Source: Massilia sp. Se16.2.3 (GTDB lineage: Bacteria > Pseudomonadota > Gammaproteobacteria > Burkholderiales > Burkholderiaceae_D). From it: a stretch of 64,000 bases of DNA. Below, piece by piece: positions 1 through 64,000 of the stretch. The notes below the pieces were generated by a model that was given only the letters and a program-made list of their open reading frames with translations, was not told where the DNA came from and did no database searches. Location: positions 5,146,001 to 5,210,000 of the forward strand of contig NZ_CP050451.1 of NCBI RefSeq assembly GCF_014171595.1, written 5' to 3'. Each line of letters begins with the position of its first letter. The stretch's first letter is position 1. Position numbers and translations under genes: made by a program.

Positions 1-17
1 CCATACCGGTCCTGGAT

Positions 18-722
18 TCAGAAGGGGTAGAAGGTGATCACGCCCCAGGCACAGGCAAGCAGTACCGACAGCACCAGCAGGCGCAATGCCCCATTGGGCC
101 GGAGGACGCCGACGTAGTTCAGCGCGATCGTGGTGACGTTCTTCTTGTGCTTGTTCAGCACATTCCACGAATTGAGCAGTTTCAGTGCGGCGAAGAGGCC
201 GGTGCCTGTCGCAGTCGACAGCAGCACTACCCTGAACAGCGAAAAGACGTCGAGTTCGTTCAGCGTGATCTTCCGGTACACGACACCGATCGCGCCCATG
301 GCGAGAGCGGCACCAATCGATACGGCGACATTGAAATACAGCGTCTTGCGGCTGCGGATTGCCGCGTCTTCCAGCTCGGCTTTCACCCGCTCGATCTTGT
401 CGATCACAAGGGTCGATACCTCCTTCTTCGCCACCGCCAGGCGCTCATCGACCGTGCTCGCGATACGTTCGGCGGCATAATCGATCAGTGCCCGGATCTC
501 GTCGCCGGTCATGCGGCGTTGATCGTGGATTTCCTGCGACAGGACCTTGATGTTGAGCTGCAGCTCGGCGCTCGCATCCCGCACGATCGTTCCGAGCTCA
601 CCGCTGGCCTGGCTGATCGCACCGCTGATCATCGGGCTCACATTATTGTCCACAACCTCGCCGATGGCGGTTTTCACTTGGTCGAGTTCGCTCGACCAGT
701 CCGTCTTGATGAACGCTACCAT
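18..722 (-). CDS. hypothetical coiled-coil membrane protein
   Basis: Encodes 234 aa. The N-terminal half (about residues 10-125) is polar and helical with coiled-coil character, rich in Glu, Lys and Ala. The C-terminal half carries about three hydrophobic segments (near residues 128-150, 163-185 and 212-232). The likely picture is a membrane-anchored protein with a long cytoplasmic helical domain. It lies 37 bases downstream of the next gene on the same strand (760-1452), which also combines a membrane segment with a coiled coil, so the two are probably co-transcribed. I do not recognise the family and assign no function. Confidence 0.7.
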   Translation of the reverse strand: MVAFIKTDWSSELDQVKTAIGEVVDNNVSPMISGAISQASGELGTIVRDASAELQLNIKVLSQEIHDQRRMTGDEIRALIDYAAERIASTVDERLAVAKKEVSTLVIDKIERVKAELEDAAIRSRKTLYFNVAVSIGAALAMGAIGVVYRKITLNELDVFSLFRVVLLSTATGTGLFAALKLLNSWNVLNKHKKNVTTIALNYVGVLRPNGALRLLVLSVLLACAWGVITFYPF

Positions 723-759
723 GAATGCCGTCCTTGCCGGAATGTGCCCTCGATAGCGT

Positions 760-1452
760 TCATTTGGCCACCCTGTCGACCAGCACGTCGGTCAATTTCG
801 CATGCGGGCCGACTCCGCCAACGTACATCTCCATTGCCGTCCTTGCCGCAACCGTTGCCTTGTCGATCAAATACTTGATGTTGTCGTCATTGACGCTCTT
901 TGCCTCTTCTTTCGACTCGATGACGACATGCGGCTGGAATGCCGGTATCCCGTTGACGAGCAACTGGTATTGATACCCCGTCTGGGTCTCGTAGTCGTTC
1001 GTGAAGAAGCCTTCGTCCTTGACGATGCGAACATAGGGCCGGATCGACACGCTGAACAGTTTGGTTTGCATTTCGAACTCGCGTCGTGCGAACTCGCGCG
1101 CCTCGGCGGCTGCCTTGTCGCGCTCGGTCACGATCTCGGACTTGTGCGCCGACTCGAGCTTGATGCGCTCGACCAGGTAATCCTTTTCCCGATCCGAAAG
1201 ACCGGCAGCATGCCCCTCGCTGAAGGACTCGCTTCTGGCCTGTTTCAGGGCCTCGTGATGGCGCAGCTCGAGCTGGTTCCTCTCGTCGAGAGCCGTACGC
1301 TCGGTCAGGTGGACGGCTTTTTCAAGGTCGCGCACGGTAGCGTCGAGTTTGGCGATGTCGCGCCGCGCGTTCGCGCTCATTTTCGTGTGAAGCGCGTAAC
1401 TGAACAAGAATGCAAGAAAGGCCGAAGCGATGGCAATAAGGATGAGATCCAT
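760..1452 (-). CDS. hypothetical membrane-anchored coiled-coil protein
   Basis: Encodes 230 aa from the ATG at 1452. An upstream in-frame extension is possible but lacks protein-like sequence. The protein begins with one hydrophobic helix (about residues 2-20), followed by a charged coiled-coil region (about 28-115) and a compact C-terminal domain with Tyr-rich sequence around the QTGYQYQLLV segment. It is probably single-pass with the coiled coil inside the cell. It precedes the hypothetical membrane gene at 18-722 and probably shares its transcript. The family is not recognised. Confidence 0.65.
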   Translation of the reverse strand: MDLILIAIASAFLAFLFSYALHTKMSANARRDIAKLDATVRDLEKAVHLTERTALDERNQLELRHHEALKQARSESFSEGHAAGLSDREKDYLVERIKLESAHKSEIVTERDKAAAEAREFARREFEMQTKLFSVSIRPYVRIVKDEGFFTNDYETQTGYQYQLLVNGIPAFQPHVVIESKEEAKSVNDDNIKYLIDKATVAARTAMEMYVGGVGPHAKLTDVLVDRVAK

Positions 1453-1792
1453 GGAGTCGAAGAGAAAAGGTGGTACCCGAAAGCTGAGCGAGTTGCATTT
1501 TAGCAATATCCAGCAATTGGGACAACAAGCTTTTCTGCCCTTCGGACATGATGTCGCCGGCTTGTTGCGACAGGCACGCATGCCGCCCTGCGCCGCCAGT
1601 GCCAATCAATCAATCAAACGTGCGTATATGTAACCGTAAAACAAAACGCCCGATGCAATGCACCGGGCGTTTTTTTTTAAACAGATTTACCGGGTAGCGA
1701 AAAAGGCCATTACCCTGCGAATCTGTCTAGCACCAGACAAGAACTCCGCCCACGCTATCTGCGTGGTGCGCGCCTTGTTTAGCTATGGCTAT
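1453..1792. other. intergenic region, 340 bp, with a bidirectional terminator
   Basis: This stretch holds no convincing gene. Its only clear element is the stem-loop terminator at 1646-1678. The remainder should carry the promoter of the leftward gene at 760-1452, but I could not pick a clear -35/-10 pair. Confidence 0.5.
1646..1678 (-). terminator. intrinsic terminator, probably bidirectional
   Basis: A 7-bp perfect stem (ACGCCCG at 1646-1652 with CGGGCGT at 1664-1670) is followed on the plus strand by a run of nine T. On the minus strand it is followed by TTTTGTTTT. It lies downstream of the cold-shock gene, which is transcribed leftward, so terminating that transcript is the likely role. 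Confidence 0.8.
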
Positions 1793-2002
1793 TTAAATGG
1801 GGCAGATATTTCCAGCTTTTTCGCCTTTTGGACCGGTCGAGCGCTCGAACGACACGCGCTGGTTTTCGGCCAGGCTCTTGAAGCCTTGCGACTGGATGTC
1901 CTGGAAGTGGGCGAACAAGTCCGCGCCGCCTGCGTCAGGGGTGATGAAGCCGAAGCCCTTGGCGTCATTGAACCATTTTACGGTGCCGGTTTGAGTAGTC
2001 AT
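1793..2002 (-). CDS. cold-shock protein, CspA family
   Basis: Encodes 69 aa, the usual size for a single cold-shock domain. The ATG at 2002 is preceded by AAAGGAA, a good ribosome binding site. The RNP1-type motif KGFGFI and the RNP2-type segment LFAHFQDI are both present, as is the conserved TGTVKWFN start. These small OB-fold proteins bind single-stranded RNA and DNA and act as RNA chaperones. The gene stands alone, with a long upstream region (2003-2317) consistent with the structured leaders of this family, and a terminator at 1646-1678. Nothing shows whether this copy is cold-induced or constitutive. Confidence 0.93.
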
Positions 2003-2317
2003 TTTACATTCCTTTAAATTTGCACGGGCAATAGCGCCCAGATTGCACATTCGACCAAATAGGGTGTACGGAGGAAATCAAACAGGACAGCCGAAAAGGC
2101 TAGACGGGAAAGAAAGACCAACAATCACAACGACTTGATGTAGTGCCTGAAGAAAGATACAGGGATTTTCCCGATTATCCTAATCATTTCGGATTTCATT
2201 TTACCGGGTGTGCATTTCGTGATTGGCCGATTATCGCCGAGAAATGCCTGTTAAGATGGGGAAACCCTGCTGGAGGCGGCTCGCCGAATCGGGGCATACC
2301 AGAGGTTTTAACAATAC
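2003..2317. other. divergent intergenic region between csp and the histidine kinase gene
   Basis: These 315 bp should carry the long leader and promoter of the leftward cold-shock gene and the promoter of the rightward kinase gene. The part near 2140-2230 is AT-rich compared with the surroundings. I see no convincing cold-box, riboswitch or clear promoter pair. Confidence 0.4.
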
Positions 2318-3523
2318 ATGACGCAATATGCACTCAGTGAATTCATCCATGACAATATAGAATCGATTTTGCAGGCGTGGGAAGATTTTGCCCGTACCAT
2401 CGAGCCTCCCGCGCTGACAATGGACGACACGGAATTGCGCGACCATGCCCGTCAAATGCTGCAGGCCTTCGCCAAAGACCTTGCAACCCCGCAAAGCGCG
2501 CACGAACGGGACGCCAAGGCGAAAGGCCTGGGCAAACGGGGGCCAGACGATACGGCAGCTGAAACGCATGCGGAAGCGCGACTGCTGTCCGGCTACACCG
2601 TCGTCCAGCTGGTATCCGAATACCGCGCCCTGCGCTCGAGCGTACTCACGCTCTGGACAGCCGATATCGGGATCACCAAAGCCTCCCATATGGTCGACGT
2701 CACGCGCTTCAACGAAGCGGTCGACCAGGCACTGGCCGAGTCGGTCGCACGGTACGAGTTCATGGTAAATCAGTCGCAGAACATGTTCCTCGCAATTCTG
2801 GGACACGACCTGCGCAATCCGCTCGGGACCGTGGTGACCGGTTCGAGCTTCCTGATGCAGGCCGTCGACATTCCGCCGAAATACGTGCTCGTGGCCACCC
2901 GCATGTTCAACAGCGCCAAACGCATGAGCAAGTTGATCAACGACCTGATCGATTTCACGCGCACCCACCTCGGCCCAGGCATCCCGATCCGCGTCAAGCA
3001 GGGCAACCTGGTGGCGGTATGCGCGGAAGTCACCGACGAGATGCGGACCTACCACCCCGAGCGCCAGATCGAGCTGGATATCCCGCCCAGGCTGGATGCC
3101 ATTTTCGACGAGAGCCGTCTCGCCCAGGTGCTGTCCAACCTGATCGGCAACGCCATCCAGTACAGCGCACCGGACGTGCCGGTCACGGTTCGTGTGGAAG
3201 ACCGCGGCGACAGCGTCTCGATCGCCGTCAACAACCAGGGCAGTCCGATTGCGGCGGACAAGATCGTGAGCGTGTTCGACCCGATGGTCCGCATCGCCGC
3301 CAACGTTGGTGCCAACGGTGCCGATGGCGGCTACATCGAGCGCACCAGCCTCGGTATCGGCCTGTATATTTCGCGCGAAATCGTCCATGCGCATGGCGGG
3401 CAGATCGTCGTCGCGTCGAACGCGCGCGACGGCACGACCTTCACCGTCATCATGCCGCTCGTGCCAGTCGGTTTCCGGTCGGCACAGGACGCGGCGAATG
3501 CACCCGATGCGTCCGCAGCCTGA
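2318..3523 (+). CDS. sensor histidine kinase (soluble, RsbRD-like N-terminus)
   Basis: Encodes 401 aa without a signal peptide or membrane helix, so the sensor is probably cytoplasmic. Residues 1-150 form a helical input domain resembling the RsbRD/RsbT co-antagonist N-terminal type. The H-box HDLRNPLG places the phosphorylated histidine at His163. The ATP-binding domain follows, with the N-box NLIGNAIQYS near residue 275 and the G-box SLGIGLYISREIV near residue 347. The response regulator at 3498-3914 overlaps its end, so the two form an operon and very likely a cognate pair. The signal sensed cannot be deduced. Confidence 0.88.
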   Translation: MTQYALSEFIHDNIESILQAWEDFARTIEPPALTMDDTELRDHARQMLQAFAKDLATPQSAHERDAKAKGLGKRGPDDTAAETHAEARLLSGYTVVQLVSEYRALRSSVLTLWTADIGITKASHMVDVTRFNEAVDQALAESVARYEFMVNQSQNMFLAILGHDLRNPLGTVVTGSSFLMQAVDIPPKYVLVATRMFNSAKRMSKLINDLIDFTRTHLGPGIPIRVKQGNLVAVCAEVTDEMRTYHPERQIELDIPPRLDAIFDESRLAQVLSNLIGNAIQYSAPDVPVTVRVEDRGDSVSIAVNNQGSPIAADKIVSVFDPMVRIAANVGANGADGGYIERTSLGIGLYISREIVHAHGGQIVVASNARDGTTFTVIMPLVPVGFRSAQDAANAPDASAA

Positions 3524-3914
3524 TCCCATGGGCGCCTTGCCTGAAGCCTTGCGCTGCAAGGTACTGGTGGTCGACGACGAGCGCGACGTGGCCGACCTGG
3601 CCGGCGCCCTGTTGCTCGCGCACGGATTCTCCGTGACGGTCGTCTATTCTGCGATGGCCGCCTTGCAGGCGATCGAACATGACAGGGAAATCGACGCTGT
3701 CTTTTCCGACGTCATGATGCCTGGAATGACCGGGTTGCAACTGGCGAGCGCACTCCGGAAGCTGCGCCCGCGGGTCAGGCTCACCCTGACTTCCGGCTAC
3801 ACGCCGCCTGAGCTGCTGGCTGATCGCGGGGTGCTCTACCACTTCGTGACCAAGCCCTACAACATCGAAACCGTCATTGAACTGCTCCTCAGCGAGCTGG
3901 CGCCCGTACCGTAG
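3498..3914 (+). CDS. single-domain response regulator
   Basis: Encodes about 138 aa from the ATG at 3498, which has AGGA eight bases upstream. A shorter start at 3528, just after the kinase stop, is also possible. The whole protein is a receiver domain: KVLVVDDE carries the acidic pocket, SDVMMPGMTG carries the phospho-acceptor Asp, TSGYT the conserved Thr/Ser, and TKPYN the conserved Lys. No DNA-binding or enzymatic output domain is present, so it probably acts by protein contact or as a phosphotransfer partner for the upstream kinase, whose gene it overlaps. Confidence 0.87.
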   Translation: MHPMRPQPDPMGALPEALRCKVLVVDDERDVADLAGALLLAHGFSVTVVYSAMAALQAIEHDREIDAVFSDVMMPGMTGLQLASALRKLRPRVRLTLTSGYTPPELLADRGVLYHFVTKPYNIETVIELLLSELAPVP

Positions 3915-3938
3915 CTTGCGGTCGGGGTGCCGGCGAAA

Positions 3939-5819
3939 TCAACTCCCCAGATGCGAAATGAGGAGCCGGCGCTGCTGGGCTGTGCCCTCCTGCGCACTGT
4001 CCTCCTTCCCATCGACCGACAGCCCCACCGCCATGATGTCGATGAACAGCAGCTGCAAAATGCGCGAGATCATCGACAGGAAGCTGGTGCTGTCCTCGGC
4101 GTGATCGACCGCCAGGCAGACGCTGGCCTTCTTCGCCAGGGGCGACTGGCTGTTGCCGATGGCGATGACGTCGGCGCCGTGGCCCCGTGCGATATCGACC
4201 GCCTGCAGCAGTTCCGGCAAGCGTCCCGAATTGGAGATCGCGATCACCACGTCGCCCGGCCCCAGCAGGTCGGCGGCGAGCGTGAACAGGTGCGAGTCGC
4301 CGTACAGCGCGGTGGGAATGCGGAAGCGGAAGAACTTGTGCTGGCCGTCGAGCGCCACCACGCGCGCATTGCCCATCGCGTAGAACTCGACGCGGCGCGC
4401 GCGGCCCACCAGGTCGATGGCGCGCTCGAGCTGGTGCACGTCCAGCCCGTCGCGGAATTTCAGGATCGCCGATACCGTGTTGTCGATCACCTTGGCCGAC
4501 AGGTCGTGGGTGCTGTCGCCCGTGCGCACCTGGCTGTGGCGCACGGGAATGGCCCCGGTCAGGCTGCTGGCGAACTTCAGCTTGAAGTCGGCCAGGCCGA
4601 GAAAACCCAGCGAGCGGCAGAAGCGGATCACGGTCGGCTGGCTCACTTCCGCCACGCGCGCGATATCGGCGATCGGCTCGTTCAGCACCAGGCGCGGCTG
4701 CTCGAGCACGAGCGTGGCCACGCGCTGTTCGGCGGGGGTCAATTCATGCTGCAGGTGCTTGATGCGCTCCATCAGGGTGTTGGCCCCGCTGCGACCGCGC
4801 AGGTGTTCCGAGAGGATGGTCGCCACGCCATGGAAGGCGGGGTTCGGCGTCGTGATGACGTAAGTCGGGATGCTCGCCAGGTAGTCCGAGAAGCGCCCCT
4901 TGGCCTCGAAGCGGGCACGGAACGGCGACTGCGCGAACCACTCGCCAATGCGCGGCACGATGCCGCCGCCGATGAAGATGCCACCGAAGGCACCGAGCGT
5001 CACCGCCAGGTTGGCGGCCGCGCCCCCGAGCATGCCACTGAAGACGTCCAGCACCTCGAGACAGAGCGGGTCCTTGTCGTGGAGCGCACCCGCGATGATG
5101 TTTGCCGCCGAACGGGGTGACGCCCGTATCCCATTGCGCGCGGCCAGTGCGCGGTACATCAGCTCCATGCCCGGCCCCGAAATCAGGCGCTCGTTCGATA
5201 CGTGCTGCCACTCGCGCCAGGCGAACTGCAGGATCGCGAACTCGCGCTCGTCGCTGGGGGCGAAGTTGACGTGGCCGCCTTCGCTGCCCAGGGTAACAAA
5301 GCCGTCGGCGGTTGGAATCAGGCCCGATACCCCGAGGCCGGTACCGGGACCGAGCACGCCGATCACCGCCCCCGCCGCCGGCTTGCCGCCGCCTACCTGG
5401 CGCAGGTCGGCGGGGGTCAGCACCAGGATGGCCATTGCCAGCGCGGTGAAGTCGTTCACCACCAGCAGCGTGGACAAACCGAGTTCGCGCCGCAGCGCCT
5501 CGGTCGAGAATTCCCGTGCACGGTTGGTCAGGCGTACCTGGTCGCCGTTGACCGGATTGGCGACCGCAAAGGCCGCGTGCTGCAGCGCCAGCCCGGGGCC
5601 GCCCGCCAGCGGCGCGCTCACGTGATGGGCCAGGTAGCTGCGCAGGAGCGGAACGATGCCGTCGAAATCCTCGCACCTGAGCACGGCCACGTCCCGGAAT
5701 ATGCCGGGTGCGGTCTGCAGCGCGAAGCGCGCGTGCGTCGCGCCGATATCGGCCAGCAGGCGCGGACCGTCGGCAAACGCGGTGCGTCCGAACTTTTCCG
5801 GCTCCTGCTGGCTACCCAT
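3939..5819 (-). CDS. glk-hexR: bifunctional glucokinase / RpiR (HexR-type) transcriptional regulator
   Basis: Encodes 626 aa. Residues 18-335 are a Glk-family glucokinase that would phosphorylate glucose with ATP. Visible motifs are DIGATHAR near 24, VNDFTALA near 121, GPGTGLG near 157 and SEGGHVNF. Residues about 340-420 form the RpiR-type helix-turn-helix (SQPTVIRFCRSLGF), and about 450-600 the SIS domain that senses phosphosugars. This fusion is known in betaproteobacteria, where HexR controls central sugar metabolism. Its ATG at 5819 overlaps the stop of the alpha-glucosidase gene by one base (TGATG), indicating translational coupling. A second copy lies at 24217-26076. HexR-like operators stand before the operon and the other sugar genes. 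Confidence 0.93.
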   Translation of the reverse strand: MGSQQEPEKFGRTAFADGPRLLADIGATHARFALQTAPGIFRDVAVLRCEDFDGIVPLLRSYLAHHVSAPLAGGPGLALQHAAFAVANPVNGDQVRLTNRAREFSTEALRRELGLSTLLVVNDFTALAMAILVLTPADLRQVGGGKPAAGAVIGVLGPGTGLGVSGLIPTADGFVTLGSEGGHVNFAPSDEREFAILQFAWREWQHVSNERLISGPGMELMYRALAARNGIRASPRSAANIIAGALHDKDPLCLEVLDVFSGMLGGAAANLAVTLGAFGGIFIGGGIVPRIGEWFAQSPFRARFEAKGRFSDYLASIPTYVITTPNPAFHGVATILSEHLRGRSGANTLMERIKHLQHELTPAEQRVATLVLEQPRLVLNEPIADIARVAEVSQPTVIRFCRSLGFLGLADFKLKFASSLTGAIPVRHSQVRTGDSTHDLSAKVIDNTVSAILKFRDGLDVHQLERAIDLVGRARRVEFYAMGNARVVALDGQHKFFRFRIPTALYGDSHLFTLAADLLGPGDVVIAISNSGRLPELLQAVDIARGHGADVIAIGNSQSPLAKKASVCLAVDHAEDSTSFLSMISRILQLLFIDIMAVGLSVDGKEDSAQEGTAQQRRLLISHLGS

Positions 5820-7456
5820 CAGGCGGCGCTGCCCGGGACGCCGAACCAGGCGCCGTAGGCCGGCAGCGTGACGCGTCCGCCCGCGGCCTCGCCCGGCAAG
5901 CCGTGGCCCGCCAGGTCCCGGGCACCCGCGCTCTCGGGCCAGTCGAAGCTGACCGGCGCGTTCGACAGGTTGAAGGCGGCCAGCACGGTCGGTTCGCCAT
6001 CCGTGGTGCGGCGCAGCGCCAGCACCGGTTCCGGCGCATCGAAGAAGGAGATGCCCCCGCGGGTCAGCTGCGGCAGGTTCCGGCGCCAATGGATGATGCG
6101 GCGCGCTGCATTCAGGCTCGAGGCAGGATCTGCCTCCTGCACCGAGGCGGCAGCGGCCAGGTGCGGCGCCGCCACCGGCAGCCAGGGCTGGCCGCTCGTG
6201 AAGCCCGCGTTCGGTGCTTCGTTCGTCCATGGCATCGGCGTGCGGCAGCCGTCGCGGCCCTTGAACTCGGGCCAGAAGGTGATGCCATAGGGGTCCTGCA
6301 GCAGCTCGTAGGGCACGTCCGCTTCCGGCAGCGCCAGCTCGTCGCCCTGGTACAGGCAAGGCGTGCCTTTCAGGGAAAGCTGCATCGCCAGCACCATCGC
6401 GGCAAAGGCGGCTGGCGCATCTTCGCCCTTCCAGCGCGTCACCACGCGGATCGCATCGTGGTTACCCACCGACCAGGAAGCCCAGCCCCCCTGGACACGC
6501 GCTTCGAACTGCTCGACCTGGGTGCGGATGTGGGCCGCCGTGAACTGCGGCGTGAGCAGGTTGAAGCTGTAGGCCATGTGCAGCTTGTCGCCGTCGGCCG
6601 TGTACTCGGCCATGCAGGCCAGCGCGTCGTCCGCTCCCACTTCGCCGATCGAGACGGCGCCGAATTCGTCCAGCAGCGCACGGACCTTCTGCAGGAAGGC
6701 GATGTTCTCGGGGCGCGTCTTGTCGTAGATGTGCGCCTGCATGCCGTAAGGGTTGACGTCGGTGACGGAAGCCGTGTCGCGCTGGGTGGCCGGCGGATTG
6801 CTGCGCAGCTGCAGGTCGTGGAAGTGGTAGTTGCAGGCGTCCATGCGCACGCCGTCGACGCCGCGCGCGAGCCAGAAGCGCAATGCTGCCAGGTGCGCCT
6901 GCTGCACTTCCGGATTGTGGAAGTTCAGCTGCGGCTGGCTGACGAGGAAGTTGTGCATGTAGTACTGCTTGCGGCGCGTGTCCCACTGCCAGGCGGAGCC
7001 GCCGAAGACCGACATCCAGTTGTTCGGCGGGTTGCCATCCGGTGCCGCATCGGCCCAGACATACCAGTCGGCCTTCGGATTGTCGCGGCTCGAGCGGCTT
7101 TCGACGAACCAGGGGTGGGCATCGGCCGTGTGCGCCATCACCTGGTCGATCATGATCTTCAGGCCGAGCGAGTGGGCTTTCGCGACCATCGCGTCGAAGT
7201 CGGCCAGGGTGCCGAACAGCGGGTCGACGTCGCAGTAGTCGGAAATGTCGTAGCCGAAGTCCTTCATCGGCGACTTGAAATAGGGAGAGAGCCAGACGAT
7301 GTCCACGCCCAGGCCGGCGATGTAGTCGAGCTTCGCGGTGATGCCGGGGATGTCGCCGACGCCGTCGCCATTCGTGTCGAGATAGCTGCGCGGGTAGACC
7401 TGGTAGATGATGGCTTCGCGCCACCACTCATTGTTGTGCGTGGAAGTCTGGGTCAT
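5819..7456 (-). CDS. alpha-glucosidase, GH13 family (cytoplasmic)
   Basis: Encodes 545 aa with no signal peptide. It is a GH13 (beta/alpha)8 enzyme of the alpha-glucosidase/oligo-1,6-glucosidase type, opening with IIYQVYPRSYLDTNGDGVGD. The catalytic nucleophile is Asp206 in GVRMDACN, the acid/base is Glu272 in SIGEVG, and the transition-state Asp is residue 334 in GNHD. It would hydrolyse imported maltose or maltodextrin to glucose, which the coupled downstream glucokinase could phosphorylate at once. The promoter region is shared with the divergent POT transporter and contains a HexR-like site (7601-7615) and an 8-bp palindrome (7569-7587). Confidence 0.92.
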   Translation of the reverse strand: MTQTSTHNNEWWREAIIYQVYPRSYLDTNGDGVGDIPGITAKLDYIAGLGVDIVWLSPYFKSPMKDFGYDISDYCDVDPLFGTLADFDAMVAKAHSLGLKIMIDQVMAHTADAHPWFVESRSSRDNPKADWYVWADAAPDGNPPNNWMSVFGGSAWQWDTRRKQYYMHNFLVSQPQLNFHNPEVQQAHLAALRFWLARGVDGVRMDACNYHFHDLQLRSNPPATQRDTASVTDVNPYGMQAHIYDKTRPENIAFLQKVRALLDEFGAVSIGEVGADDALACMAEYTADGDKLHMAYSFNLLTPQFTAAHIRTQVEQFEARVQGGWASWSVGNHDAIRVVTRWKGEDAPAAFAAMVLAMQLSLKGTPCLYQGDELALPEADVPYELLQDPYGITFWPEFKGRDGCRTPMPWTNEAPNAGFTSGQPWLPVAAPHLAAAASVQEADPASSLNAARRIIHWRRNLPQLTRGGISFFDAPEPVLALRRTTDGEPTVLAAFNLSNAPVSFDWPESAGARDLAGHGLPGEAAGGRVTLPAYGAWFGVPGSAA

Positions 7457-7568
7457 GGCAAGGATCCGGTGGAGTGATTTTTACGCAATATACAGCAGGT
7501 TTTTCGATTTTACAATCTGCGGCAAAACAGCCAAATACGCCATATTTCCTTTGTATTCAATCACTTAT

Positions 7569-7587
7569 ATGCAAACATCGTTTGCAT
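7569..7587. promoter_or_regulatory. perfect palindrome, candidate operator
   Basis: ATGCAAAC-ATC-GTTTGCAT has perfect 8-bp arms around a 3-base centre. It sits between the divergent alpha-glucosidase and POT transporter genes, 14 bases from the HexR-like site. The symmetry suggests a dimeric repressor site, but the regulator is not identified. Confidence 0.5.
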
Positions 7588-7600
7588 TCGCAATGCATGA

Positions 7601-7615
7601 AGTAGCAAAACTACG
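7601..7615. promoter_or_regulatory. HexR-like operator in the agl-glk / POT divergent region
   Basis: AGTAG-CAAAA-CTACG matches the TGTAR-N5-YTACA pattern recalled for HexR in all but the outermost bases. It lies 145 bases before the alpha-glucosidase start and about 100 before the POT start. The same motif recurs before the other sugar genes in the window. Confidence 0.6.
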
Positions 7616-7714
7616 CACCAGCACTGGTGGCGCCCGTCGAGCCGCCATTTTCCTGTTGCAAAGAACGAAACACCGTCATAGCATCCCGGGTTGATTCCTC
7701 TATCCGATGCCGCC

Positions 7715-9326
7715 ATGAGCCAGCCGACCACACCTGCAACAAGCGGGCGCATGCCACGCCAGATCCCCTACATCATTGCCAACGAAGGCTGCGAGCGCTT
7801 CAGCTTCTATGGCATGCGCAACATCCTGACGCCCTTCCTGATCTCGACCCTGCTGCTGTTCCTGCCGGAGTCCGAGCGCACGGGCGAAGCCAAGCACGTG
7901 TTCCACACCTTCGTCATCGGTGTCTACTTCTTCCCGCTGCTGGGCGGCTGGCTGGCCGACCGCTTTTTCGGCAAGTACAACACCGTGTTCTGGCTCAGTC
8001 TCGTGTATTGCGCGGGCCATGCCTGCCTGGCCATTTTTGAAGACAATGTCCAGGGCTTCTATCTCGGCCTGGGCTTGATCGCGCTGGGCTCGGGCGGCAT
8101 CAAGCCGCTGGTGGCGAGTTTTGTCGGCGACCAGTTCGACCAGACCAACAAGGGCAAAGCGAAGCTCGTCTTCGACGCCTTCTACTGGATCATCAACTTC
8201 GGCTCCTTCTTCGCGTCGCTGCTGATGCCGGTCTTCCTGCGCGACTACGGCCCGGCCGTCGCCTTCGGCATTCCCGGCATCCTGATGTTCATCGCCACCA
8301 TGGTGCTCTGGAGCGGCAAGAAGAAATACGTGCACGTGCCGCCGAGCGCGGCCAGCCCGGATTCCTTCACCCGCGTGGCCCGTACCGCCCTGCTGGCACG
8401 CGCACCGGGGCAAAGCCGCCCGGGCCTGGCCGTGGCCGTGGACCGGCGTGCTCGGCGCGGTGGTATCGCTGGCGATGACGCCGCAATGGGGTTTTGTCAT
8501 CGCCGCCTGCATGGCGCTCGTGCTGCTGCTTGCGTTCGGCGGCATCGGTACCGCCATGCAGCTCGATCGCGCGCGCGGCCACCACCCGGCCGAAGCCGTC
8601 GACGGCGTGCGCGCCGTGCTGCGCATCCTGATCGTGTTCGCCCTCGTCACGCCCTTCTGGTCGCTGTTCGACCAGAAGGCCTCGACCTGGGTGGTGCAGG
8701 CCAATTCGATGATCACCACCTTCTCCGTCTTCGGCCTGGAAGTCACGCTGCTGCCGGCCCAGATGCAGGCGCTGAACCCGATGCTGGTGATGCTGCTCAT
8801 CCCCTTCAATAACCTGGTGCTGTTCCCGCTGCTGCAGAAAGTCGGCTTCACGCCGACGCCGCTGCGCCGCATGACAGCCGGGATCGCGTTCTCCGCCTTG
8901 TCCTGGCTCGTGATCGGCACCATCCAGGTATCGATGGACGCAGGCACGCCCACCTCGATGGCCTGGCAGATCCTGCCCTACGCGCTGCTGACGATGGGCG
9001 AAGTGCTGGTCTCGGCGACCGGCCTCGAATTCGCCTACAGCCAGGCGCCCGCGTCGATGAAGGGCGTGATCATGGCGCTCTGGTATCTGGCCGTCACGGT
9101 CGGCAACCTGTGGGTGCTGGTGGTGAACGCGGCGGTGAAGAACGATGCGGTGCTGGGCACGATTGCCAGTTCCGGCCTGGGCGTGATCGCCTTCCAGATG
9201 TATTTCTTTGCCGCCTTTGCGCTATTGGCGGCGCTGGCTTTCGGGCTGTACGCGAAGCGCTACCGGATGGTGGACTACTACCGCGGCACGGACGCGGCGA
9301 AAGCGCCGGCGACGGCGAAAGCCTGA
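7715..9326 (+). pseudogene. POT-family (PTR2) proton-dependent transporter, frameshifted
   Basis: Homologous to the proton-coupled oligopeptide transporter (POT/MFS) family. The N-terminal part begins at the ATG at 7715 and carries the family motif with ERFSFYG, followed by GGWLADRFFG and the PTR2-type segment FYWIINFGSF. The second half (from about 8400 in another frame to 9326) supplies the remaining transmembrane helices, starting VLGAVVSLAM. One frameshift falls at about 8395-8425, in the loop between the two six-helix halves. Both halves are well conserved, so a one-base sequence error is as likely as true inactivation. It is divergent from the alpha-glucosidase operon and shares its control region, hinting at co-regulation with sugar use. 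Confidence 0.8.
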
Positions 9327-9364
9327 CAACGCAAGGCGCAGTGCTTGTCACGCACGGAGGCGAT

Positions 9365-9769
9365 ATGACGACCTTGTTTCCCATCCTGAAGCTCCTTTTC
9401 GTGGCGGTCCTGTTCGGCTTTCCTCTCTATCTCAACATTAAGAGGGCGCGGCGTGGGGACGACTTCAGCATCCGCCCCCTTGTCGACGAGCAGTTCCGGC
9501 AACTGGTCGTCGAGGCAGGCAATCCGGAGCTGTGCTTCGACGGCAGCCGTGCGCGCATCGTCGACGAGACGGAGGAAACCTTCCACGACAAGGGCAGCAA
9601 CACGACGACGCTGCTGCGCATCCAGCGCTACGCGCGCAACGAGTACGGCGAGTACTTCTTCTTCATCTCGGACGGCAGGAGCAAGCCCTTCTTCAAGCAC
9701 ACCCCGCACCACATCGCGAAGATCGCGCTCAAGGACAATTACCGCGAGCCCTATCCCGACAGGCGCTGA
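9365..9769 (+). CDS. hypothetical protein with N-terminal membrane anchor
   Basis: Encodes 134 aa from the ATG at 9365, which has a strong GGAGG six bases upstream. One hydrophobic helix (about residues 3-22) is followed by a soluble charged domain containing NEYGEYFFFISDG. The protein is probably anchored in the inner membrane. It starts 38 bases after the POT transporter and runs into another hypothetical gene 33 bases later, so the three may share a transcript. I do not recognise the family. Confidence 0.7.
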   Translation: MTTLFPILKLLFVAVLFGFPLYLNIKRARRGDDFSIRPLVDEQFRQLVVEAGNPELCFDGSRARIVDETEETFHDKGSNTTTLLRIQRYARNEYGEYFFFISDGRSKPFFKHTPHHIAKIALKDNYREPYPDRR

Positions 9770-9802
9770 CGGCGGCATGCGCCACCGATAAACAAGGAAG
9801 AC

Positions 9803-10826
9803 ATGCCCGTCAACCACATTGCAGAACAATACCTGCACGCCTTCACCTCCGGCGGCGATTTTCCTGGCGGCCTGGCGTTTCGCAAGGCCCTCGGCCAGGC
9901 GAACCTCGACTTCACGCCCGACAGCCTGGGCCGGATCGACATGCTGCTGCGCCAGATGCGCACGCGGCTGCGGCCTGACTACACGCCCTTCATCAACAAG
10001 CAGGAGAACCAGACCTTCCTCTACCTGCTGTGCTTTTACGTGGGCGCCGTCGTCTGCCGCTATACCCGCGACGACTTCGCCTGGTACAGCTACGACGAAC
10101 TGAAAGAGGCCGCGCCGCCGGAGTTCCTGGCGCAGATACCGGAAGCCTTCGCCACCTCCATGGTCTGCCTGCTGCGCGAAAACGGCGTCCTGCTTCCGCT
10201 CTCGCCGATCCTGGACCTGCTGTTCGACGAGGCGGGCGACGCCAGCGTGCTGGCCACGGCCGACAAGACGATGCGGCGCCTGGCGCATGCCGTCCGGCTC
10301 GAACGTCCGCAGTCTGCCGCGCGCGCGCGACGACCCGCGTACCGCGGCCCTGCACGCCACCGCTGCCTGCGCCGGCTGGGCGGCGGGCTTCGCGACCTGG
10401 ATGATCTGCGAGGGCGGCATCCTCGATACCACCCTGCTGCACCAGCTGCCCAACGGCAAACGCCAGGCCGTCACGCTGTTCGACTGCCCGTTCGAACAGG
10501 CCCGCGAGCGGCTCGAGCGCATGGAAGACAATGCGCAGGTATCGGTACTGGCCTACAAGGATGTCGTCGGCCTGCCGAGCGTTCGCCTGGACGCCATCGT
10601 GCTCGACGTGCGTAGTGCCGCTTCAAAGGCGCTGGCGCTCACGATTGCCGTGCCCTACCGCGCCGCCGGCGGGGACACCCCCTTCGCCGTGTTCCGCCCC
10701 TGCATGCTGCACCCGCAAAGGCCCGGCCCGATGGCGCAGGCCGTCATCGCCGCCGGCTTTTTCGAAGGCATCGACAGCTACCAGCCGGCTGGCCTGCTCG
10801 ACAAGTACCTGGACACCACGGCGTGA
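9803..10826 (+). pseudogene. conserved hypothetical protein, frameshifted
   Basis: Two overlapping frames together give a protein of about 340 aa. The first frame runs from MPVNHIAEQY at 9803 to about 10300. The second continues from about 10320 (ARDDPRTAALHATAACAGWA) to 10826. The frames join cleanly around 10300-10325 in a very GC-rich stretch, so a single-base error or a recent mutation explains the break. There is no signal peptide or obvious catalytic motif. The function is unknown. The downstream gene starts 50 bases later. Confidence 0.65.
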
Positions 10827-10876
10827 AGCATCGCGCCGCCCATCTGTTCGATCGTCGCAGGACGAGAAAGGAAGGA

Positions 10877-11647
10877 ATGAAGAAGAAGATACTGATTCCC
10901 GCCGCGCTGGCCCTGGCGCTGGCCGCCACGGTGGGCAGCGCGCAGCCGCCGGCGACTTCACCGGAGGCCACCCCGGCCACGGAAACGAACAGCGCGGACG
11001 AGGCGCCCGTGCAAACCGTGCAGGTGCGTGGCGTGCGCGATCCCGCACTCATGCCCTACGAAAAAGCCTACGATTTCCTGACGCGCCTGCGCAAGGCCGG
11101 CGACGGCAGGATGGATATGGTGATCCGCATCCTGTCGGCGCGCACGCAGCAGCCGATTCCGGACCTGGAAGTCTTCCTGCAGGGCGAAACCACGTATCGG
11201 AAACTGGCCCTTTCCCCCGAGGGCTTCCTCACCATGGTGCTGGACCCGGCCTACCTGAAGGACAAGGTCGCGATCCTGACTAACAAGCCCAAGGGGGCGA
11301 TCGTCGTCGAATACTATTTCGTCCCGACGCTGCCGGCCGATGGGCTGCGCTTTGCCGACATCGGCGCCAGCATTGCCGCGGTCAAGCGGGCCCAGCGGGA
11401 AGTCCTGCCCTGGTACCTGCGCCCGTTCATGGGGACGATCAGGGAGGTGATGCTGTGCTACCCGCGCAAGGACCAGGAGCTGTTGGTCACGCAGGGCGAG
11501 ACAGTGGTCCGGCCCGCCAATATCGAGCAGAAGAACATGCTCAGCAGAAACACCGTGTATTGCGCCGTTTTCAACGAGGCTGAAGCGCGCAAGGCGCCGG
11601 ACAGCCTGGTGGCGGCACCCGCCAGCCCGATCGCCCTGTTTCGATGA
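10877..11647 (+). CDS. hypothetical exported protein
   Basis: Encodes 256 aa from the ATG at 10877, preceded by a purine-rich AAAGGAAGGA site. Residues 1-22 are a signal peptide ending GSAQ, so the protein should be periplasmic. After a Pro/Thr/Glu-rich linker comes APVQTVQVRGVRD near residue 40. This looks strikingly like the segment before the plug of TonB-dependent receptors (compare APIQTVQVTGIR in the receptor at 38386-41055). The rest has no receptor barrel and I see no catalytic motif. Two cysteines near the C-terminus could form a disulfide. The function is unknown. Confidence 0.72.
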   Translation: MKKKILIPAALALALAATVGSAQPPATSPEATPATETNSADEAPVQTVQVRGVRDPALMPYEKAYDFLTRLRKAGDGRMDMVIRILSARTQQPIPDLEVFLQGETTYRKLALSPEGFLTMVLDPAYLKDKVAILTNKPKGAIVVEYYFVPTLPADGLRFADIGASIAAVKRAQREVLPWYLRPFMGTIREVMLCYPRKDQELLVTQGETVVRPANIEQKNMLSRNTVYCAVFNEAEARKAPDSLVAAPASPIALFR

Positions 11648-11711
11648 GGCCGGGCGGCGCGCATGCAACACGGGTAAGACGCGAAAGGGAAATCAGGCGT
11701 AGAGTAGTCGC

Positions 11712-11897
11712 ATGAGACCGCGCCGCGACTATGAAACCGCCAGATTGATCGACGAGTCGATCAAGCTCATGCAATCGCAGGGCACCTACCGCGCAGCGCG
11801 CATGCTGTGCGAAGCCGGCGTGCGCCTCGATACGGCCTATCGCGTGCTGCGCCGGCCCGAGCAGCGCCGCATCTATGGCGAGGCTATTCTGCACTGA
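11712..11897 (+). CDS. small basic hypothetical protein
   Basis: Encodes 61 aa, strongly helical and Arg-rich (MRPRRDYETARLIDESIK). The ATG follows a GTAGAGTAGTC stretch without a strong ribosome binding site. The composition suggests a small nucleic-acid- or protein-binding peptide, but no family is recognised. It is kept because its codon use looks like that of real genes and no competing gene occupies the interval. Confidence 0.45.
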   Translation: MRPRRDYETARLIDESIKLMQSQGTYRAARMLCEAGVRLDTAYRVLRRPEQRRIYGEAILH

Positions 11898-12072
11898 GCC
11901 CCGGGACCGACACGTCGGTTACTTCCCCGAGTATCGGCGGCTGCAGCTCCGACCGTTCCTTCGGCCAAGTGCCAGTTCACCGCCGAGCTTGCCGCGTCGG
12001 CATCAGGGTCTAGTAGAATTACATCGGAATTGAGCAAATTTCCTCTGCTTGCCGCCTGTTGGCGAGCTCCGA

Positions 12073-12087
12073 TGTAGCACAACTACG
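12073..12087. promoter_or_regulatory. HexR-like operator before pullulanase
   Basis: TGTAG-CACAA-CTACG matches the TGTAR-N5-YTACA pattern with only the last base off. It ends 14 bases before the pullulanase ATG, where a bound repressor would sit on the transcription start or early leader. Confidence 0.6.
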
Positions 12088-12101
12088 AGAACCTGCTGCC
12101 G

Positions 12102-14819
<2,718 letters not shown>

Positions 14820-14890
14820 AAGGCAGGTAGGATGGCGCATCGGCGGCGGCGCACCTCGCTCCGCCATGCCGAACCTGCCAGGAGCCAGCT

Positions 14891-15432
14891 TTGCACAGCA
14901 CACATGCCTTGCGCGTCGACGCGGGACGGATCATGAAGGTTAACCACGCCGGCGAGCACGGCGCCGTGAACATCTACGCGGGGCAGCTCGCTGCGGCAGG
15001 CTGGCGCGCGCGTATTCTGGTCTCCGAACTGGCCGAATTCAAGTCCCACGAAGAGCGGCACCGCGCACTCTTCGCCAGCGAACTGGCGCGCCGCGACCGC
15101 CGCGCTGCCGCAGCTACTGGCTGTGCGGCGTGGGCGGCTACCTGCTCGGTTTCGTCACCGGTTTGCTGGGCGTGCGCTCAATTGCGATCGCAACCGTGGC
15201 GGTGGCGCGCGTGGTGCTGCGGCACCTGGAGCAGCAGCTCCTGGCCATCGGCACCACCGATCCCCACGCCAGCGCCGCCATCTCGGCTATATTGCAGGAA
15301 GAGCAGCTCCATCATGACCATTCCGCAGCCCATGTCAGCGATTCCGGACTTCTTCATCGCATGCTAGGCGCGGTGATCTCGGGCGCGACGAAGTCGGTGA
15401 TCTGGATAGGGATGCGGCTCGGTCGAACCTAA
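14891..15432 (+). pseudogene. Coq7-family (demethoxyubiquinone hydroxylase-like) protein, frameshifted
   Basis: The N-terminal part (start TTG at 14891 with AGGAG at 14880-14884) contains MKVNHAGEHGAVNIYAGQ, the first metal-ligand helix typical of Coq7/ferritin-like di-iron hydroxylases, and then EFKSHEERH. From about 15115 the protein continues in another frame (GGYLLGFVTGLLG, then EEQLHHDHSA), which supplies the later metal ligands. It would hydroxylate a ubiquinone precursor at the membrane. The join at about 15110-15130 is GC-rich, so a base error is plausible. The gene follows pullulanase by 71 bases, without an obvious functional link. Confidence 0.75.
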
Positions 15433-15441
15433 ATCCAGCTT

Positions 15442-15468
15442 GATTGCACTTTTTTATCAAATGCAATC
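15442..15468. promoter_or_regulatory. inverted repeat overlapping a promoter
   Basis: GATTGCA (15442-15448) and TGCAATC (15462-15468) form perfect 7-bp arms. They surround and overlap the -35 element of the promoter at 15453-15481, a position expected for a repressor operator. It could alternatively be a weak stem-loop after the Coq7-like gene. Confidence 0.4.
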
Positions 15469-15481
15469 GTATGTTTATAAT
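15453..15481 (+). promoter_or_regulatory. sigma70-type promoter for the AT-rich island gene
   Basis: TTATCA (15453-15458) and a perfect TATAAT (15476-15481) are separated by 17 bases, the ideal spacing. The promoter points at the GTG start at 15520. Such a consensus-like promoter is rare in this GC-rich window. Confidence 0.6.
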
Positions 15482-15519
15482 TTTTAGACTTTTTTTTACT
15501 TTGCAAGAAAGACTACTTC

Positions 15520-16470
15520 GTGACCGAATCGACGAAAACAGCAATTATCACAGCGGTGCTTACAGGCATTTTTACTGTCGTGGCTGGAGTCGCCACCTAC
15601 TGGTTTACTACAAAAGAGCCGGAACTTTCATATTCGGTAGTAGGTGGTCCGGCTCTTTCAAACGCTAGTGGCTCAAAACGCATCTTCGTAGTCGAAGTAA
15701 GAAACGACGGCAAGAAAGAGGTTGCTCAGACTTTGATTCAAGTTAGTCTAAAGTTCGGTGAATTAAGCGAAGCGGCCTCGGAAGCAAGTCCTGGAGTTAA
15801 ATTGGCCGAAGAGAAAACGCAACATCAGATCGATATAAGGGCAGACTTATTAAACCCTGGTGATGCTGTTAAGGTCTCGTTTTTGACAGCGCTCGCATCC
15901 CAAAACGGACAACCTACTGTAGTAGTACGAGCGCCTGGTGTAAAAGCAATTGCTGAAAGCTCAAAATCGAACAACCCTTTAGACATTGCATTGCTACCGC
16001 TGATTCTAGGCACACTTGCTGCTGTTCTTAGTACATTTCTGATGGCTGCACGTATTGGGTTTCTCGGGAGGTTAGTTGGTTTTGCTGGGCCATCACTAGA
16101 TCAATCTGAGATATCCGCAAACATTTGTGCTGCATGTGGTCTACATGACGAAGCTAACCGATTAAGGTTTGGGGGGCCAGAGATTTCGTACCGAGGAACT
16201 GCGGATTTTCTTTTGCAACAAGCTCTTTCTGTAGAAGAGCCACGTCGAAAAAAGTATGACATGGCCTTGCGCGGCCTACTGCTGTTTGCCGACACCACAC
16301 CCAATACGCAATACACCATCCGTTACGCAATTGAGTTTTTGGCAGGATCCCCAATTTCAGACGCTGATTTTGAAGAATTGAAAAACAAAAAGACCCGCGA
16401 AGGCGAGGACCCGGTAGTTTGGCGCCAGAGATTAGTAACTTTTGTCAGTGAGGCGAATTCAGAGAATTAA
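15520..16470 (+). CDS. hypothetical two-membrane-segment protein in an AT-rich island
   Basis: Encodes 316 aa from a GTG start with an AAGAAAGA site upstream. One membrane helix lies at about residues 8-28, followed by a beta-rich domain (about 35-145) with a CARDB/Ig-like feel (FVVEVRNDGKKEV, LLNPGDAVKVSF). A second hydrophobic segment lies at about 155-180, then a C-terminal helical region with the pair CAAC. The same layout (helix, beta sandwich, second helix) appears in the gene at 16804-17790. Base composition and codon use are far more AT-rich than in neighbours, indicating horizontal acquisition. The function is unknown. Confidence 0.72.
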   Translation: MTESTKTAIITAVLTGIFTVVAGVATYWFTTKEPELSYSVVGGPALSNASGSKRIFVVEVRNDGKKEVAQTLIQVSLKFGELSEAASEASPGVKLAEEKTQHQIDIRADLLNPGDAVKVSFLTALASQNGQPTVVVRAPGVKAIAESSKSNNPLDIALLPLILGTLAAVLSTFLMAARIGFLGRLVGFAGPSLDQSEISANICAACGLHDEANRLRFGGPEISYRGTADFLLQQALSVEEPRRKKYDMALRGLLLFADTTPNTQYTIRYAIEFLAGSPISDADFEELKNKKTREGEDPVVWRQRLVTFVSEANSEN

Positions 16471-16525
16471 ATACATGCAACTTCGGTGTAGATTATAATA
16501 ATCTATATTTTCTGCACTCGTTAAA

Positions 16526-16715
16526 ATGAGAGAATTCGACTGCAAATTCTCAGCGACGGCATGATCGCTACCATTATCACGATCACAGTTGCTGGGACCG
16601 GATTTTCGCACGACCCCAATTTCCGGGTCTTAAGCCCGCTATGACCCGTTTTCATGAGCTACGCACTCAGCTTCGTCTGCTCCTGCATCTGCATCTACTG
16701 GGACACGCCCCAGTA
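16526..16715 (+). pseudogene. decayed 5' fragment of a TMEM175-family channel gene
   Basis: Translated from about 16549, the reading LSDGMIATIITITV, then HDPNF and PVFMSYALSF, matches the first 55 residues of the intact TMEM175 protein at 17783-18385. It has a TGA in place of the Trp codon and a frame slip near the start. The nucleotide similarity to 17805-17960 is obvious by eye. The fragment stops at the second helix. It lies between two AT-rich genes that separate it from the intact copy. Confidence 0.7.
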
Positions 16716-16803
16716 AAAATATTGCTTATACGGTTCGATCTAATAATTCTGTTTCTGACGCCCCGGTTAATAGACTCATACAAACTGCCAAATAAAACAA
16801 CCT

Positions 16804-17782
16804 ATGCAATTCAACCCAATCTCAATAGTTTTGACATTAGTTGGCGGCTTATTATTAGCGGCCCTTCTTGGCTGGATTCGTCGCCCCCGACTTACAGTAT
16901 TTGTTCCAAGAACATTCTCTTATAATCAACTTAGTGACAAAGGACACCTTGTTGAGGTCACGGTATTCAATCGTGGATTCAAAACTGAAGAGAGTATTGA
17001 TGTAACGCTTAATCCATCACTAAAGTACGAGTTACTTGGCGCCAATAGCCCCGATGCGACTGTTGATAGAAATCGCCTCAAAATGACACGCATCGCTCCT
17101 TCAGATGAAATTACAATGCTCTTAGTTGTTGAAAACGGTGTTTTTAAACCAGATGATATTACTCAAACTGTTTCCAAAGAAACTAAAGGAGTTACCGTTG
17201 CGAAGCTTGAGGATGTTCCGCCAACCGCAATGCAACGAGTGTTTTTAGTAGGCGTGTTTATAGTCCTTCCTGCTGTGTGCTATCTCGGGTACGTGGCGAT
17301 CAATAACGCTTTCACCGCTCCTGAGCCAACAGCAGTTGCCGCAGCGCCCATAAAAACAATTGGCTGGACCATACCTTCGTTCTATCAGAAAGATGACAAT
17401 CTTCTTTATAAGTCACTGGAGTCAGGGAAGTTATCCGTTGAGCTTGGAACACTAAGTGCAAAAGGTGATATCGTATCGGTTCCGTTTCAATTACGAAACG
17501 ATACGAATGCAGTATACAACGCAACCTTGCAAGCTTTTACAAGCACAACCGATAAGCGCACCCCGCGTTACGAACAGCTAATTAGTAATGTAATCGTTTT
17601 CCCGGGAGGTAAGACTGAAAAACATATTAATGTAGCCATTCCTATAACCGCTACTGGTAACGAGAGGATTATTTTTATAACTGTTTTCTTAGAGGATACC
17701 AACGGAGAAACCTTGAAACTTAATCAAAATTACATAGCACCAGATAAGATTAATCAAGAACCGGCATCGGCAAAAAGAAAGA

Positions 17783-17790
<8 letters not shown>
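16804..17790 (+). CDS. hypothetical two-membrane-segment protein in an AT-rich island
   Basis: Encodes 328 aa. A membrane helix lies at about residues 6-24, then a beta-rich domain (about 28-130: VEVTVFNRGF, RIAPSDEITMLLVV), a second helix (about 143-165) and a second beta-rich domain (about 200-310). The layout echoes the gene at 15520-16470, suggesting distant relatives or partners. Codon use is AT-rich. Its stop overlaps the start of the GC-rich TMEM175 gene by 8 bases, so translation may be coupled. I do not recognise a family or function. Confidence 0.72.
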
Positions 17791-18385
<595 letters not shown>

Positions 18386-18590
18386 TCGCATACTGCATGT
18401 AGGAGTGCATGGAGCGCGGGCAGTGCAGGTGCCGACAGCGCTGCGGCATGCGCTCCGACAGACCACACCGATGCGGCGTGCCGGCCTGAAGAAATGTCGA
18501 AATGTGTCGCCGCTAAGTGCGCCATTTCACAGACTGCGTTTGCCGGGCCTGCCTAAGCTTGTCCTTTGGATTTAGCTACGGGCCCCTATC

Positions 18591-20831
18591 ATGACGCATC
18601 AACCTTCACATCACCGCGACCAGCCGGTCGCACTCTGGGGCGGACTCGAATGCACCGTCAACCGCGTGCAGGACCAGTATTTCAGCCAGATGGACCGCAA
18701 TGGCCACGCCGGCCGCCTGCCCGATATCGAGCGCTTCGCCTCGCTCGGGGTCAGCGCGATCCGCTATCCGGTGCTGTGGGAGCGCACCGCGCCTGGCGAC
18801 CTGAATGACGCCGACTGGAGCTGGTCCGACGCGCGCCTGCCGGCGCTGCAGGAACTGGGCGTGACCCCGATCGTCGGCCTGCTGCACCACGGCAGCGGTC
18901 CGCGCCATACCAGCCTCGTATCGCCCGACTTTCCCGACAAGCTGGCCGCCTACGCCGGCGCCGTCGCCGCGCGCTACCCCTGGGTCGAGTACTACACCCC
19001 GGTCAACGAACCGCTGACCACCGCGCGCTTCAGCGGCCTGTATGGCGTCTGGTACCCCCATGGCAAGGATGACCTGACTTTTGTACAGGCCCTGCTCAAC
19101 GAGTGCCGCGGCACCGTGCTGGCAATGCGCGCCATTCGCGCGGTCAATCCGCAGGCGAAGCTGGTGCAGACCGACGACATCTGCAAGAACTACGGCACCG
19201 AGCCGATGACGGGGCTGGTGAACTTCTTCAACGAGCGCCGCTGGCTGACCTGGGACCTGCTGTGCGGGCTGGTCGACCAGCAGCACGCGCTGTGGGACTA
19301 CCTGGCCGGCACCGGCATCGACCAGGAGCAGTTGCTCTGGTTCCGCGACAACCCCTGCCCGCCCGACGTCATCGGCGTGAACTACTACGCCACCAGCGAG
19401 CGCTGGCTCGATCACCGCGCCGGCCGCTATCCCGAGCACTATCACCACGATTACCAGGGCCAGGCCTACGCCGACATCGAAACGCCGCGCGTGCTGGCCA
19501 CGCCGACGCCCGGCATCGGCCCCTTGCTGCGCGAAGTATGGGAGCGCTATGGCCTGCCCGTTGCCGTCACCGAGGCGCACATCGACGCCAACCGCGAAGA
19601 CCAATTGCGCTGGCTGCTCGAGATCTGGGACGCGGCGCAGCAGGAACGGATGAACGGCGCCGACATCCGCGCCGTCACCGTCTGGGCACTGCTCGGGTCC
19701 TACGACTGGAACTGCCTGGTCACCGAGTGCCGCGGCTACTATGAACCGGGGCCCTTCGACGTGCGCGGTCCGGAGCCGCGCGCCACCGCGGTGGCCGAGA
19801 TGATGCGCGAACTGGCCAGCGGCCGTCCGCTGTCGAATCCGGTGCTGCAGGGCGAAGGCTGGTGGCGCCGTCCCGAACGCCTGCTGGTGAAACCCATCGG
19901 CACCCCGGCGGCGCTGGCCGACATGACGCGGTTGCTGCGCTTCGGGCGCGACAAGGTCGTCCAGCCGATCCTGATCACCGGCGCCACAGGCACGCTGGGC
20001 GGCGCCTTCGCGCGCATGTGCGAGCGCCGCAACCTGGCCTACCGCATCGTCACACGCGCCGAAATGGACGTCACCGATCCGGCCTCGGTGCAAGCTGCCA
20101 TCGCCCGCTACCGGCCATGGGCCATCATCAACGCCGCCGGTTATGTGAAGGTCGACCAGGCCGAGGTCGACGCCCTGCGCTGCCGGCGCGAAAACACGCT
20201 GGCGCCGACCATCCTGGCGCTGGCCTGCGTGCGCAACGAGCTGCGCTTCGTGACCTTCTCGAGCGACCTGGTATTTGACGGCCGGTCCGACCGGCCCTAT
20301 GTCGAATCGGACCGGGTGGCGCCACTCGGCGTGTATGGCCGCAGCAAGGCAGAGGCCGAAGAGCGCGTCATGGCGACCGACCCGGATGCGCTCGTGATCC
20401 GCACCAGCGCCTTCTTCGGACCGTGGGACGGCTACAATTTCGTGACGCGGGCACTCGACGCTTTGAGCGCGGGACGCCCCTTCACGGCCGCCGGCGACAC
20501 GACCGTCTCGCCCACCTACGTGCCCGACCTGGTCCACACCTGCCTTGACCTGCTGATCGACAAGGAGAAGGGCATCCGCCACCTGACCAGCGGCAGCGCC
20601 GTGACCTGGGCGGAACTGGCACTGATGGCGGCGGCAGCGGCCGGTGTCGATACCAAGCGCTTCGAGGAGCGGCCGGCTGCGGCGCAGGGCACGCATCCGA
20701 TCCGGCCCGTGTACAGCGCGCTGGGCACCGAACGCGGCCTCTTGATGCCTCCCTTGGGGGACGCGCTGGTACGCTATGCCGCGCTGCGCGCCGACCCCAC
20801 GCAATACATCGCGGCGCGCAGCAACCAGTAA
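18591..20831 (+). CDS. GH1-like glycosidase fused to RmlD-type sugar-nucleotide reductase
   Basis: Encodes 746 aa. Residues 1-440 resemble a GH1 beta-glycosidase: YYTPVNEPLT holds the acid/base Glu near residue 140 and AVTEAHID the presumed nucleophile Glu near 327, although the usual ITENG is changed to VTEAH. Residues about 462-746 are a short-chain reductase of the dTDP-4-dehydrorhamnose reductase (RmlD) type, with the nucleotide motif TGATGTLGG, the Ser/Thr site FVTFSSD and YGRSK as the catalytic Tyr-x3-Lys. There is no signal peptide, so it is cytoplasmic. No other rhamnose or nucleotide-sugar gene is nearby. The combined role, perhaps glycan modification, is inferred only. Confidence 0.8.
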   Translation: MTHQPSHHRDQPVALWGGLECTVNRVQDQYFSQMDRNGHAGRLPDIERFASLGVSAIRYPVLWERTAPGDLNDADWSWSDARLPALQELGVTPIVGLLHHGSGPRHTSLVSPDFPDKLAAYAGAVAARYPWVEYYTPVNEPLTTARFSGLYGVWYPHGKDDLTFVQALLNECRGTVLAMRAIRAVNPQAKLVQTDDICKNYGTEPMTGLVNFFNERRWLTWDLLCGLVDQQHALWDYLAGTGIDQEQLLWFRDNPCPPDVIGVNYYATSERWLDHRAGRYPEHYHHDYQGQAYADIETPRVLATPTPGIGPLLREVWERYGLPVAVTEAHIDANREDQLRWLLEIWDAAQQERMNGADIRAVTVWALLGSYDWNCLVTECRGYYEPGPFDVRGPEPRATAVAEMMRELASGRPLSNPVLQGEGWWRRPERLLVKPIGTPAALADMTRLLRFGRDKVVQPILITGATGTLGGAFARMCERRNLAYRIVTRAEMDVTDPASVQAAIARYRPWAIINAAGYVKVDQAEVDALRCRRENTLAPTILALACVRNELRFVTFSSDLVFDGRSDRPYVESDRVAPLGVYGRSKAEAEERVMATDPDALVIRTSAFFGPWDGYNFVTRALDALSAGRPFTAAGDTTVSPTYVPDLVHTCLDLLIDKEKGIRHLTSGSAVTWAELALMAAAAAGVDTKRFEERPAAAQGTHPIRPVYSALGTERGLLMPPLGDALVRYAALRADPTQYIAARSNQ

Positions 20832-20840
20832 CATGGACGA

Positions 20841-20879
20841 CGCACCGGCAGCGTAGCGCCGCACCATGCGGCCGGTGCG
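20841..20879. repeat. stem-loop after the GH1/RmlD gene
   Basis: CGCACCGGC (20841-20849) can pair with GCCGGTGCG (20871-20879). No T-run follows, so it may be a weak or Rho-assisted terminator or simply a mRNA 3' stem. Confidence 0.4.
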
Positions 20880-21025
20880 CCCGCATGTACGGCACGGGTT
20901 ATCGATTGCAGGAAGGAGGCAAGCACGCGACAACGAGGCATATTAATCGATGCAACACGCATGGGCTCGGGTAGAATGCATTTGGGCAAGTGTATTCCCT
21001 GCTGATCGGTTTCTTCGAAAAGAAC

Positions 21026-23068
21026 ATGCTTTCAACGACTTACGCCACTGCTTGTGTACGCCTGCCACGCTTTCGCCAGGTGCTGATTGCCTCCCTGCTC
21101 TTGTGCGGGAGCGGGGTCGCCGCCGCGGCGGACACCTTGAATACCGCGCTCGACGACCTCGACCAGCACGGCTACCCCTCGCCGCTGCTGGCGATCGAGC
21201 GCCTGCGCTCGGTCGCGGACCGTCCCGGTCCCGAGGCGCCCATCGCGCAGCAGATGCGCTACCACGCCACGCTGGGAATGATTGCCGTGCATGGCGGGGA
21301 CAAGAAGGAACTCGACGCCACGGTCGCGGAGATGGGGCGACTGGCGGCAAGCGGGCGCTGCCAACCCTGCGGCGAGTACGGGCTCATCTTCCAGGCGGCC
21401 CAGCTGGAATTGAACCGGGACCGCAACGCAATCAAACCCTTGCTCGACACGCTGGCCAAGCTGCCAGCCGCAAGCGACCTGCGGCTGGAGTCGGCGCGCT
21501 CGGGCATGCTCGCGCGTGGGCGGGCGCTGCTCGACGAGAACGATGCGGCGCTCGACCTGGGCATGCGGGCCGTCGAGACCGCGGGCCGCGCCGGGCAGCC
21601 GGCGGCCGAGGCACGCCTGATGACGGGCCTCATGCGCGCCCACTTTGGACGCGGCGACATGGCAAGCGCCCTGCGCGTCACCGAGGAGACCTACGCGCTC
21701 GCAAAAAGCATCGGCTTTCGCTACCTCATGGCGCAGACGCGCATCAACCAGAGCTACATCTACGGCACCCTCGGACCACCCGAGAAGGAGCACCAGGCGC
21801 TGCTCGATGTGCTGCGCCTGACCAGGAACACGCGCGGCACCGAAGAGGTCGAGCAGACGGCGCAATCGAATCTGTCGGCCTATCACATCCATCGCGGCCA
21901 GTACCCGGAGGCGATCCGCTACACCCTCGCCGCCGAACAGCTGGCCCGCCGCATGGGCGACGACATCGGCGTGGGCTTTGCGGTGAGTAACCGCGGCAGT
22001 GCCGTGGCCCGCAGCGGCCGCGTCGACGAAGGCATGGCGCTGATGAAGCAGGGAATCGCCATGGTCGAGAAGGCGGGCGGGCGCCGCGAGATACTCGACC
22101 TGCTGTCCGAACAGGTCAATGTGCTGGAAGCGGCCGGCCGCGACCGCGAGGCCCTGGCCACGCTGCGCCGTGTGGTCAAGCTCTCTGGCGACATCACCAC
22201 CGCCGAGCGCGAAAAGGCCGTGCTCGAACTGCAGGAAAAATTCTCCACCGAGCGCAAGAGCCGCGAAATCGAACGGTTGTCGCTGTCGAACGCCCGCGCC
22301 AGCGCCGAACTGGCCGCGCATGCATGGAAGCAGCGCATGTGGGCCGCGTTCGCGGTGGTACTGCTGCTGTCGGCGGCGCTGCTGGCGCAGTGGGTGCGCA
22401 CGACGCGGCGGCGCAACCAGGCGCTGGTGGTCGACAACGCGGCGCTGGTCTCGCAGTCGATCCACGATCCGCTCACCGGCGCATTCAACCGCCGCCATTT
22501 CGAACAGCTGATGGCGCAGCAGGAAGCAACGGTGCACGGCCGCTCGCGCGACCGCAGCTACCAGGCCGCCGTGGGCCTGGTCCTGCTCGACGTCGACCAC
22601 TTCAAGCGCATCAACGACACCCATGGCCACGCCGCCGGCGACGAGGTGCTGAAGGTGGTGGCCGAGCGCCTGCGCGGCCTGGTCCGCGAACAGGATGCGG
22701 TGGTGCGCTGGGGCGGCGAGGAATTCGTCCTCGTCCTGCCGGGTACCCCGGCCGACGGGCTGCCGGTCGTCGCCGCCAAGGCACTCAACGCCCCGGGCCG
22801 CGAACCGGTGATGCACGAGGGCGTGGCGATTTCCCTGCGCGCCAGCGCCGGCACCATCGCCTGGCCAGCATGGCCGGGCCAGGACTGGGCCGACGCGCTG
22901 CACATCGCCGACCTGGCGCTGTACCAGTCGAAGTCGGGCGGGCGCAACCGCGCGACCTGCTTCATGGGCCTGCGCGAGGGTGCGGACCTGGGCCGCGTAC
23001 ATGCCGACCTGGCGGCGGCCGCGGCGGCGGGCGACGTCGAGCTGCGCACGGTGGCGGGTCCGGCCTGA
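21026..23068 (+). CDS. TPR-containing diguanylate cyclase (GGDEF)
   Basis: Encodes 680 aa from the ATG at 21026. A GTG 12 codons upstream is an alternative. A signal peptide precedes a helical TPR-like domain (about 30-400), then a membrane helix (about 438-458) and a C-terminal GGDEF domain. The active site reads GGEEF near residue 562, a catalytically competent variant. REQD lies five residues before it, forming the RxxD product-inhibition site. The protein should make cyclic di-GMP in the cytoplasm in response to a periplasmic signal read by the repeats. No EAL domain is present. Confidence 0.88.
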   Translation: MLSTTYATACVRLPRFRQVLIASLLLCGSGVAAAADTLNTALDDLDQHGYPSPLLAIERLRSVADRPGPEAPIAQQMRYHATLGMIAVHGGDKKELDATVAEMGRLAASGRCQPCGEYGLIFQAAQLELNRDRNAIKPLLDTLAKLPAASDLRLESARSGMLARGRALLDENDAALDLGMRAVETAGRAGQPAAEARLMTGLMRAHFGRGDMASALRVTEETYALAKSIGFRYLMAQTRINQSYIYGTLGPPEKEHQALLDVLRLTRNTRGTEEVEQTAQSNLSAYHIHRGQYPEAIRYTLAAEQLARRMGDDIGVGFAVSNRGSAVARSGRVDEGMALMKQGIAMVEKAGGRREILDLLSEQVNVLEAAGRDREALATLRRVVKLSGDITTAEREKAVLELQEKFSTERKSREIERLSLSNARASAELAAHAWKQRMWAAFAVVLLLSAALLAQWVRTTRRRNQALVVDNAALVSQSIHDPLTGAFNRRHFEQLMAQQEATVHGRSRDRSYQAAVGLVLLDVDHFKRINDTHGHAAGDEVLKVVAERLRGLVREQDAVVRWGGEEFVLVLPGTPADGLPVVAAKALNAPGREPVMHEGVAISLRASAGTIAWPAWPGQDWADALHIADLALYQSKSGGRNRATCFMGLREGADLGRVHADLAAAAAAGDVELRTVAGPA

Positions 23069-23139
23069 CACGGCGATGATATCGAACTTCGAAAAAACCG
23101 AAGAAACACATCGATAAAGATAGGTTTTCCATAAGAAAA

Positions 23140-23195
23140 CTCTCGGTAGAATTGCTGGCATGAGTGCTTTGTCAACTACCGAGAGAAAAAAATGA
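23140..23195 (+). promoter_or_regulatory. hairpin and 11-codon leader ORF before yidC-like gene
   Basis: CTCTCGGTAG (23140-23149) pairs perfectly with CTACCGAGAG (23176-23185). The right arm contains the GAGAG that would serve as ribosome binding site for the ATG at 23192. A short reading frame, MSALSTTERKK (23160-23195), runs through the right arm and its TGA overlaps the ATG. If transcribed, it could open the hairpin. A TAGAAT at 23147-23152 could instead be a -10 box, making the repeat an operator. Confidence 0.4.
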
Positions 23196-23821
23196 ACGAA
23201 ACCCTGGCGGCAATCATGGCCCACCTGGCCCAGCTCTTCGACGGCAACATGGGCTGGGCGATCCTGGCGCTGGCGCTGGCCGTGCGCCTGGCCCTGCTCC
23301 CGCTGACCCTGCACCTGTCGCGCAAGATGCTGGCCAACCGCCAGAAGATGAAAGCCCTGCAGCCGCAGGTCGACGCGATCAAACAGCGCCTGGCTGGCGA
23401 TCCAAAGGCGATGTTCGTGGCGATATCCACACTCTACGAGGCAAACGGCGCGAAGATGGTGGACGGTTCCAGCATCCTCGGCGGGCTGGTCCAGCTGCCG
23501 GTGTTCGGCCTGCTCTACAAGGCGATCGGCCAGGCCAGTGCCGGTTCCTTCCTGTGGATCAGGAGCCTGGCCTCGCCCGACGTGGCGCTCACCGCGGTCG
23601 TGCTCGTGCTGACCGCAGTGTCTGCCTGCTTGTTCCCCTCCGAGACGGCGGGCGCGGCCACCTTCATGATCGTCGTCCAGGTAGTCATCACCGCCTTCAT
23701 CCTGTGGAAGCTGTCGGCCGGTTTGGGGCTGTACTGGGTGGCCTCGGCCGCGGTGAACGCGGTGCAGGCCTTCGTGCTGCGATTCGATGCGCGCCGCCTG
23801 GCCGCCGCCACGGTTCGCTGA
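23192..23821 (+). CDS. short YidC/Oxa1-family membrane insertase-like protein
   Basis: Encodes 209 aa, far shorter than a housekeeping YidC (over 500 aa) and lacking the large periplasmic domain. It has the Oxa1/YidC fold: hydrophobic segments near residues 18-38, 93-112, 128-145, 155-175 and 180-200. The cytoplasmic hairpin with KMKALQPQVDAIKQRL is typical of the coiled hairpin that contacts ribosomes and clients, followed by SILGGLVQLPVFGLLYKAI. Such short paralogues insert or fold selected membrane proteins, but the client here is unknown. The start is in a hairpin/leader arrangement at 23140-23195. Confidence 0.8.
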   Translation: MNETLAAIMAHLAQLFDGNMGWAILALALAVRLALLPLTLHLSRKMLANRQKMKALQPQVDAIKQRLAGDPKAMFVAISTLYEANGAKMVDGSSILGGLVQLPVFGLLYKAIGQASAGSFLWIRSLASPDVALTAVVLVLTAVSACLFPSETAGAATFMIVVQVVITAFILWKLSAGLGLYWVASAAVNAVQAFVLRFDARRLAAATVR

Positions 23822-23862
23822 ACACGGACCGTCGGCGCAGATCGATCGGGTATAGTCGGGCC

Positions 23863-24204
23863 ATGCCCGACAAGGAAAAATATCCCGGCACGCCGGACGG
23901 CCGTTACTTCGTGGTCAGGGGCCGTCTCTGGCGCAGCAGCAATCCGCACCTGGACCCGGAAGAGCGGCAGGCCTGGGTCAAGCGGCTGATGGATGCGCGC
24001 CGCCAGGTTGGCGCCGCACTCAAATCTGGCGATACCGCAGCCGAAAGCCACGCGCGGGCGCAGGTCGACGAAGCCAAGCACGCGCTGGGCGAACGGGGCC
24101 CGGTGTGGTGGACCGACGGCGCGCCCGACTACAACCGGCGCATGGCGGCCAATACGCCTTATGCCGATTGGTACGCGGCGCTGGCGCCGCCTGACGAGAA
24201 GTAG
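23863..24204 (+). CDS. conserved hypothetical protein
   Basis: Encodes 113 aa from the ATG at 23863. It is small, soluble and charged, with the Trp/Arg-rich segment [16 protein letters not shown] and a helical middle ([17 protein letters not shown]). It has the look of a widespread betaproteobacterial orphan family, but I cannot assign a name or function. It is convergent with the second glucokinase-HexR gene, 12 bases away. Confidence 0.65.
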
Positions 24205-24216
24205 CCGCCGCGCCGT

Positions 24217-26076
24217 TCAGACGTCCAGGTGCGAAATGAGCAGCTTCCTCGCCTCGATGTCGCCGTCCTGCCCGGCACCGAGCGAAATCCCGACCGCCAT
24301 GATGTCGATCAGCAGCAGCTGCAGGATGCGCGAGATCATCGACAGGAAGGTCGTGCTGTCCTCGGTGTGGTCCACCGCCAGGCACACGTGCGCCTTCTTC
24401 GCCAGCGCCGACTTGCTGCTGGTGATGGCAATCACGCTGGCGCCGGCGGCGCGCGCGGCGTCCACCGCCGACAGCAGTTCCGGCGCCTGCCCTGCCGTCG
24501 AAATGGCGATCACGACGTCGTTCGGCTGCAGCAGTTCGGCCGCGAGCTGGAACAGGTGGGCGTCGCCGTGGGCCGTGGTCGGAATCCGAAAACGGAAGAA
24601 CTTGTGCTGGCCGTCGAGCGCCACCACGCGCGCATTCCCCATCGCATAGAACTCGACCTTGTTGGCACCCCGCAGCAGCGCGATTGCCCGGTCGATCGCA
24701 TGCACATCGAGCCCGTCGCGGAATTTCAGGATCGCCGACACGGTGTTGTCGATCACCTTCGCCGACAGGTCGTGGGTGCTGTCGCTCATGCGCACCTGGC
24801 TGTGGCGCACGGGGATCGAGCCGGTCAGGCTGCCGGCGAATTTCAGCTTGAATTCGGCCAGGCCCTGGAAGCCGAGCGAGCGGCAGAAGCGGATGACGGT
24901 CGGCTGGCTGACGTCGGCCAGGCGCGCGATCTCGGCGATCGGCTCGGACAGCACCTTGCGCGGATGCTCCAGCACGAGTGCGGCCACGCGCTGCTCGGCC
25001 GGCGACAATTCGTGCTGCAGGTGCTGCACGCGCTCCATCAAGGTATTGGCGCCGCTGCGTCCGCGCAGGTGTTCGGACAAAATCGTCGACACGCCGCGCA
25101 GGGCGGGGTTCGGCGTCATGATGACGTAGGTTGGAATTTGCGCCAGGTAGTCGGTGAAACGTCCCTTGGCCTCGAAGCGCGCGCGGAAGGGCGAGGTAGC
25201 GAACCATTGCGCAATGCGCGGCACGATGCCGCCGCCAATGAAGATGCCGCCAAAGGCGCCCAGCGTCACGGCCAGGTTGGCCGCGGCGCCGCCGAGCATG
25301 CCGGCGAAGCACTCGAGCACTTCCGGGCACAGGGGATCCTGCTGTTCGAGCGCGCAGCTGACGATCTCGGCGGCGCTGCGCGCGGGGGCCGAATTTGCCA
25401 CATTCGCGCCATTTCTTTCGGCCAGCGCGCGGTACACCAGCTCCATGCCGGGGCCGGAGAGGATGCGCTCGTTCGACACGTGCGGCCACTCGCGCCAGGC
25501 GTACTGCAGGATGGCGAATTCGCGTTCGTCGGCGGGGGCGAAGTTGACGTGGCCGCCCTCGCTGCCGAGGGTGATGAAACCGTCGGCGGTCGGGATCACG
25601 CCCGAGACGCCCAGGCCGGTACCGGCGCCGAGCACGCCCGCCACCGCATGCGGGGCCGGCTTGCCGCCGCCGATCTGCAGCACGTCGTTTGCGCCCAGGC
25701 CCGGCAGCGCCATCGCCAATGCCGTGAAGTCGTTGACGATCAGGAGCGTCGACCAGCCCATCGCACGGCGCACTTCGTCGGTCGAGAACTGCCAGTCGCG
25801 GTTGGTCATGCGTACCAGGTCGCCGCTGATCGGGTTGGCCATCGCAAAGGCCGCGTGCGAGATGCGCTCGTTGCCGTGCTGCGCCAGGTAAGTGTTCAGC
25901 AGCGGGACGATGCCGCTGTAGTCTTCGCAGCGCAGCACCGCGGTCTGGCGCAGCACGCCGGGCGCCGTCTCGAGCGCGAGGCGGGCGTGGGTGGCGCCGA
26001 TGTCGGCCAGCAGGCGCGGGCCGTCGGCGTAGGAGGCACGGCTGGGTTTCTGTTCGATTTCTGGTTCGGTGATCAT
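24217..26076 (-). CDS. bifunctional glucokinase / RpiR (HexR-type) regulator, second copy
   Basis: Encodes 620 aa from the ATG at 26076, which aligns best with the paralogue at 3939-5819. A start at 26118 would add 14 residues. The Glk domain shows DIGATHAR, VNDFTALA, GAGTGLG and SEGGHVNF. The RpiR helix-turn-helix is SQPTVIRFCRSLGF, followed by a SIS domain with AISTAG. Both copies are close in sequence along their full length and have the same fusion point, so they arose by duplication. This copy has no sugar gene beside it. An inverted repeat (26111-26138) stands just upstream and may serve autoregulation. Confidence 0.92.
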   Translation of the reverse strand: MITEPEIEQKPSRASYADGPRLLADIGATHARLALETAPGVLRQTAVLRCEDYSGIVPLLNTYLAQHGNERISHAAFAMANPISGDLVRMTNRDWQFSTDEVRRAMGWSTLLIVNDFTALAMALPGLGANDVLQIGGGKPAPHAVAGVLGAGTGLGVSGVIPTADGFITLGSEGGHVNFAPADEREFAILQYAWREWPHVSNERILSGPGMELVYRALAERNGANVANSAPARSAAEIVSCALEQQDPLCPEVLECFAGMLGGAAANLAVTLGAFGGIFIGGGIVPRIAQWFATSPFRARFEAKGRFTDYLAQIPTYVIMTPNPALRGVSTILSEHLRGRSGANTLMERVQHLQHELSPAEQRVAALVLEHPRKVLSEPIAEIARLADVSQPTVIRFCRSLGFQGLAEFKLKFAGSLTGSIPVRHSQVRMSDSTHDLSAKVIDNTVSAILKFRDGLDVHAIDRAIALLRGANKVEFYAMGNARVVALDGQHKFFRFRIPTTAHGDAHLFQLAAELLQPNDVVIAISTAGQAPELLSAVDAARAAGASVIAITSSKSALAKKAHVCLAVDHTEDSTTFLSMISRILQLLLIDIMAVGISLGAGQDGDIEARKLLISHLDV

Positions 26077-26110
26077 CGCGATGCTCGACGGCTGGGATAC
26101 CTGGGACGCG

Positions 26111-26138
26111 CGTAGCATAGCATTGTTTGATTGCTACG
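26111..26138. promoter_or_regulatory. inverted repeat upstream of second glk-hexR
   Basis: CGTAGCA (26111-26117) and TGCTACG (26132-26138) are perfect 7-bp arms 14 bases apart. The arms contain the GTAG/CTAC core of the HexR-like sites but with wider spacing. Autoregulation is inferred. Confidence 0.4.
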
Positions 26139-26157
26139 AAGGGGGCTGGGCTGCTTT

Positions 26158-26643
26158 TCAGGCGCCTGCGCCGTGCACGCCGGCCTTCTGCCTGCGCCGT
26201 TGCCGCAGGCGCTGCGCAAGCGTCACGCAGTTCGACAGGAGAAGAACCGCCCAGCACAGCACCGCGAGGATGCCTCCGAAGAGCGGACGGCTGGCAAACA
26301 CGAATACCCATCCGAACAGGACATAGCCGGTAAACGGCGACGCGGCCACATGCACCAGCGCCCGCCCCGATTGCCGGAGCTTCCAGGATGCCAGGGGCAG
26401 GAAGAACACCGATGCGACAATGGCGATGCCTTGCAGGCCCTTGGCGAGCTCGCCCTTCCCGACATCCTGCACGTACGCCTGCACGAGTTCATAGGCACGC
26501 AGCTCGGTATGCCGCGTGACCTCCACAGGTTTGCCTCCCTCATCGAATTTCGTATCGCACTGGGAAAGCGGCAGCACGAAGCACACCGCCAGCAGGATGG
26601 AAGCAAGGCGCCGCAGGAAGGTCATTCGCTGCGCGAGCTGCAT
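26158..26643 (-). CDS. hypothetical membrane lipoprotein
   Basis: Encodes 161 aa from the ATG at 26643. The N-terminus has a signal sequence ending LPLSQC, a lipobox-like cleavage site. A short polar region (DTKFDEGGKPVEVTRH) is followed by two or three hydrophobic segments (about residues 67-85, 100-118 and 122-140) and a very basic tail (RLRQRRRQK). A lipobox combined with multiple membrane helices is unusual, so the first segment may simply be another membrane helix. It lies 53 bases downstream of another lipoprotein gene. The function is unknown. Confidence 0.6.
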   Translation of the reverse strand: MQLAQRMTFLRRLASILLAVCFVLPLSQCDTKFDEGGKPVEVTRHTELRAYELVQAYVQDVGKGELAKGLQGIAIVASVFFLPLASWKLRQSGRALVHVAASPFTGYVLFGWVFVFASRPLFGGILAVLCWAVLLLSNCVTLAQRLRQRRRQKAGVHGAGA

Positions 26644-26696
26644 GGAAGCTCCGTATGGTTGTCCGAAGTGTTGCCCGTCCCGGCAGGACAGCCGCC

Positions 26697-27548
26697 TTAC
26701 TGCTTTGCCTCGCAGGAGTGGGTGGACTCGCGTTCGTTCAGGCCCATCACGCCGGTGAGCTTGCCGGCGCCGTCGAACGACAGGCTGATATTGTGCTTGT
26801 CCGGCAGGCCCACGCCCAGCGACACCGAGCGGCCGGCATCGTCGAAGCCGTAGGTCTCGAAGAGGGCATCCTTGACGGCATACGAGGCGTCGCCGATCCT
26901 GAGCACGCCGTCGCTGAATTCGACCTCGGTATCGCGCCGTACCAGCAGGTTTTTGGTATCGACGCAGCTGACGGTCTGCTTCTTGCCGAGCGCCAGGGCG
27001 GCAAGCACCTGGTACAGGGGCTGGGCACTGAGCTTGTCGGTGCCGGCGACTTCGCTGCACATGATCCCGAGGTCGTCGCGCTCGAGGTTGACCGCACCCT
27101 TGCCGCCATCGCGGCTGGACAGCACTGTGAGCATGCCGCCCTTTTGTTCGTCCACCGAGAACAGCGCCATGGCGGTGTACTGGCCTTTGGCATCGCGCTG
27201 GCGCGACAGCATCGTCTTCTTCGACTCGCGGAAGTCCACTTCCAGGCCATTCGACGAGGCCTTGCCGTCGGCGCCCACTTTCACGCTGGCCTCCATCTTG
27301 CGCGCATCGGGCTTGCGCATGCAGGCGCCGCTGTAGTCGCCGGCAACCAGCGGGCCGACCACCTTCCAGTAATCCATCACGGGTGGCGGTGGCGGCGGCG
27401 CTTCTTCAGACTGGGCGCCGGCGTCGTCCTGGGCAACGGCCTCGGCCTGGGTGTGCGTGTCGTCGGCAGCGTCGTCCTTGTTCCTGCTGCAGGCGGAGAG
27501 GAGCAGGCATAAGCTCAGGACGGACAGCAGGGCGATGCGAGGTTTCAT
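26697..27548 (-). CDS. hypothetical lipoprotein
   Basis: Encodes 283 aa with a signal peptide and the lipobox LLLSAC near residue 20, followed by a low-complexity acidic linker (DDAADD, QDDAGAQ). A run of prolines precedes the mature domain, which has several cysteines and beta-strand character. It should be a lipid-anchored periplasmic or outer-membrane protein. The C-terminus ends with the Cys-containing THSCEAKQ. It is first of two leftward genes, followed by 26158-26643. No family is recognised. Confidence 0.7.
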   Translation of the reverse strand: MKPRIALLSVLSLCLLLSACSRNKDDAADDTHTQAEAVAQDDAGAQSEEAPPPPPPVMDYWKVVGPLVAGDYSGACMRKPDARKMEASVKVGADGKASSNGLEVDFRESKKTMLSRQRDAKGQYTAMALFSVDEQKGGMLTVLSSRDGGKGAVNLERDDLGIMCSEVAGTDKLSAQPLYQVLAALALGKKQTVSCVDTKNLLVRRDTEVEFSDGVLRIGDASYAVKDALFETYGFDDAGRSVSLGVGLPDKHNISLSFDGAGKLTGVMGLNERESTHSCEAKQ

Positions 27549-27636
27549 GGGGCCTCCAGATGATGGGCCCCGTACGCTAGCACGAAACTTATGTTTTTTT
27601 CAACTGCCAGTTGAAAACCCAAGGTGACCGGGTTTC

Positions 27637-28656
27637 CTATTTTTGCGCGGCCAGCCCTTTCAGCAGCGCCACATGGAAGGCCTTCGGGTCCTGCATCTGC
27701 GGCGCATGGCCCATGTCCGGGAAGGTCACCAGGGTCGAGCGCGGGATCGCTTTCGCGGTCTTCTTCGCCAGCTCCGCATAGTTACCCAGCTTGCGGCGCA
27801 GGCTTTCCGGCGCCGCGTCCTTGCCGATCGCAGTGGTGTCCTTCAGGCCGATCAGCAGCAGCGTCGGCATGGACAACAGCGGGAACTCGTACACCACCGG
27901 CTGGGTATAGATCATGTCGTAGATGAGCGCCGAATTCCAGGCAACGAGCTCCTTGCGCGGCCCGCGATACATCCCGGCCAGCATCTGCACCCAGGGCTCG
28001 TATTCCGGCTTCCACTGATTGACGTAATAGGTCGCCTTCTCGTAGTTGCGGATCTTCTCGGCCGTGGTCTGCAGCTCGCGCGCATACCACTTGTCGACAC
28101 CGAGCGACGGCACGCCCAGCGCCTTCCAGTCTTCCAGCCCGATCGGATTGACCAGCACCAGGGCCTCGGTCTCGCGCGGGAACAGCAGGCCATAACGTAC
28201 CGCGAGCATGCCGCCGGTCGAGTGGCCCATGACGGTGGCGTTCGTCACGCCGATCGACGCGAGCAGGGCGTGCGTGTTGTCGGCCAGCTGCTGGAAGCTG
28301 TACTGGTAATGCTGCGGTTTGCTCGATTTACAAAAGCCGATCTGGTCCGGCACCACCACGCGGTAGCCTGCGCCGCTGAGTGCCTTCATGCTCGTCTCCC
28401 AGGTTGCGCCGCAAAAGTTCTTGCCATGCAGGAGGACGACGGTGCGGCCGTTGGCCTTGCCCTGCGGCGCGATATCCATGTAGGCCATGTGCAGCTTCAC
28501 GCCCTGCGACGTGAAGTTGAACTGCCTCACCGGTGCGGGGTAGGCGAAACCCTCGAGCTCGGAGCCGTAGAAAGGTTCGTCGGCGGCGTGGGCGCTGAGG
28601 AAAGCCAGCGACAGGGCGAGGCTGGCGGCGATGCGAGGCAGGCGATGGGAAGTCAT
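27637..28656 (-). CDS. secreted alpha/beta-hydrolase
   Basis: Encodes 339 aa with a signal peptide ending AHA near residue 24, so it should be periplasmic or extracellular. It is an alpha/beta-hydrolase: VVLLHGKNF supplies the oxyanion region, GHSTGGM the nucleophile elbow with catalytic Ser, and FPDMGHAPQ the catalytic His. The acid is probably in the GLKDTT segment. The substrate is not evident; members include esterases, haloperoxidase-like enzymes and epoxide hydrolases. It sits beside the starch locus but lacks a HexR-like site, so a link to starch use is doubtful. Confidence 0.82.
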   Translation of the reverse strand: MTSHRLPRIAASLALSLAFLSAHAADEPFYGSELEGFAYPAPVRQFNFTSQGVKLHMAYMDIAPQGKANGRTVVLLHGKNFCGATWETSMKALSGAGYRVVVPDQIGFCKSSKPQHYQYSFQQLADNTHALLASIGVTNATVMGHSTGGMLAVRYGLLFPRETEALVLVNPIGLEDWKALGVPSLGVDKWYARELQTTAEKIRNYEKATYYVNQWKPEYEPWVQMLAGMYRGPRKELVAWNSALIYDMIYTQPVVYEFPLLSMPTLLLIGLKDTTAIGKDAAPESLRRKLGNYAELAKKTAKAIPRSTLVTFPDMGHAPQMQDPKAFHVALLKGLAAQK

Positions 28657-28718
28657 GGCGGTTCGGGTCGGGTTGGCGGACAGATCGAGTCTAGCCCAGA
28701 ACCCGATGCGGCGATGCC

Positions 28719-28935
28719 CGTAGGGTGTGCGGCTCCACCCGGCCTTGTGACTATCGGCGGCCTGAACGCCGCCCACGCGTTCAACCAGCGTAAGAAACCT
28801 CGCGTCGTTCGATGGCGCGTCAATGCATACGTGATTTGAACGCGTGGGGTGAGGCGGGCTAAATGCCCGCGTTACGCGCAGCAGGCGCTCAAGCCGCGTG
28901 TGTTCACATCGTCGGGTGGAGCCGCACACCCTACG
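28719..28935. repeat. 217-bp intergenic element with 23-bp perfect inverted ends
   Basis: The left end, CGTAGGGTGTGCGGC and on to 28741, is the exact reverse complement of the right end at 28913-28935. The interior contains a second symmetrical part (ACGCGTTCAA and GAACGCGT). It carries no gene. It fills the gap between the secreted hydrolase and the amylase. The CGTAGGG/CCCTACG ends recur in the repeat at 36140-36300, so both may belong to one dispersed family. Confidence 0.7.
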
Positions 28936-28937
28936 CC

Positions 28938-30602
28938 CTATTCCTGCCCGATCAGCACCACCTTGTTGCGCGACTCGAACTGCACCTTGCCGCCCTTGAC
29001 GATGGCGCGCGTGCCCGAATACCAGTCGCGCACGGTCTGGCCGTCCATGAAGACGCCCGTCACCGGCACCGCGACCGGTTTATCAAGCGGCAGGTCCAGC
29101 GCGACGACCACGCGGTCGACCACGCCATTCTTTTCATAGGTGCGCTTGAAGGTGTAGGGATAGTGCTGGAGCATGCGGTGCACGCCGGCGCCCACGGCCG
29201 GATGCGCCTGGCGGAAGCGCGCCAGCCTGGCCCAGTGTTCGCGCACGTCGCGCACGCGGTTCAGTCCGCGCTGGGCGTTCGATGCCAGTTCGTCCCAGTT
29301 CATGAACGAGCGCAGCGTGGCGTCGCCCTCGGCGCCCTCCACTTTCAACAGGCGCGCGGTCTCGTCGCCGTAGTAGACCTGGGCGGCGCCCGGCGCCAGC
29401 AGCAGCTTGTTGGCCGTCTCGTAGGGGCGCTCGCGCATGGCGTCATAGGGCTTGTCGTCGTCGTGCGAACTGACGTAGTTCAGCACCGAATAACCCTTCA
29501 TCGGTCCTTGCAGGGCCTGGGAATAATCGCTGAACAGCTTTTCGTAGGGCTCGGCGGCGTCGGTCTTCATGCCGAAGTTGATCATGCTGTCGAAGCCCTG
29601 GGCCGGGTAGTCCACCTTTGTTCCGCCCAGGTCGAACGCGCGGCCGTGCTTGATGCTGTAGTTGTAGACCTCGGAGGTCATGTAGAAGGGCGTGTCGCCC
29701 AGCTTCTTGTCCGGGTTTGCCCGCTTCCAGTCCTCGAAGGCGGCGCTCGCGACCTTCTTCAGGTCTTTCCACACGCCCGGTTCGGTATGCTTGACGGTGT
29801 CGGCGCGGAAGCCGTCGAAGCCGTATTTGCGTACCCAGTCGGCATGCCACTTCATCAGGTAGTAGCGCGGCGCGCGCGGGTAGCCGGTGCGCTTGAAGAA
29901 GGCGTCGAGCTCTTTCACCTCGCGCTCGTAGCGCCCTTCCCGCTTCCATTTCTCCGTCAGGTGCGGCGGCAGCGCCACGGGGTCGTTGCGGTCGGTGCGG
30001 ATGTCGGGCAGGTTCTTCACCAGTGTGCATTCGATGGTCGTGCGCGCGTCCTTGTAGGTGCAGGCCGGGCTCGTACGTACCCATTCCGCCGGCCACACCG
30101 GATCGAGATCGGTCACCGGTCCCGTGTGGTTCATCACCACGTCGAGCAGCACGCGAATGCCGTGCGCATGCGCGGTGTCGACCAGGGTTTTCAGCTCGTC
30201 CTCGGTGCCGAGATTGGCATCGACCGCCGTGAAGTCGCGCGCCCAGTAGCCATGGAAGCCATAGCTTTTACCGGTGCCTTCGTCGGTGCCGGCATGGATC
30301 TGCTCGACGGGCGGCGTGATCCAGATGGCGGTCACGCCCAGCTCGTCGAAATACCCTTCCTTGATTTTCGCCGTGATGCCGGCGAAATCGCCTCCCATGA
30401 AACCACGCAGTTTTGCCGCATCGTTCTTGCGTCCATAGGCCAGGTCGTTGGCCGGGTTGCCGTTGTTGAAGCGGTCCGTCAGGAGGAAGTAGACGGTCGC
30501 GTTCTCCCATGTGAAGGGTTTGCTCGGCGCCGACCACGGTGCGGCGGCGTGGGCCGAGCCAAGGCCCAGCAGCAGGGAGACGGCAAGTGCGGGTAGTTTC
30601 AT
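28938..30602 (-). CDS. periplasmic alpha-amylase, GH13 (MalS-like)
   Basis: Encodes 554 aa with a signal peptide ending SAHA near residue 19. The GH13 barrel begins ATVYFLLTDRFNNGNPAND. The catalytic residues are Asp in GFDGFRADTVKH, Glu in YMTSEVYN and Asp in SSHDDD. GFHGYWARDF and the overall length resemble periplasmic maltodextrin-degrading amylases of the MalS type. It should cut alpha-1,4 links in maltodextrins inside the periplasm. It is the last of three leftward genes (MFS carrier, phosphoglucomutase, amylase), 23 bases after phosphoglucomutase, so it is probably in their operon. Confidence 0.9.
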   Translation of the reverse strand: MKLPALAVSLLLGLGSAHAAAPWSAPSKPFTWENATVYFLLTDRFNNGNPANDLAYGRKNDAAKLRGFMGGDFAGITAKIKEGYFDELGVTAIWITPPVEQIHAGTDEGTGKSYGFHGYWARDFTAVDANLGTEDELKTLVDTAHAHGIRVLLDVVMNHTGPVTDLDPVWPAEWVRTSPACTYKDARTTIECTLVKNLPDIRTDRNDPVALPPHLTEKWKREGRYEREVKELDAFFKRTGYPRAPRYYLMKWHADWVRKYGFDGFRADTVKHTEPGVWKDLKKVASAAFEDWKRANPDKKLGDTPFYMTSEVYNYSIKHGRAFDLGGTKVDYPAQGFDSMINFGMKTDAAEPYEKLFSDYSQALQGPMKGYSVLNYVSSHDDDKPYDAMRERPYETANKLLLAPGAAQVYYGDETARLLKVEGAEGDATLRSFMNWDELASNAQRGLNRVRDVREHWARLARFRQAHPAVGAGVHRMLQHYPYTFKRTYEKNGVVDRVVVALDLPLDKPVAVPVTGVFMDGQTVRDWYSGTRAIVKGGKVQFESRNKVVLIGQE

Positions 30603-30625
30603 GCAGGGTTCCTGTAGGTTGAAAA

Positions 30626-32340
<1,715 letters not shown>

Positions 32341-32362
32341 AATGGTGGCGCGCAGGCGCGGT

Positions 32363-33685
32363 TTAATTGCGTGCCTTGTCCGTCACGGCCAGCGTCAGTA
32401 CGGCGGCAACGAGCATGCAGCCGCCACCGAGCGCCAGCGTCAGCACCGTGTGGCCGTCGAAGAAGGCGCGCGTGACGAAACCGAGCAGCAGGCCGCTGAC
32501 GATCTGCGGGATCACCACGAAGAAGTTGAACAGGCCCATGAAGTAACCCATGCGCTTGGCCGGCAGCGAGCCCGCCAGGATCGCGTACGGCATGGTGAGG
32601 ATGCTCGCCCAGGCGATGCCGACGCCGATCATCGGCAGCATCAGCATGTCGCGCTCGTGGATCAGGGCGATGCTCGCCAGGCTGATGCCGCCGATGGCGA
32701 GGCAGGTGAAGTGCACCGTCTTGCGGCTGGTCGCACGGGCAAAGACCGGCAGGATGAAGGCGGCCAGCGCGGAGACGCCGCTGTACACCGCGAACATGAT
32801 GCCGACGTGGTTGCCGGCCGCCTGGTAGGCCGCCGACTGGGCGTCGCGCGTGCCCCAGACGGTATCGGCAATCGCGCTGCCGGTATAGATCCACATGGCG
32901 AAGAGCGCGATCCAGGTGAAGAACTGGACAAAGGCCAGCTGCACCATCGTTTTCGGCATCCTGGCAAAACCGCCGACGATTTCGGCCAGCGCCACGCCGA
33001 CATTGCGTGCCTGCTGGCGCTCGTGCTGAAAGCTGTCCAGGTCGGGCGGCGGCAGTTCGTCGGCGGTGAACACGGTCCAGCTGACGGCCGTCATGAACAC
33101 CACGGCACCGGCGTAGAAGGAGTAGCGCACGGTGTCGGGAATCATGCCGTCCACCGGCACGTTCGAGACACCGAGCTCGGTGAAGATCGTCGGCAGCAGC
33201 GAGGCGATCACCGCGCCACAGCCGATGAAGAAGGTCTGCATCGCGTAGCCGGCCGTCTGCTGCGAGGCGTCGAGCTTGTCGCCGACGAAGGCGCGGAAGG
33301 GCTCCATCGAGACGTTGATCGCCGCGTCCATCATCCACAGTACGGCCACGGCCATCCACAGCGCCGAGGAATTCGGCATCAGGAACAGGGCGATGGCGGC
33401 CAGCAGCGCGCCGATGAAGAAGAAGGGACGGCGCCGGCCCCACTTCGGGTGCCAGGTGTTGTCGCTCATGTAGCCGATCACCGGCTGCACCAGCAGGCCC
33501 GTGACCGGCGCGGCCAGCCAGAACAGGGCCAGGTCGTCGGGATTGGCGCCCAGGGTCGAAAAGATGCGGCTGGTATTGGCGTTCTGCAGGGCGAAGCCGA
33601 ACTGGATGCCGAAGAAGCCGAAGCTCATGTTCCACAGCTGCCAGAACGACAGGCGTGGCTTGAGCGCGTTGGTATGCATGTCCAT
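32363..33685 (-). CDS. MFS sugar transporter, SUC/GPH-type (maltose/maltodextrin)
   Basis: Encodes 440 aa from the ATG at 33685, with GGGGA just upstream. It has twelve predicted membrane helices and features of the sucrose/maltose proton symporters (MFS, SUC-type): SFGFFGIQFGFALQNAN at the start, GYMSDNTWHPKWGRRRPF in the first loop, and PYAILAGSLPAKRMGYFMG in the second half. It probably brings maltose or short maltodextrins across the inner membrane with protons. The substrate is inferred from family and the surrounding genes. It heads the carrier-pgm-amylase operon and diverges from a second SUC-type carrier, with two HexR-like sites between them. Confidence 0.88.
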   Translation of the reverse strand: MDMHTNALKPRLSFWQLWNMSFGFFGIQFGFALQNANTSRIFSTLGANPDDLALFWLAAPVTGLLVQPVIGYMSDNTWHPKWGRRRPFFFIGALLAAIALFLMPNSSALWMAVAVLWMMDAAINVSMEPFRAFVGDKLDASQQTAGYAMQTFFIGCGAVIASLLPTIFTELGVSNVPVDGMIPDTVRYSFYAGAVVFMTAVSWTVFTADELPPPDLDSFQHERQQARNVGVALAEIVGGFARMPKTMVQLAFVQFFTWIALFAMWIYTGSAIADTVWGTRDAQSAAYQAAGNHVGIMFAVYSGVSALAAFILPVFARATSRKTVHFTCLAIGGISLASIALIHERDMLMLPMIGVGIAWASILTMPYAILAGSLPAKRMGYFMGLFNFFVVIPQIVSGLLLGFVTRAFFDGHTVLTLALGGGCMLVAAVLTLAVTDKARN

Positions 33686-33837
33686 CTGTGTCCCCAAGCG
33701 GCCCGGCGCAGGTAGCCGGGCTCTCTGTATATGGCGAACGCTCCATTGATTGTCCTGCCGGCGCGGATGCCGTGCGGGAAGTGTCTGGGAGCGTCCCCGT
33801 CCGGTAGGCCAGGAGGACGGGCTAATGCAGGTCTATT

Positions 33838-33852
33838 TGTAGCAAAATAACA
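33838..33852. promoter_or_regulatory. HexR-like operator (site 1) between the two MFS genes
   Basis: TGTAG-CAAAA-TAACA matches the HexR-type left arm perfectly and the right arm in four of five bases. It shares the TAACA right arm with the second site at 33925-33939. The site lies 153 bases upstream of the leftward MFS gene. Confidence 0.5.
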
Positions 33853-33878
33853 TGGCATTTTCCGAGTGTCAATCGCGC

Positions 33879-33903
33879 GACATGGTAGTAAAATCGCCAT
33901 GTC
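33879..33903. promoter_or_regulatory. palindrome between the divergent MFS genes
   Basis: GACATGG (33879-33885) and CCATGTC (33897-33903) are perfect 7-bp arms around 11 bases that contain GTAGTAAAA. It lies midway between the two HexR-like sites and may bind a second regulator or be part of one array. Confidence 0.35.
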
Positions 33904-33924
33904 TATAAGGTGGCACGTCCATTT

Positions 33925-33939
33925 TGTAGTCAAATAACA
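33925..33939. promoter_or_regulatory. HexR-like operator (site 2) before the rightward MFS gene
   Basis: TGTAG-TCAAA-TAACA lies 18 bases before the ATG of the rightward MFS gene. It differs from the consensus at few positions and closely resembles site 1. Confidence 0.5.
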
Positions 33940-33957
33940 CAACAACACGGAGACACC

Positions 33958-35241
33958 ATGCTCGACTTCCAGCGCCGGCTGAGCCCTTCCTTCTACGCCC
34001 TGGCCAGCCTGCCCGCCACCGCCATGGGCTTTGCCCTGTGCATCCAGATTTCGGCGCTGAGCTGGTTACTGAGCACCAGGTACCACCTCGACATCCACGA
34101 GATCGGCATCGTCTGGGCCGCCGGCCCGCTGGCGGGCATCCTCGGCCAGGTCATTATCGGCTTCATCAGCGACAAGACCTGGTTCTGGGGCGGGCGGCGC
34201 CGGCCCTTCATCCTGGTCGGCGGCACGCTGGCGGCGCTGTCGGTCTTCCTGCTGCCGCGCATCGAGGTCGTGGCAAGCCTGCTCGGCACGGCCAACCTGC
34301 TGGTGGTGGCGGTGATCATCGCGCTGACGCTGGACCTGTCGATCAACATCAGCTTCAACCCCACCCGCTCGCTGATCGCCGACGTCACGCCCGAAGGCGA
34401 GGCGCGCACGCGCGGCTACACCTGGATGCAGACGATCTCCGGCTTCTGGGGCGTGATGGCTTACCTGATCGGCGCCTACATCGACAACTATGCGCTCATC
34501 TCGGTGGGCGTGTTCATCGTGCTGGCCTTTTCGGTGCTGCCGGTCTTCCTGATCGAGGAGCCGCGTGAACTGGCGCCAGCGCAGCAGGCTAGCGCCGAGG
34601 AGGCGACCAGCACCGACTGGGGCCAGCTGTGGCGCCTCTGGACCGCGCACGCCTTCAGCTGGTTCGGCGTGCAGGCCATGTTCGTCTACATCATTGCCTT
34701 CATCCAGCAGCACGTGGTGGCAAGCGGGGCCACGCCCTCTGAAGCGGCGGCGCAGTCGGGCCACGTGATCGCCATTTCCTTCGCCGTGATGAACGTGGTC
34801 GGCTTCCTGCTGCCGGCCCTGGTGCTGGCGCCCCTGGTCACGCGCTTTGGCAGGGTGCGCACCCAGGCGGGCTGCGTCGGCATCATGGCCCTGGCCTACT
34901 TTGCCATCGCCCTGTTCGCCCGCACTCCCGGCGCGCTCTACGCGCTGATGGCGGTGGTGGGCATCGGCTGGGCGGCCGTGGTCAGCCTGCCGTTCGCGAT
35001 CATGAGCGAGAAGGTGGACAAGCGCCGCATGGGCTTTTTCATGGGCCTCTTCAACCTGTCGGTGGTGCTGCCGCAGCTGGCCACGACGAGCGTCGGCTAT
35101 CTATTGAAATCGGCGGCCGACAAGAACGTGCTGTTCCTGATCTGCGGCGGCTGCCTCGCCGTCTCCAGCGTGCTCTGGCTGCTCGTACGCGAGAATAAAG
35201 CCGCGCCCGTCGCGGCGCCTGCGCTTGCGAGCGCTCACTAA
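33958..35241 (+). CDS. MFS sugar transporter, SUC/GPH-type (second copy)
   Basis: Encodes 427 aa from the ATG at 33958, after CGGAGA. Twelve membrane helices are predicted. Family features include GFALCIQISALSWLLS, GFISDKTWFWGGRRRPFIL and SEKVDKRRMGFFMGLFNLSVVLPQL. It diverges from the other SUC-type carrier (32363-33685) but is clearly distinct in sequence, so the two may handle different oligosaccharides. The start is close to HexR-like site 2. The esterase gene begins five bases after its stop, so the two are likely co-transcribed. Confidence 0.87.
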   Translation: MLDFQRRLSPSFYALASLPATAMGFALCIQISALSWLLSTRYHLDIHEIGIVWAAGPLAGILGQVIIGFISDKTWFWGGRRRPFILVGGTLAALSVFLLPRIEVVASLLGTANLLVVAVIIALTLDLSINISFNPTRSLIADVTPEGEARTRGYTWMQTISGFWGVMAYLIGAYIDNYALISVGVFIVLAFSVLPVFLIEEPRELAPAQQASAEEATSTDWGQLWRLWTAHAFSWFGVQAMFVYIIAFIQQHVVASGATPSEAAAQSGHVIAISFAVMNVVGFLLPALVLAPLVTRFGRVRTQAGCVGIMALAYFAIALFARTPGALYALMAVVGIGWAAVVSLPFAIMSEKVDKRRMGFFMGLFNLSVVLPQLATTSVGYLLKSAADKNVLFLICGGCLAVSSVLWLLVRENKAAPVAAPALASAH

Positions 35242-35245
35242 GCTC

Positions 35246-36133
35246 ATGAAAGCCCGTCACTCCATGACATTGACCCGCTCCCTCCTCGCGCTTGCCCTGG
35301 CCGCCACGCTCTGCGGTTTTGCTTCGGCGGCCGACAACATCGCGCCGCCACCAAAGGCATCCACCGCCCTGCCTGGTGTGAGCCTGCTGCCGGAACTTCC
35401 CGAGATGCCGGCCCTGAACCGCAAGCGGCAGGTGCGCCTCTACCTGCCGCCGGGCTATGCGACCTCGAACAAGCGCTACCCGGTTCTCTACATGCACGAT
35501 GGCCAGAACCTGTTCGACGATGCCACCGCCTATGCCGGCGAGTGGAAAGTCGACGAAACGCTCGATGCGCTGGCCAAGGAAGGCAAGCTGGAACTGATCG
35601 TGGTCGGCGTCGACAACGGCGGCGACAAGCGCATGACGGAACTGAACGCCTGGGACAACACGCGCTTCGGCGCCGCCGAGGGCAGGCAGTACATGGACTT
35701 CATCGTCAAGACGCTGAAACCCCTGATCGACGCCCGTTACCGCACCCTGCCCGACCGCGCGCATACCGCCATCATGGGCAGCTCGATGGGCGGGCTGGCC
35801 TCGCACTACGCGATCGCGCAGTATCCGGATGTCTTCAGCAAGGCGGGCGTGTTCTCGCCGGCCTACTGGACCGCCGAGCCCTCGTACGGCTTCATGGCGC
35901 AACATCCGCTGCCGAAGGACGCGCGGGTTTACCTGTTGATGGGCGAAAAGGAAGGCGAGTCGATGGTGCCGGATGTGGAACGCATGGCGCAGGTGGTGCG
36001 GACGAGCGGGCATCCGGCGGCGAATACGGTCTTGCGCATCGTGCCGGAACAGCGCCATAACGAGGGATTCTGGAGCGGGGAATTGCGGGCGGCGCTGCTG
36101 TGGATGTTTGCGGACCAGAAGGCGGCGCGCTAG
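35246..36133 (+). CDS. secreted esterase-family alpha/beta-hydrolase
   Basis: Encodes 295 aa. Start ATG 35246 is chosen; 35264 is an alternative. A signal peptide ends FASA near residue 28, so it is periplasmic. It belongs to the esterase D/feruloyl esterase-like group: VLYMHDGQNLFD near the start, GSSMGGLAS as the nucleophile elbow with catalytic Ser, the acid probably in the MGEKEG region, and His in EQRHNEGFW. It follows the MFS carrier by five bases and is probably in the same operon. It may remove acyl groups from carbohydrate or act on trehalose-type esters, but the substrate is inferred only from context. Confidence 0.8.
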   Translation: MKARHSMTLTRSLLALALAATLCGFASAADNIAPPPKASTALPGVSLLPELPEMPALNRKRQVRLYLPPGYATSNKRYPVLYMHDGQNLFDDATAYAGEWKVDETLDALAKEGKLELIVVGVDNGGDKRMTELNAWDNTRFGAAEGRQYMDFIVKTLKPLIDARYRTLPDRAHTAIMGSSMGGLASHYAIAQYPDVFSKAGVFSPAYWTAEPSYGFMAQHPLPKDARVYLLMGEKEGESMVPDVERMAQVVRTSGHPAANTVLRIVPEQRHNEGFWSGELRAALLWMFADQKAAR

Positions 36134-36139
36134 CGTCAA

Positions 36140-36300
36140 CGTAGGGCGGGGTGAATGTGGCCGGGGGCCTCATTCACGAGCCCACGCGGATTCAGGCAAC
36201 AGCGTATCGAAACGCTGAAGGAAACGCGAACGCCAACACTCAAATACCAGCGCTACTCAGCAGCCGGTGAGACCGCGTGGGCTCAAGAGCCCACCCTACG
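36140..36300. repeat. intergenic repeat with CGTAGGG/CCCTACG ends
   Basis: The ends CGTAGGG (36140-36146) and CCCTACG (36294-36300) are inverted. Inside, GAGCCCACGCGG (36178-36189) is the exact complement of CCGCGTGGGCTC (36273-36284), and GGGCTCAAGAGCCC (36279-36292) is itself a palindrome. No gene is present. The same outer ends bound the element at 28719-28935. Confidence 0.6.
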
Positions 36301-36337
36301 TGCCTGCGGCGACGAAGGTATGCGGATCTATATTGAA

Positions 36338-36363
36338 CGCGTGGACGGCCAGCCGTCCACGCG
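36338..36363 (-). terminator. stem-loop after the helicase gene, possible terminator
   Basis: CGCGTGGACGG (36338-36348) and CCGTCCACGCG (36353-36363) form an 11-bp stem with a four-base loop, seven bases beyond the helicase stop. The T-tract on the minus strand is poor (TTCAATAT), so termination may be weak. Confidence 0.45.
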
Positions 36364-36369
36364 ACGCCC

Positions 36370-38229
<1,860 letters not shown>

Positions 38230-38330
38230 GGATGAGTTGCTCTTAAATTGAAACGGAAGCGACAGTTTACACCGTCGTCCGCGGAGGCGTGGCTAAATTG
38301 CCACCAGTCCTCATTTTTGCGGTGAGGAAA

Positions 38331-38367
38331 AGAAAAAAGCCCTTGCAGGCATGGCCTGCAAGGGCTT
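38331..38367 (-). terminator. strong intrinsic terminator of the TonB-dependent receptor gene
   Basis: AAGCCCTTGCAGGC (38337-38350) and GCCTGCAAGGGCTT (38354-38367) form a perfect 14-bp stem with a three-base loop. On the minus strand it is followed by a T-rich tract (TTTTTTCTTTT). It lies 19 bases after the receptor stop. Confidence 0.9.
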
Positions 38368-38385
38368 GCTGTGATGCGGATGAAA

Positions 38386-41055
38386 TTACAGTTTGTAATT
38401 CAGACCCAACAGCATTTGACGGCCATATTTCACATAGCCGCGTGGACGGTCCGGCGAACCCGCATAGGTCTGGAAGTCGGTGTCGGTCAGGTTATTCACC
38501 TGGAACAGCACCGACAGGCCCTTCACTTGCGGGATGTCGTAACCGAGCTGCATGTCGACCACGGTGTCGCCCTTGACGAAGGTCAGCTCGCTGGCGCCGC
38601 CGATGCCGCCGATCTCGCCAACGAAGTCGCTGCGGCGACGGCCGCTGACGCGGGCCGAGAAGCCGTTCGCCTCGTAGTAGCCGGTCACGTTGAACACGCG
38701 CTTGGACAGGCCTGGCAGCGGGATATCCATGCTGCCGAAACGCTGGTCCTTGATCGCGATCTGGCTGCTGGTGAACGAGGCGTTGGCGGTGACGCCGAAG
38801 CCGGCCAGCATCGGGTGCAGCACTTCCAGCGGGGTCGACACGGCGAACTCGAGGCCGGCGATGCGGCCGCCGTCGCCGTTCTTCGGCTGGTTCATGGTGC
38901 CGATGTTGCTGGTGGCGCCTTCCAGGCGGTACTCCGAGAAGTCACGCGGCACGGTGATGTTGTAGATGTACGACTTCAGGTCCTTGTAGAAACCGGCAGC
39001 CGACACATAGCCCTTCTTGGCGAAGTACTTTTCGTAGGACAGGTCGATCTGGTTGGCGCGCCATGGATCCAGCTGGGCGTTGCCGCCGTTGCCGTACGGC
39101 GTACCGGTGCTCTGCTGGGTCAGGCCGACTTCCAGCGCGGCGTTCAACTGGTCGAGACGGGCGCGTGCCAGCGTGCGGCCGACGCCGAAGCGCAGGACCT
39201 GGTCTTCCGGCAGGGTCCAGGCCAGGTTCAGGCTAGGCAGGTAGTCGGTGTACTTCTTGCCGTCGGTGAGCGGCACCAGGTCGGCGAACGGCCAGGCGCG
39301 CAGCGTGTTCGCGGTCGAGCTCTGGTCGGTCTTGACGACCTGCACGCCGACGTTACCGCGCAGCGGCATGGCCATCAGTTCGGTGTCGATGTTGAGCTTG
39401 ACGTAGCCGGTCTTGACCTTCTCGTCGATCGACCAGTTCTTGGTCGCGCCCCAAGGCACCAGGATGGCCGGGGTGTACGGGCCGAAGTTCTGGGCCAGCA
39501 CGCCGTTGATGTCCCAGCTCAGGGTGTTCGGCAGCGCGTACAGGTCTTGCGAGCCGTTGACCACGTTGGCTGCGAAGCTGCCGTCGCCCAGCTTCGAGAA
39601 GCCGGTTTCCAGGTGCTGCTTTTCCTTCTCGCGCTTCGAGACGTTGAAGCCGACTTCGACGCTGCTGAACGGGCCGTTGCCGAACTTGTATTCGACGCTG
39701 GCACGGGCCGAGTTCAGCCTGTCGGTCATGTGCGGGGCGTTGACATAGCCTTCGCCGAACTGGCCGCCGATGCGGATGTCGGCCGGGTTGTCGTAGCTGC
39801 CCGACAGGTTCAGGTTCGGGATGGCGCCGTTGCCGTAGTCGAAGCCGAGGGTCTGGCGGGTGGCGCGGCCGGCGTTGATCTCGACCAGCTCTTCCTTGTG
39901 ATCGGCCTTCGAGTGGGAGAGGTCGATGATGCCGACCCAGTCGCCCGAGGTGAAGCGGTTGTTCCAGCCGAACGCGGTCAGCTTGTCGTCGCGCGACATG
40001 CGGTTGTTGCGCACGACCGGATTGACGTCGGTGGCGGTGCCGCTGACCATCACGCCGTTGACGATCTTCCCGTTGGTGAAGCCGACGGTGCCGTCGTCCT
40101 TCAGCGGGATTTCCATGCCGCGGCGGACTTCGTCCTGGTCGAAGCGCGAGTGGTACACGTCCAGGGTCGAGCTGAAGTTGCGGTTCGGGCGGTACTCAAG
40201 AACGCCCATCAGGCCGTCACGGACCTGGTTGCCGGTGGTGGCGAGGGCCTTCATGCCTTTCGGGACCTTGGCGGCCTGGCCATCCACGGTGCCGTCGACC
40301 CAATCCCAGGTCTCGAACTGTTCCGAGACGTTCGGCTTGTCCTGGCGCGCGTAGCCGATGGCCACGCCGATGGTGCGGTTGGCGAACTGGTCGACGTAGG
40401 AAGCGCTGACGCGGTTGCCGGTGTCCGGCGAACCGGCGCTGACTTCGCCCTTCGAATTGCGCTCGCCGCGCACGTTCAGGCTGATCGAGCGCTCGCGCAG
40501 CGACAGCGGCTTGATGGTCTGCAGGTCGACGGTGCCCGACAGGCCCTGGCCGACGAGGCCGGCGTCGCTGGTTTTGTAGACGGTGACGCCGTTGATCAGT
40601 TCGGACGGGTACTGGTCGTATTCGACGGTACGGTTCGAGCTGGTGCTGACCTGTTCGCGGCCGTTGAGCAAGGCGGTCGACAGGTCGCCCGAGGTGCCGC
40701 GGATGCTGATCTGCTGCGCCTGGCCATTGACGCGCTGGGCCGACAGGCCCGGCAGGCGTGCCAGCGATTCGGCGATCGAGATGTCCGGCAGCTTGCCGAT
40801 GTCTTCGGCGGAAATGGCTTCGACGACGCCGGTGGCGTCGCGCTTGACGGCGATTGCGTTTTCGATCGCGCGGCGGATGCCGGTGACCTGGACGGTCTGG
40901 ATCGGCGCCTCGGCCGCTGGCTCGGTGACCGCGGTTTGTGCGGTGGCGTTACCGGCCATGACCGATACGAAAATGGCGCAGCCGACCGCGACCGGGCTCA
41001 GCTGGAATGCAAGGCCTGCCGTGTTTGCAGTGCGCTTGTGTGCGGAATGTTTCAT
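38386..41055 (-). CDS. TonB-dependent outer-membrane receptor (maltodextrin type)
   Basis: Encodes 889 aa from the ATG at 41055, with an AGGGGA site upstream. It has an N-terminal signal sequence, a TonB-box-like segment (APIQTVQVTG), then the plug (SAEDIGKLPDISIAESLARLPG, near residues 70-100) and a 22-strand barrel that ends with the aromatic-type GLNYKL. It belongs to the Xanthomonas/Caulobacter-type receptor group that imports oligosaccharides. It should move maltodextrins over the outer membrane using TonB energy. The substrate is inferred from the neopullulanase operon divergent from it. Its end has a strong terminator, and degenerate and exact HexR-like sites lie upstream. Confidence 0.9.
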   Translation of the reverse strand: MKHSAHKRTANTAGLAFQLSPVAVGCAIFVSVMAGNATAQTAVTEPAAEAPIQTVQVTGIRRAIENAIAVKRDATGVVEAISAEDIGKLPDISIAESLARLPGLSAQRVNGQAQQISIRGTSGDLSTALLNGREQVSTSSNRTVEYDQYPSELINGVTVYKTSDAGLVGQGLSGTVDLQTIKPLSLRERSISLNVRGERNSKGEVSAGSPDTGNRVSASYVDQFANRTIGVAIGYARQDKPNVSEQFETWDWVDGTVDGQAAKVPKGMKALATTGNQVRDGLMGVLEYRPNRNFSSTLDVYHSRFDQDEVRRGMEIPLKDDGTVGFTNGKIVNGVMVSGTATDVNPVVRNNRMSRDDKLTAFGWNNRFTSGDWVGIIDLSHSKADHKEELVEINAGRATRQTLGFDYGNGAIPNLNLSGSYDNPADIRIGGQFGEGYVNAPHMTDRLNSARASVEYKFGNGPFSSVEVGFNVSKREKEKQHLETGFSKLGDGSFAANVVNGSQDLYALPNTLSWDINGVLAQNFGPYTPAILVPWGATKNWSIDEKVKTGYVKLNIDTELMAMPLRGNVGVQVVKTDQSSTANTLRAWPFADLVPLTDGKKYTDYLPSLNLAWTLPEDQVLRFGVGRTLARARLDQLNAALEVGLTQQSTGTPYGNGGNAQLDPWRANQIDLSYEKYFAKKGYVSAAGFYKDLKSYIYNITVPRDFSEYRLEGATSNIGTMNQPKNGDGGRIAGLEFAVSTPLEVLHPMLAGFGVTANASFTSSQIAIKDQRFGSMDIPLPGLSKRVFNVTGYYEANGFSARVSGRRRSDFVGEIGGIGGASELTFVKGDTVVDMQLGYDIPQVKGLSVLFQVNNLTDTDFQTYAGSPDRPRGYVKYGRQMLLGLNYKL

Positions 41056-41156
41056 TTGTCCCCTCAGATCAATACGACGTAATTTCCCGAAGACAGCTGC
41101 AGAGCCACGGCACGGGAGCGAGTTCAACGTTCTTTTGGACGTTCTGGCAAGAATTC

Positions 41157-41171
41157 TGTACTAAAACTAGA
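41157..41171. promoter_or_regulatory. degenerate HexR-like site before the TonB receptor
   Basis: TGTAC-TAAAA-CTAGA differs from the TGTAG-N5-CTACA pattern at two positions. It lies 102 bases upstream of the receptor ATG and its altered bases are shared with the site at 41453-41467. Confidence 0.35.
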
Positions 41172-41285
41172 TGCACTGTCAACGAGAGTTCATTTCCACT
41201 ACGCTATTCGCGAAGCCATAGCCCCGTTATATAGAATGAAACAGCAATTCGTTGTATGCCAGCTACATAAACATCCCTACAGCGT

Positions 41286-41300
41286 TGTAGTCGGACTACA
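41286..41300. promoter_or_regulatory. perfect HexR-like operator
   Basis: TGTAGTCGGACTACA is a complete palindrome in the TGTAG-N5-CTACA form, extended to T...A on each side. It is the best match in the window and sits midway between the TonB receptor and the neopullulanase operon. Confidence 0.65.
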
Positions 41301-41452
41301 AGTTGCTTGCTTTTCACCATCTGGGGGCGAAAATGCACCAACAGGGTGCGCGCTCAACCAGGCCCGTACAAACAGACAGTTCACCTGGCCAGTTTCCGGA
41401 AGACGAATTGCAATGCAGAAATTTTTGAGCGATGTCGCGTCAGAGCCCTGTA

Positions 41453-41467
41453 TGTACCTAAACTAGA
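41453..41467. promoter_or_regulatory. degenerate HexR-like site
   Basis: TGTAC-CTAAA-CTAGA repeats the variant seen at 41157-41171, including the following AT. It may be a weak operator or a separate regulator's site. Confidence 0.35.
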
Positions 41468-41564
41468 TCACCCTTGGCGTTGCCCAGTCCATGCGCGTGG
41501 TGTATTCTCAGCCCATTGGCAGAGCCACAAGCCTGTACTTTGCCATGCTTGCCCTGGATTGTTC

Positions 41565-41579
41565 TGTAGCCAAACTACG
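41565..41579. promoter_or_regulatory. HexR-like operator before the neopullulanase operon
   Basis: TGTAG-CCAAA-CTACG, one mismatch from a perfect palindrome in the arms, ends 39 bases before the neopullulanase ATG. This position suits repression. Confidence 0.6.
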
Positions 41580-41618
41580 ATCTATTGGCCAGCTCGACTA
41601 CTTTTACCGCGAGTGTCC

Positions 41619-43469
41619 ATGAAGCGATCCTTGGCAGCCCTCCTCCTGACCACCCTTTCACTGGCTGCAAGCGCCGATTCCCCACCCGCCATCGAGCACG
41701 TCGAACCGCCCTTCTGGTGGACCGGCATGGCGCACAAGGGGGTGCAGCTGATGGTCCACGGCGCCGGCATCGGCCTGTTGCAGCCGACAATCGACCACCC
41801 GGGTGTGCGCCTTGTATCGAGCACGCGCGTGGCCAATCCGAATTACCTGTTCATCGACCTCGAAGTCGGGCTTGATGCACAGCCGGGCAGTTTCGATATC
41901 GTCCTGACTGGCCAGGGGCGCAGCGAACGCCACCCTTACCTGCTGCGCGCACGCGAGACGGGATCGAAGCAGCGCCAGGGCTTCGGCAACGGCGACGCCA
42001 TCTACCAGATCATGCCGGACCGCTTCGCCAACGGCGATCCAGGCAACGACAATGTCCCCGGCCTGCTCGAACGTGCCGACCGCAGGGCCGGCGGCGGGCG
42101 CCACGGCGGCGACATCCAGGGCGCGATCGACCGCCTCGACTACATCGCCGGCCTCGGTTTCACCCAGCTCTGGCCCACGCCCCTGGTCGAAAACGACATG
42201 CCCGCCTATTCGTATCACGGCTACGCCGCCACGAATCACTACCGCATCGATCCGCGCTACGGCAGCAACGAGGACTTCGTGCGCCTGTCGCGCGAAGCGA
42301 AAAAGCGCGGCATCGGCCTGATCCAGGACGTGGTGCTGTCGCACATCGGCAAGGGACACTGGTGGATGAAAGACCTGCCCACGCCGGACTGGGTCAACTT
42401 CGGCGGCCGCTTCGTGCCCACGGCGCACCACCGCGTCGCCGTGCAGGACAAGTATGCCGCCCAGGCCGACAGCCGCAACTTCACGGCCGGCTGGTTCGCA
42501 CCAGGCATGCCCGACCTGAACCAGACCAACCCGCTGGTGGCCACTTACCTCATCCAGAACAACATCTGGTGGATCGAATACGCGGGCCTCTCCGGCCTGC
42601 GCATCGACACCTACAGTTATTCGGACGGCGCCTTCCTGACGGAATATACAAAGCGCCTGATGCGCGAATACCCCGAGCTGAACCTGGTTGGCGAGGAATG
42701 GAGCACGCGCGTACCGGTGGTCGCACGCTGGCAGCGGGGCAAGGCCAACTTCGACGGCTATACCTCCTCCCTGGCCAGCCTGATGGACTTCCCGTTGGTC
42801 GATGCGATGCGCTCGGCCCTCGCCAAGCCAGGCGAGAACGGCCTGAACGAGGTCTACGAAACGCTCTCGCTCGACTACCTGTACCCGGAGCCCGACAAGC
42901 TGGTCCTCTTCGGCGGCAACCACGACATGGCGCGCATGGTCAGCGCCGTCGGCGGCGACTTCGCGCGCTGGCGCATGAACCTGGTCTTCCTGATGACGAT
43001 GCCGCGCATCCCGCAGTTCTATAGCGGCGACGAGATCCTGATGACCAGCACGACCGAAGGCCGCGACGACGCCAGCTACCGGCTCGACTTCCCCGGCGGC
43101 TGGCGCGGCGACAAGGTCGATGCCTTCACCGGCACAGGCCTGGACGCGCAGCAGCGCGCGGCCCAGGACCTGGTGCGCAAGCTGGCCAACTGGCGCAAGA
43201 GCGAGCCCGTCATCCACAGCGGGCGCCTGATGCAGTTCGGGCCCGAGCACAATACCTGGGTCTACTTCCGCTATAACAAGGACAAGCGCATCATGGTCGC
43301 GATGAACAACAACGACAAGGAAATGCGTCTGCCGGCGGCGCGCTTCCAGGAGATGCTGAAAGGGACCGCTTCCGGTGTCGATGTCCTGACCGGGAAGACG
43401 GTCAGCCTGGCGGACGAATTGCGTCTTGCACCGAAGTCCGTGCTGCTGGTCGAACTGCCGGGGGCGTGA
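41619..43469 (+). CDS. secreted neopullulanase / cyclomaltodextrinase, GH13
   Basis: Encodes 616 aa from the ATG at 41619. A signal peptide ends AASA near residue 18, placing it in the periplasm. An N-terminal cyclomaltodextrinase-type beta domain (about 22-115) is followed by the GH13 barrel opening DAIYQIMPDRFANGDPGNDN. Catalytic residues are Asp in GLRIDTYSY, Glu in LVGEEW and Asp in GGNHDM. It should split pullulan, cyclodextrins and maltodextrins for the receptor system. Its stop overlaps the next gene's start by one base (TGATG), coupling the two. HexR-like site 41565-41579 precedes it. Confidence 0.92.
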   Translation: MKRSLAALLLTTLSLAASADSPPAIEHVEPPFWWTGMAHKGVQLMVHGAGIGLLQPTIDHPGVRLVSSTRVANPNYLFIDLEVGLDAQPGSFDIVLTGQGRSERHPYLLRARETGSKQRQGFGNGDAIYQIMPDRFANGDPGNDNVPGLLERADRRAGGGRHGGDIQGAIDRLDYIAGLGFTQLWPTPLVENDMPAYSYHGYAATNHYRIDPRYGSNEDFVRLSREAKKRGIGLIQDVVLSHIGKGHWWMKDLPTPDWVNFGGRFVPTAHHRVAVQDKYAAQADSRNFTAGWFAPGMPDLNQTNPLVATYLIQNNIWWIEYAGLSGLRIDTYSYSDGAFLTEYTKRLMREYPELNLVGEEWSTRVPVVARWQRGKANFDGYTSSLASLMDFPLVDAMRSALAKPGENGLNEVYETLSLDYLYPEPDKLVLFGGNHDMARMVSAVGGDFARWRMNLVFLMTMPRIPQFYSGDEILMTSTTEGRDDASYRLDFPGGWRGDKVDAFTGTGLDAQQRAAQDLVRKLANWRKSEPVIHSGRLMQFGPEHNTWVYFRYNKDKRIMVAMNNNDKEMRLPAARFQEMLKGTASGVDVLTGKTVSLADELRLAPKSVLLVELPGA

Positions 43470-45797
43470 TGAAGACGATCCACGGCATCGCCCTTGCCAT
43501 CGCTCTCGCCGCCGCCTTCAACCTGGCCCATGCGGTGAACAAGCCGGGCGTCGACGCGTTTTTCGATGCCATGACCATCGAGGCCGCCCCCGGCCAGCAG
43601 GCGCGCTTTGTCGCCGGCGACAACCTGGCCGGCTACTTCGAGGGATTCACGCACAGCGTCGACGCCGGAGCCGGCTATGTCTTCAAGAGCGGCACGGTCT
43701 TCCACAACTACCTGAGTCTCGTCGACGGTGCCCGCAACGAGCGTGCCAGCGGCCGCGAACGGGTACTGCCCTACGGCCACCGGGTCGACTACGCCAACGG
43801 CAGCAGCGAGGAACTGGCGCTGCTCTCGAAACAGCGGGCGCTGGCGCTGCGGGTAAGCGCCGCCCAGCCAGCACGGCTGGCATTGCGTGCGCTGCTGAAG
43901 ACGCAAGGCGCCGTCATGCAATCCGACGGTGTCGTGATCGTCGCGCCAGGCAAGGATGCGCGCCTGTACATGGCGCTGGCGACCGACCGCCCGTTCACGC
44001 TGGAAGAAGGCCTGACCCTGCGCGCCACGGCGCCAGGCACATCGCTGCTGGTCGTGGCCGCCTTTGCCGACAGCGCCCACGAGGCGGCAGCGCGTGCGCG
44101 CGCGCTCGCCGCGGGCGACCCGATCGGCGACGAACGCCGCGCGACCTACGCCGCCCTCACGCGCAGCTACCTGGCGACGAACGACACGGAATACGACAAG
44201 GCGCTGAACTGGGCCAAGGCGTCGTCGCGCCTGTTCGTGGTCGACGAATACGGCGCCGGCATCTGGGCCGGCCTGCCCCGGTTCCGCGAGAACTGGGGCC
44301 GCGACACCTTCATCGCCCTGCCCGGTACCCTGCTGGTCTCGGGCGAATTCGACAGTGCCCGCGCCGTGCTGGCGAACTTTGCGCGCTACCAGAACCTGCG
44401 CACGCCGCGCGACGCCGACTACGGCCGCATCCCGAACCGCGTGTCGCCCGACGAGATCATCTACAACACGGTCGACGGCACGCCCTGGATGCTGCGCGAA
44501 GCCTTCGAATACATCCGCTACACGGGCGACCGTGCTTTCGCCGCCGACATGTACAAACTTGCCGTGCCCTACTTCGAGGGAGCGATCGCCAACCACGTCG
44601 ACAGCGATGGCCTCTTGCGCCACGCAGCCTCGGACACCTGGATGGATGCGCGGGTCGAGAACCCGACCCACCAGCCCTGGTCGGACCGCGGCCCGCGCGC
44701 AGTCGAGATCCAGGCGCTCTGGTACACGGCGCTGCAGACCGGCGCCTGGTTTGCCGAACAAGCGGGCGACACCGGTCGCGCGCAGCAGTGGCGTGCCCTC
44801 GCTTCCAAAGCCCAGGCCAGCTTCCTGCGCCTGTTCTGGGATGGCGAGGTCATGGCCGATCGCCTGCGCCAGGACGGCAGCCGCGATGTGAAAGTGCGCC
44901 CGAACCAGCTGATGCTGGCGTCGATTCCTTTCGACGACTTCGTGCCGCCGGCCGTGCAGGCGCGCGTCACGCGCAACGCCGTCTCGCAGCTGCTCTACCC
45001 CTATGGCATCGCTTCGCTCAGCCAGGACGACCCGACCTTCCATCCGCGCCACGAGAATCCCGCCTTCCACCACAAGGACGCGGCCTACCACAACGGCACC
45101 ATCTGGGGCTGGAACGCGGGCTTCACCGTCACGGCCCTGAACCGCTTCGGCTACCAGGACATGGGCTGGGCGCTGACGCAGAACCTGGGCCGGCAGATCC
45201 TCGGGCTCGGCACGCTCGGCACGCTCGGCAGCATGAGCGAGAACCTGGACGCGCTGCCCCACGAAGGCGGGCGCCTGCAGCCGACCGGCACCTTCGCCCA
45301 GTCCTGGGCGTGGCCGAATATGCGCGCAACGCCTACCAGGATTACGTCGGCTTCCGCCCCGACCTGGCGGAAAATACCCGGCCTTCGAGCCGGCGATCCC
45401 CGCCGCCCGGAAGCGCTTCGAGGCGATCCTGCCCTTCGGCCAGGGCGAGTCGCTCGACGTCGATTTTCGCCGCGTGCATGGCGGCCAGCGCTGGGCCCCT
45501 GCGCCTGCGCGGCAAGGAGGCGCGTACGCTGCGCATGGCCTGGCTGGACGCCGACAAAAGTCGCGCGCAGACCACGTTCAGGCTGGTGCCGGGCAAGACG
45601 GTGACCCTGGCCCTGCATGGCAAGCGCGCGACCCTCGACGGCCGCGCGCTCGCAAGCCGGCCAGTGCGCGCTTCGTATGCCGCCACGATCGGCACGCTGC
45701 GCTTCGTCGATCCAAAACCCTACCGCAGCGAGGACTTCCCGATGCTGCGCAGCAGGACGCGCTGCGTGGCATCATCGAACGACACGAGTACCGCTGA
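43469..45797 (+). pseudogene. amylo-alpha-1,6-glucosidase (glycogen debranching) family, frameshifted
   Basis: The protein of about 775 aa opens with a signal peptide (MKTIHGIALAIALAAAF, ending HAV). It carries the (alpha/alpha)6 debranching fold with FRENWGRDTFIALPGTLLVSG and DTWMDARVENPTHQP, as in GDE_C (GH133) proteins. It should remove alpha-1,6-linked glucose from branched dextrins in the periplasm. The frame is broken near 45310, 45390-45480 and 45740. Each break is repaired by a one- or two-base change, and the fragments align in order. Upstream the gene is coupled to the neopullulanase by a one-base overlap; downstream the next gene starts 11 bases later. Confidence 0.75.
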
Positions 45798-45808
45798 CAG
45801 GAGCACGC

Positions 45809-48704
45809 ATGAACCGATCGCACCCGCTGCTGGCCATCCTGGCCGGCGCGATGAGTTGCGCAGCCGTCGCCGCCGATCCTGGCCCGCTGCGCCAGGAGAT
45901 GTTCGTGCGCGGGGGCTTCAACGGCTGGGGTACCACCCACCCTTTGCGCCACCGGGGCGGTGGTGTCTACCAGGCCGATGTGCTGGTCGCCCCGGGCAAT
46001 CATGGCTTCAAGCTGGGCAGCGCCGATTGGGGCCGCGAGTGGACAGCGGCGGCCGCTACGCCACGTGCGCCGGTCGCAGCCGGTGCCACCGTACCGCTGG
46101 CAACGCATGCCGGGCCGGAAGCGACGCTCTTCGTGCGCAGCACCGCTACCTACCGCTTCACGCTCGACGCCAGCCGCCCGCAGCGCCCACGCTACGCGTC
46201 GAGCGCCTGGCCGTCCCCAGCGGCACGGCAGCCATCGACCCGCATGCGGGCCATGCGCGCGTGGCAACGCTCAGCTACCCCACCTTCGACGGCAAGCGCG
46301 AGAGCGCGCGCTTTTCGCTGCTGGACCCCGAAGCCCAGCTGCGCACCTACGTGCACTCGACGACCTTGAATCTGCGGGACCCGCTGCCGCAGCACACGCG
46401 CTACAGCGAAGCCGCCGGTCAAGCCTATACGCGCAGCGGCAACCTGGCCTTCGACGCCCTGTTCGCGCTGGCGTCCAGCGAGATGCGCCAGGACGCGGTC
46501 AGCCATATCCGCGACGGCAACTACAAGGGCGGGGAGCCGATTCCCTGCGCCTGCTTCGAGACCGGCGAGCAGTGGCATTACGTGTGGACGCGCGACCTGT
46601 CGTATGCGGCCGACCTGTCGCTGGCCATGTTCGATCCGGCGCGCGTGCGCAATTCGCTGCTGTTCAAGCTCGCGCCCTACCGTGCCGGCGTGCCGAAGGC
46701 GCCGCAGGTGGCGGGTACGAAAGATGGCCTGCAGATCGTGCAGGACACGGGCAGCGGCGGCAGCTGGCCGGTCAGCACCGACCGCGTCACACGGGCCTTT
46801 GCCGCCGATGCGACCCTGCGCCAGTTGCCGCCCGCCGAGCGCAGTGTTTTTGCGCGCCAGGCGCTGGCTGCGCTCACCAACACGATCGAAAACGACCGCC
46901 TTGCCGTCTTCGACCCGATTGACGGCCTGTATCGGGGCGAAGCATCCTTCCTCGACTGGCGCGACCAGAGCTACGCCGCCTGGATCGTCGATGACCTGGC
47001 GGCGATGGCGAGCAGCAAGGCGCTGTCGACCAATGTCGCGCACTACGCGGCCCAGGGGCTGGCCGCGCGCCTGGCAGGCGAGGCCGGCGACAAGGAGCGC
47101 GCCACGCGCTACACGGCCTGGGCGCTTGCGTTGAAAAAAAAAGGCGATCAATGCGCGTCTCTGGCTGGCTGATGCCGGCATGTACAGCAGCCTCACCGCA
47201 AACCACGTCGACGGCGCGGCCCTGCACAAATTCGATTGGCTCGGCCAGGCATTGGCGATCGTCACGGGCGTGGCTGACGCTAACCAAACGCGCAGCATCC
47301 TGGCGCACTACCCGCACGGCCCGATGGGCGCGCCCGTGATCTGGCCGCAGCAGCCGGGCATGCCTGTCTACCACAACCGGGCTTTATGGCCGTTCGTGAC
47401 GGCCTACGGCTTGCGCGCGGCGGCGATCGGCCGCAACGATGCCGTGGCCGATGCCGCCTACGATACGCTGATGCGCGGCGCGGCACTCAACATGTCGAAC
47501 ATGGAGAACCTCGAGTGGCTGACTGGCCAGCCACTGCTGCTCGACGAACGGCACCCGGAGCTTACCGGCCCCGTCATCAATTCGCGCCGCCAGCTATGGT
47601 CGGTCGGCGCCTACCTCGGCATGGTCGTGAACAACGTCTTTGGCGTGACGGCGCAGGACGAGGGCATTGCGCTGCGCCCCTTCGTCACCGCCAGGCTGCG
47701 GCGCGAAACCTTCGGCAATACCGACCAGCTGACCCTGCACGACCTGCGCCTGCGCGGCAAGCGCCTGGGCGTGCGCCTGCTGCCGCCCGCGGCCAGCCAG
47801 GGGTCGGGCTACCATCCCGTCGAACGGGTGCTGCTGAACGGCGCGCAGGTCGCCGGCACGATTCCCCGGGCGCAGCTTCAGGATGGCGACATGATCGAAG
47901 TGGCGCTGGGCGCGGTGGTCCAGGGCGACAGCGGCATCCGCCGCGTCGATGCGGACCCGTATGCCGAGTCGCCCGCTGTGTTCGGCCCGCGCGAGCCCCG
48001 CATCGACAGCTGGAACAGGACGCTGGCCATGCACGGCTGCGCTTCAAGGCGGGCGACGACAAGGAAGTCGTCTACAAGGTTTACCGGGATGGCGAACTGG
48101 TGGCCGCGCAGCTGACGGCCGGCAGCTGGCGCGACCCGCAAGCCCATCCGTACGCCTGCTACGCGGTCGAGGCGCAGTTCGCCGGCTCCGGCAACCGCAG
48201 CCATCACAGCCAGCCGCAGTGCGCCGGGCCGGTCAGCGAGATCGCCGTGCTTGACGCGCGCGTGTCCTCGAACGTGAAGCTTGCCGCGACCAGGGCGCGC
48301 CCTATCTCGCTGGCTGGGGCGCACCGGCCGACCGCTTCGACCTGCGCGACCTGCGCATCGACGCCGCCGGCGACTATCGGATCCAGCTGCGCTATCGGAA
48401 CGAGGCCAACCAGATCAATCTCGGCATCAGCGCCGGCGTCAAATGGCTGAGCGTGGAAGACGGCAAGGGCCGCACGGTGGCGCAAGGCGTGATAACGCTG
48501 CCGCACACCCGTCCCGACGGCCCGGCCGGGCTGTCGACACCATTGTCCGCGCGCCTGCAGCCCGGCAGCTACCGTATCCGCCTGCGCGATTTTTATAACA
48601 TGAGCTACCTGGAGAGCAATGCCAGCTTCAGCGGCGCCGGCGGCAGCGGCGGTCCGTCGAACCGCTTCGACCTTTATGGCATCCGTGTGCAGCGCGTGGA
48701 GTGA
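45809..48704 (+). pseudogene. secreted six-hairpin glycosidase with starch-binding-like N-terminus, frameshifted
   Basis: The start ATG 45809 has a strong AGGAG site. A signal peptide is followed by a beta domain (MFVRGGFNGWGTTHPL) like the starch-binding or pullulanase N-terminal modules. Next comes a large (alpha/alpha)6 region with WHYVWTRDLSYAADLSLAMF and NMSNMENLEWLTG, and then C-terminal beta domains ending NRFDLYGIRVQRVE. The exact glycosidase family is not settled; an amylo-1,6-glucosidase or GH63-like enzyme fits. Frame breaks occur near 46190, at an A9 run (47134-47142), near 48030 and near 48290-48440. It closes the neopullulanase operon. Confidence 0.7.
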
Positions 48705-48803
48705 TCAGAAGGCGCCCCTCCCGGTTTTGAACCAGGCCGTCCGTCGGTCGGCGCATGCCGCCCTCACTGTTAACGAACATGAGGCAGGTTGCAGGCTGCC
48801 AGC

Positions 48804-49106
48804 TCAGCCGAGGCAAAACCGTTTTTTCATCGTCCCGGCTTCTGCCGCCTTGTAAGTAAGGAAGCACAGGAGCGCAAAAGAGAGCAGTATTGGCCACCAA
48901 CTCCAAAGCAGTATTGCTGCATACGGGCTGACGGACCCTGTTATCGCACCCCACACCATTGCAGTGTTCCTCCATGCTCTGGAAGGAATGACGACCCACA
49001 ACTCGCCGCAGCTTCGACACCTCAAAGAGTTCTGAAAGACGCTAGCGAAAACAATCCCAAGTATCGGCAGCGTCGGCTTTTTACATCTTTCACATTGCTT
49101 GGCCAT
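48804..49106 (-). CDS. small zinc-ribbon membrane protein
   Basis: Encodes 100 aa. CERC near residue 5 and CRSC near residue 30 form a four-cysteine zinc-ribbon-like pair. Two hydrophobic segments (about 50-66 and 68-84) follow, and the protein ends in a basic tail. It may be a membrane-tethered zinc-ribbon protein. It starts 11 bases after the LprI-type gene's stop and is probably co-transcribed. The function is unknown. Confidence 0.55.
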   Translation of the reverse strand: MAKQCERCKKPTLPILGIVFASVFQNSLRCRSCGELWVVIPSRAWRNTAMVWGAITGSVSPYAAILLWSWWPILLSFALLCFLTYKAAEAGTMKKRFCLG

Positions 49107-49117
49107 GGTTGAATTCG

Positions 49118-49507
49118 CTAGTGCTTTGCCAGTTCTTCGAGTTCGGAGGCCCGCTCGCTTCGTGCCGTCACCTCGCACTCGGCTGCAAACATACGCGCCG
49201 AGGTGCCGCCATCGGGATCGTAATAGAACCGACAGTTCGCTTCAGTGTATTTGCCCCAAAGACGCTGTGCTTCAAGCAGTTGCTTCTTGCGCTCTCCCTT
49301 GAGGGACCCCATCAAGTTTCGATAGGCTGTGTTCAAACGCTTGTCTTGACGGGCATATTCCCCCGAAATGCACTCGAGCACTGCCGGGTCTACGGCGCCC
49401 GCCCTATCGATGCACTGCCCGTATTCTTTTGTTCGCGGTGCATTCTCTGCCCCATACGACAACGAGCTCGCGAAAAGCAGCAATGAAGCCAATCCGATTT
49501 TTGTCAC
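49118..49507 (-). CDS. LprI/DUF1311-family exported protein
   Basis: Encodes 129 aa with a signal peptide ending SYGA near residue 20. The mature part has the DUF1311 pattern: Cys residues near 32 and 46, then RLNTAYRNLMG, WGKYTEANC and AECEV. The family includes the LprI lysozyme inhibitor and is periplasmic. A repeat unit (49544-49594) lies just upstream. It is first of a small leftward pair. Confidence 0.75.
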   Translation of the reverse strand: MTKIGLASLLLFASSLSYGAENAPRTKEYGQCIDRAGAVDPAVLECISGEYARQDKRLNTAYRNLMGSLKGERKKQLLEAQRLWGKYTEANCRFYYDPDGGTSARMFAAECEVTARSERASELEELAKH

Positions 49508-49543
49508 GTCGGCACCTGTGGGTGAGGAGAAACTGCGCTGTAA

Positions 49544-49594
49544 TGAACGACCATTGTTGGCCGAATGCAGAAGTTCAGAATTGCTCAGTGTACG
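49544..49594 (-). repeat. type-1 palindromic repeat (copy 1)
   Basis: On the minus strand it reads CGTACACTGAGC, then TCTGAAC and CGGCC, ending GGTCGTTCA. Copies at 50401, 51397, 52348 and 52981 share the order (T/A)ACACTGA-N-GAACG-N-GGCC-N-GG(T/A)C, each just before a small gene. Confidence 0.55.
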
Positions 49595-49638
49595 GTGTTG
49601 TGGCTATCAAGACGAACGCGAGGTTTTGTCAGGCGCTT

Positions 49639-50184
49639 TTAATGCCGCGGGACGGCCGCAGGCCAACCGATCCGCCCCGCCCGCCGCAGGCTGGCCTTGA
49701 CGACCATGCGGTGGAAGGGCGCGATCACGAAGAGATAGACGCGTCCCAGCAGGTTATGGCAGTGCACGACCGTGGAAACGGTAAGCTGGGGCGTAGCGCT
49801 GCCCGAACACAGCACCGACACGCGAAAGTCGAGGTGCCGGTCGTCCTCGCCGACCACGATCTCCGTGTCGCTCGTGCTGTAGACCTTGAAGATGCCGACC
49901 CTGCCCGCCCGCGCAGTGCTCTCCAGCGTGGCCAGATGCTTACCGGTCTTTAGCCCGAGCCTGCCGACGATCGTGTCGCGGATACGCATGAGCATACCGA
50001 CCCAGGCCGGCTGCTGCGCGAAGAGGAAGCGCGCTAGCACATCCGGATCGCGCGCTGCACCCTGCGGCAGGCGGATCGAAAAAGCATCGGCGAGATGTAC
50101 CGTCTCGTAGACCCCGGTGACACCAGACTGCGCAGGGAGCGGAACCGCGGCAACGGCGGTGGCGAGGGCAAATTCACTGGACAT
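49639..50184 (-). CDS. DUF2867-family protein
   Basis: Encodes 181 aa from the ATG at 50184. It is mostly soluble, with a hydrophobic patch near residue 150. The motif AFSIRLPQGAARDP and the segment VGEDDRHLDFRVSVL match DUF2867 proteins, a group of short betaproteobacterial hypotheticals sometimes seen next to reductases. No function is known. The gene stands alone and its codon use is that of the host. Confidence 0.7.
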   Translation of the reverse strand: MSSEFALATAVAAVPLPAQSGVTGVYETVHLADAFSIRLPQGAARDPDVLARFLFAQQPAWVGMLMRIRDTIVGRLGLKTGKHLATLESTARAGRVGIFKVYSTSDTEIVVGEDDRHLDFRVSVLCSGSATPQLTVSTVVHCHNLLGRVYLFVIAPFHRMVVKASLRRAGRIGWPAAVPRH

Positions 50185-50555
50185 GCGCACTCCTTGGGAT
50201 GGCAGGGTCAACGCGAAAAACTTGGCTTTTTTGCAAATAGGATTATGGGCCCCGGCTGTGCTATGCGTCAATGAGTGGTCGGGCTAGCGCTGTGTAATGC
50301 GCTGTCCCATGCGCGATCGGGGTATGCGGGAAAGCGATTGGCTACCGCTAGCGCTGGCCTATCAACACTTCGCAACTTTCCCAAGTAGCAACAGCTTCCG
50401 CTAAACTGGTCGCCCGAGGAACGTCTGCGATCGGCTAAGAATCGACATGAATGGATCAGTCATTCGTGCACCGATGGAAGAATGGGAGCCGGCCTATGCC
50501 GTCGCTTTCCCGTACGCGCCGATTACCAAACACCATTACCAGAAAAGACAAGCAT
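50185..50555. other. intergenic 371 bp with a type-1 repeat
   Basis: It carries the type-1 repeat copy at 50401-50446 and the start region of the next gene. Apart from this, I see no gene. Confidence 0.4.
50401..50446 (+). repeat. type-1 palindromic repeat (copy 2)
   Basis: CTAAACTGGTCGCCCG is followed by GAACGTCTGCGATCGGCTAA. The centre CGTCTGCGATCGGC matches copy 3 at 51397 base for base. Confidence 0.55.
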
Positions 50556-51053
50556 ATGTGGAATTGGGCAGTCGATAGGGGCTATGCACCGCCCTGGTTA
50601 TGGAAAGCAGCTCCCCTGATCCTGCTCATCGTAGTCTCCTTCAGTCTACCGACATTGCTGGAGCAGGGTTACCGCCCTTTCATGGAGATGGGGTCCGTTC
50701 AAGGCAGACTCAGTCATGTCGACATTACAAAGTGTAATTCCTACAAGGGGCAGACCTCATGGACCCCACTGGTGAGCTATGAATACACCCTTCCATCAGG
50801 GAAATATACAGGGGTTAGGTTTTCCATCGAGCGGGTCTGCGCTTCCCGGGAGCGACTGGAACAGGACATGCGCCACCTCGAGCCAGGTCAGCCCATTACC
50901 GTGTTCTACAACAAAAGCCATCCCCGCTTTGCAATGTTGAAGAAGCCAGGGTCACTGTTGTCGATGTATCTTTACCAGTCGCTCCTTGGGTTGGGCGCCA
51001 TCCTTATTCTTTGGAACAGCATCCGACTGACACGGGAACGAGCACTCCCGTAG
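50556..51053 (+). CDS. DUF3592-type membrane protein
   Basis: Encodes 165 aa from the ATG at 50556. An upstream start at 50451 is possible but weaker. Hydrophobic segments lie at about residues 18-35 and 138-156. A beta-rich middle with YEYTLPSGKYTGVRFSIERV and GQPITVFYN is typical of DUF3592 proteins, which are small membrane proteins of unknown function. It is preceded by a type-1 repeat. Confidence 0.7.
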   Translation: MWNWAVDRGYAPPWLWKAAPLILLIVVSFSLPTLLEQGYRPFMEMGSVQGRLSHVDITKCNSYKGQTSWTPLVSYEYTLPSGKYTGVRFSIERVCASRERLEQDMRHLEPGQPITVFYNKSHPRFAMLKKPGSLLSMYLYQSLLGLGAILILWNSIRLTRERALP

Positions 51054-51187
51054 CAAGTCGCCGAGAAAAACAAAGCGTGCTTTGCAAATATGCGGCCCCT
51101 GATGAGTACACGCTGCAGCTACAGCTCGACTTGAGCTTCTTCTTTCGGCGCTAGCTGTTACGACCTGCGAGCTTAAGGTCCGCAATG

Positions 51188-51333
51188 GGTCCAGGCTGTG
51201 TAAAAACGCAAAGTCGGCGGCATGGCGACGACACTCGACCTCTCAAAACGCCCGCTACGGCGCTTTCTCGATGCCGGGAATGGTGAAGAGACCCCTGAAA
51301 ACACACGGATCTCGCGTTTTTACACAGCCTGGG
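51188..51333. mobile_element. MITE-like element 1 with GGTC target duplication
   Basis: The element 51192-51329 (138 bp) has perfect 18-bp inverted ends CAGGCTGTGTAAAAACGC and its complement. It is bounded by the direct repeat GGTC at 51188-51191 and 51330-51333. It codes for no transposase. With the element removed, the target reads GGTCCGCAATG-GGTC-GTAAGCG, a palindromic repeat of the type-2 family. Confidence 0.75.
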
Positions 51334-51396
51334 TCGTAAGCGAACGTACGCCGGGGCAAGTCTTCTCCTAAAATTTCCTTCCAAACAACATATCCG

Positions 51397-51444
51397 GTAC
51401 ACTGACCGCTTGACGAACGTCTGCGATCGGCCAAGAGCGGACCT
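51397..51444 (+). repeat. type-1 palindromic repeat (copy 3)
   Basis: It begins GTACACTGACCG and continues GAACGTCTGCGATCGGCC, ending AGAGCGGACCT. GTCTGC and GCGGAC can pair with one G-T. It ends 11 bases before the gene at 51456. Confidence 0.6.
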
Positions 51445-51455
51445 AAGGGGACACG

Positions 51456-51776
51456 ATGGAATGGCAGCCAATCTCAGAAGCGTCCCTGTGGGATGCGATC
51501 ATCGGTGCGGAAGGACGGATGAATCCCCAAGTGTTTCGCTTTTGGGAAGCTATCAAAATATTATCGCCTGAAAAGTGGAGTGAAGAAAGGTATGGCTCGG
51601 TTGGGGGAGGTTTTTGGGTCGTGGCCATCATGGGTAACCGTGTACTTTGGTTCAACGATATTGAGGACGGGTTTAACTGGTCGTCGTATGTCGTCTGGGG
51701 ACGTCTCGCTGAGTACTTTTGCAATCAAGATGAGCTCGAACTGGCTGTTCAGAAGGGGTTGAATATTTTCGAATAG
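51456..51776 (+). CDS. small hypothetical protein
   Basis: Encodes 106 aa, soluble and mixed alpha/beta, with the aromatic stretch VGGGFWVVAIMGNRVLWFNDIEDGF. Start ATG 51456 has AAGGGGA upstream. It has the size and feel of immunity-type or orphan proteins, but no family is recognised. It is preceded by a type-1 repeat and followed by a type-2 repeat. Confidence 0.6.
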   Translation: MEWQPISEASLWDAIIGAEGRMNPQVFRFWEAIKILSPEKWSEERYGSVGGGFWVVAIMGNRVLWFNDIEDGFNWSSYVVWGRLAEYFCNQDELELAVQKGLNIFE

Positions 51777-51836
51777 GCCGTTGCCAAAGTACTTCCCAAG
51801 CGGTGGTGGCAGTGCACGCGAAGAGCTAAGGTGAAG

Positions 51837-51890
51837 GTCCGCTCCGGGTCGGGAGCTGCCTGTCGCGACAGGCAGAAAACGGCTAGAAGC
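51837..51890 (+). repeat. type-2 palindromic repeat
   Basis: GTCCGCTCCGGGTCGGGAGC starts the unit, followed by CTGTCGCGACAGGCAG, a self-complementary block, and AAAACGGCTA. It shares GTCCGC-N3-GGGTCGG-N-AGC with 52894 and 55255. It lies after the small gene at 51456. Confidence 0.6.
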
Positions 51891-51934
51891 AATGTGATGG
51901 ACTTTCTCCTCCCCCGAAGGGTCAGTCGGTCTTA

Positions 51935-52306
51935 ATGCGTTGGCTACATACACTTCAATCACTGGATTTCCGAATGGCAGTTGAATCCGTACGTAAGATC
52001 TTTTGGCTTCTCTTATTTCTGGAGGCAATCCTCATACTTATAAGTGATCATGTAGCGCTAAAACATCTGCGGGTTACCCAATTCGGAGAACGTGGAAATG
52101 AAGAGATATTAAATAATCTGCTTCGATCCTTAAATCTAGGAATTGTAATAATTTACGCTTCTGCTATTGCAACTTCAATTAGAATCAAAAGTTTGCTTGG
52201 AAGCGAACCGTTGCCAAGTAGGCTAAAAAATCTGAGTATAGCCGTCGTATGGCCGGTTATTGTGTTTTTGTTCTATGGTTATCTGATCGGTTACTCCGCG
52301 AGCTAA
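51935..52306 (+). CDS. small hypothetical membrane protein
   Basis: Encodes up to 123 aa. The Met at 51974 could be the true start, removing the first 13 residues. There are three hydrophobic segments (about 22-40, 68-88 and 101-118). The gene is AT-richer than the host average. No family is recognised. Confidence 0.5.
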   Translation: MRWLHTLQSLDFRMAVESVRKIFWLLLFLEAILILISDHVALKHLRVTQFGERGNEEILNNLLRSLNLGIVIIYASAIATSIRIKSLLGSEPLPSRLKNLSIAVVWPVIVFLFYGYLIGYSAS

Positions 52307-52347
52307 AAATTGATCACAGATTCCTGTTGTTCCAGTAACGACTACAC

Positions 52348-52398
52348 CATACACTGAGCCAATCTGAACGTCGGCAATAGGCCAGGAGCGGTCCTTCA
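52348..52398 (+). repeat. type-1 palindromic repeat (copy 4)
   Basis: CATACACTGAGCCAATCTGAAC is followed by GTCGGCAATAGGCC and GGAGCGGTCC. It stands 24 bases before the gene at 52422. Confidence 0.55.
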
Positions 52399-52421
52399 AC
52401 GGCCAAGGTCTAAAGGGGCAA

Positions 52422-52880
52422 ATGAAGACTTTCATCTTGGAAAAGACCGATCAGGTCCGCTGGTACACCAATATGCGCGACGTGTTCGAAGCCGCCAACA
52501 TTGCGCCGCAAGACTATGACTGGTACGTCAGCGACATCGAAACAAACTGGAGGCCACCGGGCTTTGAGCCGGATGATCAATGGTTCACCGGCGACGAACT
52601 CGCAGCCTTCCTTCATGCCCATGAGATCCAGTTCATCTGGGCAGTGTTTAGTGCAGTACCGAAGGGGTTTCGTCCGATACCTGCTCTGGCACCATACGTC
52701 GAGGACAATCCACGGTATTGGGACGGTACGGAACCGGAACCGCAGTTAGAAGGCGCTTTGTTCGAAATCGCATGCTGGGACAGTAGTGGAACGATTCTGA
52801 TCAACCTGCCCGCACAGGTCATCGATTCGTTCGTGACCCGTTATCCAAACACCAAGCCGTTGGCAACCGCGCGTTCCTGA
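52422..52880 (+). CDS. hypothetical protein, possible immunity-type
   Basis: Encodes 152 aa, soluble, acidic and aromatic-rich. It contains DYDWYVSDIETNW and FIWAVFSAVPKGF. Start ATG 52422 has AAAGGGG upstream. The size, acidity and genomic setting resemble the immunity/orphan gene type, but I see no toxin beside it. It is flanked by a type-1 repeat upstream and a type-2 repeat downstream. Confidence 0.6.
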   Translation: MKTFILEKTDQVRWYTNMRDVFEAANIAPQDYDWYVSDIETNWRPPGFEPDDQWFTGDELAAFLHAHEIQFIWAVFSAVPKGFRPIPALAPYVEDNPRYWDGTEPEPQLEGALFEIACWDSSGTILINLPAQVIDSFVTRYPNTKPLATARS

Positions 52881-52893
52881 TGGATGCCGCTAC

Positions 52894-52930
52894 GTCCGCT
52901 TCGGGTCGGTAGCTGCCGGTCGCTATAGGC
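52894..52930 (+). repeat. type-2 palindromic repeat
   Basis: GTCCGCTTCGGGTCGGTAGC is followed by TGCCGGTCGC. It lies 13 bases after the stop of the gene at 52422-52880 and precedes the type-1 repeat at 52981, so the two repeat types sit together between genes. Confidence 0.6.
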
Positions 52931-52980
52931 TCGTTTTCGCGTCCGCGAAAATGCAGGAACTTCCAGGCGACAACTTATCC

Positions 52981-53031
52981 ATTAGACTGAGCGCGACCGA
53001 ACGGCCGAAATCGGCCAGAAACGGTCGTTCA
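52981..53031 (+). repeat. type-1 palindromic repeat (copy 5)
   Basis: ATTAGACTGAGCGCGACCGAAC is followed by GGCCGAAATCGGCC and GGTCGTTCA. GGCCGAAATCGGCC is itself partly self-complementary (GGCCGA/TCGGCC). Confidence 0.55.
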
Positions 53032-53052
53032 CATACCAACCCCGACTGTCAA

Positions 53053-53433
53053 ATGTTCAAATTCTTCAAGCAAAAATCTGCCATAGAAGGCAATAAGCTG
53101 TATCGCATAACATTGCATGTCGGGCGGGGCACGAACACCGAGATGCCCGCTAACTTGATTGGGGCATATGTTCCAGTTTTCGTAGGTGCTGATGGTCATG
53201 AGGCCGCAGCGTTTAAGGCAGTGGCGGAAGTAAGAAGTCGTGGTTTTAGCTTCATTGACATTGCCGATGGTCAAATTCACGAACTTGACCCGTATCGGTG
53301 GGACGCCTTCGTCATGGAGGCTTGGACGGATTTTGCTACGGAGTTTCCAACGCAGGCAAAGGTGATCGAGGCATTACGAACCAACTTCGTTTTCATCGGC
53401 CCGTACGCATCATATGAGGCGCAAACGCCCTAG
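53053..53433 (+). CDS. hypothetical protein
   Basis: Encodes 126 aa from the ATG at 53053. An earlier ATG at 52951 would run through the repeat and is rejected. It is a soluble alpha/beta protein with LYRITLHVGRG and an Ala/Phe-rich middle. Acidic residues and a C-terminal aromatic segment are similar to those of the gene at 52422, perhaps the same functional class. No family is recognised. It follows a type-1 repeat and precedes the second MITE-like element. Confidence 0.6.
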   Translation: MFKFFKQKSAIEGNKLYRITLHVGRGTNTEMPANLIGAYVPVFVGADGHEAAAFKAVAEVRSRGFSFIDIADGQIHELDPYRWDAFVMEAWTDFATEFPTQAKVIEALRTNFVFIGPYASYEAQTP

Positions 53434-53888
53434 ATGCGATAGGTAACGTCGACTGTCGAAGGTCCGCAATGGGTCTATTGTGTTGAAAAAGTCGCCAAGC
53501 AACTTTTCTGACCTGTTTTCGGCCGGTTAAGAGTCCAACCAGCTGGCGTTCGTTGAACAGGCGCGGTTTTGTGTAGCCGAGGTAACGCTCTTTCGTGGAC
53601 GGAAGGCAAGCGCTCCGAGTTTTTCAACACAATAGGTCGATAGCGGACTTTCGTAGCGGCACTGCAGGCATTGAGATGGCGGCCCCGTTCTCAACCGGAC
53701 TGATGCGATGGCCCAAGCACTTCTCCCTGAAGTCCTTTGGTCGCTATAGCAGCTCATCTTCCCAAGCACTATCGATCTGCCGAAGGCGGGCGGCCGCGCG
53801 TCGATGGCTCCACCGTTTTTGCCGACTTTGCATCCGCTTTGAGCGTCGACCCGACATTCATCAGGCGTTCCTTTCGCTAGCCTGCACG
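53434..53888. other. intergenic 455 bp: MITE-like element and unassigned sequence
   Basis: It carries MITE-like element 2 (53476-53634). The remaining 250 bases (53639-53888) hold no convincing gene. An open frame there lacks a ribosome binding site and protein-like composition. Confidence 0.55.
53472..53638. mobile_element. MITE-like element 2 with GGTC target duplication
   Basis: The element 53476-53634 (159 bp) has perfect 15-bp ends TATTGTGTTGAAAAA and its complement, bounded by GGTC at 53472-53475 and 53635-53638. No transposase is encoded. Without it, the target reads GGTCCGCAATG-GGTC-GATAGCGGAC, a palindrome. The first 15 bases before the insertion are the same as for element 1. Confidence 0.75.
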
Positions 53889-53919
53889 TGGCCTTCCCTC
53901 ATCGTCACGGACACTTCCG

Positions 53920-54780
53920 TTAGGCGCATTTTAGATTTTCAAACTGTACCGGGCTGATGTAGCCGATAGTGGAATGACGCCGGCGTGGATTGTAGAACCT
54001 TTCGATATAGTCGAACACGTCAGCGCGTAAATCATCTCGGGTCCGGTAGTGCTTTTTGCTCAGGCGCTCGGTCTTGAGCGTCGAGAAGAAGCTTTCCATT
54101 GCAGCGTTGTCCCAGCAGTTGCCACGACGGCTCATGCTGCAAACGATGCCGTGAGACTCGAGCAAGCGCTGAAAGTCTTCGCTGGTGTATTGGGAGCCTT
54201 GGTCGGAATGATGCAGCACTGCCCGAGGACGGCCACGACGGAAAACAGCCATCAGCAGGGCATCCATTACCAGCTGTGCCGTCATTGTCGGTTGCATCGA
54301 CCAGCCCACTACACGCCGCGAGTACAGGTCGAGGACAACAGCGACAAACAGCCAGCCTTCGCCAGTCCATACATAGGTAAAGTCAGCTGCCCATTTCTGG
54401 TTCGGGCCTGTCGCTTCAAACTGCCGGTCCAGCAAGTTGGGCGCAATGGCGTGGATCGGCGCGTCAAGCTGACCTGGTGCACGGCGACGCTTATGCCGAG
54501 CCTTGATGCCAGCTGCTTTCATCAGCCGTGCTACGCGATTCTCGCTGCAAGCGAAGCCAGCATCGATAAGGTCTCGCACTACGCGCGGCGAACCATATGT
54601 GCCATCGCTGGCTTCGTAGCTATGCTTGATGGCCTTGAGCAGCTGCGCATTCTCGCGTTCGTGCGCACTCACTGGCCGGCCGAACCAGTCGTAAAAGCCG
54701 CTGCTCGATACGCCGAGTAGACGACACATCGTCCGCGTCGGCCAGATGGTTCGATATTTGGCGATGAAGCCGTACTTCAC
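53920..54780 (-). CDS. IS3-family transposase OrfB (DDE integrase domain)
   Basis: Encodes 286 aa. The HTH_21 part (SSSGFYDWFGRP) and the rve integrase core are present. The DDE residues are Asp in WAADFTYV, Asp in HHSDQGSQY and Glu in NAAMESFFSTLK. It should be made as an OrfAB fusion by -1 frameshifting at the AAAAAAG heptamer (complement of 54810-54816) in the end of orfA. It appears intact. Confidence 0.92.
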   Translation of the reverse strand: MKYGFIAKYRTIWPTRTMCRLLGVSSSGFYDWFGRPVSAHERENAQLLKAIKHSYEASDGTYGSPRVVRDLIDAGFACSENRVARLMKAAGIKARHKRRRAPGQLDAPIHAIAPNLLDRQFEATGPNQKWAADFTYVWTGEGWLFVAVVLDLYSRRVVGWSMQPTMTAQLVMDALLMAVFRRGRPRAVLHHSDQGSQYTSEDFQRLLESHGIVCSMSRRGNCWDNAAMESFFSTLKTERLSKKHYRTRDDLRADVFDYIERFYNPRRRHSTIGYISPVQFENLKCA

Positions 54781-55064
54781 TTGAGGTCGGCTGCGAAGTA
54801 GCCGAGCGCCTTTTTTAAGATGTCGCGCTCCGTCTTGACCTTGGCCAGCTCGCGCCGCATGCGCTCATATTCCTGGCTTGAGACCTTCTCGCTCCCGCCT
54901 GTGACCTCTGCATCCACGTTGGCGTCTCTGCACCACCGTCCCAGCAGGTTCGCGCCAATGCCCAGGTCTCGCGCAATTGCCGCCTTGCTCGCACCAGGCT
55001 GGCCTACCAGCTTGACTGCCTCTCGCTTGAACTCTTCTGAAAACAACCGTCTTTCACGTGCCAT
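54777..55064 (-). CDS. IS3-family transposase OrfA
   Basis: Encodes 95 aa. It has an N-terminal helix-turn-helix (SEEFKREAVKLVGQPG, IARDLGIGANLLGRWC) and a leucine-zipper-like tail (YERMRRELAKVKTERDILKK). It overlaps orfB by four bases, with the A6G slippery site near its end. It binds the IS ends and forms the N-terminal part of the OrfAB transposase. Confidence 0.9.
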   Translation of the reverse strand: MARERRLFSEEFKREAVKLVGQPGASKAAIARDLGIGANLLGRWCRDANVDAEVTGGSEKVSSQEYERMRRELAKVKTERDILKKALGYFAADLK

Positions 55065-55126
55065 GTAATACCTCCGATAGGGACATCATACCTATCGAAA
55101 GTGTCCGAGCTGGTGGGGGAAGGCCA

Positions 55127-55484
55127 GTTCGTGGTCCATGCGATGAGTGCAGTAGATCAAATCACCAAGTATAACGCTGATTGCCGTTTGGAAACTAATC
55201 CAATGACCCTCGCGCACGGAACATGTGATCTGTAGAGCGAGTGACTAGCTCGGTGTCCGCTGTGGGTCGGGAGCAGCCGTACACTGAACGGCCGAAAACG
55301 GCTACAAGCAGACCTGGCGAACTCCGGTCGATAGCCAAATCGCAAACAGATCGAAAAGCGTCGTGGCCAGCAGATGGTGTACTTGCATCCATGCTGGCGT
55401 GGTGAAGCCGGCGTCTGCAGAAAAACGCAAAAAGCGAGACAATGCCCGATTACGTCTTGCGTTATGTCCGCATCGGTCTCTACC
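55127..55484. other. intergenic 358 bp with type-2/type-1 repeat
   Basis: The stretch 55255-55315 is a repeat unit (GTCCGCTGTGGGTCGGGAGC, then GTACACTGAACGGCC and ACGGCTACAAGC). The remainder holds no clear gene. The promoter of the YedE-type gene should lie at the right end. Confidence 0.5.
55255..55315 (+). repeat. type-2 repeat joined directly to a type-1 start
   Basis: GTCCGCTGTGGGTCGGGAGC (55255-55274) runs directly into GTACACTGAACGGCC (55279-55293). This is the compact form of the two repeat parts found separated elsewhere in the island. Confidence 0.55.
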
Positions 55485-56693
55485 ATGTCCTCTTCTACTG
55501 CTACCCTGGCCCGCCCGGGCATCAACCCGGCGCCGCTCGGCGTCTCCCTCTTGCTCATCGCACTGGGCAGCTGGTACCTCGGCCAGGCCGTCGATGGTCG
55601 CCACGCCGCGCTGTTCGTCGTTGGCGCCCTGCTCGGCCTGTCGCTCTACCACGCGGCCTTCGGCTTCACCTCGGCCTGGCGTGTCTTCATCGCCGACGGC
55701 CGCGGCGACGGCCTGCGCGCGCAGATGCTGATGCTGGCCGTCGGCGTGATGCTGTTCTTTCCGGCGCTCGCCAATGGCAGCCTGTTCGGCACGCCTGTCA
55801 CCGGGCTGGTCTCGCCCGCGGGCACCTCGGTGATCGTCGGCGCCTTCATCTTCGGCATCGGCATGCAGCTGGGCGGCGGCTGCGCCTCCGGCACGCTCTA
55901 TACGGTCGGCGGCGGCAGCACGCGCATGGTCGTGACCCTGGCCGCCTTCATCACCGGCTCCGTGATCGCTACCGCCTACATGCCCTTCTGGACGTCGCTG
56001 CCGCAGCTGCAGCCGATTTCCCTCGTTACCACGCTTGGCCTGGCGCCGGCGCTGGCCCTCAACCTTGCCGTGTTCGCGCTGATCGCGGGCATCACGGTCG
56101 TCGTCGAGAAGCGCCGCCATGGCCGCCTGGTCGCGTCAAGCGCGCAGCCGCTGTCCTCGCCCCGGCTGCGCGGCCCCTGGCCGCTGGTGGCGGGCGCCCT
56201 GGCGCTGGTGCTGCTCAATTTCGCCACGCTGGCGCTGTCCGGCCGTCCCCGGGGCGTGACCTCGGCGTTTGCGCTGTGGGGCGCCAAGGGGGCGTCGCTG
56301 CTGGGTGTCGACGTCGCCAGCTGGGCCTACTGGACCAAGCCGGCGAATGCCGCCGCGCTGGCGGCGCCCGTGACCCGCGACGTGACTTCGGTGATGAACA
56401 TCGGCATCGTGCTCGGCGCGATGCTGGCGGCCGCCCTGGCCGGGCGCTACGCGCCGGTGTGGCGCCTGCCGCTGCGTTCCCTCGCCGCCGCCATCGTCGG
56501 CGGCCTGCTGCTGGGCTTTGGCGCGCGCCTGGCCTATGGCTGCAATATCGGGGCCTACTTCAGCGGCATCCTGTCGGGTAGCTTGCACGGCTGGCTGTGG
56601 CTGGTGGCTGCCTTCGTCGGCAACGTGCTCGGTACCCGCCTGCGCCCGCTGTTCGGCCTGGAAGTCGAGCGGGTGAAGCCGAGCGCCTGCTGA
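55485..56693 (+). CDS. YeeE/YedE-family (TsuA-type) sulfur-compound transporter
   Basis: Encodes 402 aa from the ATG at 55485; 55464 is an alternative start. There are about ten membrane helices in two repeated YeeE/YedE domains. The cysteine motifs GGGCASGTLY in the first half and YGCNIGAYFSG in the second are those of the thiosulfate transporter TsuA. It probably imports thiosulfate or another reduced sulfur compound through the inner membrane. No TusA/SirA partner gene is adjacent. It is convergent with the lipid kinase gene. Confidence 0.85.
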   Translation: MSSSTATLARPGINPAPLGVSLLLIALGSWYLGQAVDGRHAALFVVGALLGLSLYHAAFGFTSAWRVFIADGRGDGLRAQMLMLAVGVMLFFPALANGSLFGTPVTGLVSPAGTSVIVGAFIFGIGMQLGGGCASGTLYTVGGGSTRMVVTLAAFITGSVIATAYMPFWTSLPQLQPISLVTTLGLAPALALNLAVFALIAGITVVVEKRRHGRLVASSAQPLSSPRLRGPWPLVAGALALVLLNFATLALSGRPRGVTSAFALWGAKGASLLGVDVASWAYWTKPANAAALAAPVTRDVTSVMNIGIVLGAMLAAALAGRYAPVWRLPLRSLAAAIVGGLLLGFGARLAYGCNIGAYFSGILSGSLHGWLWLVAAFVGNVLGTRLRPLFGLEVERVKPSAC

Positions 56694-56706
56694 AGGCGCG
56701 GCGCGG

Positions 56707-57702
56707 CTAGGCGAGGCGCGCGCCTGCTGGTGCCCGCTCGCCGTCTGGCGCCGCCTCAGGCACGGGCACGGGTTTCAGCAGGCGCAGCCTGCCCTCCACC
56801 ACGCGGAATTCGAGCGGCATGTCCATGCGCGTGACTTCGCCGTCGGTGGCGACCTTGATGCGCCGTCGCGGCGACAGCGCCGCGTGGCGCACGCGCAGGC
56901 GCTTGAAAGAGAAGGCGACCACGTTCTCGGCATCGCCCAGGCGCCCGAGCGCGCCGCGCACCAGCAGGCCGAGCATGCCGAACTTGCCGACCACGCGTGG
57001 TGCGATCGCCGCCAGTTCGCCCTCCTCGACCGCCTCGGTCAGCGGCTCCATGCCGACCTGCTCCATCTGCAGCCGGTTGTTACCGACAAACAGGGTGGCC
57101 GTGCGCAGCTTGCGCGTATGGCCCTCGGTTTCGAGCTCGATGCGCAGCGGCCGGTGGCGTCCGAGCGCGGTCTTCAGCGCGGAGAGGATCGCCACCACGC
57201 GGCTGCGGCCATACTGGCGCTTGTCGTGTTCGCGCGCCTCGAGCAATTGCGGATAGAGGCCGACGCTGGCGTTGACGAGGAAGATGCGGTCGTTGACCAT
57301 GCCGACCTGCACCGGCGTGACGCGCGCGTCCAGCAGCGCGCGCACGGCGTCGGCCAGGTCTTCGGGGATGCCGTGGGTGCGGCCGAAATAATTGAAGGTC
57401 CCCTGCGGCAGCACGCCGAACAGGCAGCCCTGCAGCACCGCCTGGTGCGCCACCGCATTGATGGTGCCGTCGCCGCCGGCGGCGACCAGCACGCCTTCGT
57501 GCTCCTTCGCCTGGTTCGCCACGCGGCGCGCGATGTCGCCGATCTGGCTGGCGTCGCGCACGATCTCGAGGTGGCAGGTGCGTCCCGCGGCGCCGAGCAC
57601 GTCGCGGATGGTCGAGCAGCGCAGCTCGGTTTCGGAATGGCCGGAACCGGCATTCAAGACGACGTAGAAGGCGGCGTTCGGCCCTGGTTCGGCGGTTGAC
57701 AT
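56707..57702 (-). CDS. diacylglycerol kinase-family lipid kinase
   Basis: Encodes 331 aa from the ATG at 57702. The N-terminal domain has the nucleotide loop AAGGDGTINAVAHQ near residue 75, with FGVLPQGTFNYFGR after it, typical of the DAGK/YegS family. It would phosphorylate a lipid such as diacylglycerol at the membrane. The C-terminal beta domain is complete. It is convergent with the YedE-type gene; its upstream neighbour is the acetyltransferase gene on the same strand. Confidence 0.85.
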   Translation of the reverse strand: MSTAEPGPNAAFYVVLNAGSGHSETELRCSTIRDVLGAAGRTCHLEIVRDASQIGDIARRVANQAKEHEGVLVAAGGDGTINAVAHQAVLQGCLFGVLPQGTFNYFGRTHGIPEDLADAVRALLDARVTPVQVGMVNDRIFLVNASVGLYPQLLEAREHDKRQYGRSRVVAILSALKTALGRHRPLRIELETEGHTRKLRTATLFVGNNRLQMEQVGMEPLTEAVEEGELAAIAPRVVGKFGMLGLLVRGALGRLGDAENVVAFSFKRLRVRHAALSPRRRIKVATDGEVTRMDMPLEFRVVEGRLRLLKPVPVPEAAPDGERAPAGARLA

Positions 57703-57799
57703 GGAATGACGCGGCTTTCGGAATGATCGACCTGACAACATCCTAGCATGCTGTCGCGTCGGGGCGGCGCACGCTGGTCCGGGCCTGCCCGGGGCGGAT

Positions 57800-58324
57800 C
57801 TATTCGTCTCTCGTCGGCCAGTGGTCGGGATCCTGCAACAGCTGATACATCACGTAGGCGTCGACATAGCCCAGGCGCTTGTGGCGAAACGCCTTGGGCA
57901 GCGTGCCGACGATCGAGAAGCCGAGCTTCTTCCACAGCATCACGGCCGCCGTGTTGGTGCTGACGACGTAGTTGAACTGCATTGCCAGGTAGCCCTGGCG
58001 GCGCGCCTCCCCCAGGCTGTGCTCGCCGAGCAGGCGCCCCACGCCCCCGCCCCGGGCGGCGGGACTGACCATGTACGAGGCATTGGCCACGTGGGCGCCG
58101 CGGCCGATCTGGTTCGGCACCACGCGGTACATCCCGAGCACGCGTTCGCCCAGCGCGGCCACGCGCGTGGTGACGCCGGCACCGAGCCAGTAAGCCTGCG
58201 CCCCTTCGGGCGAGGTGTCGTGCTCGAATGGATAGGTCTCGCCGCCGGCGACATGGGCCTGGAAGATGGTCCACATGGCGTCGAAGTCGGCGCTGGTAGC
58301 GGGGCGGATCTGGAGTTCTTTCAC
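57800..58324 (-). CDS. GNAT-family N-acetyltransferase
   Basis: Encodes 174 aa. A GNAT fold is evident: the acetyl-CoA loop is RGGGVGRLLG near residues 95-104, preceded by NASYMVSPAA, and QFNYVVSTNTAAVMLWKKLGF follows. It is likely cytoplasmic. The substrate, perhaps an amino group of a small molecule or antibiotic, cannot be read from sequence. The start ATG at 58324 is preceded by AAAGAA. It is upstream of the lipid kinase gene on the same strand. Confidence 0.83.
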   Translation of the reverse strand: MKELQIRPATSADFDAMWTIFQAHVAGGETYPFEHDTSPEGAQAYWLGAGVTTRVAALGERVLGMYRVVPNQIGRGAHVANASYMVSPAARGGGVGRLLGEHSLGEARRQGYLAMQFNYVVSTNTAAVMLWKKLGFSIVGTLPKAFRHKRLGYVDAYVMYQLLQDPDHWPTRDE

Positions 58325-58432
58325 GGCGTGGACAAGACTTGTGGGAGTACGAAGTTGTCTGGAAGGGCGTCGTCGATCAAAAACGGTCGGGCACCAAGGG
58401 GACCGGGAATTCTAGCACCGTGCCTTGAGGGC

Positions 58433-59708
58433 TCAGCGCGCCATTCGAAAATCGACCGCATCCGGGCGGCCCGGCAGGCGCAGCGTGGAACGCGCGGGCG
58501 CCGCTTCCGCGACGATGGCGCCGCGCCGCACTACCGCACGGCGCGCGGCGCGCAGGCGGATCGCCTCGACCGGATCGCCGGCAGCCAGCAGCACGAAATC
58601 GGCGTAACAGCCGGGCGCCAGGCCATAGCCTTCGAGTCCGAGGATGCGCGCGGGCGTGTCCGTGATGGCCATGAAACACTGGCGCATCGCCGCCTGTCCC
58701 GTCATCTGCGCCACGTGCAGGCCCATGTGGGCTACTTCGAGCATGTCGCCGGAACCGAGGCCGTACCAGGGATCCATCACACAGTCGTGGCCGAAAGCGA
58801 CGTCGACGCCGGCGGCCAGCAACTCCGGCACGCGCGTCATGCCGCGCCGTTTCGGATAGGTGTCGGCGCGCCCCTGCAGGGTGATGTTGATCAGGGGGTT
58901 GGCAATCGCCGCCACGCCGGACTCGCGCATCAGCGGCAGCAGCTTGCTGACATAGTAGTTGTCCATCGAGTGCATCGAGGTCAGGTGCGAGCCCGCCACC
59001 CTGCCCTGCAATCCGAGGCGCCAGGTTTCATGCGCCAGCGTTTCGATGTGGCGCGAGAGCGGATCGTCGGTCTCGTCGCAGTGCATGTCCACGCGCAGGC
59101 CCTGCTCGGCTGCGTACTCGCACAGCAGGCGCACCGATTCCGCCCCTTGCGCCATCGTGCGCTCGAAATGCGGGATGCCGCCGACCACGTCCACGCCCAT
59201 CCTGATCGCGCGCTTGAGGTTCTCGAAGGCGCCGGGGCTGCGCAGCAGGCCATCCTGGGGGAAGGCCACCAGCTGCAGGTCGATATACCGTGCGACGCGG
59301 CGGCGCACCTCCAGCAGGAACCTCGACCGCCAGCAGGCGCTCGTCGCAGATATCCACGTGGGTACGGATCGCCAGCAGGCCGCGCGCCACCGCCCAGTCG
59401 CAATAGCGCATGGCCCGCTCGACCAGGGCTTCCTGCGCCAGCTGGGGCTTCAGTTCGCCCCACAGCGCGATTCCCTCGAGCAGCGTGCCGGACTCGTTGA
59501 CGCGCGGCAGGCCATAGCTGAGGGTGGCATCCATGTGGAAGTGCGCGTCGACGAAGGGCGGCGTGACCAGGTCGCCGGCGGCGTCGATTTCGCGCCGCCC
59601 GGTGACGGCCAGTACGGGGCCGACGGCGGCAATGCGCTCGCCCTCGACGGCGATGTCGATCCCGCGGCGACCGTCGGGCAGGCTGGCGTTGCGAATGACG
59701 AGATCCAT
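58433..59708 (-). pseudogene. cytosine deaminase-like amidohydrolase, frameshifted
   Basis: The N-terminal frame begins at the ATG at 59708 with a strong AAAGGAG and holds VDAHFHMD, the first metal pair. The second frame continues from about 59320 to 58433 with DMHCDETDD, SHLTSMHSM and FGHDCVMDPW, which carry the remaining metal and catalytic ligands. The pattern is that of CodA-like cytosine/creatinine deaminases. The protein would be about 424 aa and cytoplasmic. The frame break near 59315-59330 can be healed by one base. Confidence 0.75.
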
Positions 59709-59905
59709 CGGGGCTCCTTTTCGAGTCTGCCATTGTAGCGAGTTCGCTTCCGCGTGGATGCTGTTTGCCGTGTCATTTTGTAACAGTGCTGCATTGCAAT
59801 ATTTCCCACATGCCACAGTGACAAATTCTCCTTTCCAAGGCTGACTGTCAAGGCTACACTAGGATTTGTTGCAGTGCGCCATAACCGAACGAATAAGGAA
59901 TTCCA

Positions 59906-60747
59906 ATGACTTCACTTCCAGAACAGTTCTTCGCAGCACGACAGACCCAGCTCGACCATGGATTCAAGCTGATGCGCAGTTTCAGCGAACAGGCGCTCGA
60001 CCGCACCAGCCGGGTGCTGACGCTGCAGATCGATGCCTCGCGCGCCGCCGTCGAACAGTCTTCCACCGCCATGCGCCAGCTGCTGGCGGTGCGCGATCCG
60101 CGCGACCTGCTGACGCTCGGTAGCCAGTCGCAGCAACAACTGCGCACCCTGTTCGATTTCAGCCGCGAGCTCTTCAGCATCGCCATCACGCCGTATGCCA
60201 CGCCGCTGCGCAGCTATGCCGTGAACGCGCCGACATCGGCCACCCGGCGGCCCCGGAAACCGCGCCGTTGCAGGACAGCGCGGACAGTGCCAAGCAGGCC
60301 GCGGCCGAGGCTTTCGAGCGCATCGGCGGCGATACCGCGTCGGTCGCGGCTGCGGCCACCGCTGCCGCCGTGTCGGAGAGCGCGTCGCCTGGCGCGTCGC
60401 ATGGCGCGTCGCATGGTGCACCAACCCCGGCGCATGCGGAAGCGGCCGTGCAGTCTTCGTCCGACTTCGTCCTGCCGACCGAGACTGCCCCGCAGCAGGC
60501 TGCGGAAGTCGTCACCTCCGTCATCGCCCCCGATGCCGAACCGACGCCGATCGCCAAGGCCACGGTCGAAGCGCTCGAGGTGCCGCTCGCTCCCCCGCAC
60601 CCGCTTGCGGCCAGCGTGCCGGTCGAAGTGGCCGTCGAAATCGAGCTGCCGAGAATCGAACCCGTGGTGGCCGCGCCGCCATCACCCGCACACACGACAG
60701 GTCCCGTCGAAACGCGCGGCACCAAGGGTCGCAGGAAGCAGACCTGA
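59906..60747 (+). pseudogene. phasin-family protein, frameshifted
   Basis: The first frame begins MTSLPEQFFAARQTQLDHGF at 59906 and matches the phasin N-terminus with FDFSRELFSIA. From about 60230 it continues in another frame (PETAPLQDSADSAKQAAAEAF) to 60747, where the C-terminus is Ala/Pro-rich and ends GRRKQT. Phasins coat polyhydroxyalkanoate granules. The break near 60210-60235 is GC-rich. It is followed by a good terminator at 60807-60834. No phaC is present in the window. Confidence 0.8.
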
Positions 60748-60806
60748 GGTACCCATGCGGGCGCGCGCCGAGGCGCGCTGCGGCCGTCGGGCAAAGAAAG
60801 TAGACT

Positions 60807-60834
60807 AGCGGGCTTCGGCCCGCTTTCTTTTTTC
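60807..60834 (+). terminator. intrinsic terminator after the phasin gene
   Basis: AGCGGGC (60807-60813), a TTCG loop and GCCCGCT (60818-60824) are followed by TTCTTTTTT. The UUCG-type tetraloop is stable. It lies 60 bases after the phasin stop and before the ABC exporter pair. Confidence 0.88.
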
Positions 60835-60856
60835 GGGCCTCACGCAAGGAATACCG

Positions 60857-62616
60857 ATGAGTCTCGCTCGCTTGGTGGGCGGCTTCGTGCTGCGCCACTG
60901 GAAAGCCTACGCGTCCTCGGCCGTCATGCTGGCCGGGGTAGCGGTGTGCACGGTCTGGATCCCGCGCAAGGTCGGCGCCATGGTCGATGGCCTGGCCGCG
61001 CACCGCCTGTCCAGCCACGAGCTGACCGTGCAGATCCTGCAGCTGCTCGCGCTCGGCGTGGCGATCTACCTGCTGCGCGTGGGCTGGCGCATCCGCCTGT
61101 ATTCGGCCGCCTACCGCCTCGGCGTGGAGCTGCGCATGCGCCTGTATGCGCGCCTGTCGGCCCAGGGTCCGGCCTTCTACCAGAAGCAGCGCACCGGCGA
61201 CCTGATGGCACTGGCCACCAACGACATCGATGCCATCGAGATGGCGGCCGGCGAAGCGATGCTGGCCGCGTTCGACGGCACGCTGACGCTGGTGATGGTG
61301 CTGGGCGTGATGCTGCTCGGCGTCGACTGGCGCCTGGGACTGGTCGCGCTGCTGCCCTTCCCCTTCATGGCCCTGGCCTTCTGGTACATCTCGCGCCACA
61401 TCCACACCGCCGAAACCGATTCCCTGAAGCGCTTCTCGAACCTCAACGACCATGTGCAGGAATCGCTGTCCGGCGTACGCACGCTGCGCGCCCTCGGCCT
61501 GGAGGCGCGCAGCGCCAGCCAGTTCGCGGAGCTGGCCGGCCACGCCTCGAACGCCAGCCTGAACGCGCAGAAATGGGAAGCGGCCTACGAGCCGGCCGTC
61601 GGCCTGGCCCTGACGGCGGCCACCACCCTGACGCTGGGCGTGGGCGGCTACCTCGTGCTGCAAAATGAATTGACCATCGGCGCGCTGACCAGCTTTTCGA
61701 TGTACCGGGCCAGCTGATCTGGCCGATGTTCGCGGCCGGCTGGGTGCTGTCGCTGATCGAACGCGGACGCGCCGGCCTGGCGCGATTGCAGCCGATGTTA
61801 GACGCGCCGCTGACAGTGGTCGACGAAGGCACCCGCGAGCGCATCGAGGACGGTCCGCTCGTGCTGCGCGAGGTCCGTTTCGCCTATGGCGGAATGGACG
61901 CGAACATGGCGCGCCCCGCGCTGGACGGCGTCTCGGTGACGCTCCGCCCGGGCATGACCCGGGCCTGGTGGGACCGACCGGTGCCGGCAAGTCGACCCTG
62001 CTGCGGGTGCTGCTGCGCCAGGCCACGCCGCAGGCGGGCAGCGTGACTGGGGCGGGCACGCGCTGGAAGACTACCGTCTGGCGGCCCTGCGCGCGGCCAC
62101 CAGCTGGGTGCCGCAGGAATCCTTCCTGTTTTCGGCCACCATCGCCGAGAACATCGCCCGGCGCGGCCGGGCGCGAGCCGGCTGGAAATCGAGGAGGCGG
62201 CCGGCATGGCGGCCATCCACGACGACATCCTGCGCTTCCCGCAAGGCTATGACACACCGGTCGGCGAAAAGGGCATCACGCTCTCGGGCGGGCAGCGCCA
62301 GCGCGTGGCGATCGCCCGTTCGCTGCTGGCCGACAGCTCGCTGCTGCTGCTCGACGACGCCTTGTCGGCCGTCGACACCGGCACCGAGACACGCATCCTC
62401 GAGCACCTGGCCGAGCTGCGCGCCTCGCGCCCGGAGCTGATGGCGATCATCGCCAGCCACCGCCTGTCGGCCGTCGTCAACGCCGACCTGATCGTGGTGC
62501 TGAAGGATGGCCGCATCGCCGAATCGGGCGACCACGACACCCTGCTGCAACTGGACGGCTGGTATGCCAGCCAGTGGCGCTACCAGCAACTGGAGGCCAG
62601 CCTTGACGCCACCTGA
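60857..62616 (+). pseudogene. ABC exporter, permease-ATPase (MdlA-like), frameshifted
   Basis: A type-1 ABC exporter half-transporter of about 585 aa. The membrane domain (60857-61715) is in one frame. The ATP-binding domain follows in others: MGPTGAGKSTLL is the Walker A, MPQESFLFSATIAENIA the Q-loop region, and LSGGQRQRVAIARSLL with LLLLDDALSAVD the signature and Walker B. At least four frame breaks occur (about 61715, 61955, 62045 and 62160-62200). All motifs are present in order, so sequence error is likely. It is coupled to a partner half-transporter that starts inside its end. Confidence 0.78.
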
Positions 62617-64000
62617 TACCACTATTAAAGCCGGGCGCGCCCAGGCCACCCGCGCCGCCGCCCTGCTGCGCCGTGCCGCCTGGCCGGACCGCCGCCAGCT
62701 GGCCTGGGCGACCTTGTGGCTGATCCTCGCCGCTGCGCTCGAGGTGCTCGGCCCCATCCTCGGCAAGGCCCTGATCGACGACTACCTGATTCCCCGTCAC
62801 GCCGACTGGACGCGCATGGCCCTGCTGCTGGGCGGCGCCCTGCTCTCGGGCTGGGCGGCGTCCCTGGCTGCGCTATCTGCAGCTGGTACGCCTGTCCGGC
62901 ATGGCGATGCGCTCGGTGCAGCGCCTGCGCGAGTGGGTGTACGGGCACGTGCTGCGTTTGCCGATGGCGTTTTTCGACCGGGCGATTACCGGCCAGCTGG
63001 TCAGCCGCGTCACCAACGACACCGAGGCCGTCAAGAAGCTCTACATCCAGGTGCTGTTCGTCCTGCTCGATTCCACCATTGTCCTGATTGGCACCTCGAT
63101 TGCGATGGCCTGGCTCGACTGGCGCCTGATGCTGATCGTGCTGGCGCTGCTGCCGGCGGTGCTGGCCATCGTCTGGCTCTACCAGCGCATGTCGGCGCCG
63201 GCCGTCACGCGTGCGCGCAGCCTGCGCAGCGACATCAACGGCCAGATGGCCGAATCGATCGGCGGCATGACGGTGCTCCAGTCGAGCAATGCCGCGAACC
63301 GCTTCGGCGAGCGCTTCAGCGTCACCAACGAGGCGCACTACAAGGCGCGCATCAAGGAACTCACCGCCAACGCCCTGCTGCTGCGCCCGGCGCTCGACCT
63401 GCTCAATGTGATCCTGCTGGCGGTGGTGATCTTCAGCTTCGGCCAGCGCCAGATCGGCGCGGTGGAAGTCGGCGTGCTGTATGCCTTCATCAGCTACATC
63501 GCGCGCGTGGTCGAGCCGCTCATCCAGATCACCATGCAGTTCAGCGGCCTGCAGCAGGCGGTGGTGGCAACCGCACGCGTCGCCGCGCTGCTCGACGAAC
63601 CCGGCGCCGCCGAACACACGAGGGAAAAAGCCCCACGCGGGGTGGCCGAGCCCTCCCGCGCGGCCCATCCCGGCGCCCCGGCCGTGCGCGTGCGCGGCCT
63701 GAGCTTTTGCCTACGTTCCCGGCCAGAACGTCCTGCACGAGGTCTCGCTCGACATCCCGCAAGGCGCCTTCTTCGGCATCGTCGGCCACACCGGCAGCGG
63801 CAAGTCGACCCTGCTGTCGCTGCTGCTGCGCTACTACCCGGCCGAGCATGACCGCATCGAGATCTGCGGCGAGCCGATCGCGGGCATCGACAACGAGGCC
63901 TTCCGCAACGAGGTCGGCCTGGTACCGCAGGATCCCTTCATCCTGGCCGCCTCGGCGCGCGAAAACATCGACATGGGCCGTGGGTTGCCGCAGGCGCGTA
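62603..64000 (+). pseudogene. ABC exporter half-transporter (MdlB-like), frameshifted and cut by the window end
   Basis: Starts with TTG at 62603, with GGAGG six bases upstream, 14 bases before the stop of the first half-transporter. The first frame covers the N-terminal membrane helices to about 62880. The second (from about 62890) carries MAMRSVQRLREWVYGHVL and the rest of the membrane domain. After about 63705 another frame supplies the Walker A GHTGSGKSTLLSLLL and LVPQDPFILAASAREN. The signature and Walker B motifs lie beyond the window. With the upstream gene it forms a heterodimeric exporter of the MdlAB type; the substrate is unknown. Confidence 0.75.

Follow-up and report, generated by a model that had tools for sequence, protein, structure and literature searches.

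The starch and maltodextrin genes within the 64,000-nucleotide stretch of Massilia sp. Se16.2.3 DNA analysed here (the window) share a palindrome, TGTAGY-N3-RCTACA, and its copies are probably operators of one starch regulon. From the computed sites, their conservation, their overlap with predicted promoters, their linkage and their co-occurrence with fusion genes, we infer the binding protein, its mode of action and the inducer: the sites would be bound by the RpiR half of glucokinase–RpiR (Glk–RpiR) fusion proteins, with repression and a sugar-triggered release. If this is true, TonB-dependent starch use in Massilia, Duganella and Undibacterium would have both its regulator and its operator, neither of which we found in the parts of the literature surveyed.

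All six palindromes that a first-pass annotation had described as TGTAG-N5-CTACA are present, at 7601, 12073, 33838, 33925, 41286 and 41565 (2, 1, 2, 2, 0 and 1 mismatches, respectively), and TGTAGY-N3-RCTACA at up to two mismatches brings the promoter sites in the window to ten with 12009, 41157, 41253 and 41453, plus a weaker one at 33884–33898. The site at 7601–7615 lies between a divergent POT carrier gene and agl, encoding an α-glucosidase-type GH13 enzyme (5819–7456, minus strand; GH13-type NCBIfam matches), with the fusion gene fus1 (3939–5819, minus strand; start inferred near 5804–5819) downstream of agl. Before the pullulanase gene pul (12102–14819, plus strand; TIGR02103, 923 bits), one putative operator (12073–12087) ends 14 bp from the ATG and another copy (12009–12023) is 64 bp further upstream. 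Between the genes for MFS sugar carrier a (32363–33697, minus strand; TIGR01301/PF07690 matches) and carrier b (33958–35241, plus strand; start inferred at ATG 33958) are the sites at 33838–33852 and, in front of b, 33925–33939, together with the weak site. The TonB-dependent receptor gene (38386–41127, minus strand; TIGR01782, 640 bits) is divergent from that of a neopullulanase-like GH13 enzyme (41619–43469, plus strand; start inferred within ORF 41307–43469), so that the two do not form the single operon previously annotated; their intergenic region carries sites at 41157–41171, 41253–41267, 41286–41300 (the perfect one), 41453–41467 (neopullulanase side) and 41565–41579, the last some 40 bp upstream of the probable ATG of the neopullulanase gene. 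An amylo-α-1,6-glucosidase gene (GDE_C, PF06202; 43466–45604, plus strand) follows. The second fusion gene, fus2 (24217–26118, minus strand, its ORF running beyond the 26076 given earlier), has no conserved operator within 300 bp upstream (a site with up to two mismatches in 1/21 genomes). A 28 bp RccR-like palindrome before fus2 (26111–26138) was dropped, as it stands at this place in its own genome only (1/21); two further, chance-like matches to it are located elsewhere in G011 and G020.

Several of these sites coincide with predicted core promoters. The predicted carrier-a promoter (TTGACA, 17 bp, TATTTT) has its –10 inside the site at 33838, and TTGACAC is kept upstream of 21/21 carrier-a-type sites; the weak site contains the predicted –10 (TAAAAT) of carrier b; and the site at 41157 lies between the –35 (TTGACA) and –10 of a predicted receptor promoter, which alone is at chance level (1 found versus 0.8 expected), with GTTGACAGTGCA kept at 18 of the 20 receptor-type sites of this class. 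In relatives, the agl promoter also has the site on its predicted –10 or in the spacer. The position of the sites at the carriers and the receptor, over the predicted –10 or within the spacer, suggests repression: a protein bound there, and at the agl promoter of relatives, would block RNA polymerase. Because fus1 is in an operator-bearing operon, it would itself be feedback-controlled.

Within 300 bp upstream, and counting the genomes in which the gene is within the stretch compared, this genome included, a site with at most one mismatch precedes the receptor gene in 19/19 genomes (shuffle mean 0.10) and one with at most two precedes the carrier gene in 21/21 (0.43); agl has a site in 15/19 (0.33) and pul, at up to two mismatches, in 5/19 (0.47). 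The control genes score 1/21 (fus2), 0/21 (amy), 0/21 (pgm) and 1/21 (deaD) at up to two mismatches. Carrier a is without a site of at most one mismatch in L165–L167 and L146. The place of the 7601 site holds one with up to two mismatches in 14 of 18 relatives. In relatives, too, agl is the neighbour of fus1. Among sister genera and outlying Massilia, sites with at most one mismatch occur at 14/14 agl loci and 5/8 pul loci, with 3/3 receptor loci of Undibacterium also carrying a site and controls at up to two mismatches giving 0/10 (amy) and 0/3 (pgm). The sites are conserved across Massilia, Duganella, Pseudoduganella and Undibacterium and are nearly absent from the control genes of the cluster. 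Moreover, elsewhere in the same genome the word precedes an amylase gene, an isoamylase gene and a stand-alone glucokinase gene (glk); of 13 relatives chosen, 12 have a site at the glucokinase gene, and the amylase gene carries one, at up to two mismatches, in 6/6. For the isoamylase, one of 30 other genomes holds a close relative, with weakened sites. The original proposal that one putative operator ties the starch and maltodextrin units together is supported, and extends to unlinked starch genes and glucokinase, within the genus and its sister genera.

As to the protein that binds, the genome encodes three RpiR proteins, of which two are the fusions and the third is a stand-alone HexR (4886648). 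Both fusions have the NF010701 architecture of glucokinase, RpiR HTH and SIS (residues 192–795 of the long fus1 ORF and 26–614 of fus2), with scores (795 and 797 bits) below the curated cut-off of 920, which one of 120 genomes of the order (G142) exceeds; with NF008451 (HexR) they score 213 and 222 bits, below the cut-off of 296. Starch fusions form one clade of 73 rows (SH-aLRT 100, quick tree). When loci were divided into those with a fusion (the genome has a starch-type fusion, or the stretch examined has a fusion of any kind) and those without, a division drawn after the loci were seen, 6/8 of the former and 0/9 agl loci of the latter hold a site with at most one mismatch (Fisher p 0.002); for two of the eight (G202, G151), the fusion and the tested locus are at different places in the genome. 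Whole-locus counts were used because glk precedes agl in several loci; the 600 bp before agl alone hold no site of up to two mismatches in any of 17 loci, whether or not a fusion is present. Two genomes run counter to the association: the 7.3 kb agl contig of G151, a genome with a starch-type fusion, holds no site, and neither do 15 kb of G208, in which a 53 % fusion is next to the starch genes. Elsewhere, fusion operons have the word just before zwf, as TGTAGTTTAACTACA in G142 and TGTAGTAATGCTACA in G041; since G142 has seven RpiR proteins, its site is assigned to the fusion by adjacency. Considering linkage, the set of three RpiR proteins, co-occurrence and the word before zwf, the Glk–RpiR fusions appear to be the best candidate regulator, their RpiR half (HTH and SIS) most likely binding the starch operators. 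The earlier suggestion that both fusions control starch use holds to this extent, but fus1 and fus2 are not equivalent, fus1 alone being in an operator-bearing operon.

In the window, TGTAG-N5-CTACA at up to two mismatches gives 38 matches versus 8.4 expected. The tighter TGTAGYNNNRCTACA, also at up to two mismatches, gives 21, compared with 2.2 on average over 40 dinucleotide shuffles; of the 21, ten are in the relevant promoter regions and 11 are not. As this pattern derives partly from the window sites themselves, a binomial estimate of how the hits cluster in the window was set aside. Genome-wide, the loose word shows no enrichment: in 5.35 Mb its one exact match is 41286, versus eight for the reversed control pattern (34 versus 81 strand matches in a further count). 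Among 25 out-of-window places, seven are at sugar genes (glk, amylase, isoamylase twice, the 5′ end of a second pullulanase, edd and zwf, the last two HexR-class); the other 18 fall 14 inside and four outside ORFs by a crude ORF pick that mislabelled some promoter sites too. One place outside ORFs, with one mismatch (2740153), is flanked by an OmpA-like gene and by an unnamed ORF. The genome-wide counts, and the fact that part of the conservation is that of –10 sequence, speak for chance or mere promoter resemblance, but given the conservation relative to shuffles and control genes, the perfect palindromes upstream of related genes outside the genus and the unlinked targets conserved in relatives, we find this scarcely credible. 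Binding by an unrelated regulator, a LacI-type MalR or an unrecognised factor, is very unlikely: a MalR is listed for maltodextrin utilization in Shewanella in the portion of the literature surveyed, but the odd-centred 15 bp palindrome matches an RpiR (RccR) site, and among the part of the cluster ORFs scanned there is no other transcription-factor domain. A LacI regulator was set aside, the three LacI genes being at 0.65, 2.26 and 3.47 Mb and the cluster at 5.15–5.19 Mb.

Within the RpiR family, RccR of Pseudomonas has the 15-mer TGTAGTAAAACTACA (TGTAGT-N3-ACTACA) as operator, aceE having two copies 68 bp apart (PMC5489143, PMC10810197); the starch sites, comparing sites alone, match it. RccR differs in that it has no kinase domain, acts on aceE and on glyoxylate and gluconeogenic genes, and senses KDPG. 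In this genus the HexR word, found beside stand-alone HexR, is carried by zwf (TGTAGTAAATTTACA), edd (TGTAGTAAAATTTCA) and pgi, with TTACA/TTTCA ends as against the CTACA ends of the starch genes. The starch sites are therefore of a different class from the HexR sites, and the previous label ‘HexR-like’ is only roughly right, because the word fits the RccR 15-mer better. HexR itself shares with the fusions the HTH and SIS halves, without a kinase; the recognition helices are nearly identical, therefore HexR could bind too, and the zwf regions are only two mismatches from the starch word in 16/20 genomes. That HexR instead of the fusions occupies the starch operators, in addition to zwf and edd, the fusions being mainly kinases, is nevertheless distinctly unlikely: across the genus the two classes stay separate, G041 has TGTAGTAAAATTTCA at the pgi/edd region of its HexR cluster, unlike the word of its fusion operon, and neither G178 nor G169, each with HexR and a relative of agl (61 % and 54 %, respectively), has a fusion or a site. 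The same class separation, in ends and in G041, weighs against sharing of the sites by HexR and the fusions with overlapping specificity, such that the starch regulon integrates KDPG and glucose signals; the similar HTH and the half-site TGTAGT common to both classes favour this arrangement, which we regard as unlikely.

If the fusions are the regulators, release would probably be brought about by glucose or a starch-derived sugar phosphate, acting via the glucokinase half, the SIS half or both. In the glucokinase half, N99, D100, E157, H160 and E187 are residues that we take to serve sugar contacts and catalysis. N99, E157, H160 and E187 are kept in 100/100 starch-type rows; D100 is absent in 2/100, though present in both window proteins, and the ATP phosphate loop is altered across the starch clade (GGTN to GATH). 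Moreover, 15 of the best 120 matches to a variant query are without the catalytic aspartate, with sugar contacts kept. Some members of the clade have lost this aspartate and retain HTH and SIS; the quick tree requires at least three state changes at this aspartate, possibly one gain and two losses. The notion of a glucose-phosphorylating enzyme that is its own repressor and sensor has partial support: the sugar contacts are conserved, but the loop is altered, some members are without the aspartate, and a separate glucokinase gene carries a putative operator in relatives. It is possible, and we suggest it tentatively, that the glucokinase half in the starch clade is a glucose sensor and not a working enzyme, free glucose from starch controlling a TonB-dependent regulon via a pseudokinase–RpiR fusion and the separate operator-bearing glucokinase phosphorylating. 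The ROK repressors Mlc and NagC and yeast Gal3 likewise arose from sugar kinases and act as regulators, and some of them have no catalytic activity left; they differ in kinase family and in their means of DNA binding, the kinase here being joined to an RpiR regulator. Whether the kinase half is a sensor becomes testable with a clade in which sugar pocket and DNA-binding half are retained and catalysis varies or is lost.

The starch fusions would be a dedicated clade, duplicated in the Massilia group and related to Burkholderiales fusions found with zwf–pgl or sugar uptake genes. A bifunctional Glk–HexR (NF010701/PRK14101) appears under that name for Paraburkholderia xenovorans in the legend to a figure (PMC12568896); for such database-named fusions we found no reason for the joining of kinase and regulator in the parts of the literature surveyed. 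The order Glk–HTH–SIS and, in G142, the word before zwf are shared with the starch fusions, but in G142 the linkage is to zwf–pgl and a sugar-type ABC carrier, not starch, and the P-loop is GGTN. The closest solved RpiR relatives of the fusions are 8ju9/8k3b, which from residue numbering we infer to be RccR. Its KDPG pocket (S139, H148, R152, H164, S183, S185, S188, K270, R277) is not found as a whole: K270 has no clear counterpart, the alignment ends before R277, and S188 is kept in 0/100 starch-type fusions, S185 in 63/100, S139 in 71/100, and H148, R152, H164 and S183 in 100/100.

All six palindromes that the first-pass annotation had read as HexR-like operators of starch genes are present (7601, 12073, 33838, 33925, 41286 and 41565) and are of the type TGTAG-N5-CTACA, but only the one at 41286 is perfect; it is the sole exact copy in the genome, which holds eight copies of the reversed control pattern. 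TGTAGY-N3-RCTACA is the better word, giving, at up to two mismatches, 21 matches in the window where shuffles average 2.2; ten of the 21 are in the promoter regions concerned and 11 elsewhere. Sites beyond the six lie at 12009, 41157, 41253 and 41453, with a weak additional one at 33884. At up to two mismatches, TGTAGNNAAACTACA occurs genome-wide at 33 distinct places, eight within 7601–41579 and 25 outside; seven of the latter are at sugar genes, two of them at an isoamylase and one each at a glucokinase, an amylase, a second pullulanase (its 5' end), edd and zwf. Overall the word is not enriched, its 34 strand matches falling short of the 81 of the reversed control; it is instead concentrated.

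The search of related Massilia that the annotation proposed bore the sites out. The cluster is broadly syntenic across 20 same-genus relatives with fetched stretches, with gene gains and losses, and within 300 bp upstream (up to two mismatches, own genome counted) sites are kept at the TonB-dependent receptor gene (38386..41127, minus strand; 19/19), the MFS carriers a (32363..33697, minus) and b (33958..35241, plus; 21/21), the alpha-glucosidase-type gene agl (5819..7456, minus; 15/19) and, less often, the pullulanase gene pul (12102..14819, plus; 5/19), with controls near zero (fus2 1/21, amy 0/21, pgm 0/21, deaD 1/21). In many relatives the receptor position is occupied by a different receptor, 37–49% identical. 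Among 21 further loci, from Duganella, Pseudoduganella, Undibacterium, outlying Massilia and two MAGs, sites with at most one mismatch precede agl in 14/14, pul in 5/8, the receptor in 3/3 and carrier a in 5/9, the controls at up to two mismatches giving 0/10 (amy), 0/3 (pgm) and 1/21 (fus2). The glucokinase gene carries TGTACCTAAACTACA or its complement at 12 of 13 chosen places, ten of these having a second site 54–65 bp away, and all six relatives having the amylase keep its site (up to two mismatches). The position-frequency table comprises 47 distinct words picked by pattern match, and is hence skewed towards the pattern.

At carrier a the operator TGTTATTTTGCTACA encloses the -10 element predicted for a promoter of the form TTGACA-17-TATTTT, and TTGACAC is retained upstream of such sites in 21/21. 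The receptor operator is preceded by GTTGACAGTGCA at 18/20 sites, and a promoter scan there predicted no more than expected by chance. TGTATATTNNCTANA words, which include TATATT, lie upstream of agl in 11 same-genus relatives and 7/10 further loci searched, and are absent before the window's own agl. Judged by sequence, these arrangements would fit a repressor.

As to the regulator, the genome encodes three RpiR proteins, HexR and the glucokinase-RpiR fusions fus1 (3939..5819, minus) and fus2 (24217..26118, minus). A LacI-type regulator was set aside, the genome's three LacI proteins all lying away from the cluster. A stand-alone HexR adjoins zwf, pgi and edd in the genus, where the zwf promoter word is TGTAGTAAATTTACA (16/20 genomes, the remaining four one mismatch off) and the edd word TGTAGTAAAATTTCA (14/17, the remaining three one mismatch off). 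The zwf and edd sites that TGTAGNNAAACTACA matches are of this HexR class; the starch words, most of which end CTACA or CTACG/T, form another. The nearest published word is the 15-mer TGTAGTAAAACTACA of the Pseudomonas RpiR regulator RccR (PMC5489143), and 'HexR-like' is only an approximate label.

We compared 17 agl/starch loci from other genera of the family. A site with at most one mismatch is found in 6/8 loci whose genome has a starch-type (fus1/fus2 clade) fusion (G202, G199, G192, G151) or whose own stretch includes a 53–55% fusion (G224, G172, G181, G208), the exceptions being G151 and G208, and in 0/9 loci without such a fusion, where the genome has a 51–53% fusion elsewhere (G143, G147, G187, G231, G234), HexR only (G178, G169) or no RpiR protein (G210, G163); with this split, made post hoc, Fisher's p is 0.002. 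The starch fusions form a single clade (73 rows) with other fusions outside it, in a quick tree whose long branches leave the order of the outsiders unsure. Elsewhere in Burkholderiales, G142 has, opposite a sugar-type ABC carrier, a zwf-pgl-fusion operon with TGTAGTTTAACTACA directly preceding zwf; G041 has TGTAGTAATGCTACA at a zwf-fusion operon versus TGTAGTAAAATTTCA at a separate HexR cluster; and G081 has a sister fusion in the vicinity of LamB and sugar-type ABC genes having sites. Upstream of fus2 itself (from 26118), most relatives have a CAATGGTATCC-like block resembling a promoter near the start codon, with no operator. The literature searched, including passages of PMC5343134, PMC5489143, PMC10810197, PMC3223726 and PMC12568896, yielded no description of starch control by such a fusion.

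The glucokinase half may serve as a sensor. Among 100 distinct starch-type rows (E. coli glucokinase numbering), counterparts of the sugar contacts N99, E157, H160 and E187 are invariant. In the phosphate loop, the second G is A in all 100 and N is H in 99 and Q in one, versus GGT in 9/11 other fusions and GGTN in all ten stand-alone glucokinases where the loop was found (13 searched). D100, the catalytic Asp, is retained in both window fusions and is glycine in 2/100 rows. A search from one such glycine protein gave 4034 hits, with glycine in 15 of the 120 listed, a list biased towards the query's lineage; adding the two queries gives 17/122 (one hit has the same sequence as a query). All 17 retain N99, E157, H160, E187 and the HTH glutamine, and the D100 state would have changed at least three times on a FastTree tree. 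Two fetched loci (L212, 11627–13483; L218, 980–2818) encode fusions in which VNGFTAL replaces VNDFTAL, with loss of the catalytic Asp, and have a separate glucokinase gene nearby. Compared with the KDPG pocket of RccR, as described in PMC10810197, the starch-type fusions keep the pocket partly, S188 never being kept and K270 having no clear counterpart, in an alignment covering residues short of R277.

Some frames appear broken. The own stand-alone glucokinase gene (G000:C1 2158251; L037 6137–7500) is split between frames, with its operator present, and the POT-family carrier opposite agl (about 7714–9330) is split across two frames, being either a pseudogene or an assembly indel. The COQ7 match at 15130–15432, in which just the latter half of that family model is covered, is possibly another broken frame, and an IS3-type integrase (rve, HTH_21) lies at 53920–54780.
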